Assembly: GCF_016808335.1 (NCBI RefSeq)
Contig: NC_053137.1
Coordinates: 4,663,904-4,727,903 of the forward strand
Length of the DNA stretch: 64,000 nucleotides
Direction of reading: 5' to 3'
Origin: Panicum virgatum
Taxonomy: Eukaryota; Streptophyta; Magnoliopsida; Poales; Poaceae
Part shown: positions 1 through 64,000 of the stretch, piece after piece
How the letters are laid out: each line of letters opens with the position of its first letter
Numbering within the stretch: position 1 is the first letter of the stretch
Position numbers and translations under genes: made by a program
Notes under the pieces: generated by a model
Told to the model about the DNA's origin: nothing
Seen by the model: only the letters and a program-made list of their open reading frames with translations
The model's database searches: none

Positions 1-171
1 CTCCTAGAGCCAGTCCAAGCAGTAAGCACTTAGCCCGTTTAGATCTATGTAAAGCCGGGTATATTTCCATTTCCTAAAAAACAAACATCCATATGTATGT
101 AGCTTGGCTTCGCTAAGTATTCTAAGTTTGATGATGGAAACATTTATATACTGATGCCACTATGAACACCA

Positions 172-274
<103 letters not shown>

Positions 275-344
275 CCAGCTCGATCTGGTGTTGGGACTTG
301 GGAGGAATGATTTTCCTGCTGTCTAAAGTTGATCCGATCATCTG

Positions 345-411
345 GAAGTAGGGGCGGAGCCAGGCCCCGTGCGGCAGCCCGGGGTTTGAGTTGTTCCTAG
401 CTCCGCCCCTG
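345..411. mobile_element. Small fold-back (MITE-like) insertion
   Basis: AGGGGCGGAGCC at the left pairs with the CTCCGCCCCT at the right. The stretch is absent from the paralogous position in copy B (near 17930). Its ends resemble those of the hAT-type MITE at 22440. No clean target duplication was found. Confidence 0.5.
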
Positions 412-647
412 ACCAGAAGCGCCGGCCTCCAATGACAAGATAGAGCCAAGCACGAAGCAGTGAAAGCAGGTCGCTGGCACAAGCGGCGACGATGACAGTC
501 AGCACCACAGCACATCGAGAAACCGCGAGGCTGGAGGAACTGGCTCAAAATGTTGCGATCTTGTGCAATGCTGCTATCCTCATACCTAGAGTCTATCAAG
601 ATGAAAGCACGAACGTGCTGCTTCTTTCTTAGTATCTGACCCATCTC

Positions 648-669
648 TTTCCCATGCCTCCCAACCCCA
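648..669 (-). promoter_or_regulatory. miR2118-like target site, unit 1
   Basis: The + strand reads TTTCCCATGCCTCCCAACCC followed by CA. It contains the miR2118/482 core ATGCCTCCCA and, by eye, matches rice miR2118 members at about 17-18 of 22 positions. The minus strand therefore carries the target-type sequence. Confidence 0.65.
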
Positions 670-816
670 TACATTCATGTTCTTGCATTCAAGTAGTTTA
701 TGGCCAGTTCCCTTGAGAATAATGGCTGCTTGTTTGTAACATCTTGCTTCTTTTTTTTGAGAAAGTTTGTAACATCTTGGTTTGATTGTGATTCTTCACT
801 GAGTCTTTGAGACACA

Positions 817-910
817 TATATAGGAGTATCTTGGAAGGGAACACGATGGAGATGGAAGGTGGTTATAACTCAGAGGTATGTACGTGCTGTATTGATGATT
901 GGTTAGGCAG
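817..910 (-). promoter_or_regulatory. Conserved TATA and CCAAT block, unit 1
   Basis: Read on the minus strand: CCAAT in the block 891-910 (CTAACCAATCATCAAT), then TTATAACC near 870, then TATATA at 817-822. Order and spacing recur in unit 3 and in part at about ten other places, while the sequence between the blocks diverges. This is the pattern of a core promoter under constraint. Confidence 0.55.
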
Positions 911-1394
911 GTCCTGTTTGCACACGAGATATATATTCACCCGGTTGTACTAGCTAGCTAGAGGAGACATAAACGACTCTAATTCTTTTCTCTTGTTGGA
1001 GCTTGCTTACAGCTAGCCTGTGGCTAGACGGAACAAAGGCTATTCCTTCATTAGAAACAAATTCACGCAATGAAACAAAAAACATGTAATCCTACACAAG
1101 AAGCAGAAAATTAAGGCGATGGTGCATCTTGCAAACATAACCATTGCAGCATCACCTTTTCCTAGAACAGGTTATAACATTAATACATTATAAATCTCAA
1201 TTGATTTCAAAACAGTTACAAAGCTTAGTAAGAATATTAAAAGAAGAAATGCCTTTTTTTACTAGCCGTTTTTTTAGTATGATCCATCAAGTAAATTACA
1301 GTTGGCAGTGATGCGAACAGTACTCCTTCGTCCTTTGTCAAATTGAGAAGGGTTTTTAGCATGAGACACTACTAGAAAATGGCTCATTCATCCG

Positions 1395-1695
1395 CGGCCT
1401 TTAATACCGGGTATATTTTGGTCCGGTACTAACATTGTCCCGAGGTCAATTTAGTACCGGGTCTAAACTTAAACGTTCTCTGAGCCATTTTAGTACCGGC
1501 CAGTGTCTCCGTCCGGTACTAAATGTTGTCTTTTAGTACCGGGCGGTGTCTTGGACTGGTACTAAAATGGCGTGGTCATTTTAGTACCGGCCTGAAACAC
1601 CAGCCGGTACTAAAAAGCGTCATTTAGTACTGGCCGGCACTAAATTTTTCCACCACCATCACCGTCCTTATTAATGACTGGAGCCGGTACTAAAA
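1395..1695. repeat. Subterminal TACCGG repeats of the outer CACTA
   Basis: Alternating AGTACCGG and CCGGTACTAA motifs in both orientations, roughly every 30-60 bp. In CACTA elements such subterminal arrays bind the element-encoded transposase proteins. The matching right-hand array is short (13370-13455). Confidence 0.8.
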
Positions 1696-1914
1696 TCCAC
1701 CAGCACCGTCGTCCTTAAATCCACCACCACTCCGCCACATCTTATCTCTATCTCATCCTCTCTCTCTCCCTCCCTCCTCTCCTCAGGCAAGCCGCAGGCG
1801 GCCTCCCGGCATGCGCTGGACCAGGCGGCGCGCGGGGCTCGGCTGGCCTCCCGGCGGCGCGCAGAGCCACGCCGGCCTCCCAGCGGCGCCCGGGGCCACG
1901 CCGGCGCGCGGTCC

Positions 1915-2126
1915 TCCGATGACTGCGGGTCCTTCAGCTTGCGGAGGTCGATGACCGGAATCGCGCAAGCACCGTCGTCGCCGGCGACGACCTCCTCAGA
2001 GCTGGGATCCTTGCTGAGGTACCTCTCGAGCACCTGCTGCAGGACATCGACCTCGCCGTTGCAAGCCTCCGCGAGCACCTGCACGTTAGCCACCGGGAGA
2101 GACCCAGCTGTTCTTGCTTCCGCCAT
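1915..2126 (-). pseudogene. Captured 5' fragment of a 2-oxoglutarate/Fe(II)-dependent dioxygenase gene
   Basis: On the minus strand an ATG at 2126 opens a frame reading MAEARTAGSLPVANVQ, then YLSKDPSSEEVV and IPVIDLRKL. This is the N-terminal region (DIOX_N) of plant 2OG/Fe(II) oxygenases of the SRG1/norcoclaurine-synthase-like group, from memory of that family. After about 70 residues the match stops and the frame runs into unrelated GC-rich sequence, so the catalytic HxD...H jelly-roll is absent. It lies wholly inside the outer CACTA and looks like transduplicated host exon 1 with some 5' leader, including the GGA repeat just upstream. No full enzyme can be made from it. Confidence 0.7.
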
Positions 2127-2137
2127 TATTGATACTC

Positions 2138-2185
2138 CCTCCTCCTCCTCCTCCTCCTCCTCCTCCTCCTCCTCCTCCTCCTCCT
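2138..2185. repeat. (TCC)n microsatellite
   Basis: About 16 TCC units directly upstream (minus strand: GGA) of the captured dioxygenase start codon. It probably came from the 5' leader of the captured gene. Confidence 0.95.
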
Positions 2186-2514
2186 ACTTCGCCTGGAGTT
2201 TCTGGGACTTGCTGGATGCTGCGTTGAGTTATAAGATGTGTGGTGTTTGACTGTTTGTGATCCGCCAAAGCGGTGGTTGGTCTGTTGTGATTGTGAGATG
2301 TATTTTTCTAAAATTTGTGATTGTGAGATGTATTCTTGTGATAGTGAAATGTATTCTTGTGATTGTCATATTTGTGATTTTTTGATTGTGATGACCGATG
2401 TGGTGGGAAAGGAAAAAGAAAGAAAATGCGAATGAAAACGAAAACGAAAAAAGAGGCGCGAAAGGAAAAGCTGATGCGTTTGGACACACTACTAGAAAAC
2501 AGGCCAAAGGTCCT

Positions 2515-2880
2515 GGCCAAAGGTACCAGCTGCTTTTGCAGCCGGTACTAATGCCACGCATCAGTACCGGCTGCAAAAGCAGCTGGTACCTTTGGCCAGC
2601 GGCGATCAAAGGTAAGGTGTTTGGTACCGGGTTAAAGCATCACCCGGTGCCAAAACTTCAATATAGGAACCGGTTAGTTCCACCAACCGGTACCAAAAGC
2701 ACAAGGAGGAATAGGTACCGGCTGGTGGAACCAACCGGTGCCTAAAGGGTGGACAATGGCACCGGATTTTGCCATGGCCCGGTGCCGCCACGTGTCCACA
2801 ACAAAGGCACCGGTTAGTAACATCAACCAGTGCCTATGCCTTTTGTTTGGCACCGGTTGTTGAGCACCAACCGGTGCCTT
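2515..2880. repeat. Left subterminal repeats of the inner CACTA
   Basis: Dense GGTACCGG and CACCGGTT motifs paired as short palindromic hairpins (for example around 2522-2595, 2670-2700, 2715-2745, 2805-2880). They are expected binding sites for the element's transposase. Confidence 0.8.
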
Positions 2881-2889
2881 TGAGCCACG

Positions 2890-2898
2890 CCTATAAAT
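2890..2898 (+). promoter_or_regulatory. TATA box of the inner CACTA TNP2 gene
   Basis: CTATAAATA followed by a C-rich leader, about 290 bp before the TNP2 start. A GTTAGT at about 2991 and an AG at 3182-3183 could bound a 5' leader intron. Confidence 0.55.
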
Positions 2899-3183
2899 AC
2901 CCCAACCCCTCCCCCCCTCCAAGCTGCCGTGAACTCACTGTTCATGGCAGCTGAGTGAGGGGAGGGGAGGCGATTTTTTTTCAAAAAAGGTTAGTTATTT
3001 TTCTCCATAACTTAGCAATTGGTTTTTAGAAGCAGTTATCATTTAATTTATTTGATAAGTGAATAGTATCTATTTATTATAGTTATAAGCATTATCAATT
3101 ATATATTTGAATTCAAATTTAATATAGTATGAATGTATTATTTGTACACTACAATGATGTATATAAATGTATTGTGGACCTAG

Positions 3184-6100
3184 ATGAGTTGGCAATGGAT
3201 GTACATGGCCGATCGGCGTTCAAAGGAGTTCATTGATGGCGTGCATGAATTCATAGAAGCGGCCGAGAAACACAAGTATGACGGTTTCGTTCGTTGTCCA
3301 TGCAAATTCTGTAAGAATGAGAAGGATTACTCATCATCAAGAACCATCCATAGTCACTTGTTCAATAGTGGTTTCATGCCGAACTACTATGTTTGGACCA
3401 AGCATGGCGAAAGAGGAATTGAGCTGGATAATAATGTAGAAGAAGAGGACATGATTCCTGACTTTGCAGCCAATTATAATTCCTTTTTCAACGACACTGC
3501 AATGGGTGAGCCTAAAGAAGATACTGAAGGATACGTTGTAGAAGATGATCTTGGTCAGATGCTGCGCGAAGCTGAGGAAGGTTGCGAAATAGAAAAGGAA
3601 TCGAGAGATCTGAAGCGTATGTTGGAGGACTACAGAACATTGTTGTACCCTGATTGCAAACAAGACCAAAAGAATTTGGGTACCACATTGGAATTATTGC
3701 AATGGAAGGCATCAAATGGTTTGTCTGACAAGGGATTCGAGGAGTTGCTGAAACTTATTAAAAACTTACTCCCTGAGGGTAACACCTTGCCGGAGACAAC
3801 ATACGAGGCAAAAAAAGTTGTTTGTCCTTTAGGATTAGAGGCACAGAAGATACATGCTTGTCCTAATGACTGCATCCTATATCGAGGTGAGTATGAAAAT
3901 TTGGATTCATGCCATGTATGCAACGCATGCCGGTATAAGATCCCTCGAGATGATCCAGGCGATGTTGAGGGGATGCGTGTCAAGAAGAGGGTGCCTGCCA
4001 AGGTGATGTGGTATTTTCCTCTAATACCACATCTGAAATGTTTGTTCATGAACAAAACGAATGCTAAATTGATGCGTTGGCACAAAGAAGAACGTAAGCA
4101 AGAAAATATGTTGAGACACCCCGCTGATGGGTCGCAGTGGAGAAAAGTGGACAGAACATTCCCAACATTTGCAAATGAAGCGAGGAATATAAGGTTCGGC
4201 TAAAGTACGGATGGCATGAATCCTTTCGGTGAGCAGAGCAGTGGTCATAGTACCTGGCCTGTAACACTCTGTATATACAACCTTCCTTCCTGGTTGTGTA
4301 TGAAGCGGAAATTCATTATGATGCCGGTGCTTATCCCCGGCCCGAAGCAACCCGGTAACGATATAGATGTGTATCTGAAACCACTGATTGAGGATCTTCT
4401 ATTGTTGTGGAAAGATGAGGGTGTTCGTATGTGGGATGCGCACGCAGAGGATCATTTTAACCTGCGTGCATTGCTTTTCGTAACCACCAACGATTGGCTA
4501 GCACTAAGTAACCTCTCCGGACAATCCAATAAGGGATATAGGGCATGCACCCATTGTTTAGAAGAAACCGACAGCATGTACCTCAAGCACTGTAGGAAGA
4601 TCGTGTATATGGGTCATCGTCAATTTCTTCCGATCAAGCACCCATTAAGGAGGAGGCATGCTCACTACGATGGAAAGGCAAATCATCGTACCAAGCCTAG
4701 GCACCGTTGTGGGAAAATGGTGTTTGAAATTGTCAAAGATATAAAAGTAATATTCGGAAAATGACCCAACAGCAAATCAGTGCAGAGTGATGACGGACGT
4801 GCACCTATGTGGAAGAAGAAGAGTATTTTTTGGGAGTTACCTTATTGGGAAGTCTTAGACGTCCGCCACGCAATTGATGTGATGCACCTAACAAAAAATC
4901 TTTGTGTGAACCTTCTAGGTTTCCTTGGTGTCTACGGTAAGGCAAAGGATACATTGGAAGCGCGGCAAGATCTTCAACGTATGAAACAACGGGCCGCCCT
5001 ACATCCAGAAAAAAGGGATAAAGGACGTCATTATCTAGGTCCTGCGTGCTACACTCTTAGTAAGGAAGAGAAGCAAAGTATGTTCGACTGTTTGAACAGT
5101 ATCAAGGTCCCATCAGGCTACTCTTCGAATATAAAGAGACTACTGAACTTGAAAGAGAAGAAATCCGCACACGTAAAGTCCCATGACTGTCACGTGTTGA
5201 TGACGCAATTGATTCCAATTGCACTTAGAGGTATTCTACCATCTAATGTTCTAGCAACAATCATAAAGCTATGCGCATTTCTCAACACAATTTCTCAGAA
5301 GGCAATCGATCCATCGAGTTTAAGCAGGCTACAAGAGGATGTTGTCCAAAGTTTAGTCAGTCTTGAAATGATATTTCCTCCATCATTCTTCAATATTATG
5401 ACGCATCTTCTAGTTCACCTGGTCAAAGAGATTGGTATTCTCGGTCCTGTTTTGTTTCATAATATGTTCCCTTTTGAACGATACTTTGCAGTACTAAAGA
5501 AATACGTTCGTAATCGGGCTCGTCCAGAAGGAAGCATTGCGAAGGGTTACGTCACAGAGGAGGTCATTGAATTTTGTGTTGACTATGTGGAAGAACTCTG
5601 CCCAATTGGGATTCTAGTATCACGTCATGAGGGGCGGCTGATTGGAAAGGGCACACTTGGAAGAAAATCAGTAAATGCCACATATCATGCCACGTTGAGC
5701 AAAGCACATCTCACAGTTCTGCAACAATCAGCCTTGGTGGCTCCATACATGGAGGAGCACATGCAAATTGTGTGAAGTATATACCCTTTGAAGTTTAAGA
5801 CATGGATTACAAAACATCATAACGATACATTCGCCACCTGGTTGCAGAAGGAAGTCATGGCCAACGATCAAATTCATGAGCAGCTAGCTTGGCTGGCCAG
5901 GGGTCCGGCAAATTCAATCCTGATGTACCAAGGATACGAAATTAATGGTTACACATTTTATACAAGAGCCCAAGATAACAAGAGCACCAATCAAAATAGT
6001 GGTGTCCGTATAGATGCCACCGACTCTAGTGGCCAAACGAACTCATATTTTGGTTACATTGAAGAGATCTGGGAACTCGACTATGGGCCGTTGAAGATAC

Positions 6101-6540
6101 CTCTATTTCGTTGTCAATGGGTTAAACTCACAGGAAAAGGTGTCGATATCGACGAGTACGGAATGACAACGGTAGACCTCAAAGAGCTTGGCTATCGAGA
6201 CGAACAATTCGTCCTAGCTAAAGATGTCACTCAAGTTTTCTATGTGCAGGACATGTCTAGCAAAACGAGAAAGGACAAGTCTAGGAATAAATCAAGTTTT
6301 GTAGGTGCCGGAGATGAGGCAAAGCGCCATATTGTTCTGGCAGGAAAAAGAAAAATTGTGGGAGTCGACGATGTCACAGATGAAGAAGAATACAATAAGG
6401 TTGAAGGCATGACTCCGTTTGCAGTGGAGGTTGACACAAGTATTCTTTTAGCCGAAGAGGAGGCTCCGTACGCACGTCATGATCATAATGAAGGGACGAT
6501 TGTAAAGCGAACCATCGTTAATATTCCCTTAGTTGAATGA
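3184..6540 (+). pseudogene. TNP2-type CACTA transposase, broken by three in-frame stops
   Basis: A single frame of 1119 codons runs from ATG 3184 to TGA 6540 with no frameshift, interrupted by TAA at 4201, TGA at 4762 and TGA at 5773 (codons 340, 527, 864). Order of domains: Transpos_assoc zinc-binding N terminus (about residues 1-90, with CPCKFCKNEKDY), Transposase_21/TNP2 catalytic region (about 210-470, containing DGMNPFGEQSSGHSTWPV after the first stop), a linker with DVRHAIDVMHLTKNLCVNLL, DUF4218 (about 660-805, with MFPFERYFAVLKKY) and DUF4216 (about 920-995, with FYTRAQDNKSTNQNSGV). The family's role is to cut CACTA ends. Full colinearity with only point stops suggests recent loss. The third stop is compatible with CpG deamination (CGA to TGA). 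Confidence 0.93.
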
Positions 6541-7030
6541 TTATGTCTTGTAATATTTTCTGTGAACATTATTAGATTTCTTATGCAATGAATTGATTTG
6601 TTGGACAATTAAATGATTTATTATGCAATTATTTGATTTATTATGCAATTAAAATGATTAGTTATGCACCTAAATGATTTATCATGTAGTATTTAGAATT
6701 ATTTTGCAATTATTTGATTTTTTATGCAATTAAAATAATTAGTTATGCACCTAAATGATTTATTATGTAGTAATTAAAATTATTCTACATTTAAATGATT
6801 TATTATTGTGCACATAAAACCATAGTTAATATTTTCTTAGTTGAATGATTTACTAGGCAGTTAATAAATTTATTGAGCAAATAACAAATTTATTAGACAA
6901 TTATTTTAACTATTAGACAATTATTTACATTATTAGATAATTATCTGATTTTCTAGGAAATTATCAGATTTATTATGCAAATATCAGATTTATTACGAAT
7001 TATGAGGCAATTAATAGATTTACAAGAGAA
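6541..7030. repeat. AT-rich degenerate tandem repeats after TNP2
   Basis: Repeats of an ATGATTTATTATGCAATTA-like unit of roughly 20-30 bp, drifting to AGACAATTATT units. They form the 3' flank of the TNP2 gene; no coding content is seen. Confidence 0.7.
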
Positions 7031-7054
7031 AAAGAAAGAGGAAAAGAAAAGATA

Positions 7055-7437
7055 ACCTTTGGTACCGGTTGGAAAATCCAACCGGTACCCTAGGGTCCTA
7101 TTTGGGTAAAAAAAAAAGTGGGGCGTCGCGCGGGAGTCGAACCGTGGCCGCGAAGCCCAAATTTCCGCGAGTTACCATTGAGATACTGACGATTTCCGTT
7201 CAAAGGGGGTCAAAGAAGATTGAAAAGTGAACTTCAAAATGCCTAAGGTACCGGTTTTGTTAATCCACCCGGTACCATAGGGGCTTTTCATTTCCCGCCC
7301 GTTGGGTCCTAAGGCACCGGGTGTGCGGAGAATCGGTACCTAAGTCTTGCCTAAGGCACCGGTTGGAGATACAACCGATACCTAAGGCCTACATAGGTAC
7401 CGGCTGAATTTTTGAACCGGTACCTTTGGCCAGGGTA
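7055..7437. repeat. Internal ACCGGT-palindrome array within the inner CACTA
   Basis: GGTACCGGTTGG...CCAACCGGTACC hairpins and CACCGGTT variants as in the element's two ends, but placed between its two genes. The first hairpin (7057-7088) closely resembles the one at 13120-13160 near the right end. Confidence 0.75.
7112..7195 (-). other. tRNA-like promoter remnant (box A/box B-like)
   Basis: On the minus strand TATCTCAATGGTAA (box A-like) precedes CGGTTCGACTCCC (box B) at tRNA-like spacing. I could not draw a proper acceptor or T stem. It is therefore more likely a SINE or tRNA-derived remnant than a working tRNA gene. Confidence 0.3.
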
Positions 7438-7439
7438 CC

Positions 7440-9181
7440 ACTGCTCCTCCATTCCTCCGGTCGACCGCCGCCGCCCTCCATCTCCGTGCGCGCACCGTCG
7501 CATAGTCGTGCCGCCGCTGCCACATTGTCACGCCGCCGCCTCTTCCTCTCTGCGCTCGGTCCGGCGTCGTCCGCCCGCGCCGGTGGCCCCCGCCCCTCCT
7601 CCGCTCTAGCCGCCGGTAAGTGCTCCGCCCGTGAAATTCCACGTCGCCGGCGCGATTCCGACCTCCCTGACCCCTCCACCGGCTTCGCAGCTCGACTCCG
7701 AAGCTTCCCGTGGAGCCAAGAGTCCCAGAGGACCCCTGCATCGACTCGTCCACGGGCACCGCACCGCCCTCGCCGCTCGCCTTCGACGCCATCGCCCCTG
7801 CACGGCCGCCTTGCTCGATTTCGAGCCTCGGTAAGTCCCCCAAGCCCCCGCCATCCTTTTGCGCCCGGATCCGAGCCCCAATGCCGCCCAGCGCGTACTT
7901 CCCGGCGAGCGCCACCGCGCAGAGCTGCCACCGCCGTCGAACCCGCCGCCCCGAGCCTTCCCTAGCCCCGCACAGGCCATAGGTGGATCACGCATGCCGC
8001 GTAGTCCATCCTAGACCCAAAGCCCGGTCGATTTGACCCCCGGAGGGGCGAGTTCGGCCATCTCTGGTGAGCCTCCGCCGCGGGAGCGTCGTCTCCGGCG
8101 ACTCGCGCCGCCGCCCCGCGCGCCCAACCGACCTCAGCCGCCCGATCTTGATCCAACGGCCGGAAACACCCGAGCCCGAGTCAATCCAGGCGGATAACGG
8201 TTAGCGCCCACGTGTTTTGCTAAAGAGCCCCTCAGCTTCTTCAAAATAAACCCGCAGTCCATGCTAGTTGAAAAGTATTTCCAAATCCGCCCCTGCTTTT
8301 ACATTTTAGACCCTGATCTTCTTTAAAATTTAACCCGCGGTCCACCCAACCGTCGCCCTTGGTCTTTTTGCATCCTAACCCCCGTGTCTACCCTTTAATT
8401 ACGTATAGGTCCCTGGTTTTGCAGAAAACCCCTACAAACTTAGTTTTTCTTGCAGAAAAGCCCCTAGACCTTGTTTTAAGCGAAGTTTTCACGTTCTAGC
8501 TCCGTTTTAGGCGTTCTTTGTGTCCACGCGATCGTTGTAATGTGTAGAATAGTTCTAGCATAGTTTTCGTTGTTGTTTTCATGTATTGTTGTACTATTTC
8601 TTAGTTTTTGCTATTGTTTGAGCAGTACCCGGAGCAGCCATCTTCTGAGCAGTTTGAGCAGCAGGAGCAGTTTGAGGAAGGCAAGTATAACATGTATTTA
8701 AATAGAGAGTGAATAATGCTTGTATTTATGTATTTATCATGTATTTTTGTAACTCATGTATTTATCATGTAACTCGTGTAACGACGACGAGTAACGACGA
8801 CGAGTAACGACGATGAGTAATTTCGTATTCGCTCTCTAACTCACGCATTCGCCATCCCTCGACCCTCAACTCTAGACCTCGACCCTCAACCCCGTTCCTC
8901 GACCCGGTTCCTCGACCCTCAACTCTCAACCCCGTTCCTCGACCCCATTCCACGACACACACACACACACACAATGTCTAATACACTCTAACACACACAC
9001 ACACACTCACACTAACACACACAGACACACACACACTAACTCTCTCTCTCTCTTTCTCTGTCCCTCTAACATACACACACACACTCTCTCAAACACGCAT
9101 ATTCGTTCAAAGAATTGAATTCTCCTGCTTCATTTAAGGATGGACACATACTCTAACACATTTTTACTGTTTCAGTTAAGG
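7440..9181 (+). other. GC-rich leader and AT-richer spacer before the CACTA Ulp1 gene
   Basis: 7440-8170 is GC-rich and holds strong 5' splice-site matches (GGTAAGT at 7614 and 7830, GGTGAG at 8064), compatible with alternative first exons of the downstream gene. 8170-8780 is lower GC. A Gln/Glu-rich segment at 8620-8680 followed by GGCAAGT may be a small exon. Simple repeats fill 8780-9090. Confidence 0.45.
8780..9090. repeat. Minisatellites and (CA)n/(CT)n simple repeats
   Basis: Three copies of a 13-bp CGACGACGAGTAA unit (about 8780-8820), then a CCTCGACCCTCAAC-type repeat (about 8865-8955), then interrupted CA and CT dinucleotide runs (8957-9090). Confidence 0.85.
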
Positions 9182-12100
9182 ATGGACCCCTTCGGTGATG
9201 AGCAGGCCGCCGGGCAATACATGTTGGACGCAATAAACGATGATACGAGGACCAACACCACCCAGCCAATCGCTAAAGAAGATGCTCGGACAGCTGATTC
9301 GTTCCTGAATATGTCTGGAGATGCCGATGAAGAAGATGATGACTTTGCACCGCCGCCCAATCGACAGCAGCATGTTCCAGTACGAATCTTAAAACTATAT
9401 GCATGGTGTCTTCAGTAGATTAGTTTTGCGATCAACATATCTTTTCTGTAATTTAGTCGACCTCCGCATCAACTTCGTTGAGCCAGTCAAAAGGGAGACG
9501 CCGGCCAACCAAGAAAATGGAGGGAAGACAGGTCATCAGAGAAGTGGACGCAGAGGGCTGTCCAAGTGCTCCAGAGGATGCTGGCACAAAATTTGTCAAC
9601 CAATGTGGGGTTATTGTTCGGGCAAGAATTCCGATCACCACAAGACTATGGAAAACGACCAAACCCGAAGAACAGCAACACGCCGTGCCTGCACATCAGA
9701 AGGAAATGCTATGGGCAGAACTCAAGGATATGTTCACTCTTTCTGAAGGAGTTGACCAAGAACTTGTGAAGAAATGTGCCTTGAGAAAGATGGCCCTTGC
9801 CTTTGCAACTTTCAAAAAGAAGTTGTACACCAATTACATCAAGAAGGATAAGGAGCCGAACTGGGACGATCTTCCTCAGGTTAAACCATACTGGGAGGAG
9901 TTCAAACAATACAAACTATCAGAGGAAGCCCAAAAAAAATCTGAACAAGCCAAGGTGAATGCTGCAAATAAGAAGTACAGCCACCACCTTGGGGCTGGCG
10001 GGTACAAGAAGTCAGTTAAAAAATGGCAGAAGATGGAGCAAGACCTTATAGATAGAGGCATCAGGCCGACGACTTGGGATTGGCCGGATAGATCCAAGTT
10101 GTGGTTATTTGCTAATGGCGTGACACTAAAACAGTTGGATGGAAGTTTGGTCGTGCCCGAGCATATGCAAGATGTGTCCCGCGATCTAGTCGCTGCAATA
10201 GATGAGACTCAACAAGGAACATTCCATCCTCAAAGGGAGAATGATGAGCTGACAAGGGCATTAAAGAATCCGGAACACCCTGGACGAGCCCGCGGCATCG
10301 GTGTGGTCCCATGGAAAGTTGCTTGGGCCGAAGATCCCTCTTACAAGACTCACCGAAAGAGCAAAGCCGAACAGGAAGAGAAACTTCGTGCCATAGAAGA
10401 AAAGATGAACGAGAAGGTTGCGTCCTTGGAATCTCAGATGGACGCCAGGGTCAATGAGGCGGTGCAGCTAGCTCTGAGCCAAAGGGGCACTGCTGGGTCG
10501 CACCCGGATGTTGTGATAAGCCCGGCCTCTCAGGGACGCAGCAGCTGTGCATCCACGGCGGCGCCCGACGTACAAGCGGAACATCAACCCCAGATTGAGC
10601 CAACGGCGGTAGATGACCACAGGTATCTAGTGGATGATGTCACCATGCCGACACCATGTGAGCTTCATGTGCGAGCAAGAAATATATCCATTCATGTCGC
10701 ATACGGGTCAGCCCTGCCCCTGAATCCTTCTACTACAATTCATGGAAGGCTGATACCTCCTGGCTACACCTCCGTCACAGTCGAGCAGATAGTTGGAAAC
10801 AATGAGGATCTTGAGCTCGACTTCGTTGGAGGGGATGGAGAGAAGACATTGGGAGACGCACTGCACGGGGTCGTTCTATGGCGCAAGGCCGACATCAAAC
10901 TTACTGCAAGCACAACGGCTCCCGCGCAGACCGATCGCCCGTCTCCGCGGCCTACCTCACCGCCGTCCCCACTACCATCTCCTTCACCACCGTCTCCGCC
11001 GGCGCAAAGGGCCACGAGTACTCCAACTCCTCCTACACTAGAAAAGGGAAAGAAAAAGACAGCATCCTTCCCAGCGGCTGGACCCTCAAAGAAGAAGTAG
11101 AAAACGGTCGAAAGACAATTAACCTACGAGAAAACCGCTGAGGAGTTGGAAGAGGAGACTGCTCGATATATAAAAGAACAATTGAAGCCTAAAGTCCCCC
11201 CGCAGAGGGAAAAGGTACCTCTAGAACTAGGGAAAAAGCTTCTCGCAAACCTAGACAACCCACCAAAACCGAAAAGCTTACCATCGGACTATGATCGTAC
11301 TCTGACAAAGGCACACAAGGTGAGAAATCTGAAGAAAAAATATGGCAAGACCATTCCTCAGCTTGGCACACAATAAAAAGAACCCGAGCCCCTCCGGGTG
11401 CCAGGGTTGCCACTCCTACACCCGACGGACGTACAACTCCAGGCGGACCTATAGGCCGCAATATTTCTTTCTGAAACTGGATTAACGCTAGAGGAGGCAA
11501 CGGGGCATGTGGAGGCAAAAATCCCTGTCGCTCGCACTATTACTCCATTCCAGCATGGAAAACCGTTTGTCACTGAGGAAGAGGAGAAAAGTCTAGACAC
11601 ACAGATGTTCAATTTGCATAGATGGTACCTGCGAATGGCGAAAGACGAAGGAAAAATGTTTGGAGTCAAGTATCGTGACCATGATTTCTTCCGCGGGGAG
11701 GACGACTTCTGGGTGTACTTCCAAAATTTATATCACATTTACCATCGACAAGCCCTCAACGCCTCTATCATCACCATTTGGGTTTTGTAAGTATCACTTA
11801 CCTCTACATTAATACTTTTTGTTAACAAGAACATAATTATATGTGTGCATTATAAAATTTGTATTGCATCGTTTAGACAGGAGATCCAAAAGAAGCCGAA
11901 AACATGGATGGCACCATCAGATCGGCTTCATGTCTCCTTTGCTAGTCAACCAGAAATTGATCAACGAAAGTTACAAGGAAACGTGCGAAAACATGTACGA
12001 TTCGTTGACTAGGCAAAGTTACAAATCCTATATATTCATACCATACAATTTTGGGTAAGCCTTGATCAACTCAAACCTCTGTTATATTACTAAATAAATA

Positions 12101-12834
12101 CTAAGTTCTCTAATACAATTATGTATATATCCTATCTATATCTGCAGTTATCATTGGATTTTACTCATACTTTCCGTAGAGACCGGCAATCTTATAGTCT
12201 TTGACTCAATGAGAAATCCATATTCCGCAATCCAACATATCATAGACCCCTTGAACAGGTAAGTTCAGTTTGCACAATTAAATCTTTTTTCTGTTAATAA
12301 CAATTCCTGAATATCAAACTTAACTTTGAGCGTAGGGTTTGGAAAAAATTTGTGAAAAATAACAAAGGACGTGGTCAATGGAGGCCCGAACTGAACATTA
12401 ACATGGATTATCCGGTATGGTCATTCATAAAGATTTGTCTAGTTAAGTATATAATCACAAATTATTCTAAATTGAGTAATTTATTTGTTTCTCCTTAAGT
12501 GTGCGAGACAACAACAAGGAACTGATTGGTGCGGGTACTACGTATGCGACTACTTGCACATCATGACTCCATGCGGGAAGGCTACTGATGAAGAAACGAG
12601 AGTACGTCCAAACTGTTCACTAGTATATTTTCATAATTGTAATAACGCACATAATGTTAATGCTTTTTTTCTAAATGATAGATGTCTCAAATGGGGGATA
12701 AATGTTACTCTACTGATCGGATCAACGCCGTGTGCGAGCAGCTCGCCGGATTCATTTTGAATGAGATCTTGGATCCTAGAGGCGAGTTCTACCACGACGG
12801 TCATATCGATAGAGGACTTTCATCGACATCCTGA
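9182..12834 (+). pseudogene. CACTA second gene: Transposase_24-like protein with Ulp1 (C48-like) protease end, disrupted
   Basis: Inferred exons: 9182-9379, 9457-11786, 11877-12054, 12148-12258, 12336-12414, 12500-12601, 12682-12834; all introns start GT and end AG and phases agree except at one defect. Exon 1 reads MDPFGDEQAAGQYM. About 9700-10110 matches the plant Transposase_24 region (LRKMALAFATFKKKLY). 10625-10900 resembles the DUF8039-type domain (CELHVRARN). The C terminus is an Ulp1-like peptidase with His in YHWILLIL, Asp in VFDSMRN, and Gln/Cys in QQQGTDWCGYYVC, so the catalytic set is still visible. Stops at 11098, 11374 and 11452 are in frame and a 1-nt insertion is likely near 11896. 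Grass CACTA elements often carry such a gene beside TNP2; its role in transposition is not well established. The region 11377-11455 is ambiguous in frame. Confidence 0.85.
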
Positions 12835-13124
12835 GGGGACTAGTAGTTGGACGGCTAACATGACTTGTATATTTGTAAATATTTTTAAACATTATGCCTT
12901 GATGTTTGTAAATTTGTAAATATATTAGTTCATGTAATTAGCTTAATTATATGCTCGCATTTCACTTTTAGTTAGTTTCAAATATTCTCTGAAAACGAAC
13001 ACGAACAACCAATGAACGTAGAGTACTGTAGAGCTTGAGTGCGTTTAGCAATTATAAAAGAATAAACAGTAATAAATAGAACAAACAAAACTGGATTTGG
13101 GAAAAAAAGGGAAAATGTCATTGG
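12835..13124. other. 3' flank of the CACTA second gene
   Basis: AT-rich sequence with no reading frame or repeat I can support, leading into the right subterminal array. Confidence 0.6.
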
Positions 13125-13350
13125 TACCGGTTGGAAATACCAACCGGTACCAAAGGGGCTGCCACCTTACGTCAGCGAGGCAGCCTCTTTGGTACCGGCT
13201 AGTATTTCCAATTGGTACCAATGGAGCCCTAAGGCACCGGTTGAAAAACCCGGTGTCTTAAGTAGAGGCCAATGGTCGCGGTTGCGGGGCACCGGTTGGG
13301 AAACCTGTGTCTTTGGCCTTTCTCAGCCGGTGCCCAAGGCCCGTTTTCTA
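13125..13350. repeat. Right subterminal repeats of the inner CACTA
   Basis: GGTACCGGTTGG/CCAACCGGTACC hairpins and CACCGGTTG motifs mirroring the left end. Confidence 0.8.
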
Positions 13351-13979
13351 GTAGTGACATAGAGGATTTTAGTACCGGACAGCTTAGCCGGTACGGCCAA
13401 GCGGTACTGGTCAGCTACTCGGTTCTAAATGGGGGTTGCTGACCGGTACAAATAACAGTTTTTCTAGTAGTGAGAAACCTGGCAAGATGTAGAAGACAAT
13501 CGTTGTCGACGTTGTGGGATACATAATTGTTTTAGTTGCAGTTGCATATATGGTTTTTAACAGCCTAACATCTTCTAGGGCACATCTTAAAAAAAAAGAT
13601 TTTCTAGGACACTAGATATTATGTGTGCCAGTGCCACCAACTCATAAAGTCATAAAGTCATGATGTGATCAAAGTTCATTGACACAACAAATTTCCAGTT
13701 CCCTAAATAATAATGTTAGCAAAATTTCTAGCTCCCTATAGGCCTATATAAAAAATGTTAGCTAGAGAGACTCTCTGCGAGAAAAATTGGCTATGCCGCC
13801 AACACCTAACCGGACTCTACATGCATGTCCCATGCTCACAATACAATCATGTATTCAGAATAATTGTCTGACTTCCTTTGAAAAGAAATGGATTCACTTG
13901 TCTCTTCTGTTTTTACTATGTCTGTGCTGTTTGCTCCTGGCCTGCTATGCTAGCTCATCCTGTGCTAGCTCAGTAGTCA

Positions 13980-15454
13980 ACGGTTTAGCTTGGACAACAG
14001 TTTATGCGGCTTGGGGTATTCCAAAATCATGCAGCTTCGCTAACATGTTTGGGAACTGGCTAAACGGAATAACAAAAAATCTTAAACAGTGCGGCAGCCT
14101 TGTGTTGGTCTGTCTGGCTCTGCAGAAATGTTGTGATTTTTTATAACAAAAAATCTTCCTTTTTGCAGATTATCTACTCGACTACCCACTGACTCCGTAT
14201 GTGGGTCATTCTTTAGCAGCCTACCTCAGAGGATACGCTTGTAGCGGCGTTTTATTTCTTGGCTCAGGTGGTCAAAGTTTTTTTTCCCCAGGCACATGGA
14301 CGGCGGTCTAGTCATAGAACTGACTATGGATGGCAATGGCCCCGATCCCCGATGGAGAATTCATCTATTAGGGGATGTAATTGGGTTGATTTTGCTCCCC
14401 ACGGGGGACTTAACGGCCAAAACTCATCCCCGGGTGAAGCGGGGGCGGGAGCGTTCCTGCTCCCCGTCCCCGGTCCCCGTCGGGGATCCCCGATTTCATG
14501 TGTGTGCACTAGGATACTGGCCAAAACAAGCCCAGCAATCAATATTGGCCCAAGCCCACAACATTAATATAAATTTGGACGGCCACAACTAACCCTAGCC
14601 CATCGTCTCTCCTCATCACTCAGCTGCCAGCCGCCAATCCCCCTCCTCAGTCCTCACCAACGAAGATGCGAGCATGCGCCCGCGATCCTGTTCGTCGTTC
14701 TCGCCTCACCTTATTAGCCCCTCCCCGGTCTCCCGCAGCCACAGCTCAGGCGTCGGCGCTGCCACAGGCCTCGCGGCTGTCCGCATCCTCCGAGTCCCGC
14801 GACCGACAGGAGCGACGAATTCTGCTCCTGCTGCGCAGTCCTGTAGAAAAGCAAGTCCATAGGAGCTAATGATGAATGATTGCCATTTATTGCCTTGCGC
14901 AGTGAGCCATGAAGGTGAAGGCAACCAAAGAAAAGGAGAGAATGGTGTGAAGACCGCATGGATTTTCTCATTGTTTTGTTTGCTCGGTGAGATGGCTAGC
15001 AAATTGTATGGAGTTCTATATGGATGTACGATTAGACTGGTTTTTGTTCTCCTTTTTCTTCGTGTGCAATCTTTGAGATCTTTCAATATACACGAAGATT
15101 GAATTAAGAAAACATTAATTTTTGGGGGATTTTTTCGGGGTTGGGATCCCCGTCGGGTTCGCTATCCCCGTTCGGGGACGGGGACGGGGAAAATCTTCCC
15201 CGTGTGCTTTGTCGGGGACGGGGAGCGGGAGAATTTAGTTCACTCGGGGAGCAGAACGTTCTGCCAAAACCCGATGGCTAGGACTGACAATCATTAATGT
15301 GATGGCCAGGACTGACAATCATTAATGTGTCAGTTTTGTTTGTTCTTTCTATAAAAGACTGTGTGCTCTTAGAGCAGAGGCCGAAAAATTTTTAAAACGA
15401 TGTATTATTTTGATGTATCCTTTCAAAATTAATAAAGTTTCTTTTTTTAAAAAA
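13980..15454 (+). mobile_element. 5'-truncated LINE (with nested hAT)
   Basis: Flanked by an 11-bp direct repeat CTCAGTAGTCA / CTCAATAGTCA (13969-13979 and 15455-15465, one mismatch); copy B has one copy of this at 19390-19400. The 5' part encodes the C-terminal tail of a plant LINE ORF2 (zf-RVT neighbourhood; FGNWLNGITKNLKQCG is typical), with stops. The 3' end has AATAAAG and an A-rich tail. The hAT element splits it. Confidence 0.8.
14325..15280. mobile_element. Non-autonomous hAT element inside the LINE
   Basis: Left end TATGGATGGCAATGG with GATCCCCGATGG; the right end has mirrored GGGGACGGGGA blocks and finishes CCGATGGCTA. An 8-bp near-perfect target duplication GAACTGAC / GGACTGAC flanks it (14317-14324, 15281-15288). 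The interior has a CTAACCCTAGCC leader-like segment but no transposase frame. A 28-bp tandem duplication follows the right end (about 15273-15328). Confidence 0.65.
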
Positions 15455-15489
15455 CTCAATAGTCAGTAATCGACACCAAATGGGGCAGA

Positions 15490-15908
15490 GCAACAAAAAA
15501 AAAGTACCGGCGCAGCTGCCAGCGACAGCGTCGGCTGAGAAGTGACAACGCAGAGCCAAGCACAAGCGGCAAAAGCAGGTTAGTGGCACACGCAGCGACG
15601 ATGGCAGTGAGCCAAGCACATCGAGCACCAGCATCGCCTGACGGCGCAGCAATCCACAAGCTGGAGGAACCGCAGGCTCAAAATGTGCTGACTTTGTGCA
15701 CTGCTGCTTTCCTCATACCTAGAGTCTTGACTGATGAAAGCAGATATGTGCGGTTTATCATGAAGACCCCAACCCATCTCTTTCCCATGCCTCCCAACCC
15801 AAAACCCATGTTCTTGCATTTAAGTAGTTTGGCCAGTTTCCTTGAGAATAATGGTTGCTTGTTTGTAACATCTTTCTTCTTGTTTTTTAGGAAGTTTGTA
15901 ACATCTTT
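15490..15908 (-). ncRNA. Putative 21-PHAS non-coding RNA, unit 2
   Basis: Same layout as unit 1: TATATA at 15940-15945, then the target at 15781-15802 (138 bp from TATA). Predicted phase register starts at 15790 and runs down. The leader and downstream part align with unit 4 (19720-20000). A CCAAT block is not seen here because the sequence changes after the TTATAACTC motif. Inferred only. Confidence 0.5.
15781..15802 (-). promoter_or_regulatory. miR2118-like target site, unit 2
   Basis: The + strand is TTTCCCATGCCTCCCAACCC followed by AA, identical to unit 1 over 20 bases. Read as protein, the opposite strand resembles an NB-LRR P-loop (GLGGMGK), the usual coding target of this miRNA family, but no NB-LRR gene surrounds it. 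Confidence 0.65.
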
Positions 15909-16139
15909 CTTTGATTGTGATTCTCCACTTTGACACACATATATAGGAGTATCTTGGAAGGGGAGATGATGGAAACGAAAGGTGGTTATAACTCAAAGGT
16001 GTGTGTGCGCGCGCGCTGTATTTTTTTTTTTTGTGAAACATAGACACAGGCACTCACTTGGAAGAATGAAAGCCGCTGCAGCATGACCTAGATTTCTAGA
16101 GCCAGTCCAAGCAGTAAGCACTTAGCTTGTTTAGATCTA

Positions 16140-17441
16140 CTAGAACATTTGGCGCGCGTTGCGCGCCCTACCATATGAACGCAACAATAAAAATAAATAT
16201 ACGAATAATAGATATAAATGCATATGACATCAATCAAAATGATAATATTATTTATCAATTTCTGAAGACCATATTAATCATCCATATCACAAATCACAAC
16301 TAATTCAATTAACCAAACAGTAGCTGAACTTAGTCATCGACAATTTTAATGCATGTATTATATTTAGTAACATTATGAAATAAGTCTATTCCTTTCATTC
16401 CAAAATAATTGCACATCTAGAGTTTAAAATTTGTGCCACAAAAATTGCTATTTTCACCCAACTACCATAAAAGACAAGAGTATCCGAAGTCCATCATTAC
16501 TTATACGATACCTTGACTCCTAGTCACACATGTGACTCCTAGCAGCTTTGGTTAACCAGCCACACGCTCTTGACGAGTAGACCGCAAGCCGTAGGCCCAC
16601 GCAAAAAAATCAGGTGCAACATTTTTTTCATTATATTGGAACAGTTCTTCTAGCTTCAAAAATTATTTCATGTTAAAAATGTTTCATCAAAAAATTATCC
16701 AAATATATTCAAGTGAGATCTTATTTTGAAGATTTTATCGTGATAAACACAATGGCGTAGTTGGATTTTGATTTAGATATACAGTTTGAAAATACAACTA
16801 TTTTTTCATTCGATTTCTTATTGGATAGGTACACAGCACCTTATTACCTACTCTAGCAACACATGTGAATCCGTGCAACTCTAGGCTACTGCCGCTCCAC
16901 CACAGACATGAGAGCCAGTAGCTGCAGAGGATGAAAAGCAAAAAAAAAAACTGCTGAGCTCGCTGCGCTTGCTCTCGCCAGCCTTGCTGCTGCCCGTGCA
17001 TGTTGACACGCGTCCAATCGGAGAGGAGACGAAACAACAATACCTTTTAATAAAAAAATTATCCAAATATATTCAAGTGAGATTTTATTTTGAAGATTTC
17101 ATCGTGATAAATGCAATGGCGTAGTTGGATTTTGATTTAGATATACGGTTTGAAAATACAACTATTTTTTTATTCGATTTCTTATTAGATAGATACCCAG
17201 CACCTTATTACCTACTCTAGCCACACATGTGAATCCATGCAGCTCTAGGCTAACGCCGCTCCACCACAGACGTGAGAGCCAGTAGCTGTAGAGGATGAAA
17301 AGCAAAAAAAAAAAGAACTGTTGAGCTCGCTGCGCTTGCTCTCGCCAGCGTTGCTACTGCCCGTGCATGTCGACACGCGTCCAATCGGACACGGGAAACG
17401 CGGAGAGGAGACGAAACAGCAGTATCTTTTAATCACTCCGA
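16140..17441 (-). mobile_element. Non-autonomous Helitron
   Basis: On the minus strand it starts TCGGAGTGATTAAAAG, ends with a GGCGCGC...GCGCGCC hairpin about 10 nt before the terminal CTAG, and sits between A and T with no target duplication. The paralogous empty site in copy A is the AT at 47/48, so both boundaries are confirmed to the base. It contains no Rep/helicase sequence. Confidence 0.88.
16689..17432. repeat. Tandem duplication inside the Helitron
   Basis: Two copies of a roughly 365-bp segment (16689-17051 and 17053-17432), each beginning AAAAAATTATCCAAATAT and ending CGAAACARCARTA. Divergence is modest. Confidence 0.85.
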
Positions 17442-17739
17442 TGTAAGGACGGATATATTTCCATTTCTAAAAAAACGAACATCTATATGTATGTAGCTTG
17501 GCTTCGCTATGTGTTCTAAGTTTGATGACGGAAGCATTTATATACTGATGCCACTCTGAACACCTATATGCATCTTTTTGAAAGAAGAATTTTCATGCAA
17601 AGGAAGAACAAAAAGAACACAAGGATCGTTTGGAAACATCATTGTGATTTATTGCTCTGATTACAGCGCCTTCTCTTTACAGCAGTTAATAACTAACACG
17701 TTACATCAATCACTCATTCACCTTGTTAATTTCACCCTG

Positions 17740-18313
17740 AGCAAGAGCAGAGAAATACAAAAACAGAGTACCAGACCTCCATGTATTATACTCTTGGACA
17801 CGCCCCTTGCCCGGTATCTGTTTTATTTTGTTCCCACCATCTGTGACATTCGATAACCTGACCAGCTCGATTTGGTGTTGCTCATCACTTGGGAGGAACA
17901 ATTTCCCTGCTGTCCAAAGTTGATCCAGAAGCACCAGCCTCCAATGAAAAGAGAGAGCCAAGCACAATGCGGTGGAAGCAAGTCGCTGGCCCCAGCGGCG
18001 ACGATGACAGTGAGCACCACAGCACATCGACAAACCACGAGGCTGGAGGAACCGTATTAGGCTTAAAATGTTGTGATCTTGTGCAATGCTGCTTTCCTCA
18101 TACCTAGAGTCTATCAAGATGAAAGCACTGACGTGCCGCATATCGCGGAGTATCGGACCCATCTCTTTTCCATGCCTCCCAACCCCATACATTCATGTTC
18201 TTGCATTCAATTAAGTACGTAGTTTGCCCAGTTTCCTTGAGATTGAGAATAGTGGCTGCTTGTTTGAAACATCTTGCTTTTTTTGAGAAAGTTTGTAACA
18301 TCTTGGTTTGATT
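17740..18313 (-). ncRNA. Putative 21-PHAS non-coding RNA, unit 3
   Basis: TATATA at 18345-18350, target at 18166-18187, CCAAT block at 18425-18446. Aligns to unit 1 over its whole length without the 345-411 fold-back. Predicted register starts at 18175 and runs down. Inferred only. Confidence 0.5.
18166..18187 (-). promoter_or_regulatory. miR2118-like target site, unit 3
   Basis: The + strand reads TTTTCCATGCCTCCCAACCC followed by CA, one base different from unit 1. The core ATGCCTCCCA is intact. Confidence 0.65.
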
Positions 18314-18344
18314 GTGATTCCCCGCCGAGTCTTTGACACACACA

Positions 18345-18446
18345 TATATAGGAGTATCTTGGAATAGAACATGATGGAGATGGAAGGTGGTTATAACTCA
18401 GTGGACAGTGATATGGACATGTTGTATTGATGATTGGTTAGGCAAG
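18345..18446 (-). promoter_or_regulatory. Conserved TATA and CCAAT block, unit 3
   Basis: TATATA at 18345-18350, GGTTATAACTC near 18390 and ATTGATGATTGGTTAGGC at about 18427, in the same order as unit 1. Confidence 0.55.
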
Positions 18447-19719
18447 TCCTGTTTGCACGATATATTCACCCGGTTGTACTAGCTAGAGAAGACATAAAGA
18501 ATTCTGTTCTCTTTTCTCTCTTGTTGTAGCTTGCTTACAGCTAGCCTGTGGCTAGACGGAACAAAGGCTATTCCTTCATCGGAAACAAATTTAGGCAATG
18601 AAACAAAAAATGTAACCCTACACAAGAAGCAGAAATTTAAGGCGATGGTGCATCTTGCAAACATAAACATTGCAGCATTAATGCATTATTAATCTCAACT
18701 GATTTCAAAACAGTTACAAAGCTTAGTAAGAATATTAAAAGAAGAAATGCCTTTCTTTACTATGTGTTTTTTTAGTATGATCCATCAAGTAAATTACAGT
18801 TGGCAGTGATGCGAATGGTTATTGTAATTCCTCCGTCCTTTGTCAAATTGAGAGAGCCCAATTGAGAAGGCTTGTTAGCATGAGAATCCTGGCATGATGT
18901 AGAAGACAATCGCTGTGAGATACATAATTGTTTTAGTTGCAGTTGCATATATGGCTTTTAACAGCCTAGCATTTTCTAGGACATATCTTTTTTTTTTTAA
19001 AGACATTTTCTACGACACTAGGTATTATGTGTGCCAGTGCCACCATCTCATCATAAAAATCATGATGCGATGAAAATTCATTGACACAATAAATTTCCAG
19101 TTCCCTAAATAATAATGTTAGCAAAATTTCCAGTTCCCTATAGGCCTATATAAAAATGTTAGCTGGAGACCCTCTCTGTTAGAAAAATTGGCTATGCCGC
19201 AAACACCTAACTGGACTCTAACATACATGTCCCATGCATGCTCACAGTCCAATCATGTATTCAAAATGATTGTCTGATTTTCTTTGAAAAGAAACAGTCA
19301 CTTGTCTCTTTTATTTTTACTATGTCTGTGCTGTTTGCTCCAGGCCTGCTAGCTCATCTTGATCTCAGTCCAGGCTAAGCTTGTGCTAGCTCAGTAGTTA
19401 GTAATCGACACCAAGTGGGGCTTGGATCGTAAGACCTCATACGCAAGCAATTTCTTCATCCATTAGTCAGACTTGGACTCAGGACTCCATATGCTTCGTA
19501 ATTAATGTATATCATGGAAAAGCAAGATACTTCGATGTTATAATAAGAAACTCGGTTTTTCATTCGTGTCAGTGACTTTAATTCTCTCGTTCAGTTCATC
19601 CAAGTTGAGCTTGGAGCAACTTGGAGGTCCACTCCAACAAGGGAGCCTCCGGGCCAAATTGAGCTTTGATTCATGCTGTTGATCCGCTTGTTGAAAATTT
19701 GATCACTCATCACCTTGTT

Positions 19720-19999
19720 GGTTTCACCCTGAGTACGAGTAGAGCAACACAAAAACAGAGTACTGATGCAACTGCCAGCGACAGCGTCGGCTGAGAAGTG
19801 ACAACGTAGAGCCAAGCACAAGCGGTGAATGTAGATATGTGCTGTTTATCATGAAGTCCCCGACCCATCTCTTTCCCATGCCTCCCAACCCAAAACCCAT
19901 GTTCTCGCATTTAAGTAGTTTGGCCAGTTTCCTTGAGAATAATGGCTGCTTGTTTGTAACATCTTTCTTCTGGTTTTTTACGAAGTTTGTAACATCTTT
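19720..19999 (-). ncRNA. Putative 21-PHAS non-coding RNA, unit 4
   Basis: TATATA at 20031-20036 (repeated at 20041), target at 19872-19893. Compared with unit 2 it has lost about 200 bp between the CAGCGACAGCG block and GATATGTGC. Predicted register starts at 19881. Inferred only. Confidence 0.45.
19872..19893 (-). promoter_or_regulatory. miR2118-like target site, unit 4
   Basis: Identical on the + strand to unit 2 over 22 bases (TTTCCCATGCCTCCCAACCC + AA). Confidence 0.65.
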
Positions 20000-20109
20000 C
20001 TTTGGTTGTGATTCTCCACATTGACACACATATATAGGAGTATATAGGAGTATCTTGGAAGGGGAGATGATGGAAATGAAAGGTGGTTATAACTCAAAGG
20101 TATGTGTGT

Positions 20110-20290
20110 GTGCTGTATTTTTTTTTGTGAAACATAGACACAGACCCTCACTTATACTCACCCACACGCACCCCTGTTAATCTATGCACACACCCCTACC
20201 CCTATGAGTACCTTCTAAAGACCGAGACGGCAAATTCTCGAGATTGATGAAATCACCAAAGGTGTCTCAGTGTTGACATGATTTGCTCAA
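20110..20290. mobile_element. Dispersed retroposon-like fragment
   Basis: T-run, then CATAGACACAG, ACACGCACCCC, CCTACCCCTATGAG and a GAAATCACC segment: a composition seen in many grass genomes as short retroposed fragments. Partial relatives occur at 16021-16060 and 21225-21330. Family not assigned. Confidence 0.4.
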
Positions 20291-20810
20291 CAAAGCAACG
20301 AGATATTAATTAGTTGGGCATTTGGGAATTGCATCCCTTTTCTCAATCCCTTTCCCTGCAATATTAGTTGGCACAAGATATGATGTAGAAAGAAAAGAGA
20401 AACCTGGATGCTACTACTGGATTTTTTATTGAACTGCGTACTATGAACTAACTGTCCAGATCACCGGCTTTCCTTTTTTGAAGGAAGATCACCAGATTTC
20501 CTAGACGCAACAAATCACAGTGTTAGACGTTGTATAAATGTATACAGTTCCTTGTCTTCCTGCAAACCACGAGATCGTAGCAGTGTCTACCGGCACCCGC
20601 AGATCAGATATACGTTTCCAATCTCTCACACCAAGGCGTGCAGCTTTAGTTTAAAGAAGTTGAAGTCCTTTTCGTGGTATCATAATCTTTGTCTGAATTC
20701 TGCACCCTGTTGCAACGAAAATCATGAGTGCCAAAATCGAGAGCGAGATGCTGATAGCTCCAGTTCTTGATCGGCTTCGAAATAGATCCCCTTCTTTCTT
20801 TTGAGACATT

Positions 20811-20831
20811 TTCTCGAGCCTCCCAAGCCTT
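20811..20831 (-). promoter_or_regulatory. Decayed miR2118-like site, with paralogue at 38391
   Basis: TTCTCGAGCCTCCCAAGCC has the family core with one base missing. The flanks (20740-20815, including CTCCAGTTCTTGATCGGC) match 38331-38400, so two diverged units share this relic. Confidence 0.45.
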
Positions 20832-21419
20832 GCAGTTGTCACATGGACATCGAGATAGACAAGATTAGAAGCATTTCATGACTTGATCTAATAAACAACA
20901 CCTTATACTAGGCACATGATAATGAGGCATCCTTACCAATCCTTTCTGCTCCACATCCAGACGCTTATATATAGTTGAAGACAGTAAATATATTGTAGTA
21001 GCTTCTAGGTGGATTGTTGAGTGTGGAATCAAGTAGCACAAAATTAAATGTGTTGGTGAGAAATATAATTAAGAGAAAAGGGGTAAACATGAAGTACAGA
21101 AAAAAATTGCTGCTACAGAATCGTTGCACCACTCGTCTACCACAAGCCCATGATAAGTCAATCCAATCACAATTTTTTTTTATCAAAAGGAACATAAGTT
21201 AGATGACTGCATATCATTCTCTTTTTTTCATCTTATAAAACACAATAGAGACGCACACTCGTTCATATGAACACACACTCACCAGTCACCGTCAATGAAA
21301 ACGTAAGTATGTTGATGAAGTTACCAAATAGTCATCTCACCGTTGGCAGGTACATTGCCTACTACTGAAAAAATACATAGCCAAAAATAAGAGTACTCGT
21401 GCAGTGACAAAAGCACAAT

Positions 21420-21640
21420 CATGAGTTGAGCCATGGCAAAACAAGTTTTAAATTCTTTCTGTCATAAGAAACTTGGTTTATCATTCGTGTCAATAACTTC
21501 GATTCTCTTGCTCTCAGTTCATCAAAACTCAGCATGGAGCTCCCATAATGGAAGTCCGCCTCCAACAATGGAGCCGCTCTGGAAAAATCGAGCTTGCTGT
21601 GTGCTGTTGATCTGCTTGTCAACAAGCAGACATTGATATT
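21420..21640. repeat. Diverged repeat of 19490-19710
   Basis: Both contain AAGAAACT.GGTTT.TCATTCGTGTCA and a CAACAA.GGAGCC segment ending in TGCTGTTGATC.GCTTGT. This shows the unit array extends past copy B. Confidence 0.6.
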
Positions 21641-22439
21641 AGCTCACTTCTCAATCACATCAATCTATCTACGAACTTCTGTACAAAAATATCTAGCTAC
21701 TAACAATGTTGTCTCTGGAAATATAAGCTGCAGTTGGCATTTTTTTTCAAGAATTTTCTATGACATGCAACAAAAATATACTGCTAAATTGATTATTTGA
21801 TGGATTGTCCACGCGGTCTCATGGATGCTCCCAACGAGCAACCCTTGCGAGATGACTACAAATTTTCCATATAAGCTAGCTGTAGTGAACGAACTCAGAG
21901 CATTGATAAGGAGCGAAATATGAATGGACCATGCAATTCTCCTAGAATCCGTTCGATTCAAACTAGTCGAATGCATGCACCTTTGTTCTGTGGAAGGCCA
22001 AAAAATGTGTCCCTACCACAAACCCACATACCTCATCGTTGCCCCCTTGCAGGCAAACCATCGAGCACCCTTGGTGCAAAACTGTCAGGGCCACCCGTCA
22101 CCAGCAACAAGGAGCCCCCTGGTTTCGCTCGATTCCTCTCCCCTCCATCCGGCTCCGCCGCCTGCCATGCCGGAGTCGCCGCCGCAGCTTCCCGGCAACG
22201 CCCGAGTCACTCCTTCATGTTCCTCAATGTCGGCGTGGAACAGCCGGGCGCGGGCTGGACCGGGCTCACCGAGGCAACCTGCACCAGATAGAGCCTACGT
22301 GACCTGGCACGCCGGCACGGGCTCACGATGGCACGATGCAGCGGCATCAAGGTAGAATGCCGATGCTGGTGGCGCCGGAGTATAGGAGTATCTTGGAAGG
22401 GAACACGATGGAGATGGAAGGTGGTTATAACTTAAAAGG

Positions 22440-22617
22440 CAGGGGCGGATCTAGCGTGGGGGCTGGGGGTGCGCTAGCCCCCCCTACGTGCTTGCACATC
22501 AAGGAAAAATAGAGGAGGAATAAGGGGAAGAAGAAGAGAAGAAAGAAGGAGAGGGGGTGCTGGAGGAGGAAGAAGGATGTCAGCCCCTCCTATCCATGAA
22601 TTCTGGATCCGCCACTA
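22440..22617. mobile_element. hAT-type MITE, 178 bp
   Basis: Termini CAGGGGCGGATCTAG and (reverse) TAGTGGCGGATCCAG, flanked by a perfect 8-bp target duplication TTAAAAGG (22432-22439, 22618-22625). It interrupts the TTATAACT-CAAAGG block of a unit promoter. Confidence 0.85.
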
Positions 22618-22639
22618 TTAAAAGGTATGTACGTGCTGT

Positions 22640-22700
22640 ATTGTATTGATGATTGGTTAGGCAGAGAATATATATGTCCCATGCTTCCCGATCCGATCGT
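22640..22700 (-). promoter_or_regulatory. Unit promoter fragment and decayed site
   Basis: ATTGATGATTGGTTAGGCAG at about 22645 is the CCAAT block; TGTCCCATGCTTCCCGATCC at about 22675 is a weak site-like block that aligns with 13826 and 19226. Confidence 0.4.
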
Positions 22701-22810
22701 GTCTTCAAACGATTATCGCTCTACTAGTTCCTTCAAAAATTATGGATTCGATTGTCTTTTCTATTTTCCTATATCAGTGTTGTTTGTTCCAGCACAGACA
22801 TATAAATATG

Positions 22811-23440
22811 GAAAAAATTTAAATTACTACCCTCAACTATAGCCAAAATCCAGATAACCTCCTAAACTATCCTTTTGTTTATTTTACCCCTCGGATTATA
22901 CCATTTGGTTCAAATTATTCTCTAATATAATTTGTCTTTTCATTTATCCATACATAGACGGAGTTGAAATTTTACAAGATGATAGTACACATCATAAAAC
23001 AAGTTAGAAAAAATACATCATATTTTTATCATTATTTTGATAGGTTAGGATATTTAATAATGGGAAAGGTCTAAATTACTCCTCTCAGCTATAGTCAAAG
23101 TCTGGATAACCCCCTAAACTATTATTTGGTTTATTTTATCCCCAAACTATAGTCAAAGTCTGGATAACCCTCTAAATTAATCATTGGAGTTCAAAATTAT
23201 ATGAAAAATAAAGATAAAAAATTATATAATTTTTTTAATATGCATCGTGATGTCCACTACTATCCTTTAAAATTTGAAATTAAACTTCAACTTTGTGTAT
23301 GGAGAAACAAAAAAGACAAATTGTATTATGAGGTGAAATGAACTAAATGATACAGTTTATGAGGTAATTGGACTAAGTTATAGTTTAGGGGGTTATTCAT
23401 ACTTTGGCTATACTTGAAGGCAATTTCATTTGTTTTGTAC
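22811..23440. mobile_element. MITE-like element with long terminal inverted repeats
   Basis: Left TAAATTACTACCCTCAACTATAG pattern and right CTATAGTTTAGGGGG... pattern are inverted, with a second copy of the left end at about 23060-23130, suggesting an insertion into a related copy. AT-rich interior, no coding sequence. Confidence 0.6.
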
Positions 23441-24340
23441 TCACCTGATTGCTTGAAAGCCGACCCCATAAAAGGCTATAAGGATGCCACTATCATGTTG
23501 ATCCCAAGCCAGGCAAGGATGGTACTCGCTCAATTATATTGAGCTCATGTGGGGCTTTGGATCCTCATCAGCCCTCAAACACGAAGTATTTCTCCATTTA
23601 GCCTCCAGGCATGGAGGCCCTCACATCCGTTCTTTGGGGCTTTGGATCCTCATCAGCCCTCAAGTACTTACTTATCAAAGAAATGTTAGAAACGCATCAT
23701 CAAGCTCGAGAAGAAGGCACTCTTAATGTTGCTCCAAACTATTAAGTTAACTTGAGTTGGCACTTGGCAGCATGATGAACTGCTCTTATATTGTGGCCTC
23801 CTTTTTGTCAATGGATTGATAACGAAGGGCATTAGCATTATGCGGCCAAGCCATAACCTCACTTCTAATAGATCGCATTTACATGGCCACATTTCTGAAT
23901 TCATTGTTTAACAAGAACTAGATAGCTTGCATGAACCATTTTATTCAGGTCGCAGAAGTGTAAGGGCAGTAAATAACACTTAGCGAAAAGAAGAAGCAAG
24001 TTCTGGAAGGGAATTTCAAAGTAACGTTGGATGGCTCAATTTGGTACCCAATTCATCCACCCAACTCTCAGCCTCTTCATCACTGCTTGTGAGTGCATCA
24101 AAAGTTCCAAGGGCCGACGGCTTTGAGCAAGTTGCATCGGACAGCAATCAAGGCCCAGCAATGATGAACTGTATCGGTGAGATCAAATTTCATGGATGGC
24201 ACTGCACCGACCGGCTTTGTGCTGAACATTGTCTGGTTATTATACGTAGGTTACTAGTTTCATCATGAGTAGTTGTATCTAGAGTCCTGCTACGTGAAAG
24301 TGTCGATGTGCGAAACTCTGCAGCAAACCTGAACCATCTC

Positions 24341-24362
24341 TTTCCCATGCCTTCCAACCCTA
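24341..24362 (-). promoter_or_regulatory. miR2118-like target site, unit 5
   Basis: TTTCCCATGCCTTCCAACCC + TA on the + strand, one change in the core. CCAAT-type blocks follow at 24509 and, duplicated, at about 24645. Confidence 0.5.
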
Positions 24363-26121
24363 TAGATGTGTTCTTGCATGAAAATTTGAGAATAATGGGT
24401 GCGGATTCCTACTATTTACTATGATGACTGTGATTCCTACTATTTAGCTTCCAAAGGGAAGATTGAGATAGGAGGGAGAGTAATAACTCAAAGGCTCTTA
24501 TGTGCTACATTGATGACTGGTTAGAAATAAAGGTTGGGCACTAGTTGGACAGGCAGAGCTAGACTTTTACCTCCATATGTACTATATACAACTAGTTACT
24601 AGGCCGCACAGTGTCAGTTATGACCAACATCTCCCTGCTGCTACATTGATGACTGGTTAGAAATAAGTGTCGATGCGTGCATGGACGTGCATGTAACCTA
24701 ACACAACGGGCAGCAATTAAACATCACATCACCTATTAACTTGTCCGGGGAAAATACATTATGACAATGAGAAGAAAAAGGAGTTGCATCTGAGGAGAAA
24801 AAAAGGACAGTAGAGTTGTGTGCAAGGAAGCTGAGGAAAGGGCAACTGCATCCATGCCTTGGCAGAAGAAGGATTGCTGCGTCTGTGCAAGGGTAGAAAG
24901 TGTGACAGAACCGCCAAATTAAAACTCTAATTAAGCGTAATGATCGTCATTTGAACACATCGAGCGCATTAGCTTAATGGCTTAATTTGGCGATCCTTTC
25001 TCAACCCACGGCCCGATCGAAACATCACCGATAGTCCCACGCAAAGGTGGGCGCAAATGGTACAAGCACGACACATATTTGAAAATACAACAAAAATACA
25101 TAAGACTTCACCTTAAGTTTTACAAACCAAATTTGAATAAATACACAATTTACAAACTTTGCATTACTGAAATCCGGGTTCAACTAGAGGAAAGGGGCCT
25201 ACAACCACCAAAAGTGAGCCATAAGGAGATCCCTAACTAAACGTCTGGCTCCACAACCTCCCATCCCTCTGCATCACGGCGGATGAACTTGATGCAGCAG
25301 GGACAGAAGTCCACGTCCGGGTGTCCTGTAATGATAATGGTGGCAACAAACCCTGAGTATTCTAATACTCAGCAAGGCTTACCCGACCGGTGGGTATAAC
25401 TTAGCCCACATATCTAGACATGCACGGCATTTGGTTGGTGGTTTGTTTTGCAGAAATAGCGACTAGAGGTGTATCCTTACTTTCAAGGTTTTAACCGCAT
25501 ATTTTATATGGATAGACTCTCACTAATGTTCGCCTGTCTACACACGCATGTTGAAGCATCCAATTAAGATTCAGAATAGTATCCACTTTCATATCTCTAA
25601 CATCCTAACTCGTCTGCTACGAGGTGACAAAGAGATCAAGGCCATCATATCCGCGAGACACGGCGAATCGATCCGATTTAACCTTGCAAGGTAGACCTAA
25701 CCGACACGGCACGCATAATCCCCGTCGGACCACACGCACCAACCCTTCCCCTCCCCGCCTCGAACTACAGGACCGCCCCACCATCATATGGTCAGCCGAG
25801 CTCAACATGAGACCACCAAAAATAATACATGCATCCCTATTTCTCTGCGACTACTCGACTACCCCAGGAGGTGAGATGGAGTCCTGTACTTTTGAAGCAA
25901 GGCAGTACTAGGCTTACCGGTTTCGACTACCTCCTACTCCCGGCATGCGGTTAGTACAATTCAATCCCCGATCAGCACTGCCACAACGACCGGTCCTTAA
26001 ACGACACAGACGGGGCTAAGGCACCCAGAAACCCTGTCCTGCTGCCATCCCTAAACATTCTTATCATTCCCCGTCCGGTCTTAATGCCCATATCAAAAAC
26101 AATAACTCATGTACTGGAATA

Positions 26122-26124
<3 letters not shown>

Positions 26125-26174
<50 letters not shown>
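26125..26174. repeat. (AT)n microsatellite in the solo LTR
   Basis: About 50 bp of AT dinucleotide. Confidence 0.95.
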
Positions 26175-26177
<3 letters not shown>

Positions 26178-26624
26178 GCGAGTAACAGGAAATTACTCGA
26201 CTTCTAAACATCCTATGTCTCGCGAGTGACAAGAGATCACTCGTCTTCTATCGGGAACCATTAAGCATAGCACTGCTATCGTCCTATACATACTAGTATA
26301 ACTCAGGGGAACCTAAGGATCATGCAACTAGGGTTCCAACAAATCCTGAACCTACTGCACAAGTATTGGAAACATAAGTAGGTGTCATAAATTTAAAAGT
26401 AATGGGACATGCACCGGGGCTTGCCTTGCGTCAGCTGCTCAGTGCTAGGGTCAGGCGGGCCTTGGGCCAGGTTCTCATGCCTCTCCTCCTGGGCTTGCTC
26501 CGGCTGCTCCTGCGGAGTCGCGATCGCCTCAAACACGATGCCCTCAGCTGCGGAAGCTACACGAATGCATATGAAATGATTGAGTGCAACTCAAACTATG
26601 TACTCACTACACCCAAAACGCAAA

Positions 26625-27090
26625 GCCCAGCGGACTGTCCGCAACCAAATGGCGGACCGTCCGCAGTTCAACTACGTAGTCCCACCAGAACCCCCAACGT
26701 CTCTGGATAAAACTCAACCCTATACGGCGGACTGTCCACACTCAAACAGCGGACCGTCCGCAGGTTAACTCGCTAAAGTCCTTGGCGGACCGTCCGCCGT
26801 GCACCCTGCCAACCCACCAGAGACGAAAACGTCTCTGGACGACTTTTTAGACCCTACAGCAGACTATCTGCTCTCCCATAGAGGATTGTCCGCAGTTCAA
26901 CCCTGCAACCCACCAGAGACAACATTGTCTCTGGACAAATTTCGAGCTCTACGGCGGACTGTCCGCTCTCTAATAGCGGACCATCCGCAATTCTATTTTA
27001 CGGAACCACCAGAGACAACATCGTCTCTAGACAAATCCTCACTTGGCCTGCGGACTGTCCGGCCCCCCTGGGCGGACCGTCCGCGACTCC
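26625..27090. repeat. Palindrome array GCGGACNGTCCGC / CCAGAGAC...GTCTCTGG
   Basis: Five to six repeats of roughly 85-95 bp, each with a GCGGACTGTCCGC-like palindrome followed by a CCAGAGAC...GTCTCTGG inverted pair. Single copies of the first palindrome recur at about 27510-27545. Confidence 0.8.
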
Positions 27091-27920
27091 TATCTTTGAC
27101 ACCGCGCACCAGGCGGCAGCGAGCGCGGCGACGGCGGCGGCGGTCGCTCACTGACGCCGACGGCACTCAACAGAAGGGGAACAGAGGCTAGGGAGCACAA
27201 GCAACTCACCACAAACCCGTTCCCACGGTCGGTTGGAGCGGAGGACGACTGGAGAGGCGGATCGACAGTGGAGCAAGCTTCAAGGGGGCTCCAATGGTGA
27301 CCCGCGGTGGTTGAGACGATTTCAGCCGGGGAGGAGTGGGGCTAGGGGTCGGAGAAGGTGGAGGAGGGGCTAGTGGAGGTACTCACGCAAGGAATTGAGG
27401 TAGGATGACCGGAGGTGGGAGATCGAGGGGAGGGGGCGACGTCGAGGCGAGCAGTCGAGCTCCGCTCGTTTCGGGACGGAGTGAGTAGAGGGAGGAGGAA
27501 GATATGACAGGCGGACCGTCCGCCGCCCCCTTGCGGACCGTCTGCTGTTCCTGAGTGTTACAGAAAGAAACCTGCTTCTGCGTGTTGCTGTAATTTCGTA
27601 ATTGGTAAAAGAAGAAAGGAAAGTAACTAAGGAAATTTCAATCTAAACTTATATATGCTGGTAATTCGGTACCCAATTCATCCATTAGACTCTCTGCTAG
27701 CTCCCCCGCATGCATCATATAAGGGTAAAAAAATAGCAGCAAAAGACCCAAGGTCCCATTGCTTCAGCATGAATCAGTACTAGATGCATGAGGACCTTAT
27801 CTCCCTGACGATTTTGAGGTGGCGGTGCACCGAGCATCATCATGAATAATAGTGCTATCTAGGGTCCTTGCGCACTAAAACGCTGGCATGCTAATGTATT
27901 CTGCGAGCCTGAGCCATCTC

Positions 27921-27944
27921 TTTCCCTTTTGCCTCCCAACCCTA
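27921..27944 (-). promoter_or_regulatory. miR2118-like site with 2-bp insertion, unit 6
   Basis: TTTCCCTTTTGCCTCCCAAC + CCTA: flanks and core as in units 1-5 but AT replaced by TTTT. The unit's CCAAT block is separated from it by a solo LTR and lies at 29540-29560. Confidence 0.45.
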
Positions 27945-28099
27945 TAGCCGTGTTCTTGCATGTAATAAGTTTCAACTAGTCTCCTTGAGAGTAATGGTTA
28001 CATACATATTTCTACTATTTCACCGTGGTTGTCCACTCAGATATAAGAGGTTCAGGTTGAACAGAGTAATAACTGAAAGGTAAGTTATGTAGGTGCTAT

Positions 28100-29528
28100 T
28101 GTAGCGAAAATGGCCTCTCATGCCATATTTCAATATAATGTTTTGGTGATTGATATAGATAACACAACACTTGGACTAATATGATTGTTAAGATGAGCAT
28201 TCTCAGTCTTTTAGGTTCAAGTGATGTAGGTGCTATTGTAGCGAAAATGGCCTCTCATGCCATATTGTACGAAGAATTGAAGAGACCGTGAAGAAACCAA
28301 GTCAAAGAAATCAAGACAGAGATACTTTAGTATCACCGGTTGAACCGACGTTAGAAAAATTGAATACGTCGGTGCAATGGACCCAGAAGCTGAGGCACGT
28401 TCTATACACCGGATGAACCGACGATAGGGTCTTGGTGAACGTCGGTGCAGTTGTCCAAAGAGTTTGTTTTTTCAGAGTTCACAGGACAACTACACTCACC
28501 GGTTAAACCGACGCAGCATCGGTTGATTGCCCGTACACGTAACGGCTAGTTTCTGTGGCGGGCAGTTTAGTATCACCGGTTGAACCGACGATGGCTTTTG
28601 GAGGTGCGTCGGATTAACCGGCGTTAAGTGTTTTTCTGGCAGTTTTTCTCCAACGGCTATATTTGCTTGGGCTGCCTATATATACCCCCAAGGCCGGGTC
28701 ATTTGAAGTTGCTGGAGAGTGTTGGAGACCTTGGAAGCATAAAAGAGTTAAAGATCCTCTCCAACCACTTTAGAGCTTCATTGTACATCATATAGGCTTG
28801 AGCACACTTGTGAGAGTGCTTAGTGCTTGTAATAGGGATTAGTTCTTGCGAGAGCTCCCTTGAGAGAAGTCTTGCTGCGGCAAGCATCTTGTGTACTCAT
28901 CGTGTGACCCTCCGACTTGGTGTGGAGAGGCAACGACACTTTGTGTGGGGAAGGAGACCCCCCTTGGTGAGAAGCTCCAATAGGGTGAGAAGCTTCAATA
29001 GTGAAGACGGTGCCGTTGGTGACGCTTCGAGAGAGACGGTGGTGGTGGCCTTGTCTTGGTGACTTGGGGTCACTTAGCCTTTGCTTGCCGGGAGCCTTGG
29101 TGGCGAACGCAAGACGGTGATCAAGCGAAGAGACTCGGCATCACACTTGTTCGTGTTGGACATGTGGCCGTGGACGTAGGGAGGGACTTGGTGTCCTAAC
29201 CGAACCACGTTAAATCATGTGTCTTGGTGTCTTCACGGGAGTTTGCATATTCTCTCCCTTACCTCTTTACTTACCGTATTACGTTTCCGCATTTACTCTA
29301 CCTTGCGTGCCTTTACCTTCCTAGTTAATTTGATTAGGTTTGGCTATAGGTTGCAAGTATTTTAGGGGTAAGTAGAGAGTAGCATAGATAAACCTTAGTC
29401 ATAACTAGTATGTGTAGGACGTATTAGGTTTATCTTATGCAAATAGATTGAGCCCTAGGATAGAAAGCGATTAGCGACCCTATTCACCCCCTCCCCCTCT
29501 AGGGTCGGACACCCCGGTGATCCTTACA
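28100..29528 (+). mobile_element. Solo LTR, 1,429 bp
   Basis: Starts TGTAGCGAAAATGG and ends GATCCTTACA, with near-identical 5-bp flanks GCTAT (28095-28099) / GTTAT (29529-29533). A TATATATA at 28677-28684 marks the LTR promoter. No internal domain is present. Same family as the LTR at 46575-48041, by the shared end (GATCCTTACA versus TGTAAGGATC) and shared CCGGTTGAACCGACG-type motifs. Confidence 0.8.
28310..28625. repeat. CACCGGTTGAACCGACG motif array in the LTR
   Basis: At least four copies of ACCGG(T/A)TGAACCGACG alternating with CGTCGGTGCA, upstream of the LTR TATA box. Confidence 0.75.
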
Positions 29529-29682
29529 GTTATCTGCCCATTGATGATTGGTCAGGCAGGTTCATTTGCACTGTAGTATGTGGTGCCACTTCATCTCCTA
29601 TATGACAGGTTTTTTTTTGGTAGTGTGGGCTTTGACAGGGGACTGCTGGATATACTGCACCTTTTATCTCCCTCCTCACTTT

Positions 29683-29684
<2 letters not shown>

Positions 29685-29721
<37 letters not shown>
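29685..29721. repeat. (AT)n microsatellite
   Basis: About 37 bp of AT dinucleotide. Confidence 0.95.
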
Positions 29722-29723
<2 letters not shown>

Positions 29724-29772
29724 TATTATGTTATAATGCACCTGGGTGCATTCTGTATAGAGAATGCACCCA

Positions 29773-30170
29773 CCCTCTCAGTTGCAACTACTATGACCGT
29801 TCTAGTTGCAACTGGGTTGTGTCCAGTTGCAACCGGTTCGCGTCCACTTGCAATCGGGTCAGTCCGAGTTGCAACCAGTTCACAACAGTTGCAATCGGAT
29901 CTGTCCGAGTTGCAACCAGTTCGTGTCCAGTTGCAATCAACACCGGTCTGAGATGCAATTGGTTCGTGTCCAATTGCAACCAGGTCGGTCTGAGTTGCAA
30001 CCGGCTCGTGGCTAGTTGCAATGTGTTCGCACCCAGTTGCAATTAGTTCCGCCCAGCTGCAATTGACCTATTCTTCCAATTGCAATTGATGTAGTCTCTC
30101 AGTTGCAATCAGTATAGTGATGTAGTCTCTAAGCTATGCTAGCCAAGTTGCAATTGTAACGTAGCTATGC
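29773..30170. repeat. AGTTGCAA minisatellite
   Basis: About 15 copies of a 20-26-bp unit built on AGTTGCAA(C/T) and GTTCGTGTCC / GTCCGAGTT. It is bracketed by GCACCTGGGTGCATTCT (about 29740) and GTGCATTTGCTATACC (about 30426), possibly parts of one mobile element. Confidence 0.75.
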
Positions 30171-30489
30171 TAGCAACTCTTAGTATAGTGATGTTGCAAT
30201 TACATACTTGAAAAAAAAAGTTCATCAAATATAGTCTTCATGGATCTCGTTTTGTTAAGCACATTTTTTCCAACGACCTGATGCAAATAGATCTGAAATT
30301 GAAGCTACGGTTTAAGAGATATTGCATTTTTCGATCCGAATCAATAAAAAATTCTCTACATGCATGCTTACTGGTGAGTGGCGGGATTGAGCTGTAGTTG
30401 ATTGGCGAGATCGGCGCAGGGTCTGTGCATTTGCTATACCAAATGCACCTATTGTCTATTCTACACACAGGGTGTTGAATAGTATTCAA

Positions 30490-32840
30490 CGCACTGGAGT
30501 AAAATTCTCATGATATTTACTGCTACAACCAAAGGTCTTGCTATAATAACTACACAATAATGTGTCACGTCATAATTTCCTGCCCACTTTTAGTGCACAT
30601 TAATTACGCATTCTCTTCTCCTCTTATTTCTCTCACATACGTGGTTACAACCGACAAGCCAGCAGCCGGTGCAGCTGATTTACGGTTCTTTAGTACTAAA
30701 ATTACTACAATCAAGTTAATGTGCTTGGAGTATATGGTACAAGAGTGCCAACAAGTTTGAGCATGATATGTGGGAGCCTTTTATTTGAGTTGGTCCCATG
30801 TGACCGGACTTTGAATTCCAAGAATTGCAATTGAGTATTGATATTAGTAGTAATATTATCAATATCAAAGGGTATTATCATAAAATTAGAGAAGTAATAA
30901 CAACATAAACAGCTTCTCTGTCATTGGGTCGATGTCATTATTAATTTTACTTTTCAAAATTTGGTAAATTACTCCTAGATATTACATGTCTAAATTTTCT
31001 AAGAACAAAGGAATATTTTGTAAAGGAATAATTTCTAAAATTGTGTTTATATAGATGAATGGATTAAATGCCAAGTAAGGAATAATATTGTGGAACAAGG
31101 AATAATTGGCCATATACACAAGAAATAAAAATTGAGACCAAAGGAATCTGTGTGTTGTATGAGTCCATCATGTGTTTTTTTACACATTCTGTAATCATGT
31201 TCCAAAATGTTGCTTCCATACAAGGATATCTCATTTTAAAATACAAATGCATGCTAATTACTCTCCTAAGTCTCACTCAAGTTAGTTTCTGTGTATGAAT
31301 GCTTTTTAACATCCTCCTGAAATCCCTCATCCTTCAATTTTATAACAACTGCAGATTCAATGCATTCTTTCTACACACAAAGGCCTGCATATATTTCTCT
31401 CACAAATCTCACTCAAACTAATAGGCTGGCATGCAGGTTTTGACTTCCTCCTAAAATTGCTCTTTAATGCAAGTTTAAGATAACATCAATGGTGATTCCT
31501 TGCATGCCGAATGAACAGCATGCTCAAAAAATTTTGCATGATGACACATGCACTCCATGGATGAAACTGTTTTTTTACTGCGGAGCACACACCTCCTCAT
31601 ACGGATTACTACCCCTTGTGTGTGGCATTGGCAAGGGCATGGCGTTGGTGCACAAGATGGCCGATTGACAAACTCGTTACTAGAGAGAAAAAAATGGTGA
31701 GTACGACATCTCTGCTACGGTGCACTACTGCTCAACGTTCTAACATGCTGCCATCCACGCACAACAGGAGATGGCCACGCTTCGAGGGACCAGCAGTGCT
31801 AAAAGTGGATGCTGACAATAAAAATGATGGATTTTACGGTTGTGGAAGCTTGCCAAACCTCTTTGCAGCCCCAAGGTACACGCATCATGCTCTGTGCACA
31901 GCAAGACTCGGTGGAAAATGCAACAAATCAACAACGCTAAAAATCAGATGGGGAACTAATGTACAACCAAATTTTACGATTGTAGCATAGGGCACACAGG
32001 TTTTTACGGTCCTGGAGGCTTGCTGGACCTCCGGCTAGAAGCGCCGCCACGGACGAACCACTAGGTTTACTTTCATAACGCTATCACTGATAAACCCACT
32101 ACTTTTTACTTCCATGCCATTCACTTTATACTTCATCCGCATATTTCCCACAACACTAGTGTTGCTGACGGGAACGCCGCGCAAATGACCCATGCATGGC
32201 GCCCTTTTTACTAGTCAATCAGTGCTTTATTAATGTGCGAGTAGTCAAACGTGCATTAAAACAGGCCACAACCATGACAAACCATAGGCTCCCGGACCAT
32301 ATATGCATTAAAAGTACACACTTAACCAAATTTTACTACCCTCACATTGTGGCACCGTAATTTTGCCTTGTTGGAGTGCTGGCTCCCTCATGGGTGTTAA
32401 ATAACTATTCAACACCCCGGGTGCTAAATAGACCAACGTGTGTATGTTCGCATACTCATTTATCACTTTGAATATGTTCATATACTTATTCTAAGATACT
32501 TCAAAGGTATATACATGAAAAATTTCAAAAGCAGTCGTATTTTTTAAATATATATAATTATACCTTATTGTTAGTATGTAAAATAAGTATGTCCACATAC
32601 TTTATGTATGGTTACATACCTAATGTATATATCATCACAGATATTCAAGTATGATCACATACTCCATGTATATACTCTTCGTAGGGTCAGATACGTAATA
32701 TATGATGAGATACACATGTGGGAGTAGTTACAAGCGAGTGTAGAATGAAATTTTGCTATATATATGAAAAAGACAGACAAATAAAGAGAACTATTAGAAC
32801 ATAGTTACATTGTTTTTCAGGAACCCGCTAAAATTGCAAC
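30490..32840. other. Non-coding AT-rich stretch
   Basis: I see no gene, terminal repeats or array in most of this interval. 32440-32720 has many ATACTTA/ACATAC motifs without a clear period. Confidence 0.5.
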
Positions 32841-32848
32841 ACCGTATA

Positions 32849-32870
32849 TAGGGTTGGGAGGCATGGGAAA
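32849..32870 (+). promoter_or_regulatory. miR2118-like target site in opposite orientation
   Basis: The + strand itself reads TAGGGTTGGGAGGCATGGG + AAA, the exact reverse complement of the consensus of the other units. A TATATATA lies about 90 bp upstream (32757-32764). Transcription would be rightward, with a predicted 3' fragment starting at 32861. Confidence 0.6.
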
Positions 32871-33000
32871 TAGATGTTCCTGCATCTTTGGTAGGCAATC
32901 ACAGATTGGCAAGTTCGAAGCACGCGCCCTGCATGAAGTACTAGCATAAGAAGAAATGCCTGTTTGTGATAAGATGTGAATGATCAATCAGGTTAATAAG

Positions 33001-33140
33001 AATCGATAGCACGATGAAATGGTTATTGATGATCTATGGATGTTTTCGTTGACATTTGATGATGGTCATTAAGGCATTTTAAGTCAAAAAAATTCCTGCT
33101 ATATTGTGTTAATAAGAATCGACAGCACGATAAAATGGAG
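33001..33140. repeat. Short direct repeat (AATAAGAATCGA.AGCACGAT)
   Basis: GTTAATAAGAATCGATAGCACGAT at about 32992 recurs with one change at about 33107, spaced about 115 bp. Confidence 0.6.
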
Positions 33141-33660
33141 ACTGCTTGTACAAATTTATGAGGTTCATTTTCCATTTACAAGATTTCGCAAAGATAAATA
33201 CTTATTGAGATATCAACAACAACGCCAGGTCGTACATGCCACCAAGGCTAAAGAAGAAATGAATGGGTGGAAACTAGAGAAGAAGAAACAAAGAGAATGC
33301 TAATTCTGTCCCACGTTCATCTAGTTGAATCTACATCCATAGGCCCAATGTACTACCCTGTGTCGTAGCTATTCTTTCTGTAGATGACTAGCACATATAC
33401 CAGCAGATGCATTATTTTGCATTCGATCAATTGCCTACACCTTAGCATGAGTGTTTAGAGTAATCATGATGGCACTAGATACATAGAAATATATAAGGTT
33501 TCAACAGCTTAACACATGGCTTCTGCCAATTAATACCTCTCGTACGTCCCAGATTGGCTGTGCACACACATACTTAGCAACCTTAAGAACTTCTACACCG
33601 ATATTCCCTCTACCAGTCAGAACCACTGCACACACAAGCAGAGGGGTAGTGAAACATCTC

Positions 33661-33682
33661 ATTCCTCTACCTCCCAGTCCCA
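33661..33682 (-). promoter_or_regulatory. Degenerate miR2118-like site, unit 7
   Basis: ATTCCTCTACCTCCCAGTCC on the + strand; TATATATA at 33802-33809 is 120 bp away, the usual spacing. A GATCATAACTCAATGG block follows after the MITE. Confidence 0.45.
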
Positions 33683-33853
33683 AACCTACCAGGAGTATAT
33701 ATACATATGCATGTCTATCCAATTCGCTGAGGATAATAAACCATCCATGCATGTTTCTTCAATTTGCATTTGCTTGTGATTCTTTGCTCCTACATGTGGA
33801 GTATATATACTCGAAGATGGGGTTAAAAGAGTCTATATAACTCAAGAGAAATC

Positions 33854-34096
33854 TTACAATGATTGAAAAAATAGGAGCCGTTCATCTGATAAAATCCTAC
33901 GGTGGTGAAGGTAGGAAGTACCCAGAAGTATAGGGTAAAGTACCTGGTACTTCCACAATGTGGGACCAGGTTCCAAAAAGTGGGACTGAATACTAATTTA
34001 ATTTAATTTTATAAATATTTCTCATAGATCAACAGCTAGAAAAATTCAAGATAAAAGTACCTGAAAGTACCCTTTAGTACTTTACAATCATTGTAA
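33854..34096. mobile_element. MITE with perfect 12-bp inverted ends
   Basis: TTACAATGATTG and CAATCATTGTAA bound 243 bp of non-coding AT-rich sequence. Flanks AAGAGAAATC and AAGAGATC look like an altered target duplication. It separates the TATA and CCAAT parts of unit 7. Confidence 0.7.
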
Positions 34097-34671
34097 AAGA
34101 GATCATAACTCAATGGTAGGTGGTTTACATTGTTGATGATATGATTGATCAGATTATTGGTATCCTTGGACTAGAATAAAAATAATCAAGTGTTTATACT
34201 ATTATTCCTACACAATAAGAATCACCTCTAGGGTTCTGGTCTCTTTGATGGCTAAAGGACAACAACATTTGTGTCAATCGTATTGGTTTGTGTTCCTACC
34301 CCCCCCCACCCACCCACCCACCCAAAAAATGGAAAATGTGAGGAAGAATAATAAATTAATAATGATCATATTCTTAACTATACCATGTTGATATAATTAT
34401 CTTAATTATTTTTAATTTCAAATGATGGTTTAACTACATGAAATGAATAATATTAGGTTATAACTCAGTGGGTAGGTGATGTAATGATTATTGTCTTGAC
34501 TGGAGGAGAGGCAAAGGATTCTGACTACAAATTTGTGATTGGTCTCAATCAAAGTTCAAATTAGAACAAGCCTAATTGGCAACTAGTAGCTCAATTTGAA
34601 CAATTTTCAAGCCTTAGATGAAGGGCCCTCAGATCAGGGCTAACAGACAACGTAGCACTCTCCTTCAATTA

Positions 34672-36895
34672 TACCTGGCCATGCAGCACGAGGCACGGTG
34701 GGCCGACCCGCAGCACGAAAAAATGGCACGGCACTGGCCCGGCCCGGCATGGGGCTTCGCGGGCCCTGGCCAATACGAGCACGCCTGCATTGCATGCCAG
34801 GGCTGTATACTCAGAACGCTGAGCCGGCCCGGCCCGGCACGGCATGGTTAGGGCTAGGCCCGTCAGGCACGCGAAGCAGCCCGCGAATGCAGTCAGCCTG
34901 CCAGGCACGCCCCCAATGGCCCACACCCCGGCCCAATGGCTCTCTCTCTCTCCCCCCCCCCCAGCCCAACGGCTCTCTCCCCCTGGCCGTATAAAAGGGG
35001 CGGCCGAGCAGATGGCGGAGGCCAGCACAAACCCTAGCCTCTGCTCGCCGCCTCGCCCAACTCGCCCACTTCTCCGATCTAGGAACACTTTAAAGAGATC
35101 TTCGAGATGAGGAGAGGTAAGGAGGTAAGAGTCGGTGCAAAGTGTAAGCACTGCAAGAAACTCTACTCTGGTCTTAGCTCTGGTGGCACTGGACACTTGA
35201 CTAGGCACATTCCTAAATGTCCAGTGTTGAAAGGGCACCGTGCTAGTGGTGCTCAATCTTTGCTTCAGTTCAATTCTGATGGATCTGTTGCTAATTGGGA
35301 GTACAGTCCCGAGGTTGCTAGAGTTCAATTGGTTAGGCTTATTGCTAGACTTGATCTGCCTTTAGGATTTGGTGAGTCAGAAGCATTCGATGACTACATT
35401 ATCACTGCTCACAATCCTATGTTTACTCCTTGCTCTAGGCAAACTACAACTAGGGATCTAACTAAATACTTCACTGAACGTCGTGATAAACTTATGGACA
35501 CTTTAAAAACTATTTCATCTGTTGTTTCTCATTTCATTAATTATGATTGGCAATTAGAGAAAAGGATACTTGGCATGAGGTTAATCGATTGCTCACACAA
35601 TGTTGAAAATATTGCTGAACGTGTTGCTTGTGTTGCATCTGGTTATGGCATATCTGATAAGATATTTTCTATTACTCTTGATAACGCATCTGCAAACACT
35701 AAATCCATGGGAAAATTAACTCCTTTGCTATCTGGTTATGTTGGTTCTTTACTGTTGCATCAGAGATGTGCTTGCCATATCTTTAATCTGATAGTTAAGG
35801 CTAGACTTGATTCATTCAAGGATATGTTGGCTAACTTTAGAACTGCTATATCATTCTTGAATGCATCTAATCAACGCATTGCTTCCTACAAGAGTTATTG
35901 CATTGCTATGGGTGTTAGGCCTAGAAAATTTGGTTTGGATATGGATGTTAGATGGAATTCAACTTATCTCATGCTTAAGCATTTAATCCCACATAGAGAG
36001 ACATTTTTTGTGTGGATCACCACTAATTACCCTTTGAAGTATGGTGAGTCTCTGCTAACTAATAAGCATTAGGATATTGCTGAAAAAATACTTGCTTTCC
36101 TTGAACAGTTTCATGATTCCACAGTTGTTCTGTCTGTTGTTTATTATCCAACCTCTCCATTAGTCTTGCATCCTGTTTTTGAGATTGCTAGTCATTTGAA
36201 TGAATACCAGTTTGATAATGATCTAAGGTTTGTTGTTAACCCCATGAAAGATAAGTTTCTAGCCTACTGGTCTGATATACCTATATTGTACTCCTTTGCA
36301 TTTATCTTGGATCCAAGGGCTAAGATAAAGGGTTTTACCAGTGTGCTTAGACTACTATCTAGATTCAATGATGTTGATTACTCCTCTTATTTAACTGAGG
36401 TAAGAGCTGAACTGTCTGAGATTTACAAAAAATATGAAACTAAGTTTGGTTCAATGAGAGTGCAGAGGCCTACTCAACCAGTCACAACTGGTAAGAAGAA
36501 GTATTCATGGGGTAAGATATTTGCTGATGATGGTGGTGGGTCTGGTAACTTGAGTTCTGGATCTTTGGTTCATTCTATGCTTGGGTTTGGTTCTGGTGCT
36601 ATGGGTTTGGTTCTGGTGCTACTGGTTCTTGTTCTGGTGCTAGTGCTGCCTCTTTGTCCAGGAGAAGTTCATCTACTAGTGCTTTACTCCAGGCAGCACA
36701 AGCAGGTTCATCTCTTGCTGGCTCTGAGCTAACTAGCTACCTTGACAGTGACACAATTAACTCTTTTGATGAGGAGTGGAGTGTTTTATCTTGGTGACGA
36801 GATCACAAACTAACTTATCCTATTTTATCCATCTTGGCCAAAGACATCTTCATTGTTCCTGTTTCTACTATTATTTTTATAATAGCATAGGTGGG
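34672..36895 (+). mobile_element. Decayed hAT element
   Basis: The left part (34672-34860) is rich in GGCACGG/GGCCCGGC motifs typical of the subterminal region of this grass hAT group, followed by a leader and a transposase pseudogene. The right terminus is missing; after 36895 the sequence returns to the unit paralogous to 41380. Confidence 0.65.
35107..36888 (+). pseudogene. hAT transposase, multiply broken
   Basis: Starts MRRGKEVRVGAKCKHC with a BED-type zinc finger (CKHCKKLY...HLTRHIPKC, residues about 12-40). The middle shows the RNase-H-like region (DKIFSITLDNASANT, LHQRCACHIFNLIVKA, FGLDMDVRWNSTYLML). Between MDTLKT and SVVSHFINYDW some 60-100 residues usual in the family, including the first catalytic Asp segment, are missing. 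An in-frame TAG lies at 36070, a 1-nt deletion near 36603 inside a GGTTCTGGTGCT repeat shifts the frame, and the dimerisation region (ELTSYLDSDTINSFDEEW, then HKLTYPILSILAKD) is cut by TGA at 36795 and ends early. It cannot be functional. Confidence 0.9.
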
Positions 36896-37167
36896 TAATT
36901 TACACCACCGCATTATTGTCAGACTTGTGCCCAGTCAATTAGGCTCCACGGATTCCATGTCTGAGCTACCACCTTCAACATCCTTCCATCTCTCTCCACC
37001 TCCGGCCTCTTCTGGTGTACGACATACTTGCAGCGTTGGGTTGTGGCGTCCACCATCCTCCTCAAGGTAAGCCCATCAGCGAGCAAGTCCTTCACTTGCT
37101 CCCTCTACAACTCCACACTGTCCCCTCGCACCCTCATGCTGTTTTACCCAGACTTGCTCATCTTCTA

Positions 37168-37189
37168 TTTCCCATGACTCCCAACCCTA
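37168..37189 (-). promoter_or_regulatory. miR2118-like target site, unit 8
   Basis: TTTCCCATGACTCCCAACCC + TA. TATA-like GTATACATA near 37290 (about 100 bp) and ATTGATGATCAGCCAG near 37321. The unit is paralogous to unit 11 (36900-37350 versus 41400-41573 plus 45651-46060) and supplies its LTR empty site at 37100-37104. Confidence 0.55.
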
Positions 37190-37998
37190 CACGCTCTTGT
37201 AGTCCTAGATAGGAAGTTCGCTTAAGGGATTTCAATGTATCCTCTATCCAGTTTTCCTTTTGTGTTTGTGTTCTTTGCACCAACATATGTATACATAGCA
37301 CTCAAAGGGTAGGTGACGTATTGATGATCAGCCAGATGGGTGTTAATACTATTTTCATTGTACGCACAGGTGTTAATCAGTTGGAGGAGGGCAAAAAAAA
37401 TCAGGTGAGAGAGGAAATAATTTTGTTTGCAGATATAACTGGATGCAGTCACAATTTTGATTGGCTATATCCAGTTTTTTTTAGTTTCTATATCCTTGGA
37501 CAAAATGGACCGTAAAAGACACTTTCAAGAATCTAAGTTCAAAATCCACTTGTCTTCGGTAAAACTATCCCGATTTTATTAACTCAATGTAACAACCAGA
37601 AATGGATTGCTCATCATTCTTTTTTGTTCCGAGTTCAGCACCATATTGCTGTGAAGATCGTAGAAAAATCGAGAGTAGTGAGACCTTGCTAGTAGTGGCG
37701 GAGCTAGGATTGAACCCAAGAGGGGGCTATTGCTACAGTAATCACAGTAACGTTAGCAGCCTCGCCTCAACACATGCTCACACACTACTTTGATTAATCT
37801 GATGCTGGACTAAAAGGATTCGGAATTAAGATATGGCTTATTAGATGGGGCTTGAGTACATGGTGGGGTGAACTGGTTCTATGGCTCAAGTTCACTGTTT
37901 AGAGCCCATAGATGATTATTCTTACCCTTTCAGTCAGTTTAGTCCAACCGAGCACAGAACCGAGCACAGAGGCCCTTCTTCTTCTATCCTTGGAACTC

Positions 37999-38202
37999 CC
38001 ATCCATGCATAGAAATTGGAGGGGCCGGGGAGGGGGAGGTACTAACTTATCCGACAACCAGTATGGAGTACTTGAGCTCACTTATTCTTCCATGGATCTG
38101 CCATCCATGCATAGAAATGAAAAGGGGTGAGGTACTAACTTATCCGGCAACCAGTATGAAGTGCTTGAGCTCGCTCATCCTTCCATGGATCCGCCACTTC
38201 CC
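37999..38202. repeat. 102-bp tandem duplication
   Basis: Two copies from CCATCCATGCATAGAAAT (37999 and 38101), each with GGTACTAACTTATCCG and CCAGTATG. Confidence 0.85.
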
Positions 38203-38390
38203 ATACTGTTCTTTTCTACTAGTTGCAGCAGTTCAGTCAGTTGCAGCAGTTCAGGCAAACAGATATGCAGTGAAACTACTATGGAGGAAGGAGTCCTGGC
38301 CCACTTTGGCTGACACAGCTCCACCGGTGCCTAATAGCTCCAGTTGTTGATCGGCTTTTAAGTGGGTTCTCTTTTTTCTTTTGAAACATT

Positions 38391-38411
38391 TTCTCGAGGC
38401 TTCCCAACCGT
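38391..38411 (-). promoter_or_regulatory. Decayed miR2118-like site
   Basis: TTCTCGAGGCTTCCCAACCG, paralogous to 20811. It is too diverged to expect cleavage. Confidence 0.35.
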
Positions 38412-38460
38412 CCACTGTCTTACGGTTTCCAAAAAGGTGTGCCTTGTTTGTTTGATGGTG

Positions 38461-38905
38461 GGAACCCAAGGAACTATATCATGGTTTCACAATTTGCGAA
38501 GAAGACACGTGTCGGCTTGTGGAGCTCCTCTTCTAGCCATTGCCCATGAAAACGCATGGCAGTCGCCCTCATACAAGGCAACACCATAGAGGCTCGCAGC
38601 ACAGGGAGGTGTAGTATCGCACCTTATGGTGCCCAGAGGTGATGATACTACCTCTTTATTTGGAATGGCGTTGGCGACTCTTCGGAACACAATAAACCTG
38701 TCGAACGGCTCGCGTCGGACACATGTTTCCGAATGCTTACAATGGAAAACACGGAAGTTTGAATTGTGTCGTGAAAAATCGCGTGTAAGCGACATCCAAG
38801 CCGCGTTCGTGTATAAGCGTCGCACTCCTGGTGCTCGCAGCCCCAAACAGGGGCTACAGCTCTTCCCGAAATTTACATCCCTATAATTAAAAGGGACTCT
38901 AGAAC
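38461..38905. other. Unassigned insertion-like segment
   Basis: Sequence of higher GC than its surroundings with no paralogue in the other units, lying between a decayed site and unit 9. No terminal repeats or protein motifs recognised. Confidence 0.35.
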
Positions 38906-38910
38906 GTGTA

Positions 38911-38932
38911 TGTCTGATGCCTCCCAAGCCTA
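38911..38932 (-). promoter_or_regulatory. miR2118-like target site, unit 9 (best match)
   Basis: TGTCTGATGCCTCCCAAGCC + TA contains CTGATGCCTCCCA and ends GCCTA as in several rice miR2118 members; about 19 of 22 positions agree by eye. TATTTATA (minus) at about 39102 and a CCAAT-type block at 39122. Confidence 0.65.
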
Positions 38933-39619
38933 CACAACCTTGCACATTGACCTGGCTGCTCTAGTTCCCTTGGAATAGTGCATGAATTCTATGTTTATCT
39001 TCTGGTTTGATTTAATTTACCTTTAGTTTATATTGTGCTAGCTCTCCTCTCCAACACACACGCACACATCACTTAAAGAATGACAAAATGGAGATGAGAC
39101 TTATAAATAATGGATAGCTGGTATATTGATGACTGGTTAGATGAATACTGATAATGTAGATTCGCATTTCTTTCAGGGTTGTGCCAAATAAAAAAAAACT
39201 CGGCCTGCGAGGGGCAAGCCGCCCCTCGAGCATTAATGTAAGAAGAAAACCTCTCATGCAGGTCGAGAAAACCTACACAACCTTGCACATTGACCTGGCT
39301 GCTCTAGTTCCCTTGGAATAGTGCATGAATTCTATGTTTATCTTCTGGTTTGATTTAATTTACCTTTAGTTTATATTGTGCTAGCTCTCCTCTCCAACAC
39401 ACACGCACACATCACTTAAAGAATGACAAAATGGAGATGAGACTTATAAATAATGGATAGCTGGTATATTGATGACTGGTTAGATGAATACTGATAATGT
39501 AGATTCGCATTTCTTTCAGGGTTGTGCCAAATAATAAAAAAAAACTCGGCCTGCGAGGGGCAAGCCGCCCCTCGAGCATTAATGTAAGAAGAAAACCTCT
39601 CATGCAGGTCGAGAAAACC
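38931..39619. repeat. Recent 343-bp tandem duplication of a unit promoter
   Basis: Copies 38931-39273 and 39274-39619 differ by little more than an AAT indel. The duplicated part begins at the last two bases of the unit 9 site, so the promoter region is doubled but the target site is not. It includes a GGGGCAAGCCGCCCCTCG retroposon-tail-like segment. Confidence 0.92.
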
Positions 39620-39639
39620 CCCGAACCCCTGCACCACCC

Positions 39640-39840
39640 TTACACAGGGGTGCCGTAACCCATACCGTAACCCATGTGAGAGCGGGCCGGGACCTATTTC
39701 CTTGTGCTTTAGCGTGTAGGCAGGCGAGGGGATTTTTTTAATCTCAACCTGAAATTCGCTCCCACGGGGAGTCGAACCCAGGACCTAAGGAGTGCTACTG
39801 AGGCCACCTAACCAATCAGGCTAGGCACCCTTTCGCGGGT
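39640..39840 (-). mobile_element. tRNA-derived SINE
   Basis: On the minus strand GCCTAGCCTGATTGGTTAGG (box A) and GGTTCGACTCC (box B) are at tRNA spacing, followed by a GAGCGAATTTCAGGTTGAG body as in grass SINEs. Flanking duplication not clear. Confidence 0.7.
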
Positions 39841-40094
39841 TGTGCCAAATACACAGGTCAGAATAGACAGTACAAAGATCAATTCGTATCAAAAGTTTTA
39901 ATTTCATGTTGACCTTGCAGAGTTTGAAGTTTTGAAAAAAAAATAAACCGGCAAGAGAGCTATCCCTTGTATTAAAAAGAGGGAAGTGAGCCCCTTGGCT
40001 CGCAGATTTTGAAGTTGTTACACAGAACAACATAGGGCTTAGGGAATATGGTGGCAACCTGTCCAGAGGATCGGCCTTGCTAAGGATGATATGG

Positions 40095-40830
40095 TGGCTG
40101 AACATCCGAATTATTCGTATTCATATCTTTTAAAAAAGATAATGTGTTCTCATATCCGATTTAAATATGAATGCTACAATGGATGTATCAGAATTTGATT
40201 TTCAGAAATTTCTCTATCCGATTCCATAACTGTATCTAAAATAAATGTGGAATATGTGACCATATCTGTATAGGCAAAAAAAAAGTTCCTAGTGAAACTA
40301 GCTTAAACTTATGACTAATTACTTAATGATGTGCACCATTTAAATCATTTAAAACCTATCCACATGACAAAAAATAATATTAATTCCAATTTTATTAATG
40401 ATATAAAATTAAATAAAATTATTTTACTTATTTATTTAATGATTATATATGTTAGTTTACCTATTTAATTAATGGTGAAATCATTTTTATATATTAACTA
40501 TTAATTATTTAAATAATTATTTAATTTATATTTACAGTTAGTTAGATATATTTAATTATAGAAATTTATTTTTTGTTATCTATCTTTATGTACAAGTGCA
40601 TATACTGATCTACTTTTGATCCACTAGAAATCATTAATAAAGTCAATCAATACTCGCAATGACGTTGTGTTCCAAATCGAGATGGTATCCAAATCTGAAT
40701 CGGAACTATTCATTTTGTATTCATATCCGATAAGATCCATATTTGTATTTGAATTTGGGTCAAAATGTGGTAAAAGGTGATATCCGGATCCGATTCTATC
40801 CGTATTTGATTCAAATCCATCCTTAGACTA
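40095..40830. mobile_element. Non-autonomous hAT-like element
   Basis: The right end read in reverse is GGATGGATTTGAATC with a GGATAGAATCGGATCCGG subterminal block; the left end has matching TTATTCGTATTCATATC sequence. AT-rich interior, no frame. Boundaries approximate. Confidence 0.5.
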
Positions 40831-41018
40831 GCAGTGCTGCACAAGATATTCTCCAACGTGTAAGGTACATAATGAATGTAATCCCGGAAGTTGGAATGCA
40901 GGACAAATCTTGAAACTTGGCGTTGCACCTTTCGCAAGCACTCTGATGTGGCGTTGGCTCCACCCCTGCCATTGCTACCGTGCCTGAGCTGATATCCACC
41001 AGGACTCTAGATCATCTG

Positions 41019-41040
41019 TCTCCCATGCCTCCCAACCCTA
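41019..41040 (-). promoter_or_regulatory. miR2118-like target site, unit 10
   Basis: TCTCCCATGCCTCCCAACCC + TA. A CCAAT block (TATTGATAATTGGTCAG) lies at about 41199. Confidence 0.6.
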
Positions 41041-41573
41041 CACTGTCTTTGCAAGTGTGTGCCTGGCTAAATCAAGAAATAATACTGCTGGGTTCCATGT
41101 CTCCTCTGTCCCATGCGCTCGTCTCGATCCAACACATGTGTTAGGAAGACGATGGAAATAAAAAGGACAAAGAATAGGTTAAGTAGTCCTCGTGTATTGA
41201 TAATTGGTCAGAGTGTTCTGAATTCTGATACTCCTCTATTCAGCTTCATGGACCAACAATTCAGTGAATGTTCATGGTTTGGCTGCACGTCGTGTTAATT
41301 GAAACTTCCTTTTATTGTGGATGGATACAGGTAGTTAGGTACTGCTCGAGCAACCAATGCACAGCAAGCATCATTCTAGCTCAATAAAAAGAAAACACGA
41401 CCATCATTATCGGGCTTGCACCCAGTCAGTTTTAGGCTCCACGGAGCCCAAGTCTGAGCTAAAGAAAAAGCAACACCAGCAGCAGCACTTCGTCGCTGCG
41501 TGTGGTGTCCACCATCTCCTCATGGCTCGTGGTAAGCTCATCGATCGGCAAGCAAGTCCTCAGCTTGCTCCCT

Positions 41574-44500
41574 TGTAACATCCCGTAATTTTACGGAATG
41601 TTATAATCTTCAAAAATGCGAATTTTCAAAAACTTTTTGCGTGGAAGTGTTAGTAGTTAGGATCACTTAAGGGATAATGCTATTCTTTCCCAAAATTCTT
41701 AGAATCTAAAATAAAATTCTAACACAAGGACCTAAATGTTAGTGTGCCACATTTGGATTTGGAGTTTAATTGCCTCTACTTGTTTCAAATTCGTTTGAAT
41801 GGTTTTTGTTTGAATTGTGTGGTGTTTGGTTTGAATTAGAACCATTCAAATCAAATACAACAACTAACCTAACCCTCTAACTAAACCAGCCCGGCCCGCT
41901 AACCTCTAACCCAGCCGGCCCAGCTAACCCCGGCCTGCTACGCACCCAGGTCCAAACCTCTCTTTCCGACCCAACCCACCGCGCGCGCCCACGGGCTCGG
42001 GCGAGCCCGAGACGGCCCAGTCCGCGCCGAGCACCCCGCCGGCCTGCCTCAGCCCGCATCACCCGTCCGCCGCCTTGGTCACTGACAGGCGGGCCCCGCC
42101 TGTCAGCTTTACCCCTCTCCTCACGCCCGCCGCGCCTCCCCTGCTTTTTCCGCCGCGGCGCAACGCGACAACGCGCTGAGCGCATCGCCGCAAGGCGCGC
42201 TGCCGCGCTGACGCCACCGCCTGCCGCGGCTGTCGGCTTGACCACCCGCGCGTGCGATCCTGCCTGTTTCCGCGCCCAAAACCCTAGCACGGAGCCCCTT
42301 GATGATGCCACGCGTCCGCCCGGCGAGCCCGTCACATCCGTGCCGTTCCTCGGCGTCCGGGTCACCCCTAAACCCTAGCGCCTCGCCTATAAAACCCCCA
42401 CGGCCCGACGCCTAAACCCTAGCCACCCAGGGGTTTCCCCCTTCCACCGCCGCTGCCAAGAGAAAGGAAGAAAGGGGAAGAAACAGAGGAGGCAAGGAGG
42501 AGAGAAAGGAAGGAGGAGGAGATGCCTTCGCCGCCGGAGCTTCCCCACGCCGGCGACTCGTACCTCGACATCGCCGTAGCCGCGCTACACGGCACTGCCT
42601 CGACCCACCTGCACCGAATCGACACCGCGCCTAACCCTTCTTCACCGGACCCGCCAGGTGAGCGTTGTTCGCCTCTTCGCCCAATCCCCTACTCCGATGT
42701 GCTTTGGCCGCCGTTGAGCCATCGGTAGCGAAGCCCTAGGAAGCCTCGTTCCCTTGTTTATGTGCCTGCAGGAGCCCGATGCGCCGCGTCACCGTAAACC
42801 GCAAACCGCCGTCGCCGTTCCTTGTCCTAGCGCTACCGTACCTAGCGCGCGGCCACGCCGCGGCACGGGTGAACCCGAAGCCCGTGCGCGTGCGCACAGT
42901 CACAGTTAGGCCGCCAAGGCGACGCCCTTGCTCACCTTGGTTGGACCCTCGCTGATCCGCACCGCCGGCGTGCCTTGGACGCCGCCGCCGTGGCCACGCC
43001 GTGCGTATGCCGCGTGCTGGCGAGCGTGCTGGTGCCCAAGGCTAGGCCTTTACCCACCTCGGCACTGTGGACCGTCGCCGTCGCCTTGGGTCATCGTCAC
43101 CGACCTGCCATGGCCGTGCCGCCGCCTTGCCGGCGTGCGTGCGCTCGGGACCGGCCCAGACCACCTTGACCCTCCCTAGACCGCGTGCGTGCATGCCATA
43201 GCCAAGGCAGAGCCTTTGCTCACCGGAGGCATGGGCACCGCCGCCGTTGTCGCCTCGGACCGCCACCCCGACGCGTCGTTGCCGCGTCGTCGCCGCGCCC
43301 ACGCCGCGACGTCGCGTTCGCGGCGTGGCGAGCCCGCGCTGCACACACGGCCGCACACACACGCCTGTGACCGCACTGGATCGGATGGAAGCTGCACGTG
43401 ATCCCGGAGACGCCGACAAGTGGGACCAAGGTGTCAGCCGCAGCGGGGAGAGAAGAAAAAGGAAAAGGAAGAGAAGAAGAAACGGGCCGGGACCGGCCCA
43501 GCAAGCCCAAGAACGAGAAGAGCCCAGGAGGACTTTCGGCCCGAAGACGCGATCCCTTTTTCCTTTTCCTTTTTGCACGGCACTGATACACGAATCCCAC
43601 CTGTCGGTGAGACCCTCTGACTGGCCAGTGGGCCCCCTGAGACCGACGAACGCTGATCGTTGATCAGGTCAACGTTGACGTCAGCATGGGCCATGCTGAC
43701 GTCATCATACCCGACCCCCGGATGACGTCATGCTGACATCAGCATGCCACGTGGCACGCCCAGAGGCTGCCACGTGTCACTGATTTTCTTTTATGTTTTC
43801 CGAAATCCTTTTATTATTTCCAGAAATGCTTTTAGGCTTAGAAAATTGATAATAAATAAACCGTAGCTCCGAAAATTATTAAACCAGTTTCATAATTCTT
43901 CTAAAATCATGACCTATGCGTTAGAGTAGGAGTTGCTGTGATTTGGATATTATTTTGGGGAGTTTTGTGCATCTTTGCACTTGGACCCTTATACTTTTCC
44001 GTAATTACGAATAGGACCTGACGCCGAGGAGCAGACCGGAGGCTACGACTACCCCGACTTCCAGGAGCACTACGTGGAGGCCCCAGGTTCACGGCCATCC
44101 ATGTTTTGAATACCTATTAGGCATTGCTTGCTAGACACGCTACGCCCCCAAATTGAGTGTTGAGATGAGCTTGCATAACCATTTATTATTGTATTCCTTG
44201 TTACCCATGTTTATCATTTGTTGATGTATTCTATTGCTACTATGTGTGTGAGGATGGGGTATGGGAATATATATATGGTATAGTCCTTGCGTGCTGGAAG
44301 ATGCCTCCACATATACAGGAGTTGGGGATAGGTTACAGCGGGGCGAGCGGACCCTTTCTCCGACCTTAGGGTCGGAAGCTGGGGGTTGTGTGTTGGGCAC
44401 GACCCTGTGAGCACCTGTTATGGGTGATGAGCACCTGTGGCGGGTGCAAGGTTGTTCCCGTGGGAACACGAGTTGAGGAGTTGAGGTGGCGATACCTGTA

Positions 44501-45650
44501 ATGGGTGCCGATCGCGAACCGTGTTTACGGAACACAAACTGTGGATGAAGACTCTCGCCCTTGCGGGATTAAGGACTTGACTTTGTGGCCCTAGTGACGG
44601 AACTATGTCAAACGTGCACACCACTTATCCTTTATGAGGGGGGACCCAGCCCGAGCTAGCTATGCGCGGCACCATTACTGGAGGAGGATAGTGTTTCAGT
44701 GTCAGGGGGAGAGGGCAGGACCCTATCGCCCCCGATCGCAGGATCCATGGAGATTCCATTCTAGATAGCTTCACAGCACCGGACGACCTACTGCGGGAGG
44801 ACGTGCCCCAGACCGGGAGTAGGATGGTGTCGTAGCCGTTAGTTTCGTTGACTGGTGCCTCGGAGATAGTCGGAGTTGCTTGCCGTCTGGATTCGGGGCG
44901 AGTGGGTACAGGTGTACAACCCCTGCAGGGTGAAAACTATACGTATAGCCGCGTACTCGGTCACGTACAACTCTTGATCTGGCACCACACTATAGTTAGA
45001 TCCACATATACTTTTCTACCTCCCTCTAGTCCACTTTATTGCTCGGATAGCAGCTGAGGTGCGGGGAGAGGGAGTTCCCGCACCGAACTTGGGTAGTTGT
45101 AGTAGCGGAAGATAGCCGACCGGGAGTCCGGGTGCCGGAGCTGCCTGCGTCTGAAGGTGAATGGATGACTTGTTATAAATGTTTGCATAGGAAACCATAG
45201 CCTTTTCCTTGGCATTGTTTTTACCTTAATGCATCCACATATTACTTCATACGGATGGTGACGTGGACCTATCCCATCCTTGGGGATAGACTGGATAGAT
45301 GCAGGGTATGACTCGGAGTATGATAACAACGACGACGAGTGGTACGATTGAAGGCGTGCTACACTCAAGAGTGCCTGTGGAGAAGAAGATTCCCGGAGGA
45401 GGACCAGCATGAAGACTTAGTTACCGTTACGCTTTCTGTTTGCACCTCAATTAGCTCATCGGGCTTGTACTCGGTGGTTATTACTTTTATCCCGAATGCT
45501 GTAATAAGTTAAACCCATGAATGTTCTGTAATCGCTGGTATGACTGTGATTCTGCCTAAAATGAGTTCTGTATGTGATAGTGACTGATCCAGGGACTATC
45601 ACGATGATACAGGGAGTCGGGTTGCCCTTTCGGGAACCCGGTTCATTTCA
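41574..45650 (+). mobile_element. Large solo LTR, 4,077 bp
   Basis: Starts TGTAACATCCCG, ends GGTTCATTTCA, with perfect 5-bp duplication TCCCT (41569-41573, 45651-45655) and an empty site in paralogous unit 8 (37100-37104). TATAAAA at 42388-42394 follows several AAACCCTAG motifs; GC-rich leader from 42420. No gag-pol or second LTR. The size and TGTAACA start fit the large LTRs of grass Tat-type Gypsy elements, a family call I hold loosely. Long open frames in its GC-rich part are not supported as genes. Confidence 0.8.
43676..43778. promoter_or_regulatory. Cluster of bZIP-type palindromes in the LTR
   Basis: TGACGTCA at 43676, 43697 and 43723, and CACGTGGC/CACGTGTC at 43748 and 43771, all within 103 bp. 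Confidence 0.6.
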
Positions 45651-45704
45651 TCCCTCTATTCCTACACACTGTCCCCTCACCCCCGCGATGTAACCCGGCA
45701 TCAG

Positions 45705-45726
45705 TTTCCCATACCTCCCAATCCTA
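45705..45726 (-). promoter_or_regulatory. miR2118-like target site, unit 11
   Basis: TTTCCCATACCTCCCAATCC + TA. TATATA at 45955 is about 128 bp away once the 101-bp insertion at 45779 is removed; TGATGATCGGTCAG near 46028. Confidence 0.55.
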
Positions 45727-45778
45727 TACACTACGCTCTTGCAAGTAGGCTAGCTAGTTCTCTCGAAGTCAAGGTGAT

Positions 45779-45879
45779 TTTTTTTTTAAACGAACTGGTA
45801 GGAGAGCTGCCTGTTATACTAAAGAGAAGGTGAAGGCCTGATGGGCCGAAACAAGACTATGTACAAAGTAATAAAAAGC
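45779..45879 (-). mobile_element. Short retroposon with oligo-A tail
   Basis: A T-run at the left (A-tail on the minus strand), body with GAACTGGTAGGAGAGCTGC, and 9-bp flanks CAAGGTGAT / CAAGACGAT. Similar tails occur at 39188, 39535 and 39940. Confidence 0.55.
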
Positions 45880-46574
45880 CAAGACGATTTCATCATGTAT
45901 ATATCTTCTATCTAGTTTTCCTTTTGTCCTGTGTTTTTCGCAATAACGTATACATATATAGCACTCAAGGGATGGATGGAGATAACTGAAATAAAGACCG
46001 TTCCCTCAAAGGTTAGGTGATGTACTGATGATCGGTCAGATGGGTACAAATACTAATTTATATTGTAATTAGTTGGAGGAGAGGGCAAGAATTTTTCTTT
46101 TTATTTGCACATATAACTGGATTTAGTTATCAGTTGCCCGTTCTTTTTTCTTTCCTGTGTGCCATGTCTCATACTGAACTGTTGAGTACTGCTGCTACTT
46201 GCCAGATGGCATGTTCATGTCACCGTGCATCTTGAAAGATGTGGAGTAATGGTGGTTGGTGGATGATGTTTTATGACTAGCATTTGGGGTTTGGCATGGA
46301 CAAGAACTCTAGTCTGAATAATAAGCTTTCGAAAAAAATAAATCTGAATCATTTACCAAATTAATTAGACCGCACCACACCCAAAAAAAAAACGCGCACG
46401 GACCACACACTCACATTAAAAATGACTCATGCATAGCAGCTTCGTAGATGTGTCCCTATCTGACTGTACAATGAAGAGTCATGAGCTAGCATTCCTCTTT
46501 TCTGCCAAACTCTGTGGGTGTGTTTGACAACTTGCACGCATGGGTGTGTTTGACAACTTGCACGCATTTTAGAA

Positions 46575-48041
46575 TGTAAGGATCGGGTGCTCTAGCATAA
46601 GAGATAGAGGGGTGAATTAGGCACTCTAAAAAACTTAGACCTATGGCTCCAACTAGTTTGCACAAAACTTAAACTAAAACAAGCTATCTAGATGTGCAAC
46701 TATGGTTGTCCTAGTGTGAAACCCCTATCCCAAAAGAGTTTAGCAACCTATAACCTTTCCTATCAAGAAACTACTCTATGAAAGTAAAGGCATACAAATT
46801 GCTAGTATGAAATGCGGAAGTTTAATGAGAGGGATAGGAGATAGCAAACTCTTGACGCGGGTGTTTATCCCGTGGTTCGGTTAGCCACAAAGGCACACCT
46901 ACATCCACATTGTTGTAGCACTCACTAAGAGTATTGATACTCGGCCACCAAGTCCCTTCCGTGAACACAATCACGGTCACCTTGGCCCCGGGTTCCACAA
47001 AGGATGGGGGTCTCCACATCCCCCGCACAAAGTGTCGTCACCGCTCCACACCAAGTCGGAGGGTCGATGACATTGCCGGTGAGCTTCACAGCTCCAAGGG
47101 GCCGGCGCACCAAGCTCTTCTTTTGGTTCACTAAAGAATCACAGCACAAAGGCTCAAGGCCTTGCAATCTCACTCACTAAGAGCTAATCTAGCACTCACA
47201 CTTTACAAGGCTAGTGCTAAAGGCTAAGGATATGATCAATTGGCTCTTGTATGTCTTGGAGATGATCTTGGGTGTGTGTGTGACTTCTAGCAACTCCAGC
47301 AAGCTTCAAATGGCCAGGGGATGCCATATATATAGGCCTCCAAATCGTGGAGCCGTTGCTCCAACGGTCAGCAAAAATCTGCGTACCATCGGATGAACCG
47401 ATGCCTCTGCATGGGGTAGCGTCGGTTCATCCGGTCACTCTCAGACCCGAAGTTGCCGTTGGCTTCTCTAACACAGTTGCAGCAGTTCCAGGGACCATCG
47501 GTTGAACCGATGCTTAGGGTGTCGGTTCAACCGGTCACACACAGAAACTAGACTAGCCGTTGGGCCTCCCTCTTCTGCTGACGTCATTACACCGGTGCTA
47601 TGCTCCGATGCATCACCGGTTCAACCGATGCTGAAGACTTGGCTCCTGCGCGCTTGACATCGTCTCTGGAACATAGTACATCCAATGCACCGATGCCTCT
47701 CTTGACACCATCGGTTCATCCGGTGCTTCACTTGTTGCTTCACTTAATCTCCAGATGCGCACAGACTTGGGCCACACAGCAGGGCGTCGGATCTTCCGAC
47801 AACCATCGGATGCACCGATGCTAGGGGCATCGGTTCTTCCGGTGCTACTGGTTTCAGTAGAACTCGTCCAATTCAGCGTTTCTTTGAGTTCTTTCTTCGT
47901 GTTTTGCTTTGCATGGCCTTTCTACTTCATCCCTAGGATATAGAAATGTTCACTTAACAAAAGCATTAATCTCATTGATTGCGTTGTCATTTGATCACCA
48001 AAATCACTCGAAATGGCATAAATAGTGTCATGTTCGTTACA
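46575..48041 (-). mobile_element. Solo LTR, 1,467 bp, same family as 28100
   Basis: Bounded by TGTAAGGATCGGG and TTCGTTACA with perfect 5-bp duplication TAGAA (46570-46574, 48042-48046). Contains CCATCGG(T/A)TGAACCGATG and GTCGGTTCA(T/A)CCGGT motifs (47390-47850), the reverse-orientation equivalent of the 28310 array, and a TATATATA at about 47329. Confidence 0.88.
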
Positions 48042-48234
48042 TAGAACATTTCCTTGCTTAATTACCGACCAGAAAAGTTTAATAATTCATATGTCAAAAC
48101 TTTATGCCAGCACATAGCACAAAGGAACGAAAAAGGAGAATACCATGGGAGGGAAATTTGGACTTGTGGTAGAAATTCTATTTACAAGTCATACATTTGG
48201 CTCGTAGACACCGTCTCTTGATTTGACTTATGTC

Positions 48235-48620
48235 TCTGCATCTGCTGGTGCATAAGCAGACTGAGGCAGGCTTGCCTAACTCATCAAACTAGGGTTCATC
48301 TTGCTGCCAGTGCCACTCCGACGCAGGAACTGCAAAATCATCGGTGAAAAATGTTCCAGCTTCCAGGTCTCTCCCAATCCCATTCACACACCTGAAATGT
48401 GCACACATGACAAGTCTAAATCTAGCCAGGTTGTGCACTAGCTACCTTCGCTTGTGTTTCTCAATTTTGAAAGGACATCATCCCCGGCCATCTGCTGCGT
48501 GCTACCAACCAGACACTTACATATATATAGAAGCGATGATAAGAAGACTGAGATATAGGATTATATATAGTGCGTGCACAAGGGTAGTAGATGGCAGGTT
48601 AATTTATTTGGTCCTGAGGT
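48235..48620. repeat. Unit-like segment paralogous to 53750-54200
   Basis: Both share GTGAAAAATGTTCCAG, CACACACCTGAAAT, CCATCTGCT and GTGCACAAGGGTAG.AGATGGCAGGT. Each has a CTCTCCCAA(T/C)CCCAT block that may be a strongly decayed site. Confidence 0.65.
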
Positions 48621-49030
48621 GAAAAAATAATAATAATAAGGAAAGAGGCAGCAAAGAGAAAATTTGCATGCTAAAGCAAGCCAAAACAAAAGAGGTGGCA
48701 TTTTGCACAAATTTTAAATAAGACGAGCTGGTCAAATTTGGGGTCAAAAAAATCAAATGACATATAATTTAAAATATAGGGAGTACTTCGTAGATTGACT
48801 TGGTTGTGATTTACACTAGAGCCTCGTACGGTCGTACCATGGGTGGATTCAAATACCACTAACCAGGACTGAGCAGCTCCGCCTTCTGTTGAACGAACTG
48901 TGCTGTGCTCGAACACACCTGATGACTTACTGTTTCAAATGAATTGGACACACAATTTTCTTTCCCTGGCAACACAGCAAAGCAAAGCTAATGCATGGAT
49001 TATCTGCATTTAGCTAGGGCGGAACGTATC

Positions 49031-49260
49031 AGGTACAAACCAACCACTCCGTGCAAAGTATGGAAACTTCAATCTGGTCATCGGATCAACATCAAGGGGC
49101 ATGAGATATTGAGTAATTTTACAATCTGGATCCGCCCTTGGATCGGATAATCACACTTTTGCAAATCCCCCTCCCACCCCTGTGACCCTCGCCTTGGATA
49201 TTGATCCGATGGCCCAGATTGAAGTTTCTATAGTTTGCACGGAGAGGTTGGTTTGCACCT
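49031..49260. mobile_element. MITE with about 60-bp terminal inverted repeats
   Basis: AGGTACAAACCAACC...CTTCAATCTGG at the left is mirrored at the right with few mismatches (CCAGATTGAAG...GGTTGGTTTGCACCT). No clear target duplication; a Mutator-type MITE is plausible. Confidence 0.75.
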
Positions 49261-49604
49261 AATATGTTCCCACTAGCTTTTGACACCTGTCTCGGCGACG
49301 AGAACTAGCCTTTAGCCCTTGGTTACCCTGCCTGGCTTGCTCTCCCATTCACAACACAACCCCTTTCGTTCGCGTCTGTTCACACTGCTGTCGACTATCG
49401 TCTCCCATGTTTCCTTGTCTCTCCGTCCCTGTCCCATGCTCACTCGCTTCATAGTCCATCCCATCCGCTGCTGCAGACCTCGAATCGCTTGGGAAGAATT
49501 TTTTTTTTGTTCTTCTCTTCGGCTGTAGTCATTCGCTTGGGAGTGATGAAGGTTGGAACTTTTCCTTAATCTAATTTTTTTCTCAGGTGAGAGAGGGAAT
49601 AATT

Positions 49605-49872
49605 TTATTTGCATATAAAATTGCATTCAGTCATGGTAATGGGACCGGGCCATCTAGCTTTTTAGAGGTTGATTCTTTCCCATTTTTTCCTTTCCTGTAA
49701 AGTGTAACATGTCACACTCCCTCCCCCTTATTTGCATATTAAATTGCATTGGGGCATGGTTCAATGGAACCAGGCCATCTAGACAAGCCCTCCTTTTTAG
49801 AGGTTGATACTTGTCCATTTTTTTTTCCTTTCCTGTAAAGTGTAACATGTCAACACTCCCTCCCCCTTATTT
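49605..49872. repeat. Tandem duplication, unit 124-140 bp
   Basis: Two copies share TTTAGAGGTTGAT, TTTCCTTTCCTGTAAAGTG and CTCCCTCCCCCTTATTT. Confidence 0.85.
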
Positions 49873-51260
49873 GTCACATGTTTCTGCTGCGCAATAGTAG
49901 CAGCATTCAGCATTCTTGCCCATCTTTTCCTTTCCTGTGTGCCATCAACGTCAATTACTGCTCAGTTCGTTTTCTCAGACAAAAAACTTCATATGTAGTG
50001 CATTATTTGTGACGATCCCACACATTTCGCCACAAAGCTGTGGTTGGGCAGTTCAAGAACATAGTTTTGTGAAATCTTTAACAAATTCAGAGAATTAAAA
50101 AAACATCATAAAAAAGCAAGATATCTGATACCCAATATATTACAATCTAGTTTTGTCAGAAATTCCATTTTATGTAATATAGCGAAATCATCAACCCTAA
50201 TAGAAAAGGGAAGAATATGCATGATCATTTTTATTTTATAATCAAATGGTCTGGGTTTATTTGTGCCGAAGGTAGTTCATATATATGACGTGGCTTGTTT
50301 CTGTAGGTCTGTAATAGATTGCCATATAGGACGGTTTATGTTATACTGCTTTTAACTTTTGAAACTCAAAAGTTCAAGGCAGTACATGACACTAAAGCAA
50401 AAGGAGAAAATTGAGTTAGGAAATTCTAAGCTAAAACTGTCCTGGTATTTCTATTCACGTTATTATGTTCATCCAATTGATTAGCTCATAGCGAAATTCT
50501 AAGAACTGACCTCATTTGGAAGCTTTTCTTGCATTGACCTCGGGGGTGAGGACCTTGCAATACAACACTGACTTTGGAACATGGTATCATTTCACATACC
50601 CAAATTCTCATAAATCTCAACAAGCATGGGTGCTTGGCCATTCTCAATTGAGTGTTCCATGGCACGCGATTACCTAGCTAGATTAATTGCCATATTATCT
50701 TTGGAGGTTTAGGTTGATGAATGAAACATAGTTTCACTTCACCATTTCATATGTTGGACATAGCATTGTATATTGTTGAGATCAAATGTACCCCAAGAAT
50801 TGTGTAACCAGTAGCAATCATACATAAATTAATTACGAACACATTTGGCATGGCCACATGAGATCAAGAAAAGTTGTGATAATGTATTCTCAGTGGAGGG
50901 GTTTCATTCTAGTTTTATAGTCTTGGTAACTGTATACACCAAGTTTCAATCCCATAAAATCCAAATCCTCTATCTATTCGTAAATTCTACGTCATGTCAC
51001 CAATTTTGCCTATGTGGCATGCTATTTAATGAGAATGAAACTCCTATAAAACTTGCATTGAGATTAGCCTTAGAGTGAATGGTGGCACACCCGATTCCAG
51101 CTAGCTTAGCCAGTTTAACTTTGCAAGAAGATGTGAAGTGGGATCGGCCTGGCAGAGATATATAGGTCCAGACGTCCAGTCCAGCGCCTAGACAAGCATA
51201 GGACACATCGATAGTGCACTGAGGTTGCATTGAGACTGCACATGCATCTATAATTCTGTC
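49873..51260. other. Non-coding stretch
   Basis: No gene or mobile element seen. 49915-49980 is a relative of 46135-46200 (TTTCCTTTCCTGTGTGCCAT). Confidence 0.5.
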
Positions 51261-51330
51261 AAAAGAATGTTATTAGCTAGTACACTACAATTCCAATTTG
51301 CCATGGTTCCCTGCCTTCCAGAAACAAAGC

Positions 51331-51352
51331 TTCCTCATGCCTCCCAGCCCCA
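51331..51352 (-). promoter_or_regulatory. miR2118-like target site, unit 12
   Basis: TTCCTCATGCCTCCCAGCCC + CA, core intact, starting TTCC as in canonical miR2118. No clear TATA: the upstream side was replaced by other sequence after 51500. Confidence 0.55.
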
Positions 51353-51514
51353 TGCTCAAGCATGTAACTTTGTTTTTTCCCTCAAGAATAATAGATTCCA
51401 TGTCTCTTCTATTTTTTTCTTCGCTTCCTTTGTGATCTTAGTCTGGTCCAACACGCACGCACACACATGCATGGGTCTCTCTCCTCATACGGTGATATGG
51501 TTTCTTATAACCCC

Positions 51515-52340
51515 TCCCAGGGGCAGGCTCAGGATTTGGAATAATATATGTATTCAAAATTTTCAAACGGTGAAATTTCTTTATAGCCTAAAGTACATAT
51601 TGAGTACTGACGATATAACATTCCCCATAACTTGAAATTATTGGACATATAAATAACATATATATGTACTAAATGATCAACATTTTTAAAGCAGATCATC
51701 TAAAATAAATGATAAAATCATAAAATTGAAAATAACATTAATAATTAAGATGCTTACAAATTATAAGATAGCTTTCCAAACCATGATAGCTTGAAAAAGT
51801 TTGATGATGTCTCATCTTTCACTAGCAAGAACTCAAGAAGAATTCCATCTCAATGAACGTGATCAAGTGATTATTCAAATATTGCTGCCCCTCATCATGA
51901 CGTACTACAAATTACAATAACGGGTTCCATAAATATATGAGAAAATATTCCATAAATATTTTCCTCACGTGCAGGCTCGGTGGTCATCCACTCCAATGAA
52001 CCTGATGAACCGTCGCTGCGGACTGCGGCGCTGCTCGACCACCGCCCGACCACCAACCCGCGGACGGTCGACCGCCGGAACAGTCCGACCGGAGCGCCTG
52101 CAGGCAGCCGGGGGAGTGGGACGTGTGGAGCTGCCGCGGCCAGATCGCCGCCTCGAGCCCTCGCCTCCGTCTGGGGCTGACCGGCTAGGGAATTAGGGGC
52201 GGGGCCGAGAGCGCTCGGCCCGGCCTCTTGCCGGTGGCTGACGGCAAATGGGCATGTGGGCCTTCAAGGTTGGGAGGGAGGGAGGAGGTGTGGTGGGCAC
52301 TGCCTATGTTTATTGGTCCTGAAGGGAAGATTGGAAGTTT
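51515..52340. other. Probable element remnant with a GC-rich island
   Basis: CCAGGGGCAGGCTCAGG at about 51527 resembles the hAT-type GGGGCGGAGCCAGG end seen at 345; 51960-52240 is a GC-rich island in AT-rich surroundings. No gene recognised. Confidence 0.3.
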
Positions 52341-53055
52341 AGAAGCCCGTTATACTGCAATTTCTAATTTTTTATACAAATATACATGAAGTATACTACT
52401 ACATATATAAGTTTTTGCCAAATGGGTATTCAAGTGAAGTGGGCCCGTCCCTCCCCAAACCTCAGAAATAAAATGATTCACAGCTTCATTAAATTTTTTA
52501 TTTATTCCTTCCCCACTGGGCAATAGTGGCACAGGCATTGAAGAAATTAAATGACCTTGCGTTCCTCTTTTTTCTCTTCCAAGCATTTGGTGTTAAATGG
52601 CAATTACTTTGATGCATTTTAGAACAACATCTTGCTTACAAGAACTGGCCAACATGAAAAAGTTTAACAATCTACGTAGATGTCAAAACTGTATGGCAGT
52701 ACATAGCACCAAGGCAAAAGGAGAAAACCATACGGTTCCTGAAGTTCGAAACTAAAATCATGGTTCATGGCCAGCGTGGCTGAGCTGCCATGGCGCAGGC
52801 AGCTCCCCCAGGCGTCCGATTTCGAGCACCAGGGTCGGATTTGCTGCCTGGCATCAGCAGGACCCTCAGCTGCCTGCGCCAGGACCGTAACCAAACAGGC
52901 CCTAATTCCCCGTGCTGTTGGGTTTACACCTATCATTGGCAGCACACTGAAAAAAATTGGCATCTTACATTTCTAGTTTCCATCAAGTTTAATGCTTTGT
53001 AGAACACTGATTTGGGGCTTCTGTGCTATAGTTTTAGGCCATCCTAAACCATCTG

Positions 53056-53077
53056 CATCCCATGCCTCCCAATTCTA
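53056..53077 (-). promoter_or_regulatory. miR2118-like target site, unit 13
   Basis: CATCCCATGCCTCCCAATTC + TA. ATATAA near 53195 (about 117 bp) and GTATTGATGATTGGACAGG at about 53257 complete the promoter layout. Confidence 0.6.
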
Positions 53078-53749
53078 TGCAGTCGTCTTCGTACAAGCAA
53101 GTCTGGCTAAGTTCCTATGCCAACATTGACCTTCCACAAATCTCATGTAATTTGCTTTGCTCATGTGGCTTTCCTCTCCGAGACACACACACACATATAA
53201 CACCCTTGAAGGGAAGGGCATATATAGAATGGAATTGTATCTGAAATGCCGGTGTCGTATTGATGATTGGACAGGGTAGGTGTCAAGTCAATTTGCATTA
53301 TACTCAGCACTGGGTGTACTAGTTGGAGGAGTAACAATTTTGACCACAAATTTTCATTAATAGTCCAGGACACTCCCACGTGGAAAGCTGGTTAGGCATA
53401 CTAGCTTAATCTGTGCTCTATAATGGCCAAGGTTGGGCCGTGCCGTCAGTCATTAGGATTTGTGCTTCTGTGTCAGGAAAAGACACAAGTTGCAATCAAT
53501 TTTCTGCAATATTTTTTTAAGAAGTTGTTCACTCTTTGGATGGTAGCACTCTTCATGAAATGTGGTTACATTGTAGAGAAATGCGCTTGCCTAATCAAAT
53601 AATTTTTCTCTCCGTTCTTCGTTTCCAGAAAGTGAGAAGTGCTCCTATATATATTGTCCATTGATTGGTTGTGGTCCTAACTGTGATTGCTGACCTGATC
53701 AAGCAACCTTCTTCGACAGCGAATGACAAACCAGTCGATGCACAAGCAA

Positions 53750-54200
53750 AGTTAATCAGGCATGTCTAACCCATCAGCGAGCGATTCGGCCCCATCCTGC
53801 TGCCACATACTCTGATGCCGGAGCCTCATTCTGCAGCCAAACAGTGAAAAATGTTCCAGACCTCTCCCAACCCCATCATTCACACACCTGAAATATACAG
53901 ACATGACAAAATGACTCTTCTGAAGCAAGGATTCCCATCCAAGCAGTGAGCTATAGACTTCAGGGCATGGGATCTAATTAAATCTAACCAGCGCATTGAC
54001 TAGCTAGCTTCTCTTGTATTCTCAACTTTTGGAAGAGCATCATCCCTTCTCTATACCATCTGCTCCCAATCAGACACTAACCTATATAGAAGACGGGGAT
54101 GACAAGACGTTAGTGTTATATAGCTTGTGCACAAGGGTAGATGGCAGGTCAATTGATTACGGCCATATTATCTGGACTTTGAGGTCAAAAAATTAAGAAG
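53750..54200. repeat. Unit-like segment paralogous to 48235-48620
   Basis: See partner entry for shared blocks. It has an extra 90-bp stretch (about 53910-54000). Confidence 0.65.
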
Positions 54201-54838
54201 AAAACAGCAGCAGCAAAAATTAAGAAGAAAACAGCAGCAGAATGAAACTTTCGTAAAATTAAATTTGAGCAAATTTTTAAGCCTGTTGACCTCCTAGTCG
54301 TCCAAACAAATTTTCTACAGAATTTTCTTCGATTTGACAACAGAGTTAACAAAAATCAATGGATAATCTTCTTTTAGGATGCACACAACTAACAATCAAT
54401 TTAGCTGTCAAGTTCGAGATACAAACAGAAGTTGTTTAATTTGCTTCATTAATAATGATAAAATCTTGATTATGTTTCATTGTTGCAACATAAACAATTG
54501 GTTCTAAACCCTAAACTCTAATTTTTTCAACTCTTTTGTTGTTTTTCTCGTGTCTCTACAACGTTTGAGGGCGTTCTAGGTGGTCTGTCGACTTAAGAAC
54601 AACCCTAGATCTTCGAGTTCCGACGTTCTCTGAAGGATCAGGTCCTAGGTTTTCGCAGCATTCTCTGAAGGATCGGTCTGACCAGTTGAGCCAGGCGATC
54701 TGGGCGGTTGGCGCAGAGGACCGCTGGTGAAGATCGTTGCGATCTGTGCATTCTACCAGTTTGTGTGTTGATCTAATTTACGTCAACACTCTGGCAAAAT
54801 GATCAGCTCACTATTGTGGTGCAATTGTCTGAAATGTT

Positions 54839-54860
54839 TTTCCCAAGACCTCCCAACCCA
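54839..54860 (-). promoter_or_regulatory. Degenerate miR2118-like site, unit 14
   Basis: TTTCCCAAGACCTCCCAACC + CA. The (TC)n tract follows where the promoter would be. It is the last unit before the gene island. Confidence 0.4.
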
Positions 54861-54882
54861 AACATTTGCAAGTTGCAACTCA

Positions 54883-54884
<2 letters not shown>

Positions 54885-54944
<60 letters not shown>
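54885..54944. repeat. (TC)n microsatellite
   Basis: About 60 bp of TC dinucleotide. Confidence 0.97.
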
Positions 54945-54948
<4 letters not shown>

Positions 54949-55372
54949 CCTTTTCATCAACACCATACAAAACAAGAAGCATATAATAACACCCAGAAGA
55001 TCGATCTAGCTAGCTAGCTACCTCAAGAAATGAGATATAGATACCGGGTCTTGTCAAACTTTTCAGCAAATTGTTCCTTCTCCAATCACCGCGCATTCAG
55101 GTACTTATGAGCCCCAGCAACTACTAGGATCAGAAAGAGGTACCCAAGAATTAAGTAGCTTTCATAGGTTGCAAGAAGGGGTAGGTGGTCCATTAGATGA
55201 TGATCAAATGGTATGAGTAATTGAAACATTTTTCTATAATAAAAACTGTAATCCTCAGAAGATAATGAGTAGCTGTATAGTTATTGGAGCATCGTAATTG
55301 TCAAGGAGAAAAGACGAACAAATGGAGAGGCCTAAGCTAATTCCGATACTTGTCGTTGAAAAGAGGTCTATT

Positions 55373-55447
55373 AGGCCCATTACTAGACTCAGGACGGGCC
55401 CAAATCGGCTCAGCGCCTCAGCCCAGCCCAAGTCCGTGCTTCGGGCC
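55373..55447 (+). promoter_or_regulatory. GGCCCA/GGGCCC cluster upstream of the TatD-like gene
   Basis: GGCCCAT, GGGCCCAAA (twice) and two further GCCCA motifs within 75 bp, 110-190 bp before the start codon. Such elements are common in promoters of plant housekeeping genes. Confidence 0.5.
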
Positions 55448-55558
55448 CAAATCCTCAACGAATTCACTCCATCGATTGTTTTTCCTTTAAAAAAAATCCT
55501 TCGTTTTTAGTCAGACTCGGATTGACTCCCATCTCCACCCTCCTCGCGCGCCGCGGCC

Positions 55559-58500
55559 ATGGCGTCCACCGCCGTCAAGCTCATCGGCAAGTCCCCGTCT
55601 CTCTCCCTCTCAGCACAGTCCTCTGTCGCCCCCGCCCCCCCCCCCCCTCCCCCCCTCTCCTTCGCCCTCTTACCCGAACTGACCTTGTTTGCCTTTGCTT
55701 TGCCCTCCACTGACCTTCTCCGTCTCCGGCGCGGTGACCACTACACCAGACATCGCAGTCAACTTCACCGGTAACTCGTGCTTCAAAAATAGCCTCCCAT
55801 TTCGTTCTTCTCTTCATGCTTAGCGTTAAAGAGGTTGGCTGCTGATTCTTGCCTGTCTCTATTTTATTTTTTCCGTGTGGCATTCGCCGTGATGTCCGCT
55901 GCTGCTGCTGCTGCTGTGAAGATTGCATGTTCAAGGGCATCTACCACGGCAATCAGTGCCACGCCGCTGACATCCCTGCCATACTTGCGCGCGCGTGGGC
56001 CGCCGGCGTCGACCGCATCATTGTAATGCCCCCGGTGGCCGGTCCCCTTTTCGCAGTCTCCTGCTTAATTGCCTTGGTTTCTTAGTAATTTCTTGCGCTC
56101 TTGTTTGGTGCGACGGCAGGTCACCGGAGGGTCTCTGAAGGAGTCCAGGGAGGCACTGGAGATCGCCGAGACCGACGGTGAGTTCAATCGCTTGATATGG
56201 TCCATTGACTGGTGTGCTTGCTTCTGGAGTGTTCGATGTAATGTGCCTGAGAAGCTGTCCTGTATCTTTACAATGCAGGGAGGCTGTTCTGCACAGTCGG
56301 CGTGCACCCGACGAGATGTGGGGTAATTGGCATTTTCGGGTTGGTGTTTGCTATAGGTCATTTGTGGTTCTGTTATCTAATCTTGTGCATTTTGGGTGGT
56401 TATAGGAGTTTGAGGAGAGTGGAGACCCGGAGGGGCATTTTCAGGCACTGCTGGCTCTGGCCAAGGAGGGCATAGAGAAAGGCAAGGTTGTGTATGGGTT
56501 ATACATAGTTTCCCATCAAAATAATAGATGAAAACTCTGTCCTGACTATCATTCTCTTGTAACCTTTTAATAATAACTTGCTAGGGAACAGATACACAGT
56601 CATGTGTCGATTGGAGGCACTGAATGTTCACATGAGCTCTTTAACATTGTTATGTGAATCAAGGATCTCACTCATTGTTCACAAAAGACCCAGAAACAAA
56701 GTTAAGGTAGGCTAGGCACAAAGTCCTACAAAAGCCCCAGGGATCGGATATAATATGTACAGCAGTATTCACAGTAAACAAGAACTTTAGTGTAGGTGAA
56801 AAGGATCGAGTGCGTACCTTGATTCATAAAGAATGTGCAATGACACCCTTGACAATCCACAGCATTTTCATGCAAAGATATTTGATGTGATCTTTAAGTT
56901 TTGAAATATTAAGATGTGATATTTTTTGTAGCAAGACATTCAGAGGTTAGTGCCCCCGCCACTCTCTCTTTCCACAGGGAAAAACACTTGTAATCTTACA
57001 TCTGGAGTTCAATTTCTACAGGTTGTTGCTGTTGGTGAATGTGGTTTGGATTATGATAGGCTTCACTTCTGTCCAGCAGATGTACAAAAGAAGTATGTGT
57101 TCTCTCACTCACATTATGCATTTAATTTTAATCTGTACATTTTCTGAGAGTTTCATTTCGTATTAGGTACTTTGAGAAACAGTTTGAGTTGGCTGAAGCA
57201 GTAAAACTACCGATGTTTCTTCACATGCGGGCTGCTGGTGAAGACTTCTGTGAAATCATGTCAAGAAATTTGTACAGGTACTATATCTTCTTTGTTCCTT
57301 AAATGGTGTTCTTGAATTGATGCCCTGCTACTGCTAGATACACTTCTCCAGTAGTCAAGTGTGGAGGATTAAAACATGAAGAGAAACAGTCGAAAGTAGA
57401 CTATGAAATAGTTACCACCCATTCAATTTACTTTCAATTGTCTATAGCTACTCCAGTACTCCCTGACCTGTGGGACCTCTATATCTGAGGGCCAATTTTG
57501 TCTTTGGCAGATTCCCTGGTGGGGTTACACACTCCTTCACTGACTCAGCAGAAGATCGTGACAGGCTCCTTTCTTTTGAGAAGATGTTTATAGGTCATCT
57601 CCCTCACTTGGCTAAAAATCTGCATTTGATGCAACACGATAACTACAAGCTAAATTTACTTAAAACTCCTCCATTAGTAGCAAAACAAGTTAGTCCAATT
57701 TATATAGTAAGTCCACTTTGTGATTCAGTTCTGTGTTTAAAATTCCATCTGGATGCTTAGCTACTGCAGGATTTGATAATCTGCTCTTTCATTATTTCCC
57801 AGTAGGGTCAGATAGATAGATAATAAAGTATTTATGAACCACGGCTGCAGGTATTAATGGCTGCTCTCTGAAAACTAATGAAAATCTTGAAGTTCTTCGG
57901 GGCATTCCTGTTGAGAGATTGATGATAGAGACAGATTCTCCATATTGCGACATAAGAAATACTCATGCTGGAAGCCAGTATGTAAAATCGGTCTGGCCAT
58001 CCAAGAAGAAAGAAAAGTATGAGCCAGATTCGATGGTAAAAGGCCGCAATGAGCCTTGTTTAGTCAGGTAACTCACAACAGTTTTGCATAATTGAATGAT
58101 GTGTTTTATTAACCTTGCGCTATATGTCATGATTATCCAACTAGTTTGACTGCAAGTTGAACTAATCCCTTTTATGTCATCCATATTTGTACTTTTGCAT
58201 GACTTTTGACTCCAATAAAAATTCTGGTAACTACATAATTATCGATTTCAGGCAAGTTCTTGAGGTAGTGGCTGGATGCAAAGGAATCACAGACATAGAA
58301 GGCTTAAGTAAAACACTGTACCACAACACTTGCAGGTAAGATAGCCTGTGTATCAAGCTGAGAACTTTCAACTGCCTGTCAATAACTTAGGGACAACCTA
58401 CGCCCATGGTGCCTATGGTTCTTCGATATCTCAAATACTCTCACCTAATTCATTTTGCTAATACTGCTAGCTCCAGCTCTGTGGTGCCTCATGTTTTTAA

Positions 58501-58602
58501 TTCCTGTGATCTGCCCAACTTTGCAGACTTTTCTTTCCCCAAGACCTTGATGCATCTGCAGAAGCACAACTTGAGAGTGGTACTAATGTCCAGGATAGCT
58601 GA
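55559..58602 (+). CDS. TatD-like metal-dependent hydrolase (putative deoxyribonuclease)
   Basis: Twelve exons: 55559-55586, 55750-55770, 55922-56022, 56120-56177, 56279-56322, 56406-56486, 57022-57092, 57167-57277, 57511-57593, 57851-58067, 58252-58335, 58527-58602; sum 975 nt, 324 aa, all phases consistent. TatD enzymes are TIM-barrel metal hydrolases, some with 3'-5' DNase activity. Metal-site residues of the family are visible: DIAVNFTD near the start, Glu in [12 protein letters not shown], His in [10 protein letters not shown], His in GVTHSFT, and Asp in ETDSPYCD. Length and C terminus (LYHNTCRLFF) are as expected for the family. Intron 1 has a GC donor (G|GCAAGT) and exon 2 is only 21 nt. 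The start is the first ATG, followed by [10 protein letters not shown]. Promoter has GGCCCA motifs. It lies tail-to-tail with CP33, about 620 bp apart. It looks intact. Confidence 0.93.
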
Positions 58603-59222
58603 TCCTGCAGAGTGAATGGCTTTTCAAAAAAAAAAAATCTATATGCTTGTTGCTTGGCTTCATGTTCCGACTTCCAATATGGCTATATGAAATATGCTTT
58701 GGTTTGCCATACTTTTGTCCTTAGATCATCACCAAATTGCCGTGTGCTGTGAACCTCTGAACTGTTAGGCACATCCTGACTGTATGTACACCCCAACGGG
58801 GTATATGACCTGAATTCATTCTAATAGGGTTCATTTTCATATGGAGACGTATTTGCAGAGAATAGAGCTATAACTTCAACTGATAGTATCTTTTCTTCTA
58901 GAACTATTTAAAATAGTTCACCTATGAGATTATCCAACACTGAGCAAAACATTATAACATGTGAATTGGATCATTTTACAGGAAGCGAAAGAGCTACACT
59001 GTTGCACTTTAGAACAATATATTTTGCATAATACATTACAAGAACAACAGCAGCATCTAGATACCTAACACATTCTAGTATCTATAGCTGAAATGCTGAA
59101 TCCTCACTACAGCTTTAATGGTGTCAAAATTTTCGCTCAAATAGGTACAACTTGGATTTGAATGGCAGAATTTGGAAGTCGTTACAATTACAACACTTCT
59201 TATAACCCTTGGTTTGTAGTTA

Positions 59223-60790
59223 TTAATAAGTCGCAGATGTCTGTAAGTTGCTCTCGTCCAATTCTGCTTCAGATAGTTCTGAAGAACTGGTTGCTTCCGT
59301 CTTTGCATCAGATATGTCTGAAGTGGTTTCTTCCTGCTGTGCCTGCGCCGCGCTAGGCGGAGAACCAGGTGGTGGGTTCTGTTCTGCCAGGCTAAGCCGC
59401 AGAGGTCTCCCTTCCAACTCCTGCATTGCCATTTCAAAACCATGTTAAACACTGCTTTGCCAAGGTGATCTGAATGTGAAGTAAGACGGTACACTCAAGT
59501 AGAACCAAACATGGTAATGACAGCACAAGTCACAAGCTACTTGGATAAAATGGAATTAGCAGCTATGCATTGTCCAGATCACTGTTTAGCACTGCAAACT
59601 CATATATTAGTTGCTTGTGTGCGGTAAATTCATGGTTGAATTTTGAAGTATCCATATATTGCAAATCTATTGCATCAATTGGCCTTTGCATAAATTCAGT
59701 GAAGATGTAGAGACACTGAACAACATTGTCCTAGGTCAAGACAGAACATACCACTCCATCCAAAGCCTCCAATGCAGCCTGTGCATCCTCTGCGGTCCTG
59801 AAGGAGACGAACCCAAACCCTCTCGACCGCCCGGTGTCACGCTCGAAGATGACCCTGGCATCAAGCAAGCCGGCCTGGCCCTCGAACACTGACCTCAGCG
59901 AGTCTGCTCGCACTCCCCACCCCAGGTTGCCGGCGTAAATCTTGTAAGTGCCATCATCATGCCTGCGGCCAGCCATTGTGACCGTTCTCCTCTCCCCGCC
60001 CCGGGGCACCTCCGGGTAGTTCACCCTCGCCGTCCTCCCTCCCAGCAGCTTCATCAACACACATGCCAAGATCATGTCAGCAAAGGCATGCACACTGATG
60101 GGCATGGGCAAGAAGACACCAATTCTACGCATTGAGGAAGGATTGATCCAATTGGTGTGGGAGCGGGACTCACGGCGCCATCGAACATCTGGATGGCCTT
60201 GGTGGCCTCCTCGGCGGTGGCCATGGTGACGAAGGCGAAGCCGCGGCTCCGGTTGGTGACCTTGTCGTAGATTATCTGCAGCACCCGAGAGCCATCATCA
60301 GCCACGGTTGCTCTTCAGAAACTGGCAACGGAGCTTGGTCGGTTTGGGGAGGCTACGGCGGCCGTACCTGCGCGTCGTCGACCCTGCCGGCCTCGGCGAA
60401 GGCCTCGGAGAGCTCCTCGGAGGTGAAGGTGTAGGGCAGGTTGCCCACGAAGAGCCGGCCGGGATCCTCGCCGCGCGGCGGCCGGCTTCGTGGCGACGAG
60501 TACGCGCGCGGGGCCTCGACCTCCTGCTCCTCCTCCGCCTCGCTCTCTCCCTCGTCAAAGTACTCCTCTTCCCCGCTGAACTCCTCTCCGTCCGACGAGA
60601 ACGCCTCGCCGGCGGCCGCCGCGGGGGGCGGGAGCAGGACGGGGCGGCCGCGGGGGGACGCGAAGAGGCGGAGGCCGAGGCCGACGCGGTGGCGCTGGAG
60701 CCGGACGCTGGGGAGCGGGACGGGGACGCCGTTGGACACGGGCTGCTTCAGGGAGCGGAAGGTGGCGGCGACGGCGGCGGCGGCGGCCAT
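59223..60790 (-). CDS. CP33: Chloroplast 33-kDa-type ribonucleoprotein (CP33-like), two RRMs
   Basis: Four exons on the minus strand: 60790-60368, 60275-60174, 60048-59752, 59420-59223; 1020 nt, 339 aa. The N terminus (MAAAAAVAATFRSLKQ...) is Ala/Ser/Arg-rich like a plastid transit peptide, followed by an acidic stretch (GEEFSGEEEYFDEGE). RRM1 has LFVGNLPYTF (RNP2) and RSRGFAFVTM (RNP1); RRM2 has IYAGNLGW and RSRGFGFVSF. The linker VNYPEVPRGGE and GNLGW are characteristic of CP33 rather than CP29/CP31. Such proteins bind chloroplast mRNAs and affect their stability and processing. The C-terminal tail is Ser/Glu-rich. The start is the ATG at 60790; an upstream in-frame TTG is not needed. It shares a divergent promoter with the GCK gene. 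Intact by inspection. Confidence 0.93.
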
Positions 60791-61254
60791 GGCCGGCGAG
60801 GAAGCGGGAGAATGGAGCGAGAAGGGCCGGAGAGGCAGCAAGGGAAGTGAGAGAGTGCAGCGGCGGTGGAGCCTCTCCTCTCGCCGCCGATAAATAAATT
60901 TCTCCTCCTTCCTTATCCGCTACCTGTTGGGCCGAGTGGCCCATGAGATTATGGGCCCGAAACGGGACTCAAAAGTTTTTCAGAGACCCGAACCGAATTC
61001 TTAGAGATCCAACAGTCGGCGGCAAGGAATCCAAGTCCAAGTCCAAGCCCACCAAGCCGGCCAGAAAACGGGTGGCCCATGAGGTTATTGGGCCAGAAAA
61101 CGCGAACGAACGAGCCCACAGCCCACGAGAAATAAACCCCTCTCTCCTCTCGGTCTCGGAGACCAGCACGGGACGCCTTCTTCTTCCGGACCCTCTTCTT
61201 CCTCCCCAAGAAGCTCACGGCCACCTCGCGCGCGCGCAGATCGCAGCAAAGCCA
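60791..61254. promoter_or_regulatory. Divergent (bidirectional) promoter between CP33 and the GCK gene
   Basis: 464 bp separate the two start codons. TGGGCC/GGCCCA occur at 60928, 60938, 60952, 61074 and 61089. A roughly 30-bp block TGGCCCATGAG(A/G)TTAT...GGGCC is present twice as a direct repeat (60937 and 61073). No TATA box is obvious, as is usual for this promoter class. Confidence 0.6.
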
Positions 61255-61639
61255 ATGGCGTCCCCCGAGCCCGCCGCGCAGCCCATCCCCGCGCTAGAGC
61301 GCTCCCCACCCGCCGCGGCTGGCCGAGAGGAGGCGCCGCGAGAACCGGTCCCGGAAGCAGCCGCGCCCGGAGCTGCGGCGGCGGCGGCGGCGGAGGCGGA
61401 GAAGGAGGAGGAGGAGGAATTGTGAGTGCGGGTTCTGCCTCTTCATGAAGGCCGGGGGCTGCAAGGACGCCTACGTGGCGTTGGAGGAGTGCTTCGAGGC
61501 GGTGCAGAAGGAGGGCGCCGACATTGACGAGCGCTGCGACGAGGTCGCCGCCAACCTCAGGAAGTGCATGGACGCGCACGCATTCTACTACTTGCCCGTG
61601 CTCCTGGCCGCCGCCCGCGTCGCCGGCGAGGAGGTTTGA
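61255..61639 (+). CDS. GCK-domain protein with an apparent +1 frameshift
   Basis: ATG 61255 opens MASPEPAAQPIPALER, an Ala/Pro/Glu-rich N terminus ending in poly-Glu, and in this frame stops at TGA 61423-61425. The downstream part continues one frame over: ECGFCLFMKAGGCKDAY, then YVALEECFEAVQK, then LRKCMDAHAFYYLPVL, ending TGA 61637. The cysteine pattern CGFC-x6-C and C-x-DAHAxYY is the plant GCK domain (PF07802 type), of unknown biochemical role. One extra T in GAATTGTGAGTGC (about 61420-61422) accounts for the break; without it the two parts would be one protein of about 127 aa. It could be a true mutation, a sequence error, or a start downstream. Confidence 0.75.
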
Positions 61640-61864
61640 GTAGACCATTCCCAAGTCAAGGTGTCCATGGGTGGTATCTAAAGGAAACCCAAGGTATGGT
61701 GAAAATATTAAATCTATACATAGACATTACCTTTCCAGTGTATGGTGACTACACCAGTTTCTACAAAGAAGATTTATTAATTACCTTCATATGGAGAAGA
61801 TTTATTAATTACCTTCATACATGTACAAAGATCAGTTATGGTAAATTTGTTGTGTGGCCATCAC

Positions 61865-62914
61865 CTATGTAGCACGGATACGGATACGCGTATCGGTATC
61901 GGAAGGATACGGATACGCGAATACGACAATTTTCTAAAAAACCCGATACGCGGATACGTTTTATAATTTTTTAAAATAAATAAATAATGGCACATATTAA
62001 ATTTATGAAAGTAGTAAATTACCTTACAATAGCAATTACCAGCCAAAACAAAAGACCGAAAGCATCTCCATTCTCCAATTGTAATGTCCAATTGTCCATT
62101 CTCGAGTTCTCCTTCTCCAAGTCCAGAATTTGCACACAAACACCAACTATGAATCAATTTATTACTAAAACTTGAGTATTCAGTAATCACTAATCAGCAG
62201 TTCAGTACAAGTAGCAGTTCAGTACATCACCTTGAACTCCGAAGTAGAAAGGAGCGGGAGAGGACAAAGGAGCACAGGTACAGCCACAGCCCACAGGAAC
62301 AGCCGAACAGGACATATAATATAGACTTATCTTTCATTTCTTATCCAATCTCTCTCTCTCAGCTCCTTTCCACAGCAGCCTCTCCCCCGTCCCTCTCTTC
62401 CTCGCCTCTCCATCGCCCCACAGCCGGCGCTGCTCTCCCCCCGTCCCTCTCTTCCTCACTCGCCTCTCCATCGCCCCCACAGCCGGCGGCAGGGCGGGCC
62501 GTTGCAGGGGAGGGCCGGATCCGGCCCCAGCGCGGGCGGACCCGGCAACTGCGGCGTCGCTGCGGCACGGAGGGGCGGGGCCCGTGGCGGGACGGCGCGG
62601 CGGCCGGTGGACACGGGCGCTGCGGGGAAGTCGCCCAGTCGGGAGGAGGCGGCGGCTGCGTCTGTGTGAGGCGGACTGGGCGTGGGAGGGAGGGGACGGG
62701 TTTAGGGCTGCGCGTGGGAGGCGGAAGTTTGGGCCGGGCCGTATCAATGGCAATTTGGCAAGGATACGTATCCATTTCTCAGTTTCCGGCCCATTTAATC
62801 TGGGATACGCGGACACGCCATGGATACGTATCCGTGCCGTATCCGTGCCGTATCCGTATCGGATACGTATCCGACACGGGATACGCGTGTACCCTGTCGT
62901 ATCCGTGTTTCTGA
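61865..62914. mobile_element. hAT-like non-autonomous element, 1,050 bp
   Basis: Flanked by a perfect 9-bp repeat GGCCATCAC (61856-61864, 62915-62923; 8 or 9 bp is the true duplication). Ends carry AGCACGGATACGGATACG and its inverted form CGTATCCGTGTTTC, with many GGATACG repeats near each end. The interior has a GC-rich region (62380-62730) without a convincing frame. It sits about 225 bp after the GCK stop codon. Confidence 0.75.
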
Positions 62915-62934
62915 GGCCATCACTTCTCTTGAAC

Positions 62935-63385
62935 GAACGGGCACAAGATTGTACCAATTTCATTGATAAAAAAAGAGAGTACAGTCGTGTAACCAGAAAG
63001 AAAATTGTAAAAAATGGATTACTCTCTGCGTATGAGTGACTCCAAATCTTTGGCTCCAGCGAGAGCCCAAGCTGCTGTCTCGTTCTTTACTTTGGAGAAA
63101 AATCATGGGGCTGACATTTCCTGCTTCCTAAAAATTCTAGCATTTCTCTCACACCAAATCTCTCAGATTACCAACAGGGAGAGGGAAAGAATCGCTTTCC
63201 GTGAGACGTGTTCGCTTGATGTGATGTTAGTCCACCAATGCAGGGTGTCCTTACTCGGCCTCCACCGCTGCGGGCACAAAGCAAGATGTGCCGTCCACGA
63301 CGCAACTAAGCTCCACACTCTTCTCGTGAATCGGCATTCTGCCAGGAGGTGAAATGCGGTCTCTGGGGCACCTCAGCAGAGGATT
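62935..63385 (-). mobile_element. LINE 3' end remnant
   Basis: On the minus strand, pieces such as AKIWSHSYAE-like and WSLAGA-like text in broken frames, followed by ATCAATGAAATTGG near the 3' end, resemble the C-terminal ORF2 and 3' end of grass LINEs. Several stops and frame changes. Confidence 0.45.
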
Positions 63386-63474
63386 TTTTTAATTTTAATC
63401 CTTTTTAATCTAACATTTTAATAATAATTTGTGTGGATCTAAATTTTCAAGAACTAGCCTTTTTGGACACGCCA

Positions 63475-63665
63475 AAACTCGTGGCGCAACTCACTTACGA
63501 GTCGCGCCACAAGCTTTGGCGCGACCAACCTGCCACACTGGCAGTACAGCTGACCTGGCAAGGCTGAGTCGCGCCACATGCTTTGGCGTGTCTCTTCAGC
63601 GAGTCGTGCCGCGCGGCGTGGCGTGACTCCTAAAGGAGTCGTGCCGTGCGGCGTGGCGCGACTCA
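63475..63665. repeat. GAGTCGCGCCAC palindrome repeats
   Basis: Six or more alternating GAGTCGYGCC and GGCGYGACTC motifs in about 190 bp, pairing as short hairpins. Probably the end region of an unassigned element that continues past the window. Confidence 0.6.
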
Positions 63666-64000
63666 ACTTAATAAACGATCACCTTTTCTTCATTCTCCCT
63701 TTCTTCCCCCCGCCCCTCCCACCCGACTTAATCTCCATGGCACCACCTCAAGATGCAAGCGAGCCCATCTGCAAATGTTGCAAGGCTACCCGCCTCACTT
63801 GTATGCACTAATTAATGGCTCTGTAGGAGCCCGCCAACTTAGGTTAGGCGTTATGCAAATCTCCTCAACTTGCAATCTCACCTTCTTAACTCTCCCATTT
63901 CAGATGAGATGAGTATCCGTTGTACAAACTCCTTATAACTTTACCTACTTAATCAATGTGAACACTAGCTATGTCTCCAAAAGTCTTGTTTAAGCGAAAC
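63666..64000. other. Window end, nothing assigned
   Basis: C-rich then AT-rich sequence with no supported gene. Confidence 0.4.

What the first reader, a model, noticed from the sequence alone, without database searches (positions are those of the whole stretch)
648..54860. Cluster of at least 14 miR2118-type target sites in non-coding tandem units: candidate 21-PHAS locus cluster
A 22-nt block with core ATGCCTCCCA recurs at 648, 15781, 18166, 19872, 24341, 27921, 33661, 37168, 38911, 41019, 45705, 51331, 53056 and 54839, always in one orientation, across 54 kb where most other sequence has diverged. The complement is the target motif that defines grass 21-nt reproductive phasiRNA loci, known to be non-coding and clustered. 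No NB-LRR gene is present to explain the motif as a P-loop.
Basis: partly seen in the sequence, partly recalled or inferred. Interest (0 to 1): 0.88.

Follow-up and report, generated by a model that had tools for sequence, protein, structure and literature searches.

The report
Clustered miR2118 target sites, switchgrass-like genome
A 54-kb stretch of what is probably the switchgrass genome carries about fifteen apparently non-coding units, each with a site that pairs with the plant microRNA miR2118, so it is very likely one more of the many grass clusters that make small RNAs in young anthers: an ordinary kind of locus, with a hint that the start of each unit is kept while the rest drifts.

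Summary
The 22-nt block is real. The exact core occurs 9 times in the window against 0.18 expected. Scored as miR2118 target sites, 9 places reach penalty <=4.5 against 0.05 in resampled sequence.

The genome (1.13 Gb; size and contig count fit switchgrass AP13 v5) encodes MIR2118 hairpin clusters: 25 of 30 fetched matches have the miRNA in one hairpin arm, against 0 of 16 window places. NB-ARC homology does not explain the motif. No reading frame through the site is kept in the two unit families aligned. A colinear cluster lies on the probable homeologous chromosome.

Among units (chosen by their site) an upstream element is shared and the downstream body is not. Three C16 units share upstream region and site.

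Best reading: a tandemly expanded 21-PHAS cluster triggered by miR2118, a new member of a known kind. Transcription, cleavage and phasing are inferred; no small-RNA data were available.

The parts
648..669 (-). miR2118-type target site; predicted 5' end of 3' fragment 657
   Evidence: penalty 4.0, positions 10/11 paired
15781..15802 (-). target site; predicted cut 15790
   Evidence: penalty 4.5
18166..18187 (-). target site; predicted cut 18175
   Evidence: penalty 6.0
19872..19893 (-). target site; predicted cut 19881
   Evidence: penalty 4.5
24341..24362 (-). target site; predicted cut 24350
   Evidence: penalty 4.5; no site in the corresponding C11 interval fetched
27923..27944 (-). target site, degenerate on the side pairing with the miRNA 5' end; predicted cut 27932
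   Evidence: penalty 6.5; no site in the corresponding C11 interval fetched
   Evidence: penalty 3.5; identical over 22 of 22 in C11:4282403-4282424
33661..33682 (-). weak target site; predicted cut 33670
   Evidence: penalty 7.5; C11 copy 95% identical in the 22-nt core, 51% in flanks
37168..37189 (-). target site with mismatch at miRNA position 10, probably weakened; nominal cut 37177
   Evidence: penalty 5.5; no site over threshold in the aligned C11 stretch
38911..38932 (-). target site; predicted cut 38920
   Evidence: penalty 4.0; C11 counterpart 4296447-4296468
41019..41040 (-). target site; predicted cut 41028
   Evidence: penalty 4.5; no C11 counterpart found
45705..45726 (-). target site; predicted cut 45714
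   Evidence: penalty 4.0; C11 counterpart 4297413-4297434 has a position-10 mismatch
51331..51352 (-). best-paired target site; predicted cut 51340
   Evidence: penalty 2.0 to hairpin-borne variant TTCCTCATGCCTCCCATTCCTA
53056..53077 (-). target site; predicted cut 53065
   Evidence: penalty 6.5
54840..54861 (-). target site, irregular core; predicted cut 54849
   Evidence: penalty 5.5
889..902 (-). upstream element CCAATCATCAATAC, 235 from the core of site 648 (low coordinate to low coordinate, as below)
   Evidence: 0 mismatches
817..822 (-). TATATA, candidate TATA box 159 nt upstream of the core of site 648
   Evidence: function inferred
18424..18437 (-). upstream element, 252 from core of site 18166
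   Evidence: 0 mismatches
22643..22656 (-). upstream element without a recognisable downstream site (decayed unit?)
   Evidence: 0 mismatches
24507..24520 (-). upstream element, 160 from core of site 24341; a second copy at 24643 is 296 away
   Evidence: 2 mismatches each
29538..29551 (-). upstream element without a recognisable downstream site
   Evidence: 2 mismatches
37318..37331 (-). upstream element, 144 from core of site 37168
   Evidence: 2 mismatches
39123..39136 (-). upstream element, 206 from core of site 38911; duplicated at 39466 without a second site
   Evidence: 1 mismatch each
41194..41207 (-). upstream element, 169 from core of site 41019
   Evidence: 1 mismatch
46022..46035 (-). 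upstream element, 311 from core of site 45705
   Evidence: 2 mismatches
53257..53270 (-). upstream element, 195 from core of site 53056
   Evidence: 0 mismatches

Best explanation
The window holds a tandemly expanded cluster of about 15 non-coding 21-PHAS units. SHOWN from sequence: each unit carries, on one strand, a 22-nt site with extended complementarity to miR2118 copies encoded as hairpins in the same genome; 8 of the 15 also have an upstream element 144-311 nt before the site. INFERRED from the established grass pathway: RNA polymerase II transcribes a long non-coding RNA from each unit in young anthers; miR2118 in an AGO1-clade protein cuts it opposite miRNA positions 10/11; RDR6 copies the 3' fragment and DCL4 dices it into 21-nt phased siRNAs running from the cut (657, 15790 and so on, to lower coordinates; 32861 to higher ones), loaded by AGO5/MEL1-type or AGO1-clade proteins. 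The cluster grew by duplication of whole units, after which the trigger site and, less strictly, the upstream region were kept while the siRNA-bearing body diverged.
For: Motif beyond chance. miR2118 penalty scan: 9 places <=4.5 and 15 <=6.5 against null means 0.05 and 0.65 over 20 resamples; 14 of the 15 are blocks, one (38010, +) is not. MIR2118 in the same genome: 36 pattern matches; 25 of 30 fetched have at least 17 of 22 miRNA bases paired in one arm, against 0 of 16 window places on the same strand; three further best-fitting variants also fold as hairpins. Window-type 24-mer (<=3 mismatches): 20 places in 1.13 Gb, 9 in the window, 5 in the colinear C11 region, 3 on C16, 3 elsewhere, reversed control 0. 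General target pattern: 246 sites against 4 for the reversed control (MIR2118 genes themselves included). C11 counterparts: the 22-nt core is 86-100% identical and above its flanks in 8 of 8 comparisons. Among 15 diverged units (13 window, 2 C11), upstream 10-mers are shared by up to 7-8 units, downstream ones by at most 5, the level of random segments. Published grass 21-PHAS features agree: long non-coding, mostly intergenic, miR2118 site as shared motif (passages).
Against: No transcription, degradome or small-RNA data could be examined. Pairing is imperfect with shared mismatches: positions 6 and 17 pair with canonical miR2118 in almost none of the 16 places examined, so shared ancestry explains part of the conservation. 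By my penalty only 5 of 15 sites score <=4.0. The site at 37168 and the C11 sites 4272601 and 4297413 mismatch at position 10, where cutting would occur. For 24341, 27923, 37168 and 41019 no C11 counterpart scored over the matrix threshold of 14. Flanks between homeologs are also fairly well kept (41-88%), so the contrast at the site is moderate. 7 of 15 sites lack the upstream element within 311 nt, and some elements have no site. On the target strand 2 of 16 places (19878, 33667) have the block paired one way in a predicted fold.
Confidence: 0.8

Rival explanations
1. Former 21-PHAS cluster, now mostly decayed: units of PHAS origin that are no longer transcribed or cut, the motif persisting by duplication and shared ancestry.
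For: Position-10 mismatches at 37168 and two C11 sites; penalties of 5.5-7.5 at 6 of 15 sites; upstream elements without a site at 22643 and 29538 and at two C11 places; four window sites with no C11 counterpart over threshold; transposons inserted among units.
Against: The 22-nt core exceeds its flanks in 8 of 8 comparisons with C11 and 9 sites score <=4.5. Selection on at least some units is the simpler reading, but the contrast is moderate.
Confidence: 0.13
2. The blocks are MIR2118/MIR482-like genes or relics, the + strand being the miRNA strand.
For: The + strand reads like a miR2118/miR482-type miRNA (miR482 likeness recalled); 33667 and 53062 are partly paired in predicted folds.
Against: 25 of 30 fetched MIR2118 matches have at least 17 of 22 bases paired in one arm, 0 of 16 window places do; MFE over +-130 nt is -83 to -121 for those 25 and -43 to -73 for the window places. 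No Rfam match up to E 5 lies at a block.
Confidence: 0.02
3. The blocks are fossils of the NB-LRR P-loop: read in one frame the block gives G-L-G-G-M-G-K, like the GxGGxGKT loop, and the units descend from resistance-gene fragments.
For: The GLGGMGK reading appears in the units at 654, 15787 and 19878; the bases that mismatch miR2118 at position 6 fit this reading.
Against: 12 ORFs taken from NB-ARC loci of this genome give 33 tblastn hits on window plus C11 DNA, best E 0.58. One chance hit overlaps a block (18133-18183, E 2.6) but with query residues 29-45, far from that ORF's P-loop at 207. The frame is not open beyond short stretches. The likeness is expected anyway because the miR482/2118 family is complementary to P-loop code (recalled).
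Confidence: 0.02
4. The conserved block starts a short protein (MYGVGRHGKEMG...).
For: ORFs of 176 and 160 aa open through the block in the units at 654 and 18172.
Against: The C11 counterpart stops after 18 codons, and in the units at 15787 and 19878 the stretches differ in length and start; no Pfam match at E <=0.01 for either ORF.
Confidence: 0.01
5. The unit is an ordinary dispersed repeat or transposon family that happens to resemble the miR2118 complement.
For: Duplication is obvious; transposons are present.
Against: A 351-nt piece of unit 1 finds only C2 (window), C11 and C16 in 1.13 Gb (12 matches); a 301-nt piece of the 38911 unit finds only itself, its tandem copy and C11. Other units were not searched this way.
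Confidence: 0.02

Closest known systems
Grass 21-nt reproductive PHAS loci (21-PHAS) triggered by miR2118, as in rice and maize
   Same: 22-nt miR2118-complementary site shared by the units; apparently non-coding; clustered; trigger genes present in clusters in the same genome.
   Different: The target motif has its own subtype (TAGGGTTGGGAGGCATGGGAAA) with shared mismatches to miR2118 positions 6 and 17; several units are visibly duplicates with the upstream region retained; no expression evidence.
MIR2118 clusters
   Same: Same 10-nt core on the miRNA strand; clustered, mostly in one orientation.
   Different: No hairpin arm at the window blocks (0 of 16 against 25 of 30).
NB-LRR genes targeted by miR482/2118 in eudicots
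   Same: Same target core; one frame reads GLGGMGK.
   Different: No NB-ARC homology and no conserved open frame.

Membership tests
21-PHAS (miR2118-triggered) | 22-nt site complementary to miR2118 | tested here: met
   9 places <=4.5 against 0.05 by chance; pairing table; imperfect at positions 6 and 17
21-PHAS (miR2118-triggered) | miR2118 encoded in the genome | tested here: met
   36 pattern matches; 25 of 30 fetched fold as hairpins
21-PHAS (miR2118-triggered) | non-coding precursor | tested here: met
   no conserved frame through the site in the two unit families aligned, 6 units in all; no Pfam match in the two ORFs at blocks; other units not tested this way
21-PHAS (miR2118-triggered) | intergenic, often clustered loci | tested here: met
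   15 sites in 54 kb; 9 of 20 genome-wide window-type matches lie here; gene models were not available
21-PHAS (miR2118-triggered) | site conserved while the body diverges | tested here: inconclusive
   core above flanks in 8 of 8 C11 comparisons; body not shared among diverged units; but units were chosen by their site and the contrast is moderate
21-PHAS (miR2118-triggered) | cleavage at positions 10/11 in vivo | not testable with these tools
   no degradome data; bases at 10/11 pair at 14 of 15 sites
21-PHAS (miR2118-triggered) | phased 21-nt siRNAs, premeiotic anther, DCL4/RDR6-dependent | not testable with these tools
   no small-RNA reads available
MIR2118 gene | hairpin with the miRNA in one arm | tested here: not met
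   0 of 16 window places
NB-LRR gene | NB-ARC domain around the P-loop | tested here: not met
24-PHAS (miR2275-triggered) | miR2275-complementary site | tested here: not met
   best place in the window has 7 mismatches of 22 (miR2275 letters recalled)

The most novel reading that the evidence does not exclude
The heritable unit of a 21-PHAS cluster is a cassette of promoter plus miR2118 site: selection keeps these two parts while the siRNA-bearing body is free to change. The element CTRACCARTCATCAATAC would be a promoter element for premeiotic anther expression in this family, the same cassette having also reached another chromosome (C16), with a miR2118 variant (TTTCCGATGCCTCCCATTCCTA) pairing best with most sites of this cluster (11 of 15).
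Probability: 0.3. Interest if true: 0.55.

Novelty: new member of a known kind. Interest (0 to 1): 0.36.

Why it matters
Grass 21-PHAS loci support male fertility and evolve so fast that their sequences are hardly comparable between species. A cluster whose units can still be aligned, with counterparts on the probable homeologous chromosome, shows which parts are kept and gives testable phase registers and a candidate promoter element. As a locus type it is well known.

Tried and rejected
Rfam scan: none of the 25 listed matches reaches its family's gathering score, and none lies at a block. A covariance model was built, but this genome cannot be searched with it. The weak candidate at 22681 was rejected as a site (penalty 9). 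The upstream element as a general 21-PHAS promoter motif was rejected: 17 genome-wide matches at <=1 mismatch (reversed control 2), of which 9 are in this cluster or its C11 counterpart and 8 elsewhere, whose surroundings I did not examine. A TATA box as independent evidence was rejected: TATAWA lies 149-169 nt upstream at 6 of 16 places, four of them close paralogues. The C7 matches carry one and the same different 28-mer. The sharing of the block among units was dropped as evidence because units were chosen by the block.
Full report
What is there. The core ATGCCTCCCA occurs 9 times in the window (8 on +, 1 on -) against 0.18 expected, and no shuffle of 100 reaches 9. A site in the opposite orientation at 32849-32870 was missed. 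Fourteen blocks align over about 42 nt on the target strand with consensus ..TATAGGGTTGGGAGGCATGGGAAAGAGATGG...

Where it is. The window is C2:4663904-4727903 of a genome of 1,129,937,113 bases in 627 contigs. Size and contig count fit switchgrass AP13 v5, for which the paper gives 626 contigs, 1,125.2 Mb of sequence and a subgenome divergence of about 6.7 million years (PMC7886653, passages seen). The species is my inference; no tool named it. C11 is taken to be the homeologous chromosome from colinear matches.

miR2118 pairing. I scored every 22-mer on both strands against 21 sequences from the MIR2118 clusters of this genome (mismatch 1, G:U 0.5, doubled at positions 2-12). The window has 9 places <=4.5 and 15 <=6.5; 20 first-order resamples give means of 0.05 and 0.65. 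Against canonical miR2118, positions 7-16 pair at 0.81-1.00 on average over the 16 places examined (22681 included; G:U counted as half), positions 6 and 17 at 0.09 and 0.03. A variant TTTCCGATGCCTCCCATTCCTA is the best partner at 11 of 15 sites, and TTCCTCATGCCTCCCATTCCTA fits 51331 at 2.0; both fold as hairpins in the genome. Positions 10/11 are paired at 14 of the 15 sites; 37168 is the exception.

Not a MIR gene. Of 30 fetched matches to a miR2118 pattern (36 found in the genome), 25 have at least 17 of 22 miRNA bases paired in one arm; the five on C3 and C6 do not. Of the 16 window places none does on the miRNA strand; on the target strand 2 (19878, 33667) do in one of two fold lengths. 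An earlier version of this test folded some controls on the wrong strand.

Not NB-LRR, not a protein. Twelve ORFs from NB-ARC loci of this genome give 33 tblastn hits on window plus C11 DNA, best E 0.58; one chance hit (E 2.6) overlaps the block at 18172 but with query residues 29-45, far from that ORF's P-loop. A P-loop pattern was found in 9 of the 12 ORFs. The ORFs running through blocks 654 and 18172 are cut after 18 codons in the C11 counterpart, and the paralogous units at 15787 and 19878 have other, shorter stretches. Six units were tested this way.

Distribution. The window-type 24-mer with up to 3 mismatches occurs 20 times in the genome: 9 in the window, 5 in C11:4.269-4.297 Mb, 3 on C16:22.15-22.24 Mb, 2 on C4, 1 on C20; reversed control 0. 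The looser pattern TRGGNNTGGGAGGCATNNGRAA with one mismatch has 246 places (reversed control 4), including MIR2118 genes and many sites on C3; only the first places were listed. So miR2118-site candidates abound in this genome, and the window is one cluster with its own motif subtype. The nearest further listed match on C2 is one site 47 kb to the left (4616977).

What is conserved. In 8 comparisons with C11 (6 distinct C11 sites) the 22-nt core is 86-100% identical and always above its +-200-nt flanks (41-88%). The contrast is moderate: averaged bins at -55 to -33 and +55 reach 0.88-0.91, against 0.92-0.94 in the core. Four window sites (24341, 27923, 37168, 41019) have no counterpart over a matrix score of 14 in the C11 DNA fetched; no C11 DNA matching the window beyond 48193 turned up in what I fetched (to 4302000), so counterparts of 51331-54861 are untested. 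Among 15 diverged units (13 window, 2 C11) the block is shared by up to 13, but units were chosen by it. Outside the block, upstream 10-mers are shared by up to 8 (an AT-rich word) and 7 (TCATCAATAC, CCTTTGAGTT), downstream 10-mers by at most 5, which is what random segments give.

Upstream element. CCARTCATCAATAC with up to 2 mismatches occurs 13 times in the window against about 1.05 by chance, all 13 on the - strand, and 6 times in 40 kb of C11, again all on -. Of the 13, 9 lie 144-311 nt upstream of a core and serve 8 units; the rest lie farther off or have no site. The pattern was taken from these sequences, so this is descriptive. With CTRACCARTCATCAATAC at <=1 mismatch there are 17 places in the genome, 9 in this cluster or C11. 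Unit 1 (351 nt) finds only the window, C11 and three C16 units. In C16 the upstream region and a target-like site are kept with a much shorter leader between them. The element thus belongs to this family of units and is not shown to be a general 21-PHAS signal.

Mechanism. The known grass pathway (passages of PMC8368212, PMC11127045, PMC7562718, PMC7305157, PMC7057497; abstract and outline of PMC11127045) is: long non-coding Pol II transcript, miR2118 cut, RDR6, DCL4, 21-nt phased siRNAs needed for male fertility. One methods passage keeps only PHAS loci with a trigger site, at a target score <=4 in sPARTA (PMC8368212); my penalty is a different scale, and 5 of 15 sites here are <=4.0. In wheat most PHAS loci (76-86%) are kept in one subgenome only (PMC7057497, passage); here 8 of 15 sites have a counterpart among 6 C11 sites, but that compares sequence sites with expressed loci and proves nothing general.

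Verdict. A real cluster of miR2118-type sites, most probably a 21-PHAS cluster and a new member of a known kind. Interest lies mainly in the visible cassette of upstream region plus trigger site. Everything beyond sequence (transcription, cutting, phasing, stage) remains untested.

Noticed in passing
window 889-53270, - strand; C11 4272838, 4296652, 4296834, 4297619 and others: Shared upstream element CTRACCARTCATCAATAC, on the - strand in all 13 window and 6 C11 hits, over half of its close genome-wide matches lying in this cluster or C11 (9 of 17).
   Followed up: yes
C16:22145315-22145500, 22193730-22193915, 22238120-22238304 (L058-L060): Three near-identical units on another chromosome with the same upstream region and a miR2118-type site but a much shorter leader.
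   Followed up: partly
C1:28.96-28.99, C2:19.80-19.85, C7:32.70-32.74, C10:36.49-36.51, C16:30.22-30.26 Mb: MIR2118 clusters; their matching layouts suggest C1/C10 and C7/C16 homeology (inference).
   Followed up: partly
window 3184-6540 (+) and 35083-36732 (+): CACTA-type (tnp2) and hAT-type transposase remnants among the units.
   Followed up: no
window 59731-60919 (-): ORFs with RNA recognition motifs, probably exons of a protein-coding gene to the right of the cluster.
   Followed up: no
window 38926-39541: Recent tandem duplication (273 nt, 99%) of the upstream part of unit 38911 without a second trigger site.
   Followed up: partly
window 2514-2598 and 13120-13222: Long perfect or near-perfect inverted repeats (MITE-like) that give sub-threshold Rfam miRNA matches.
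   Followed up: no
C3:50.2-53.1, C3:10.46-10.55, C3:58.71-58.84 and C6:11.03-11.18 Mb: Further miR2118-complementary places; the five fetched at C3:58.73, C3:58.84 and C6:11.03-11.18 Mb do not fold as hairpins, so they are candidate target sites.
   Followed up: partly
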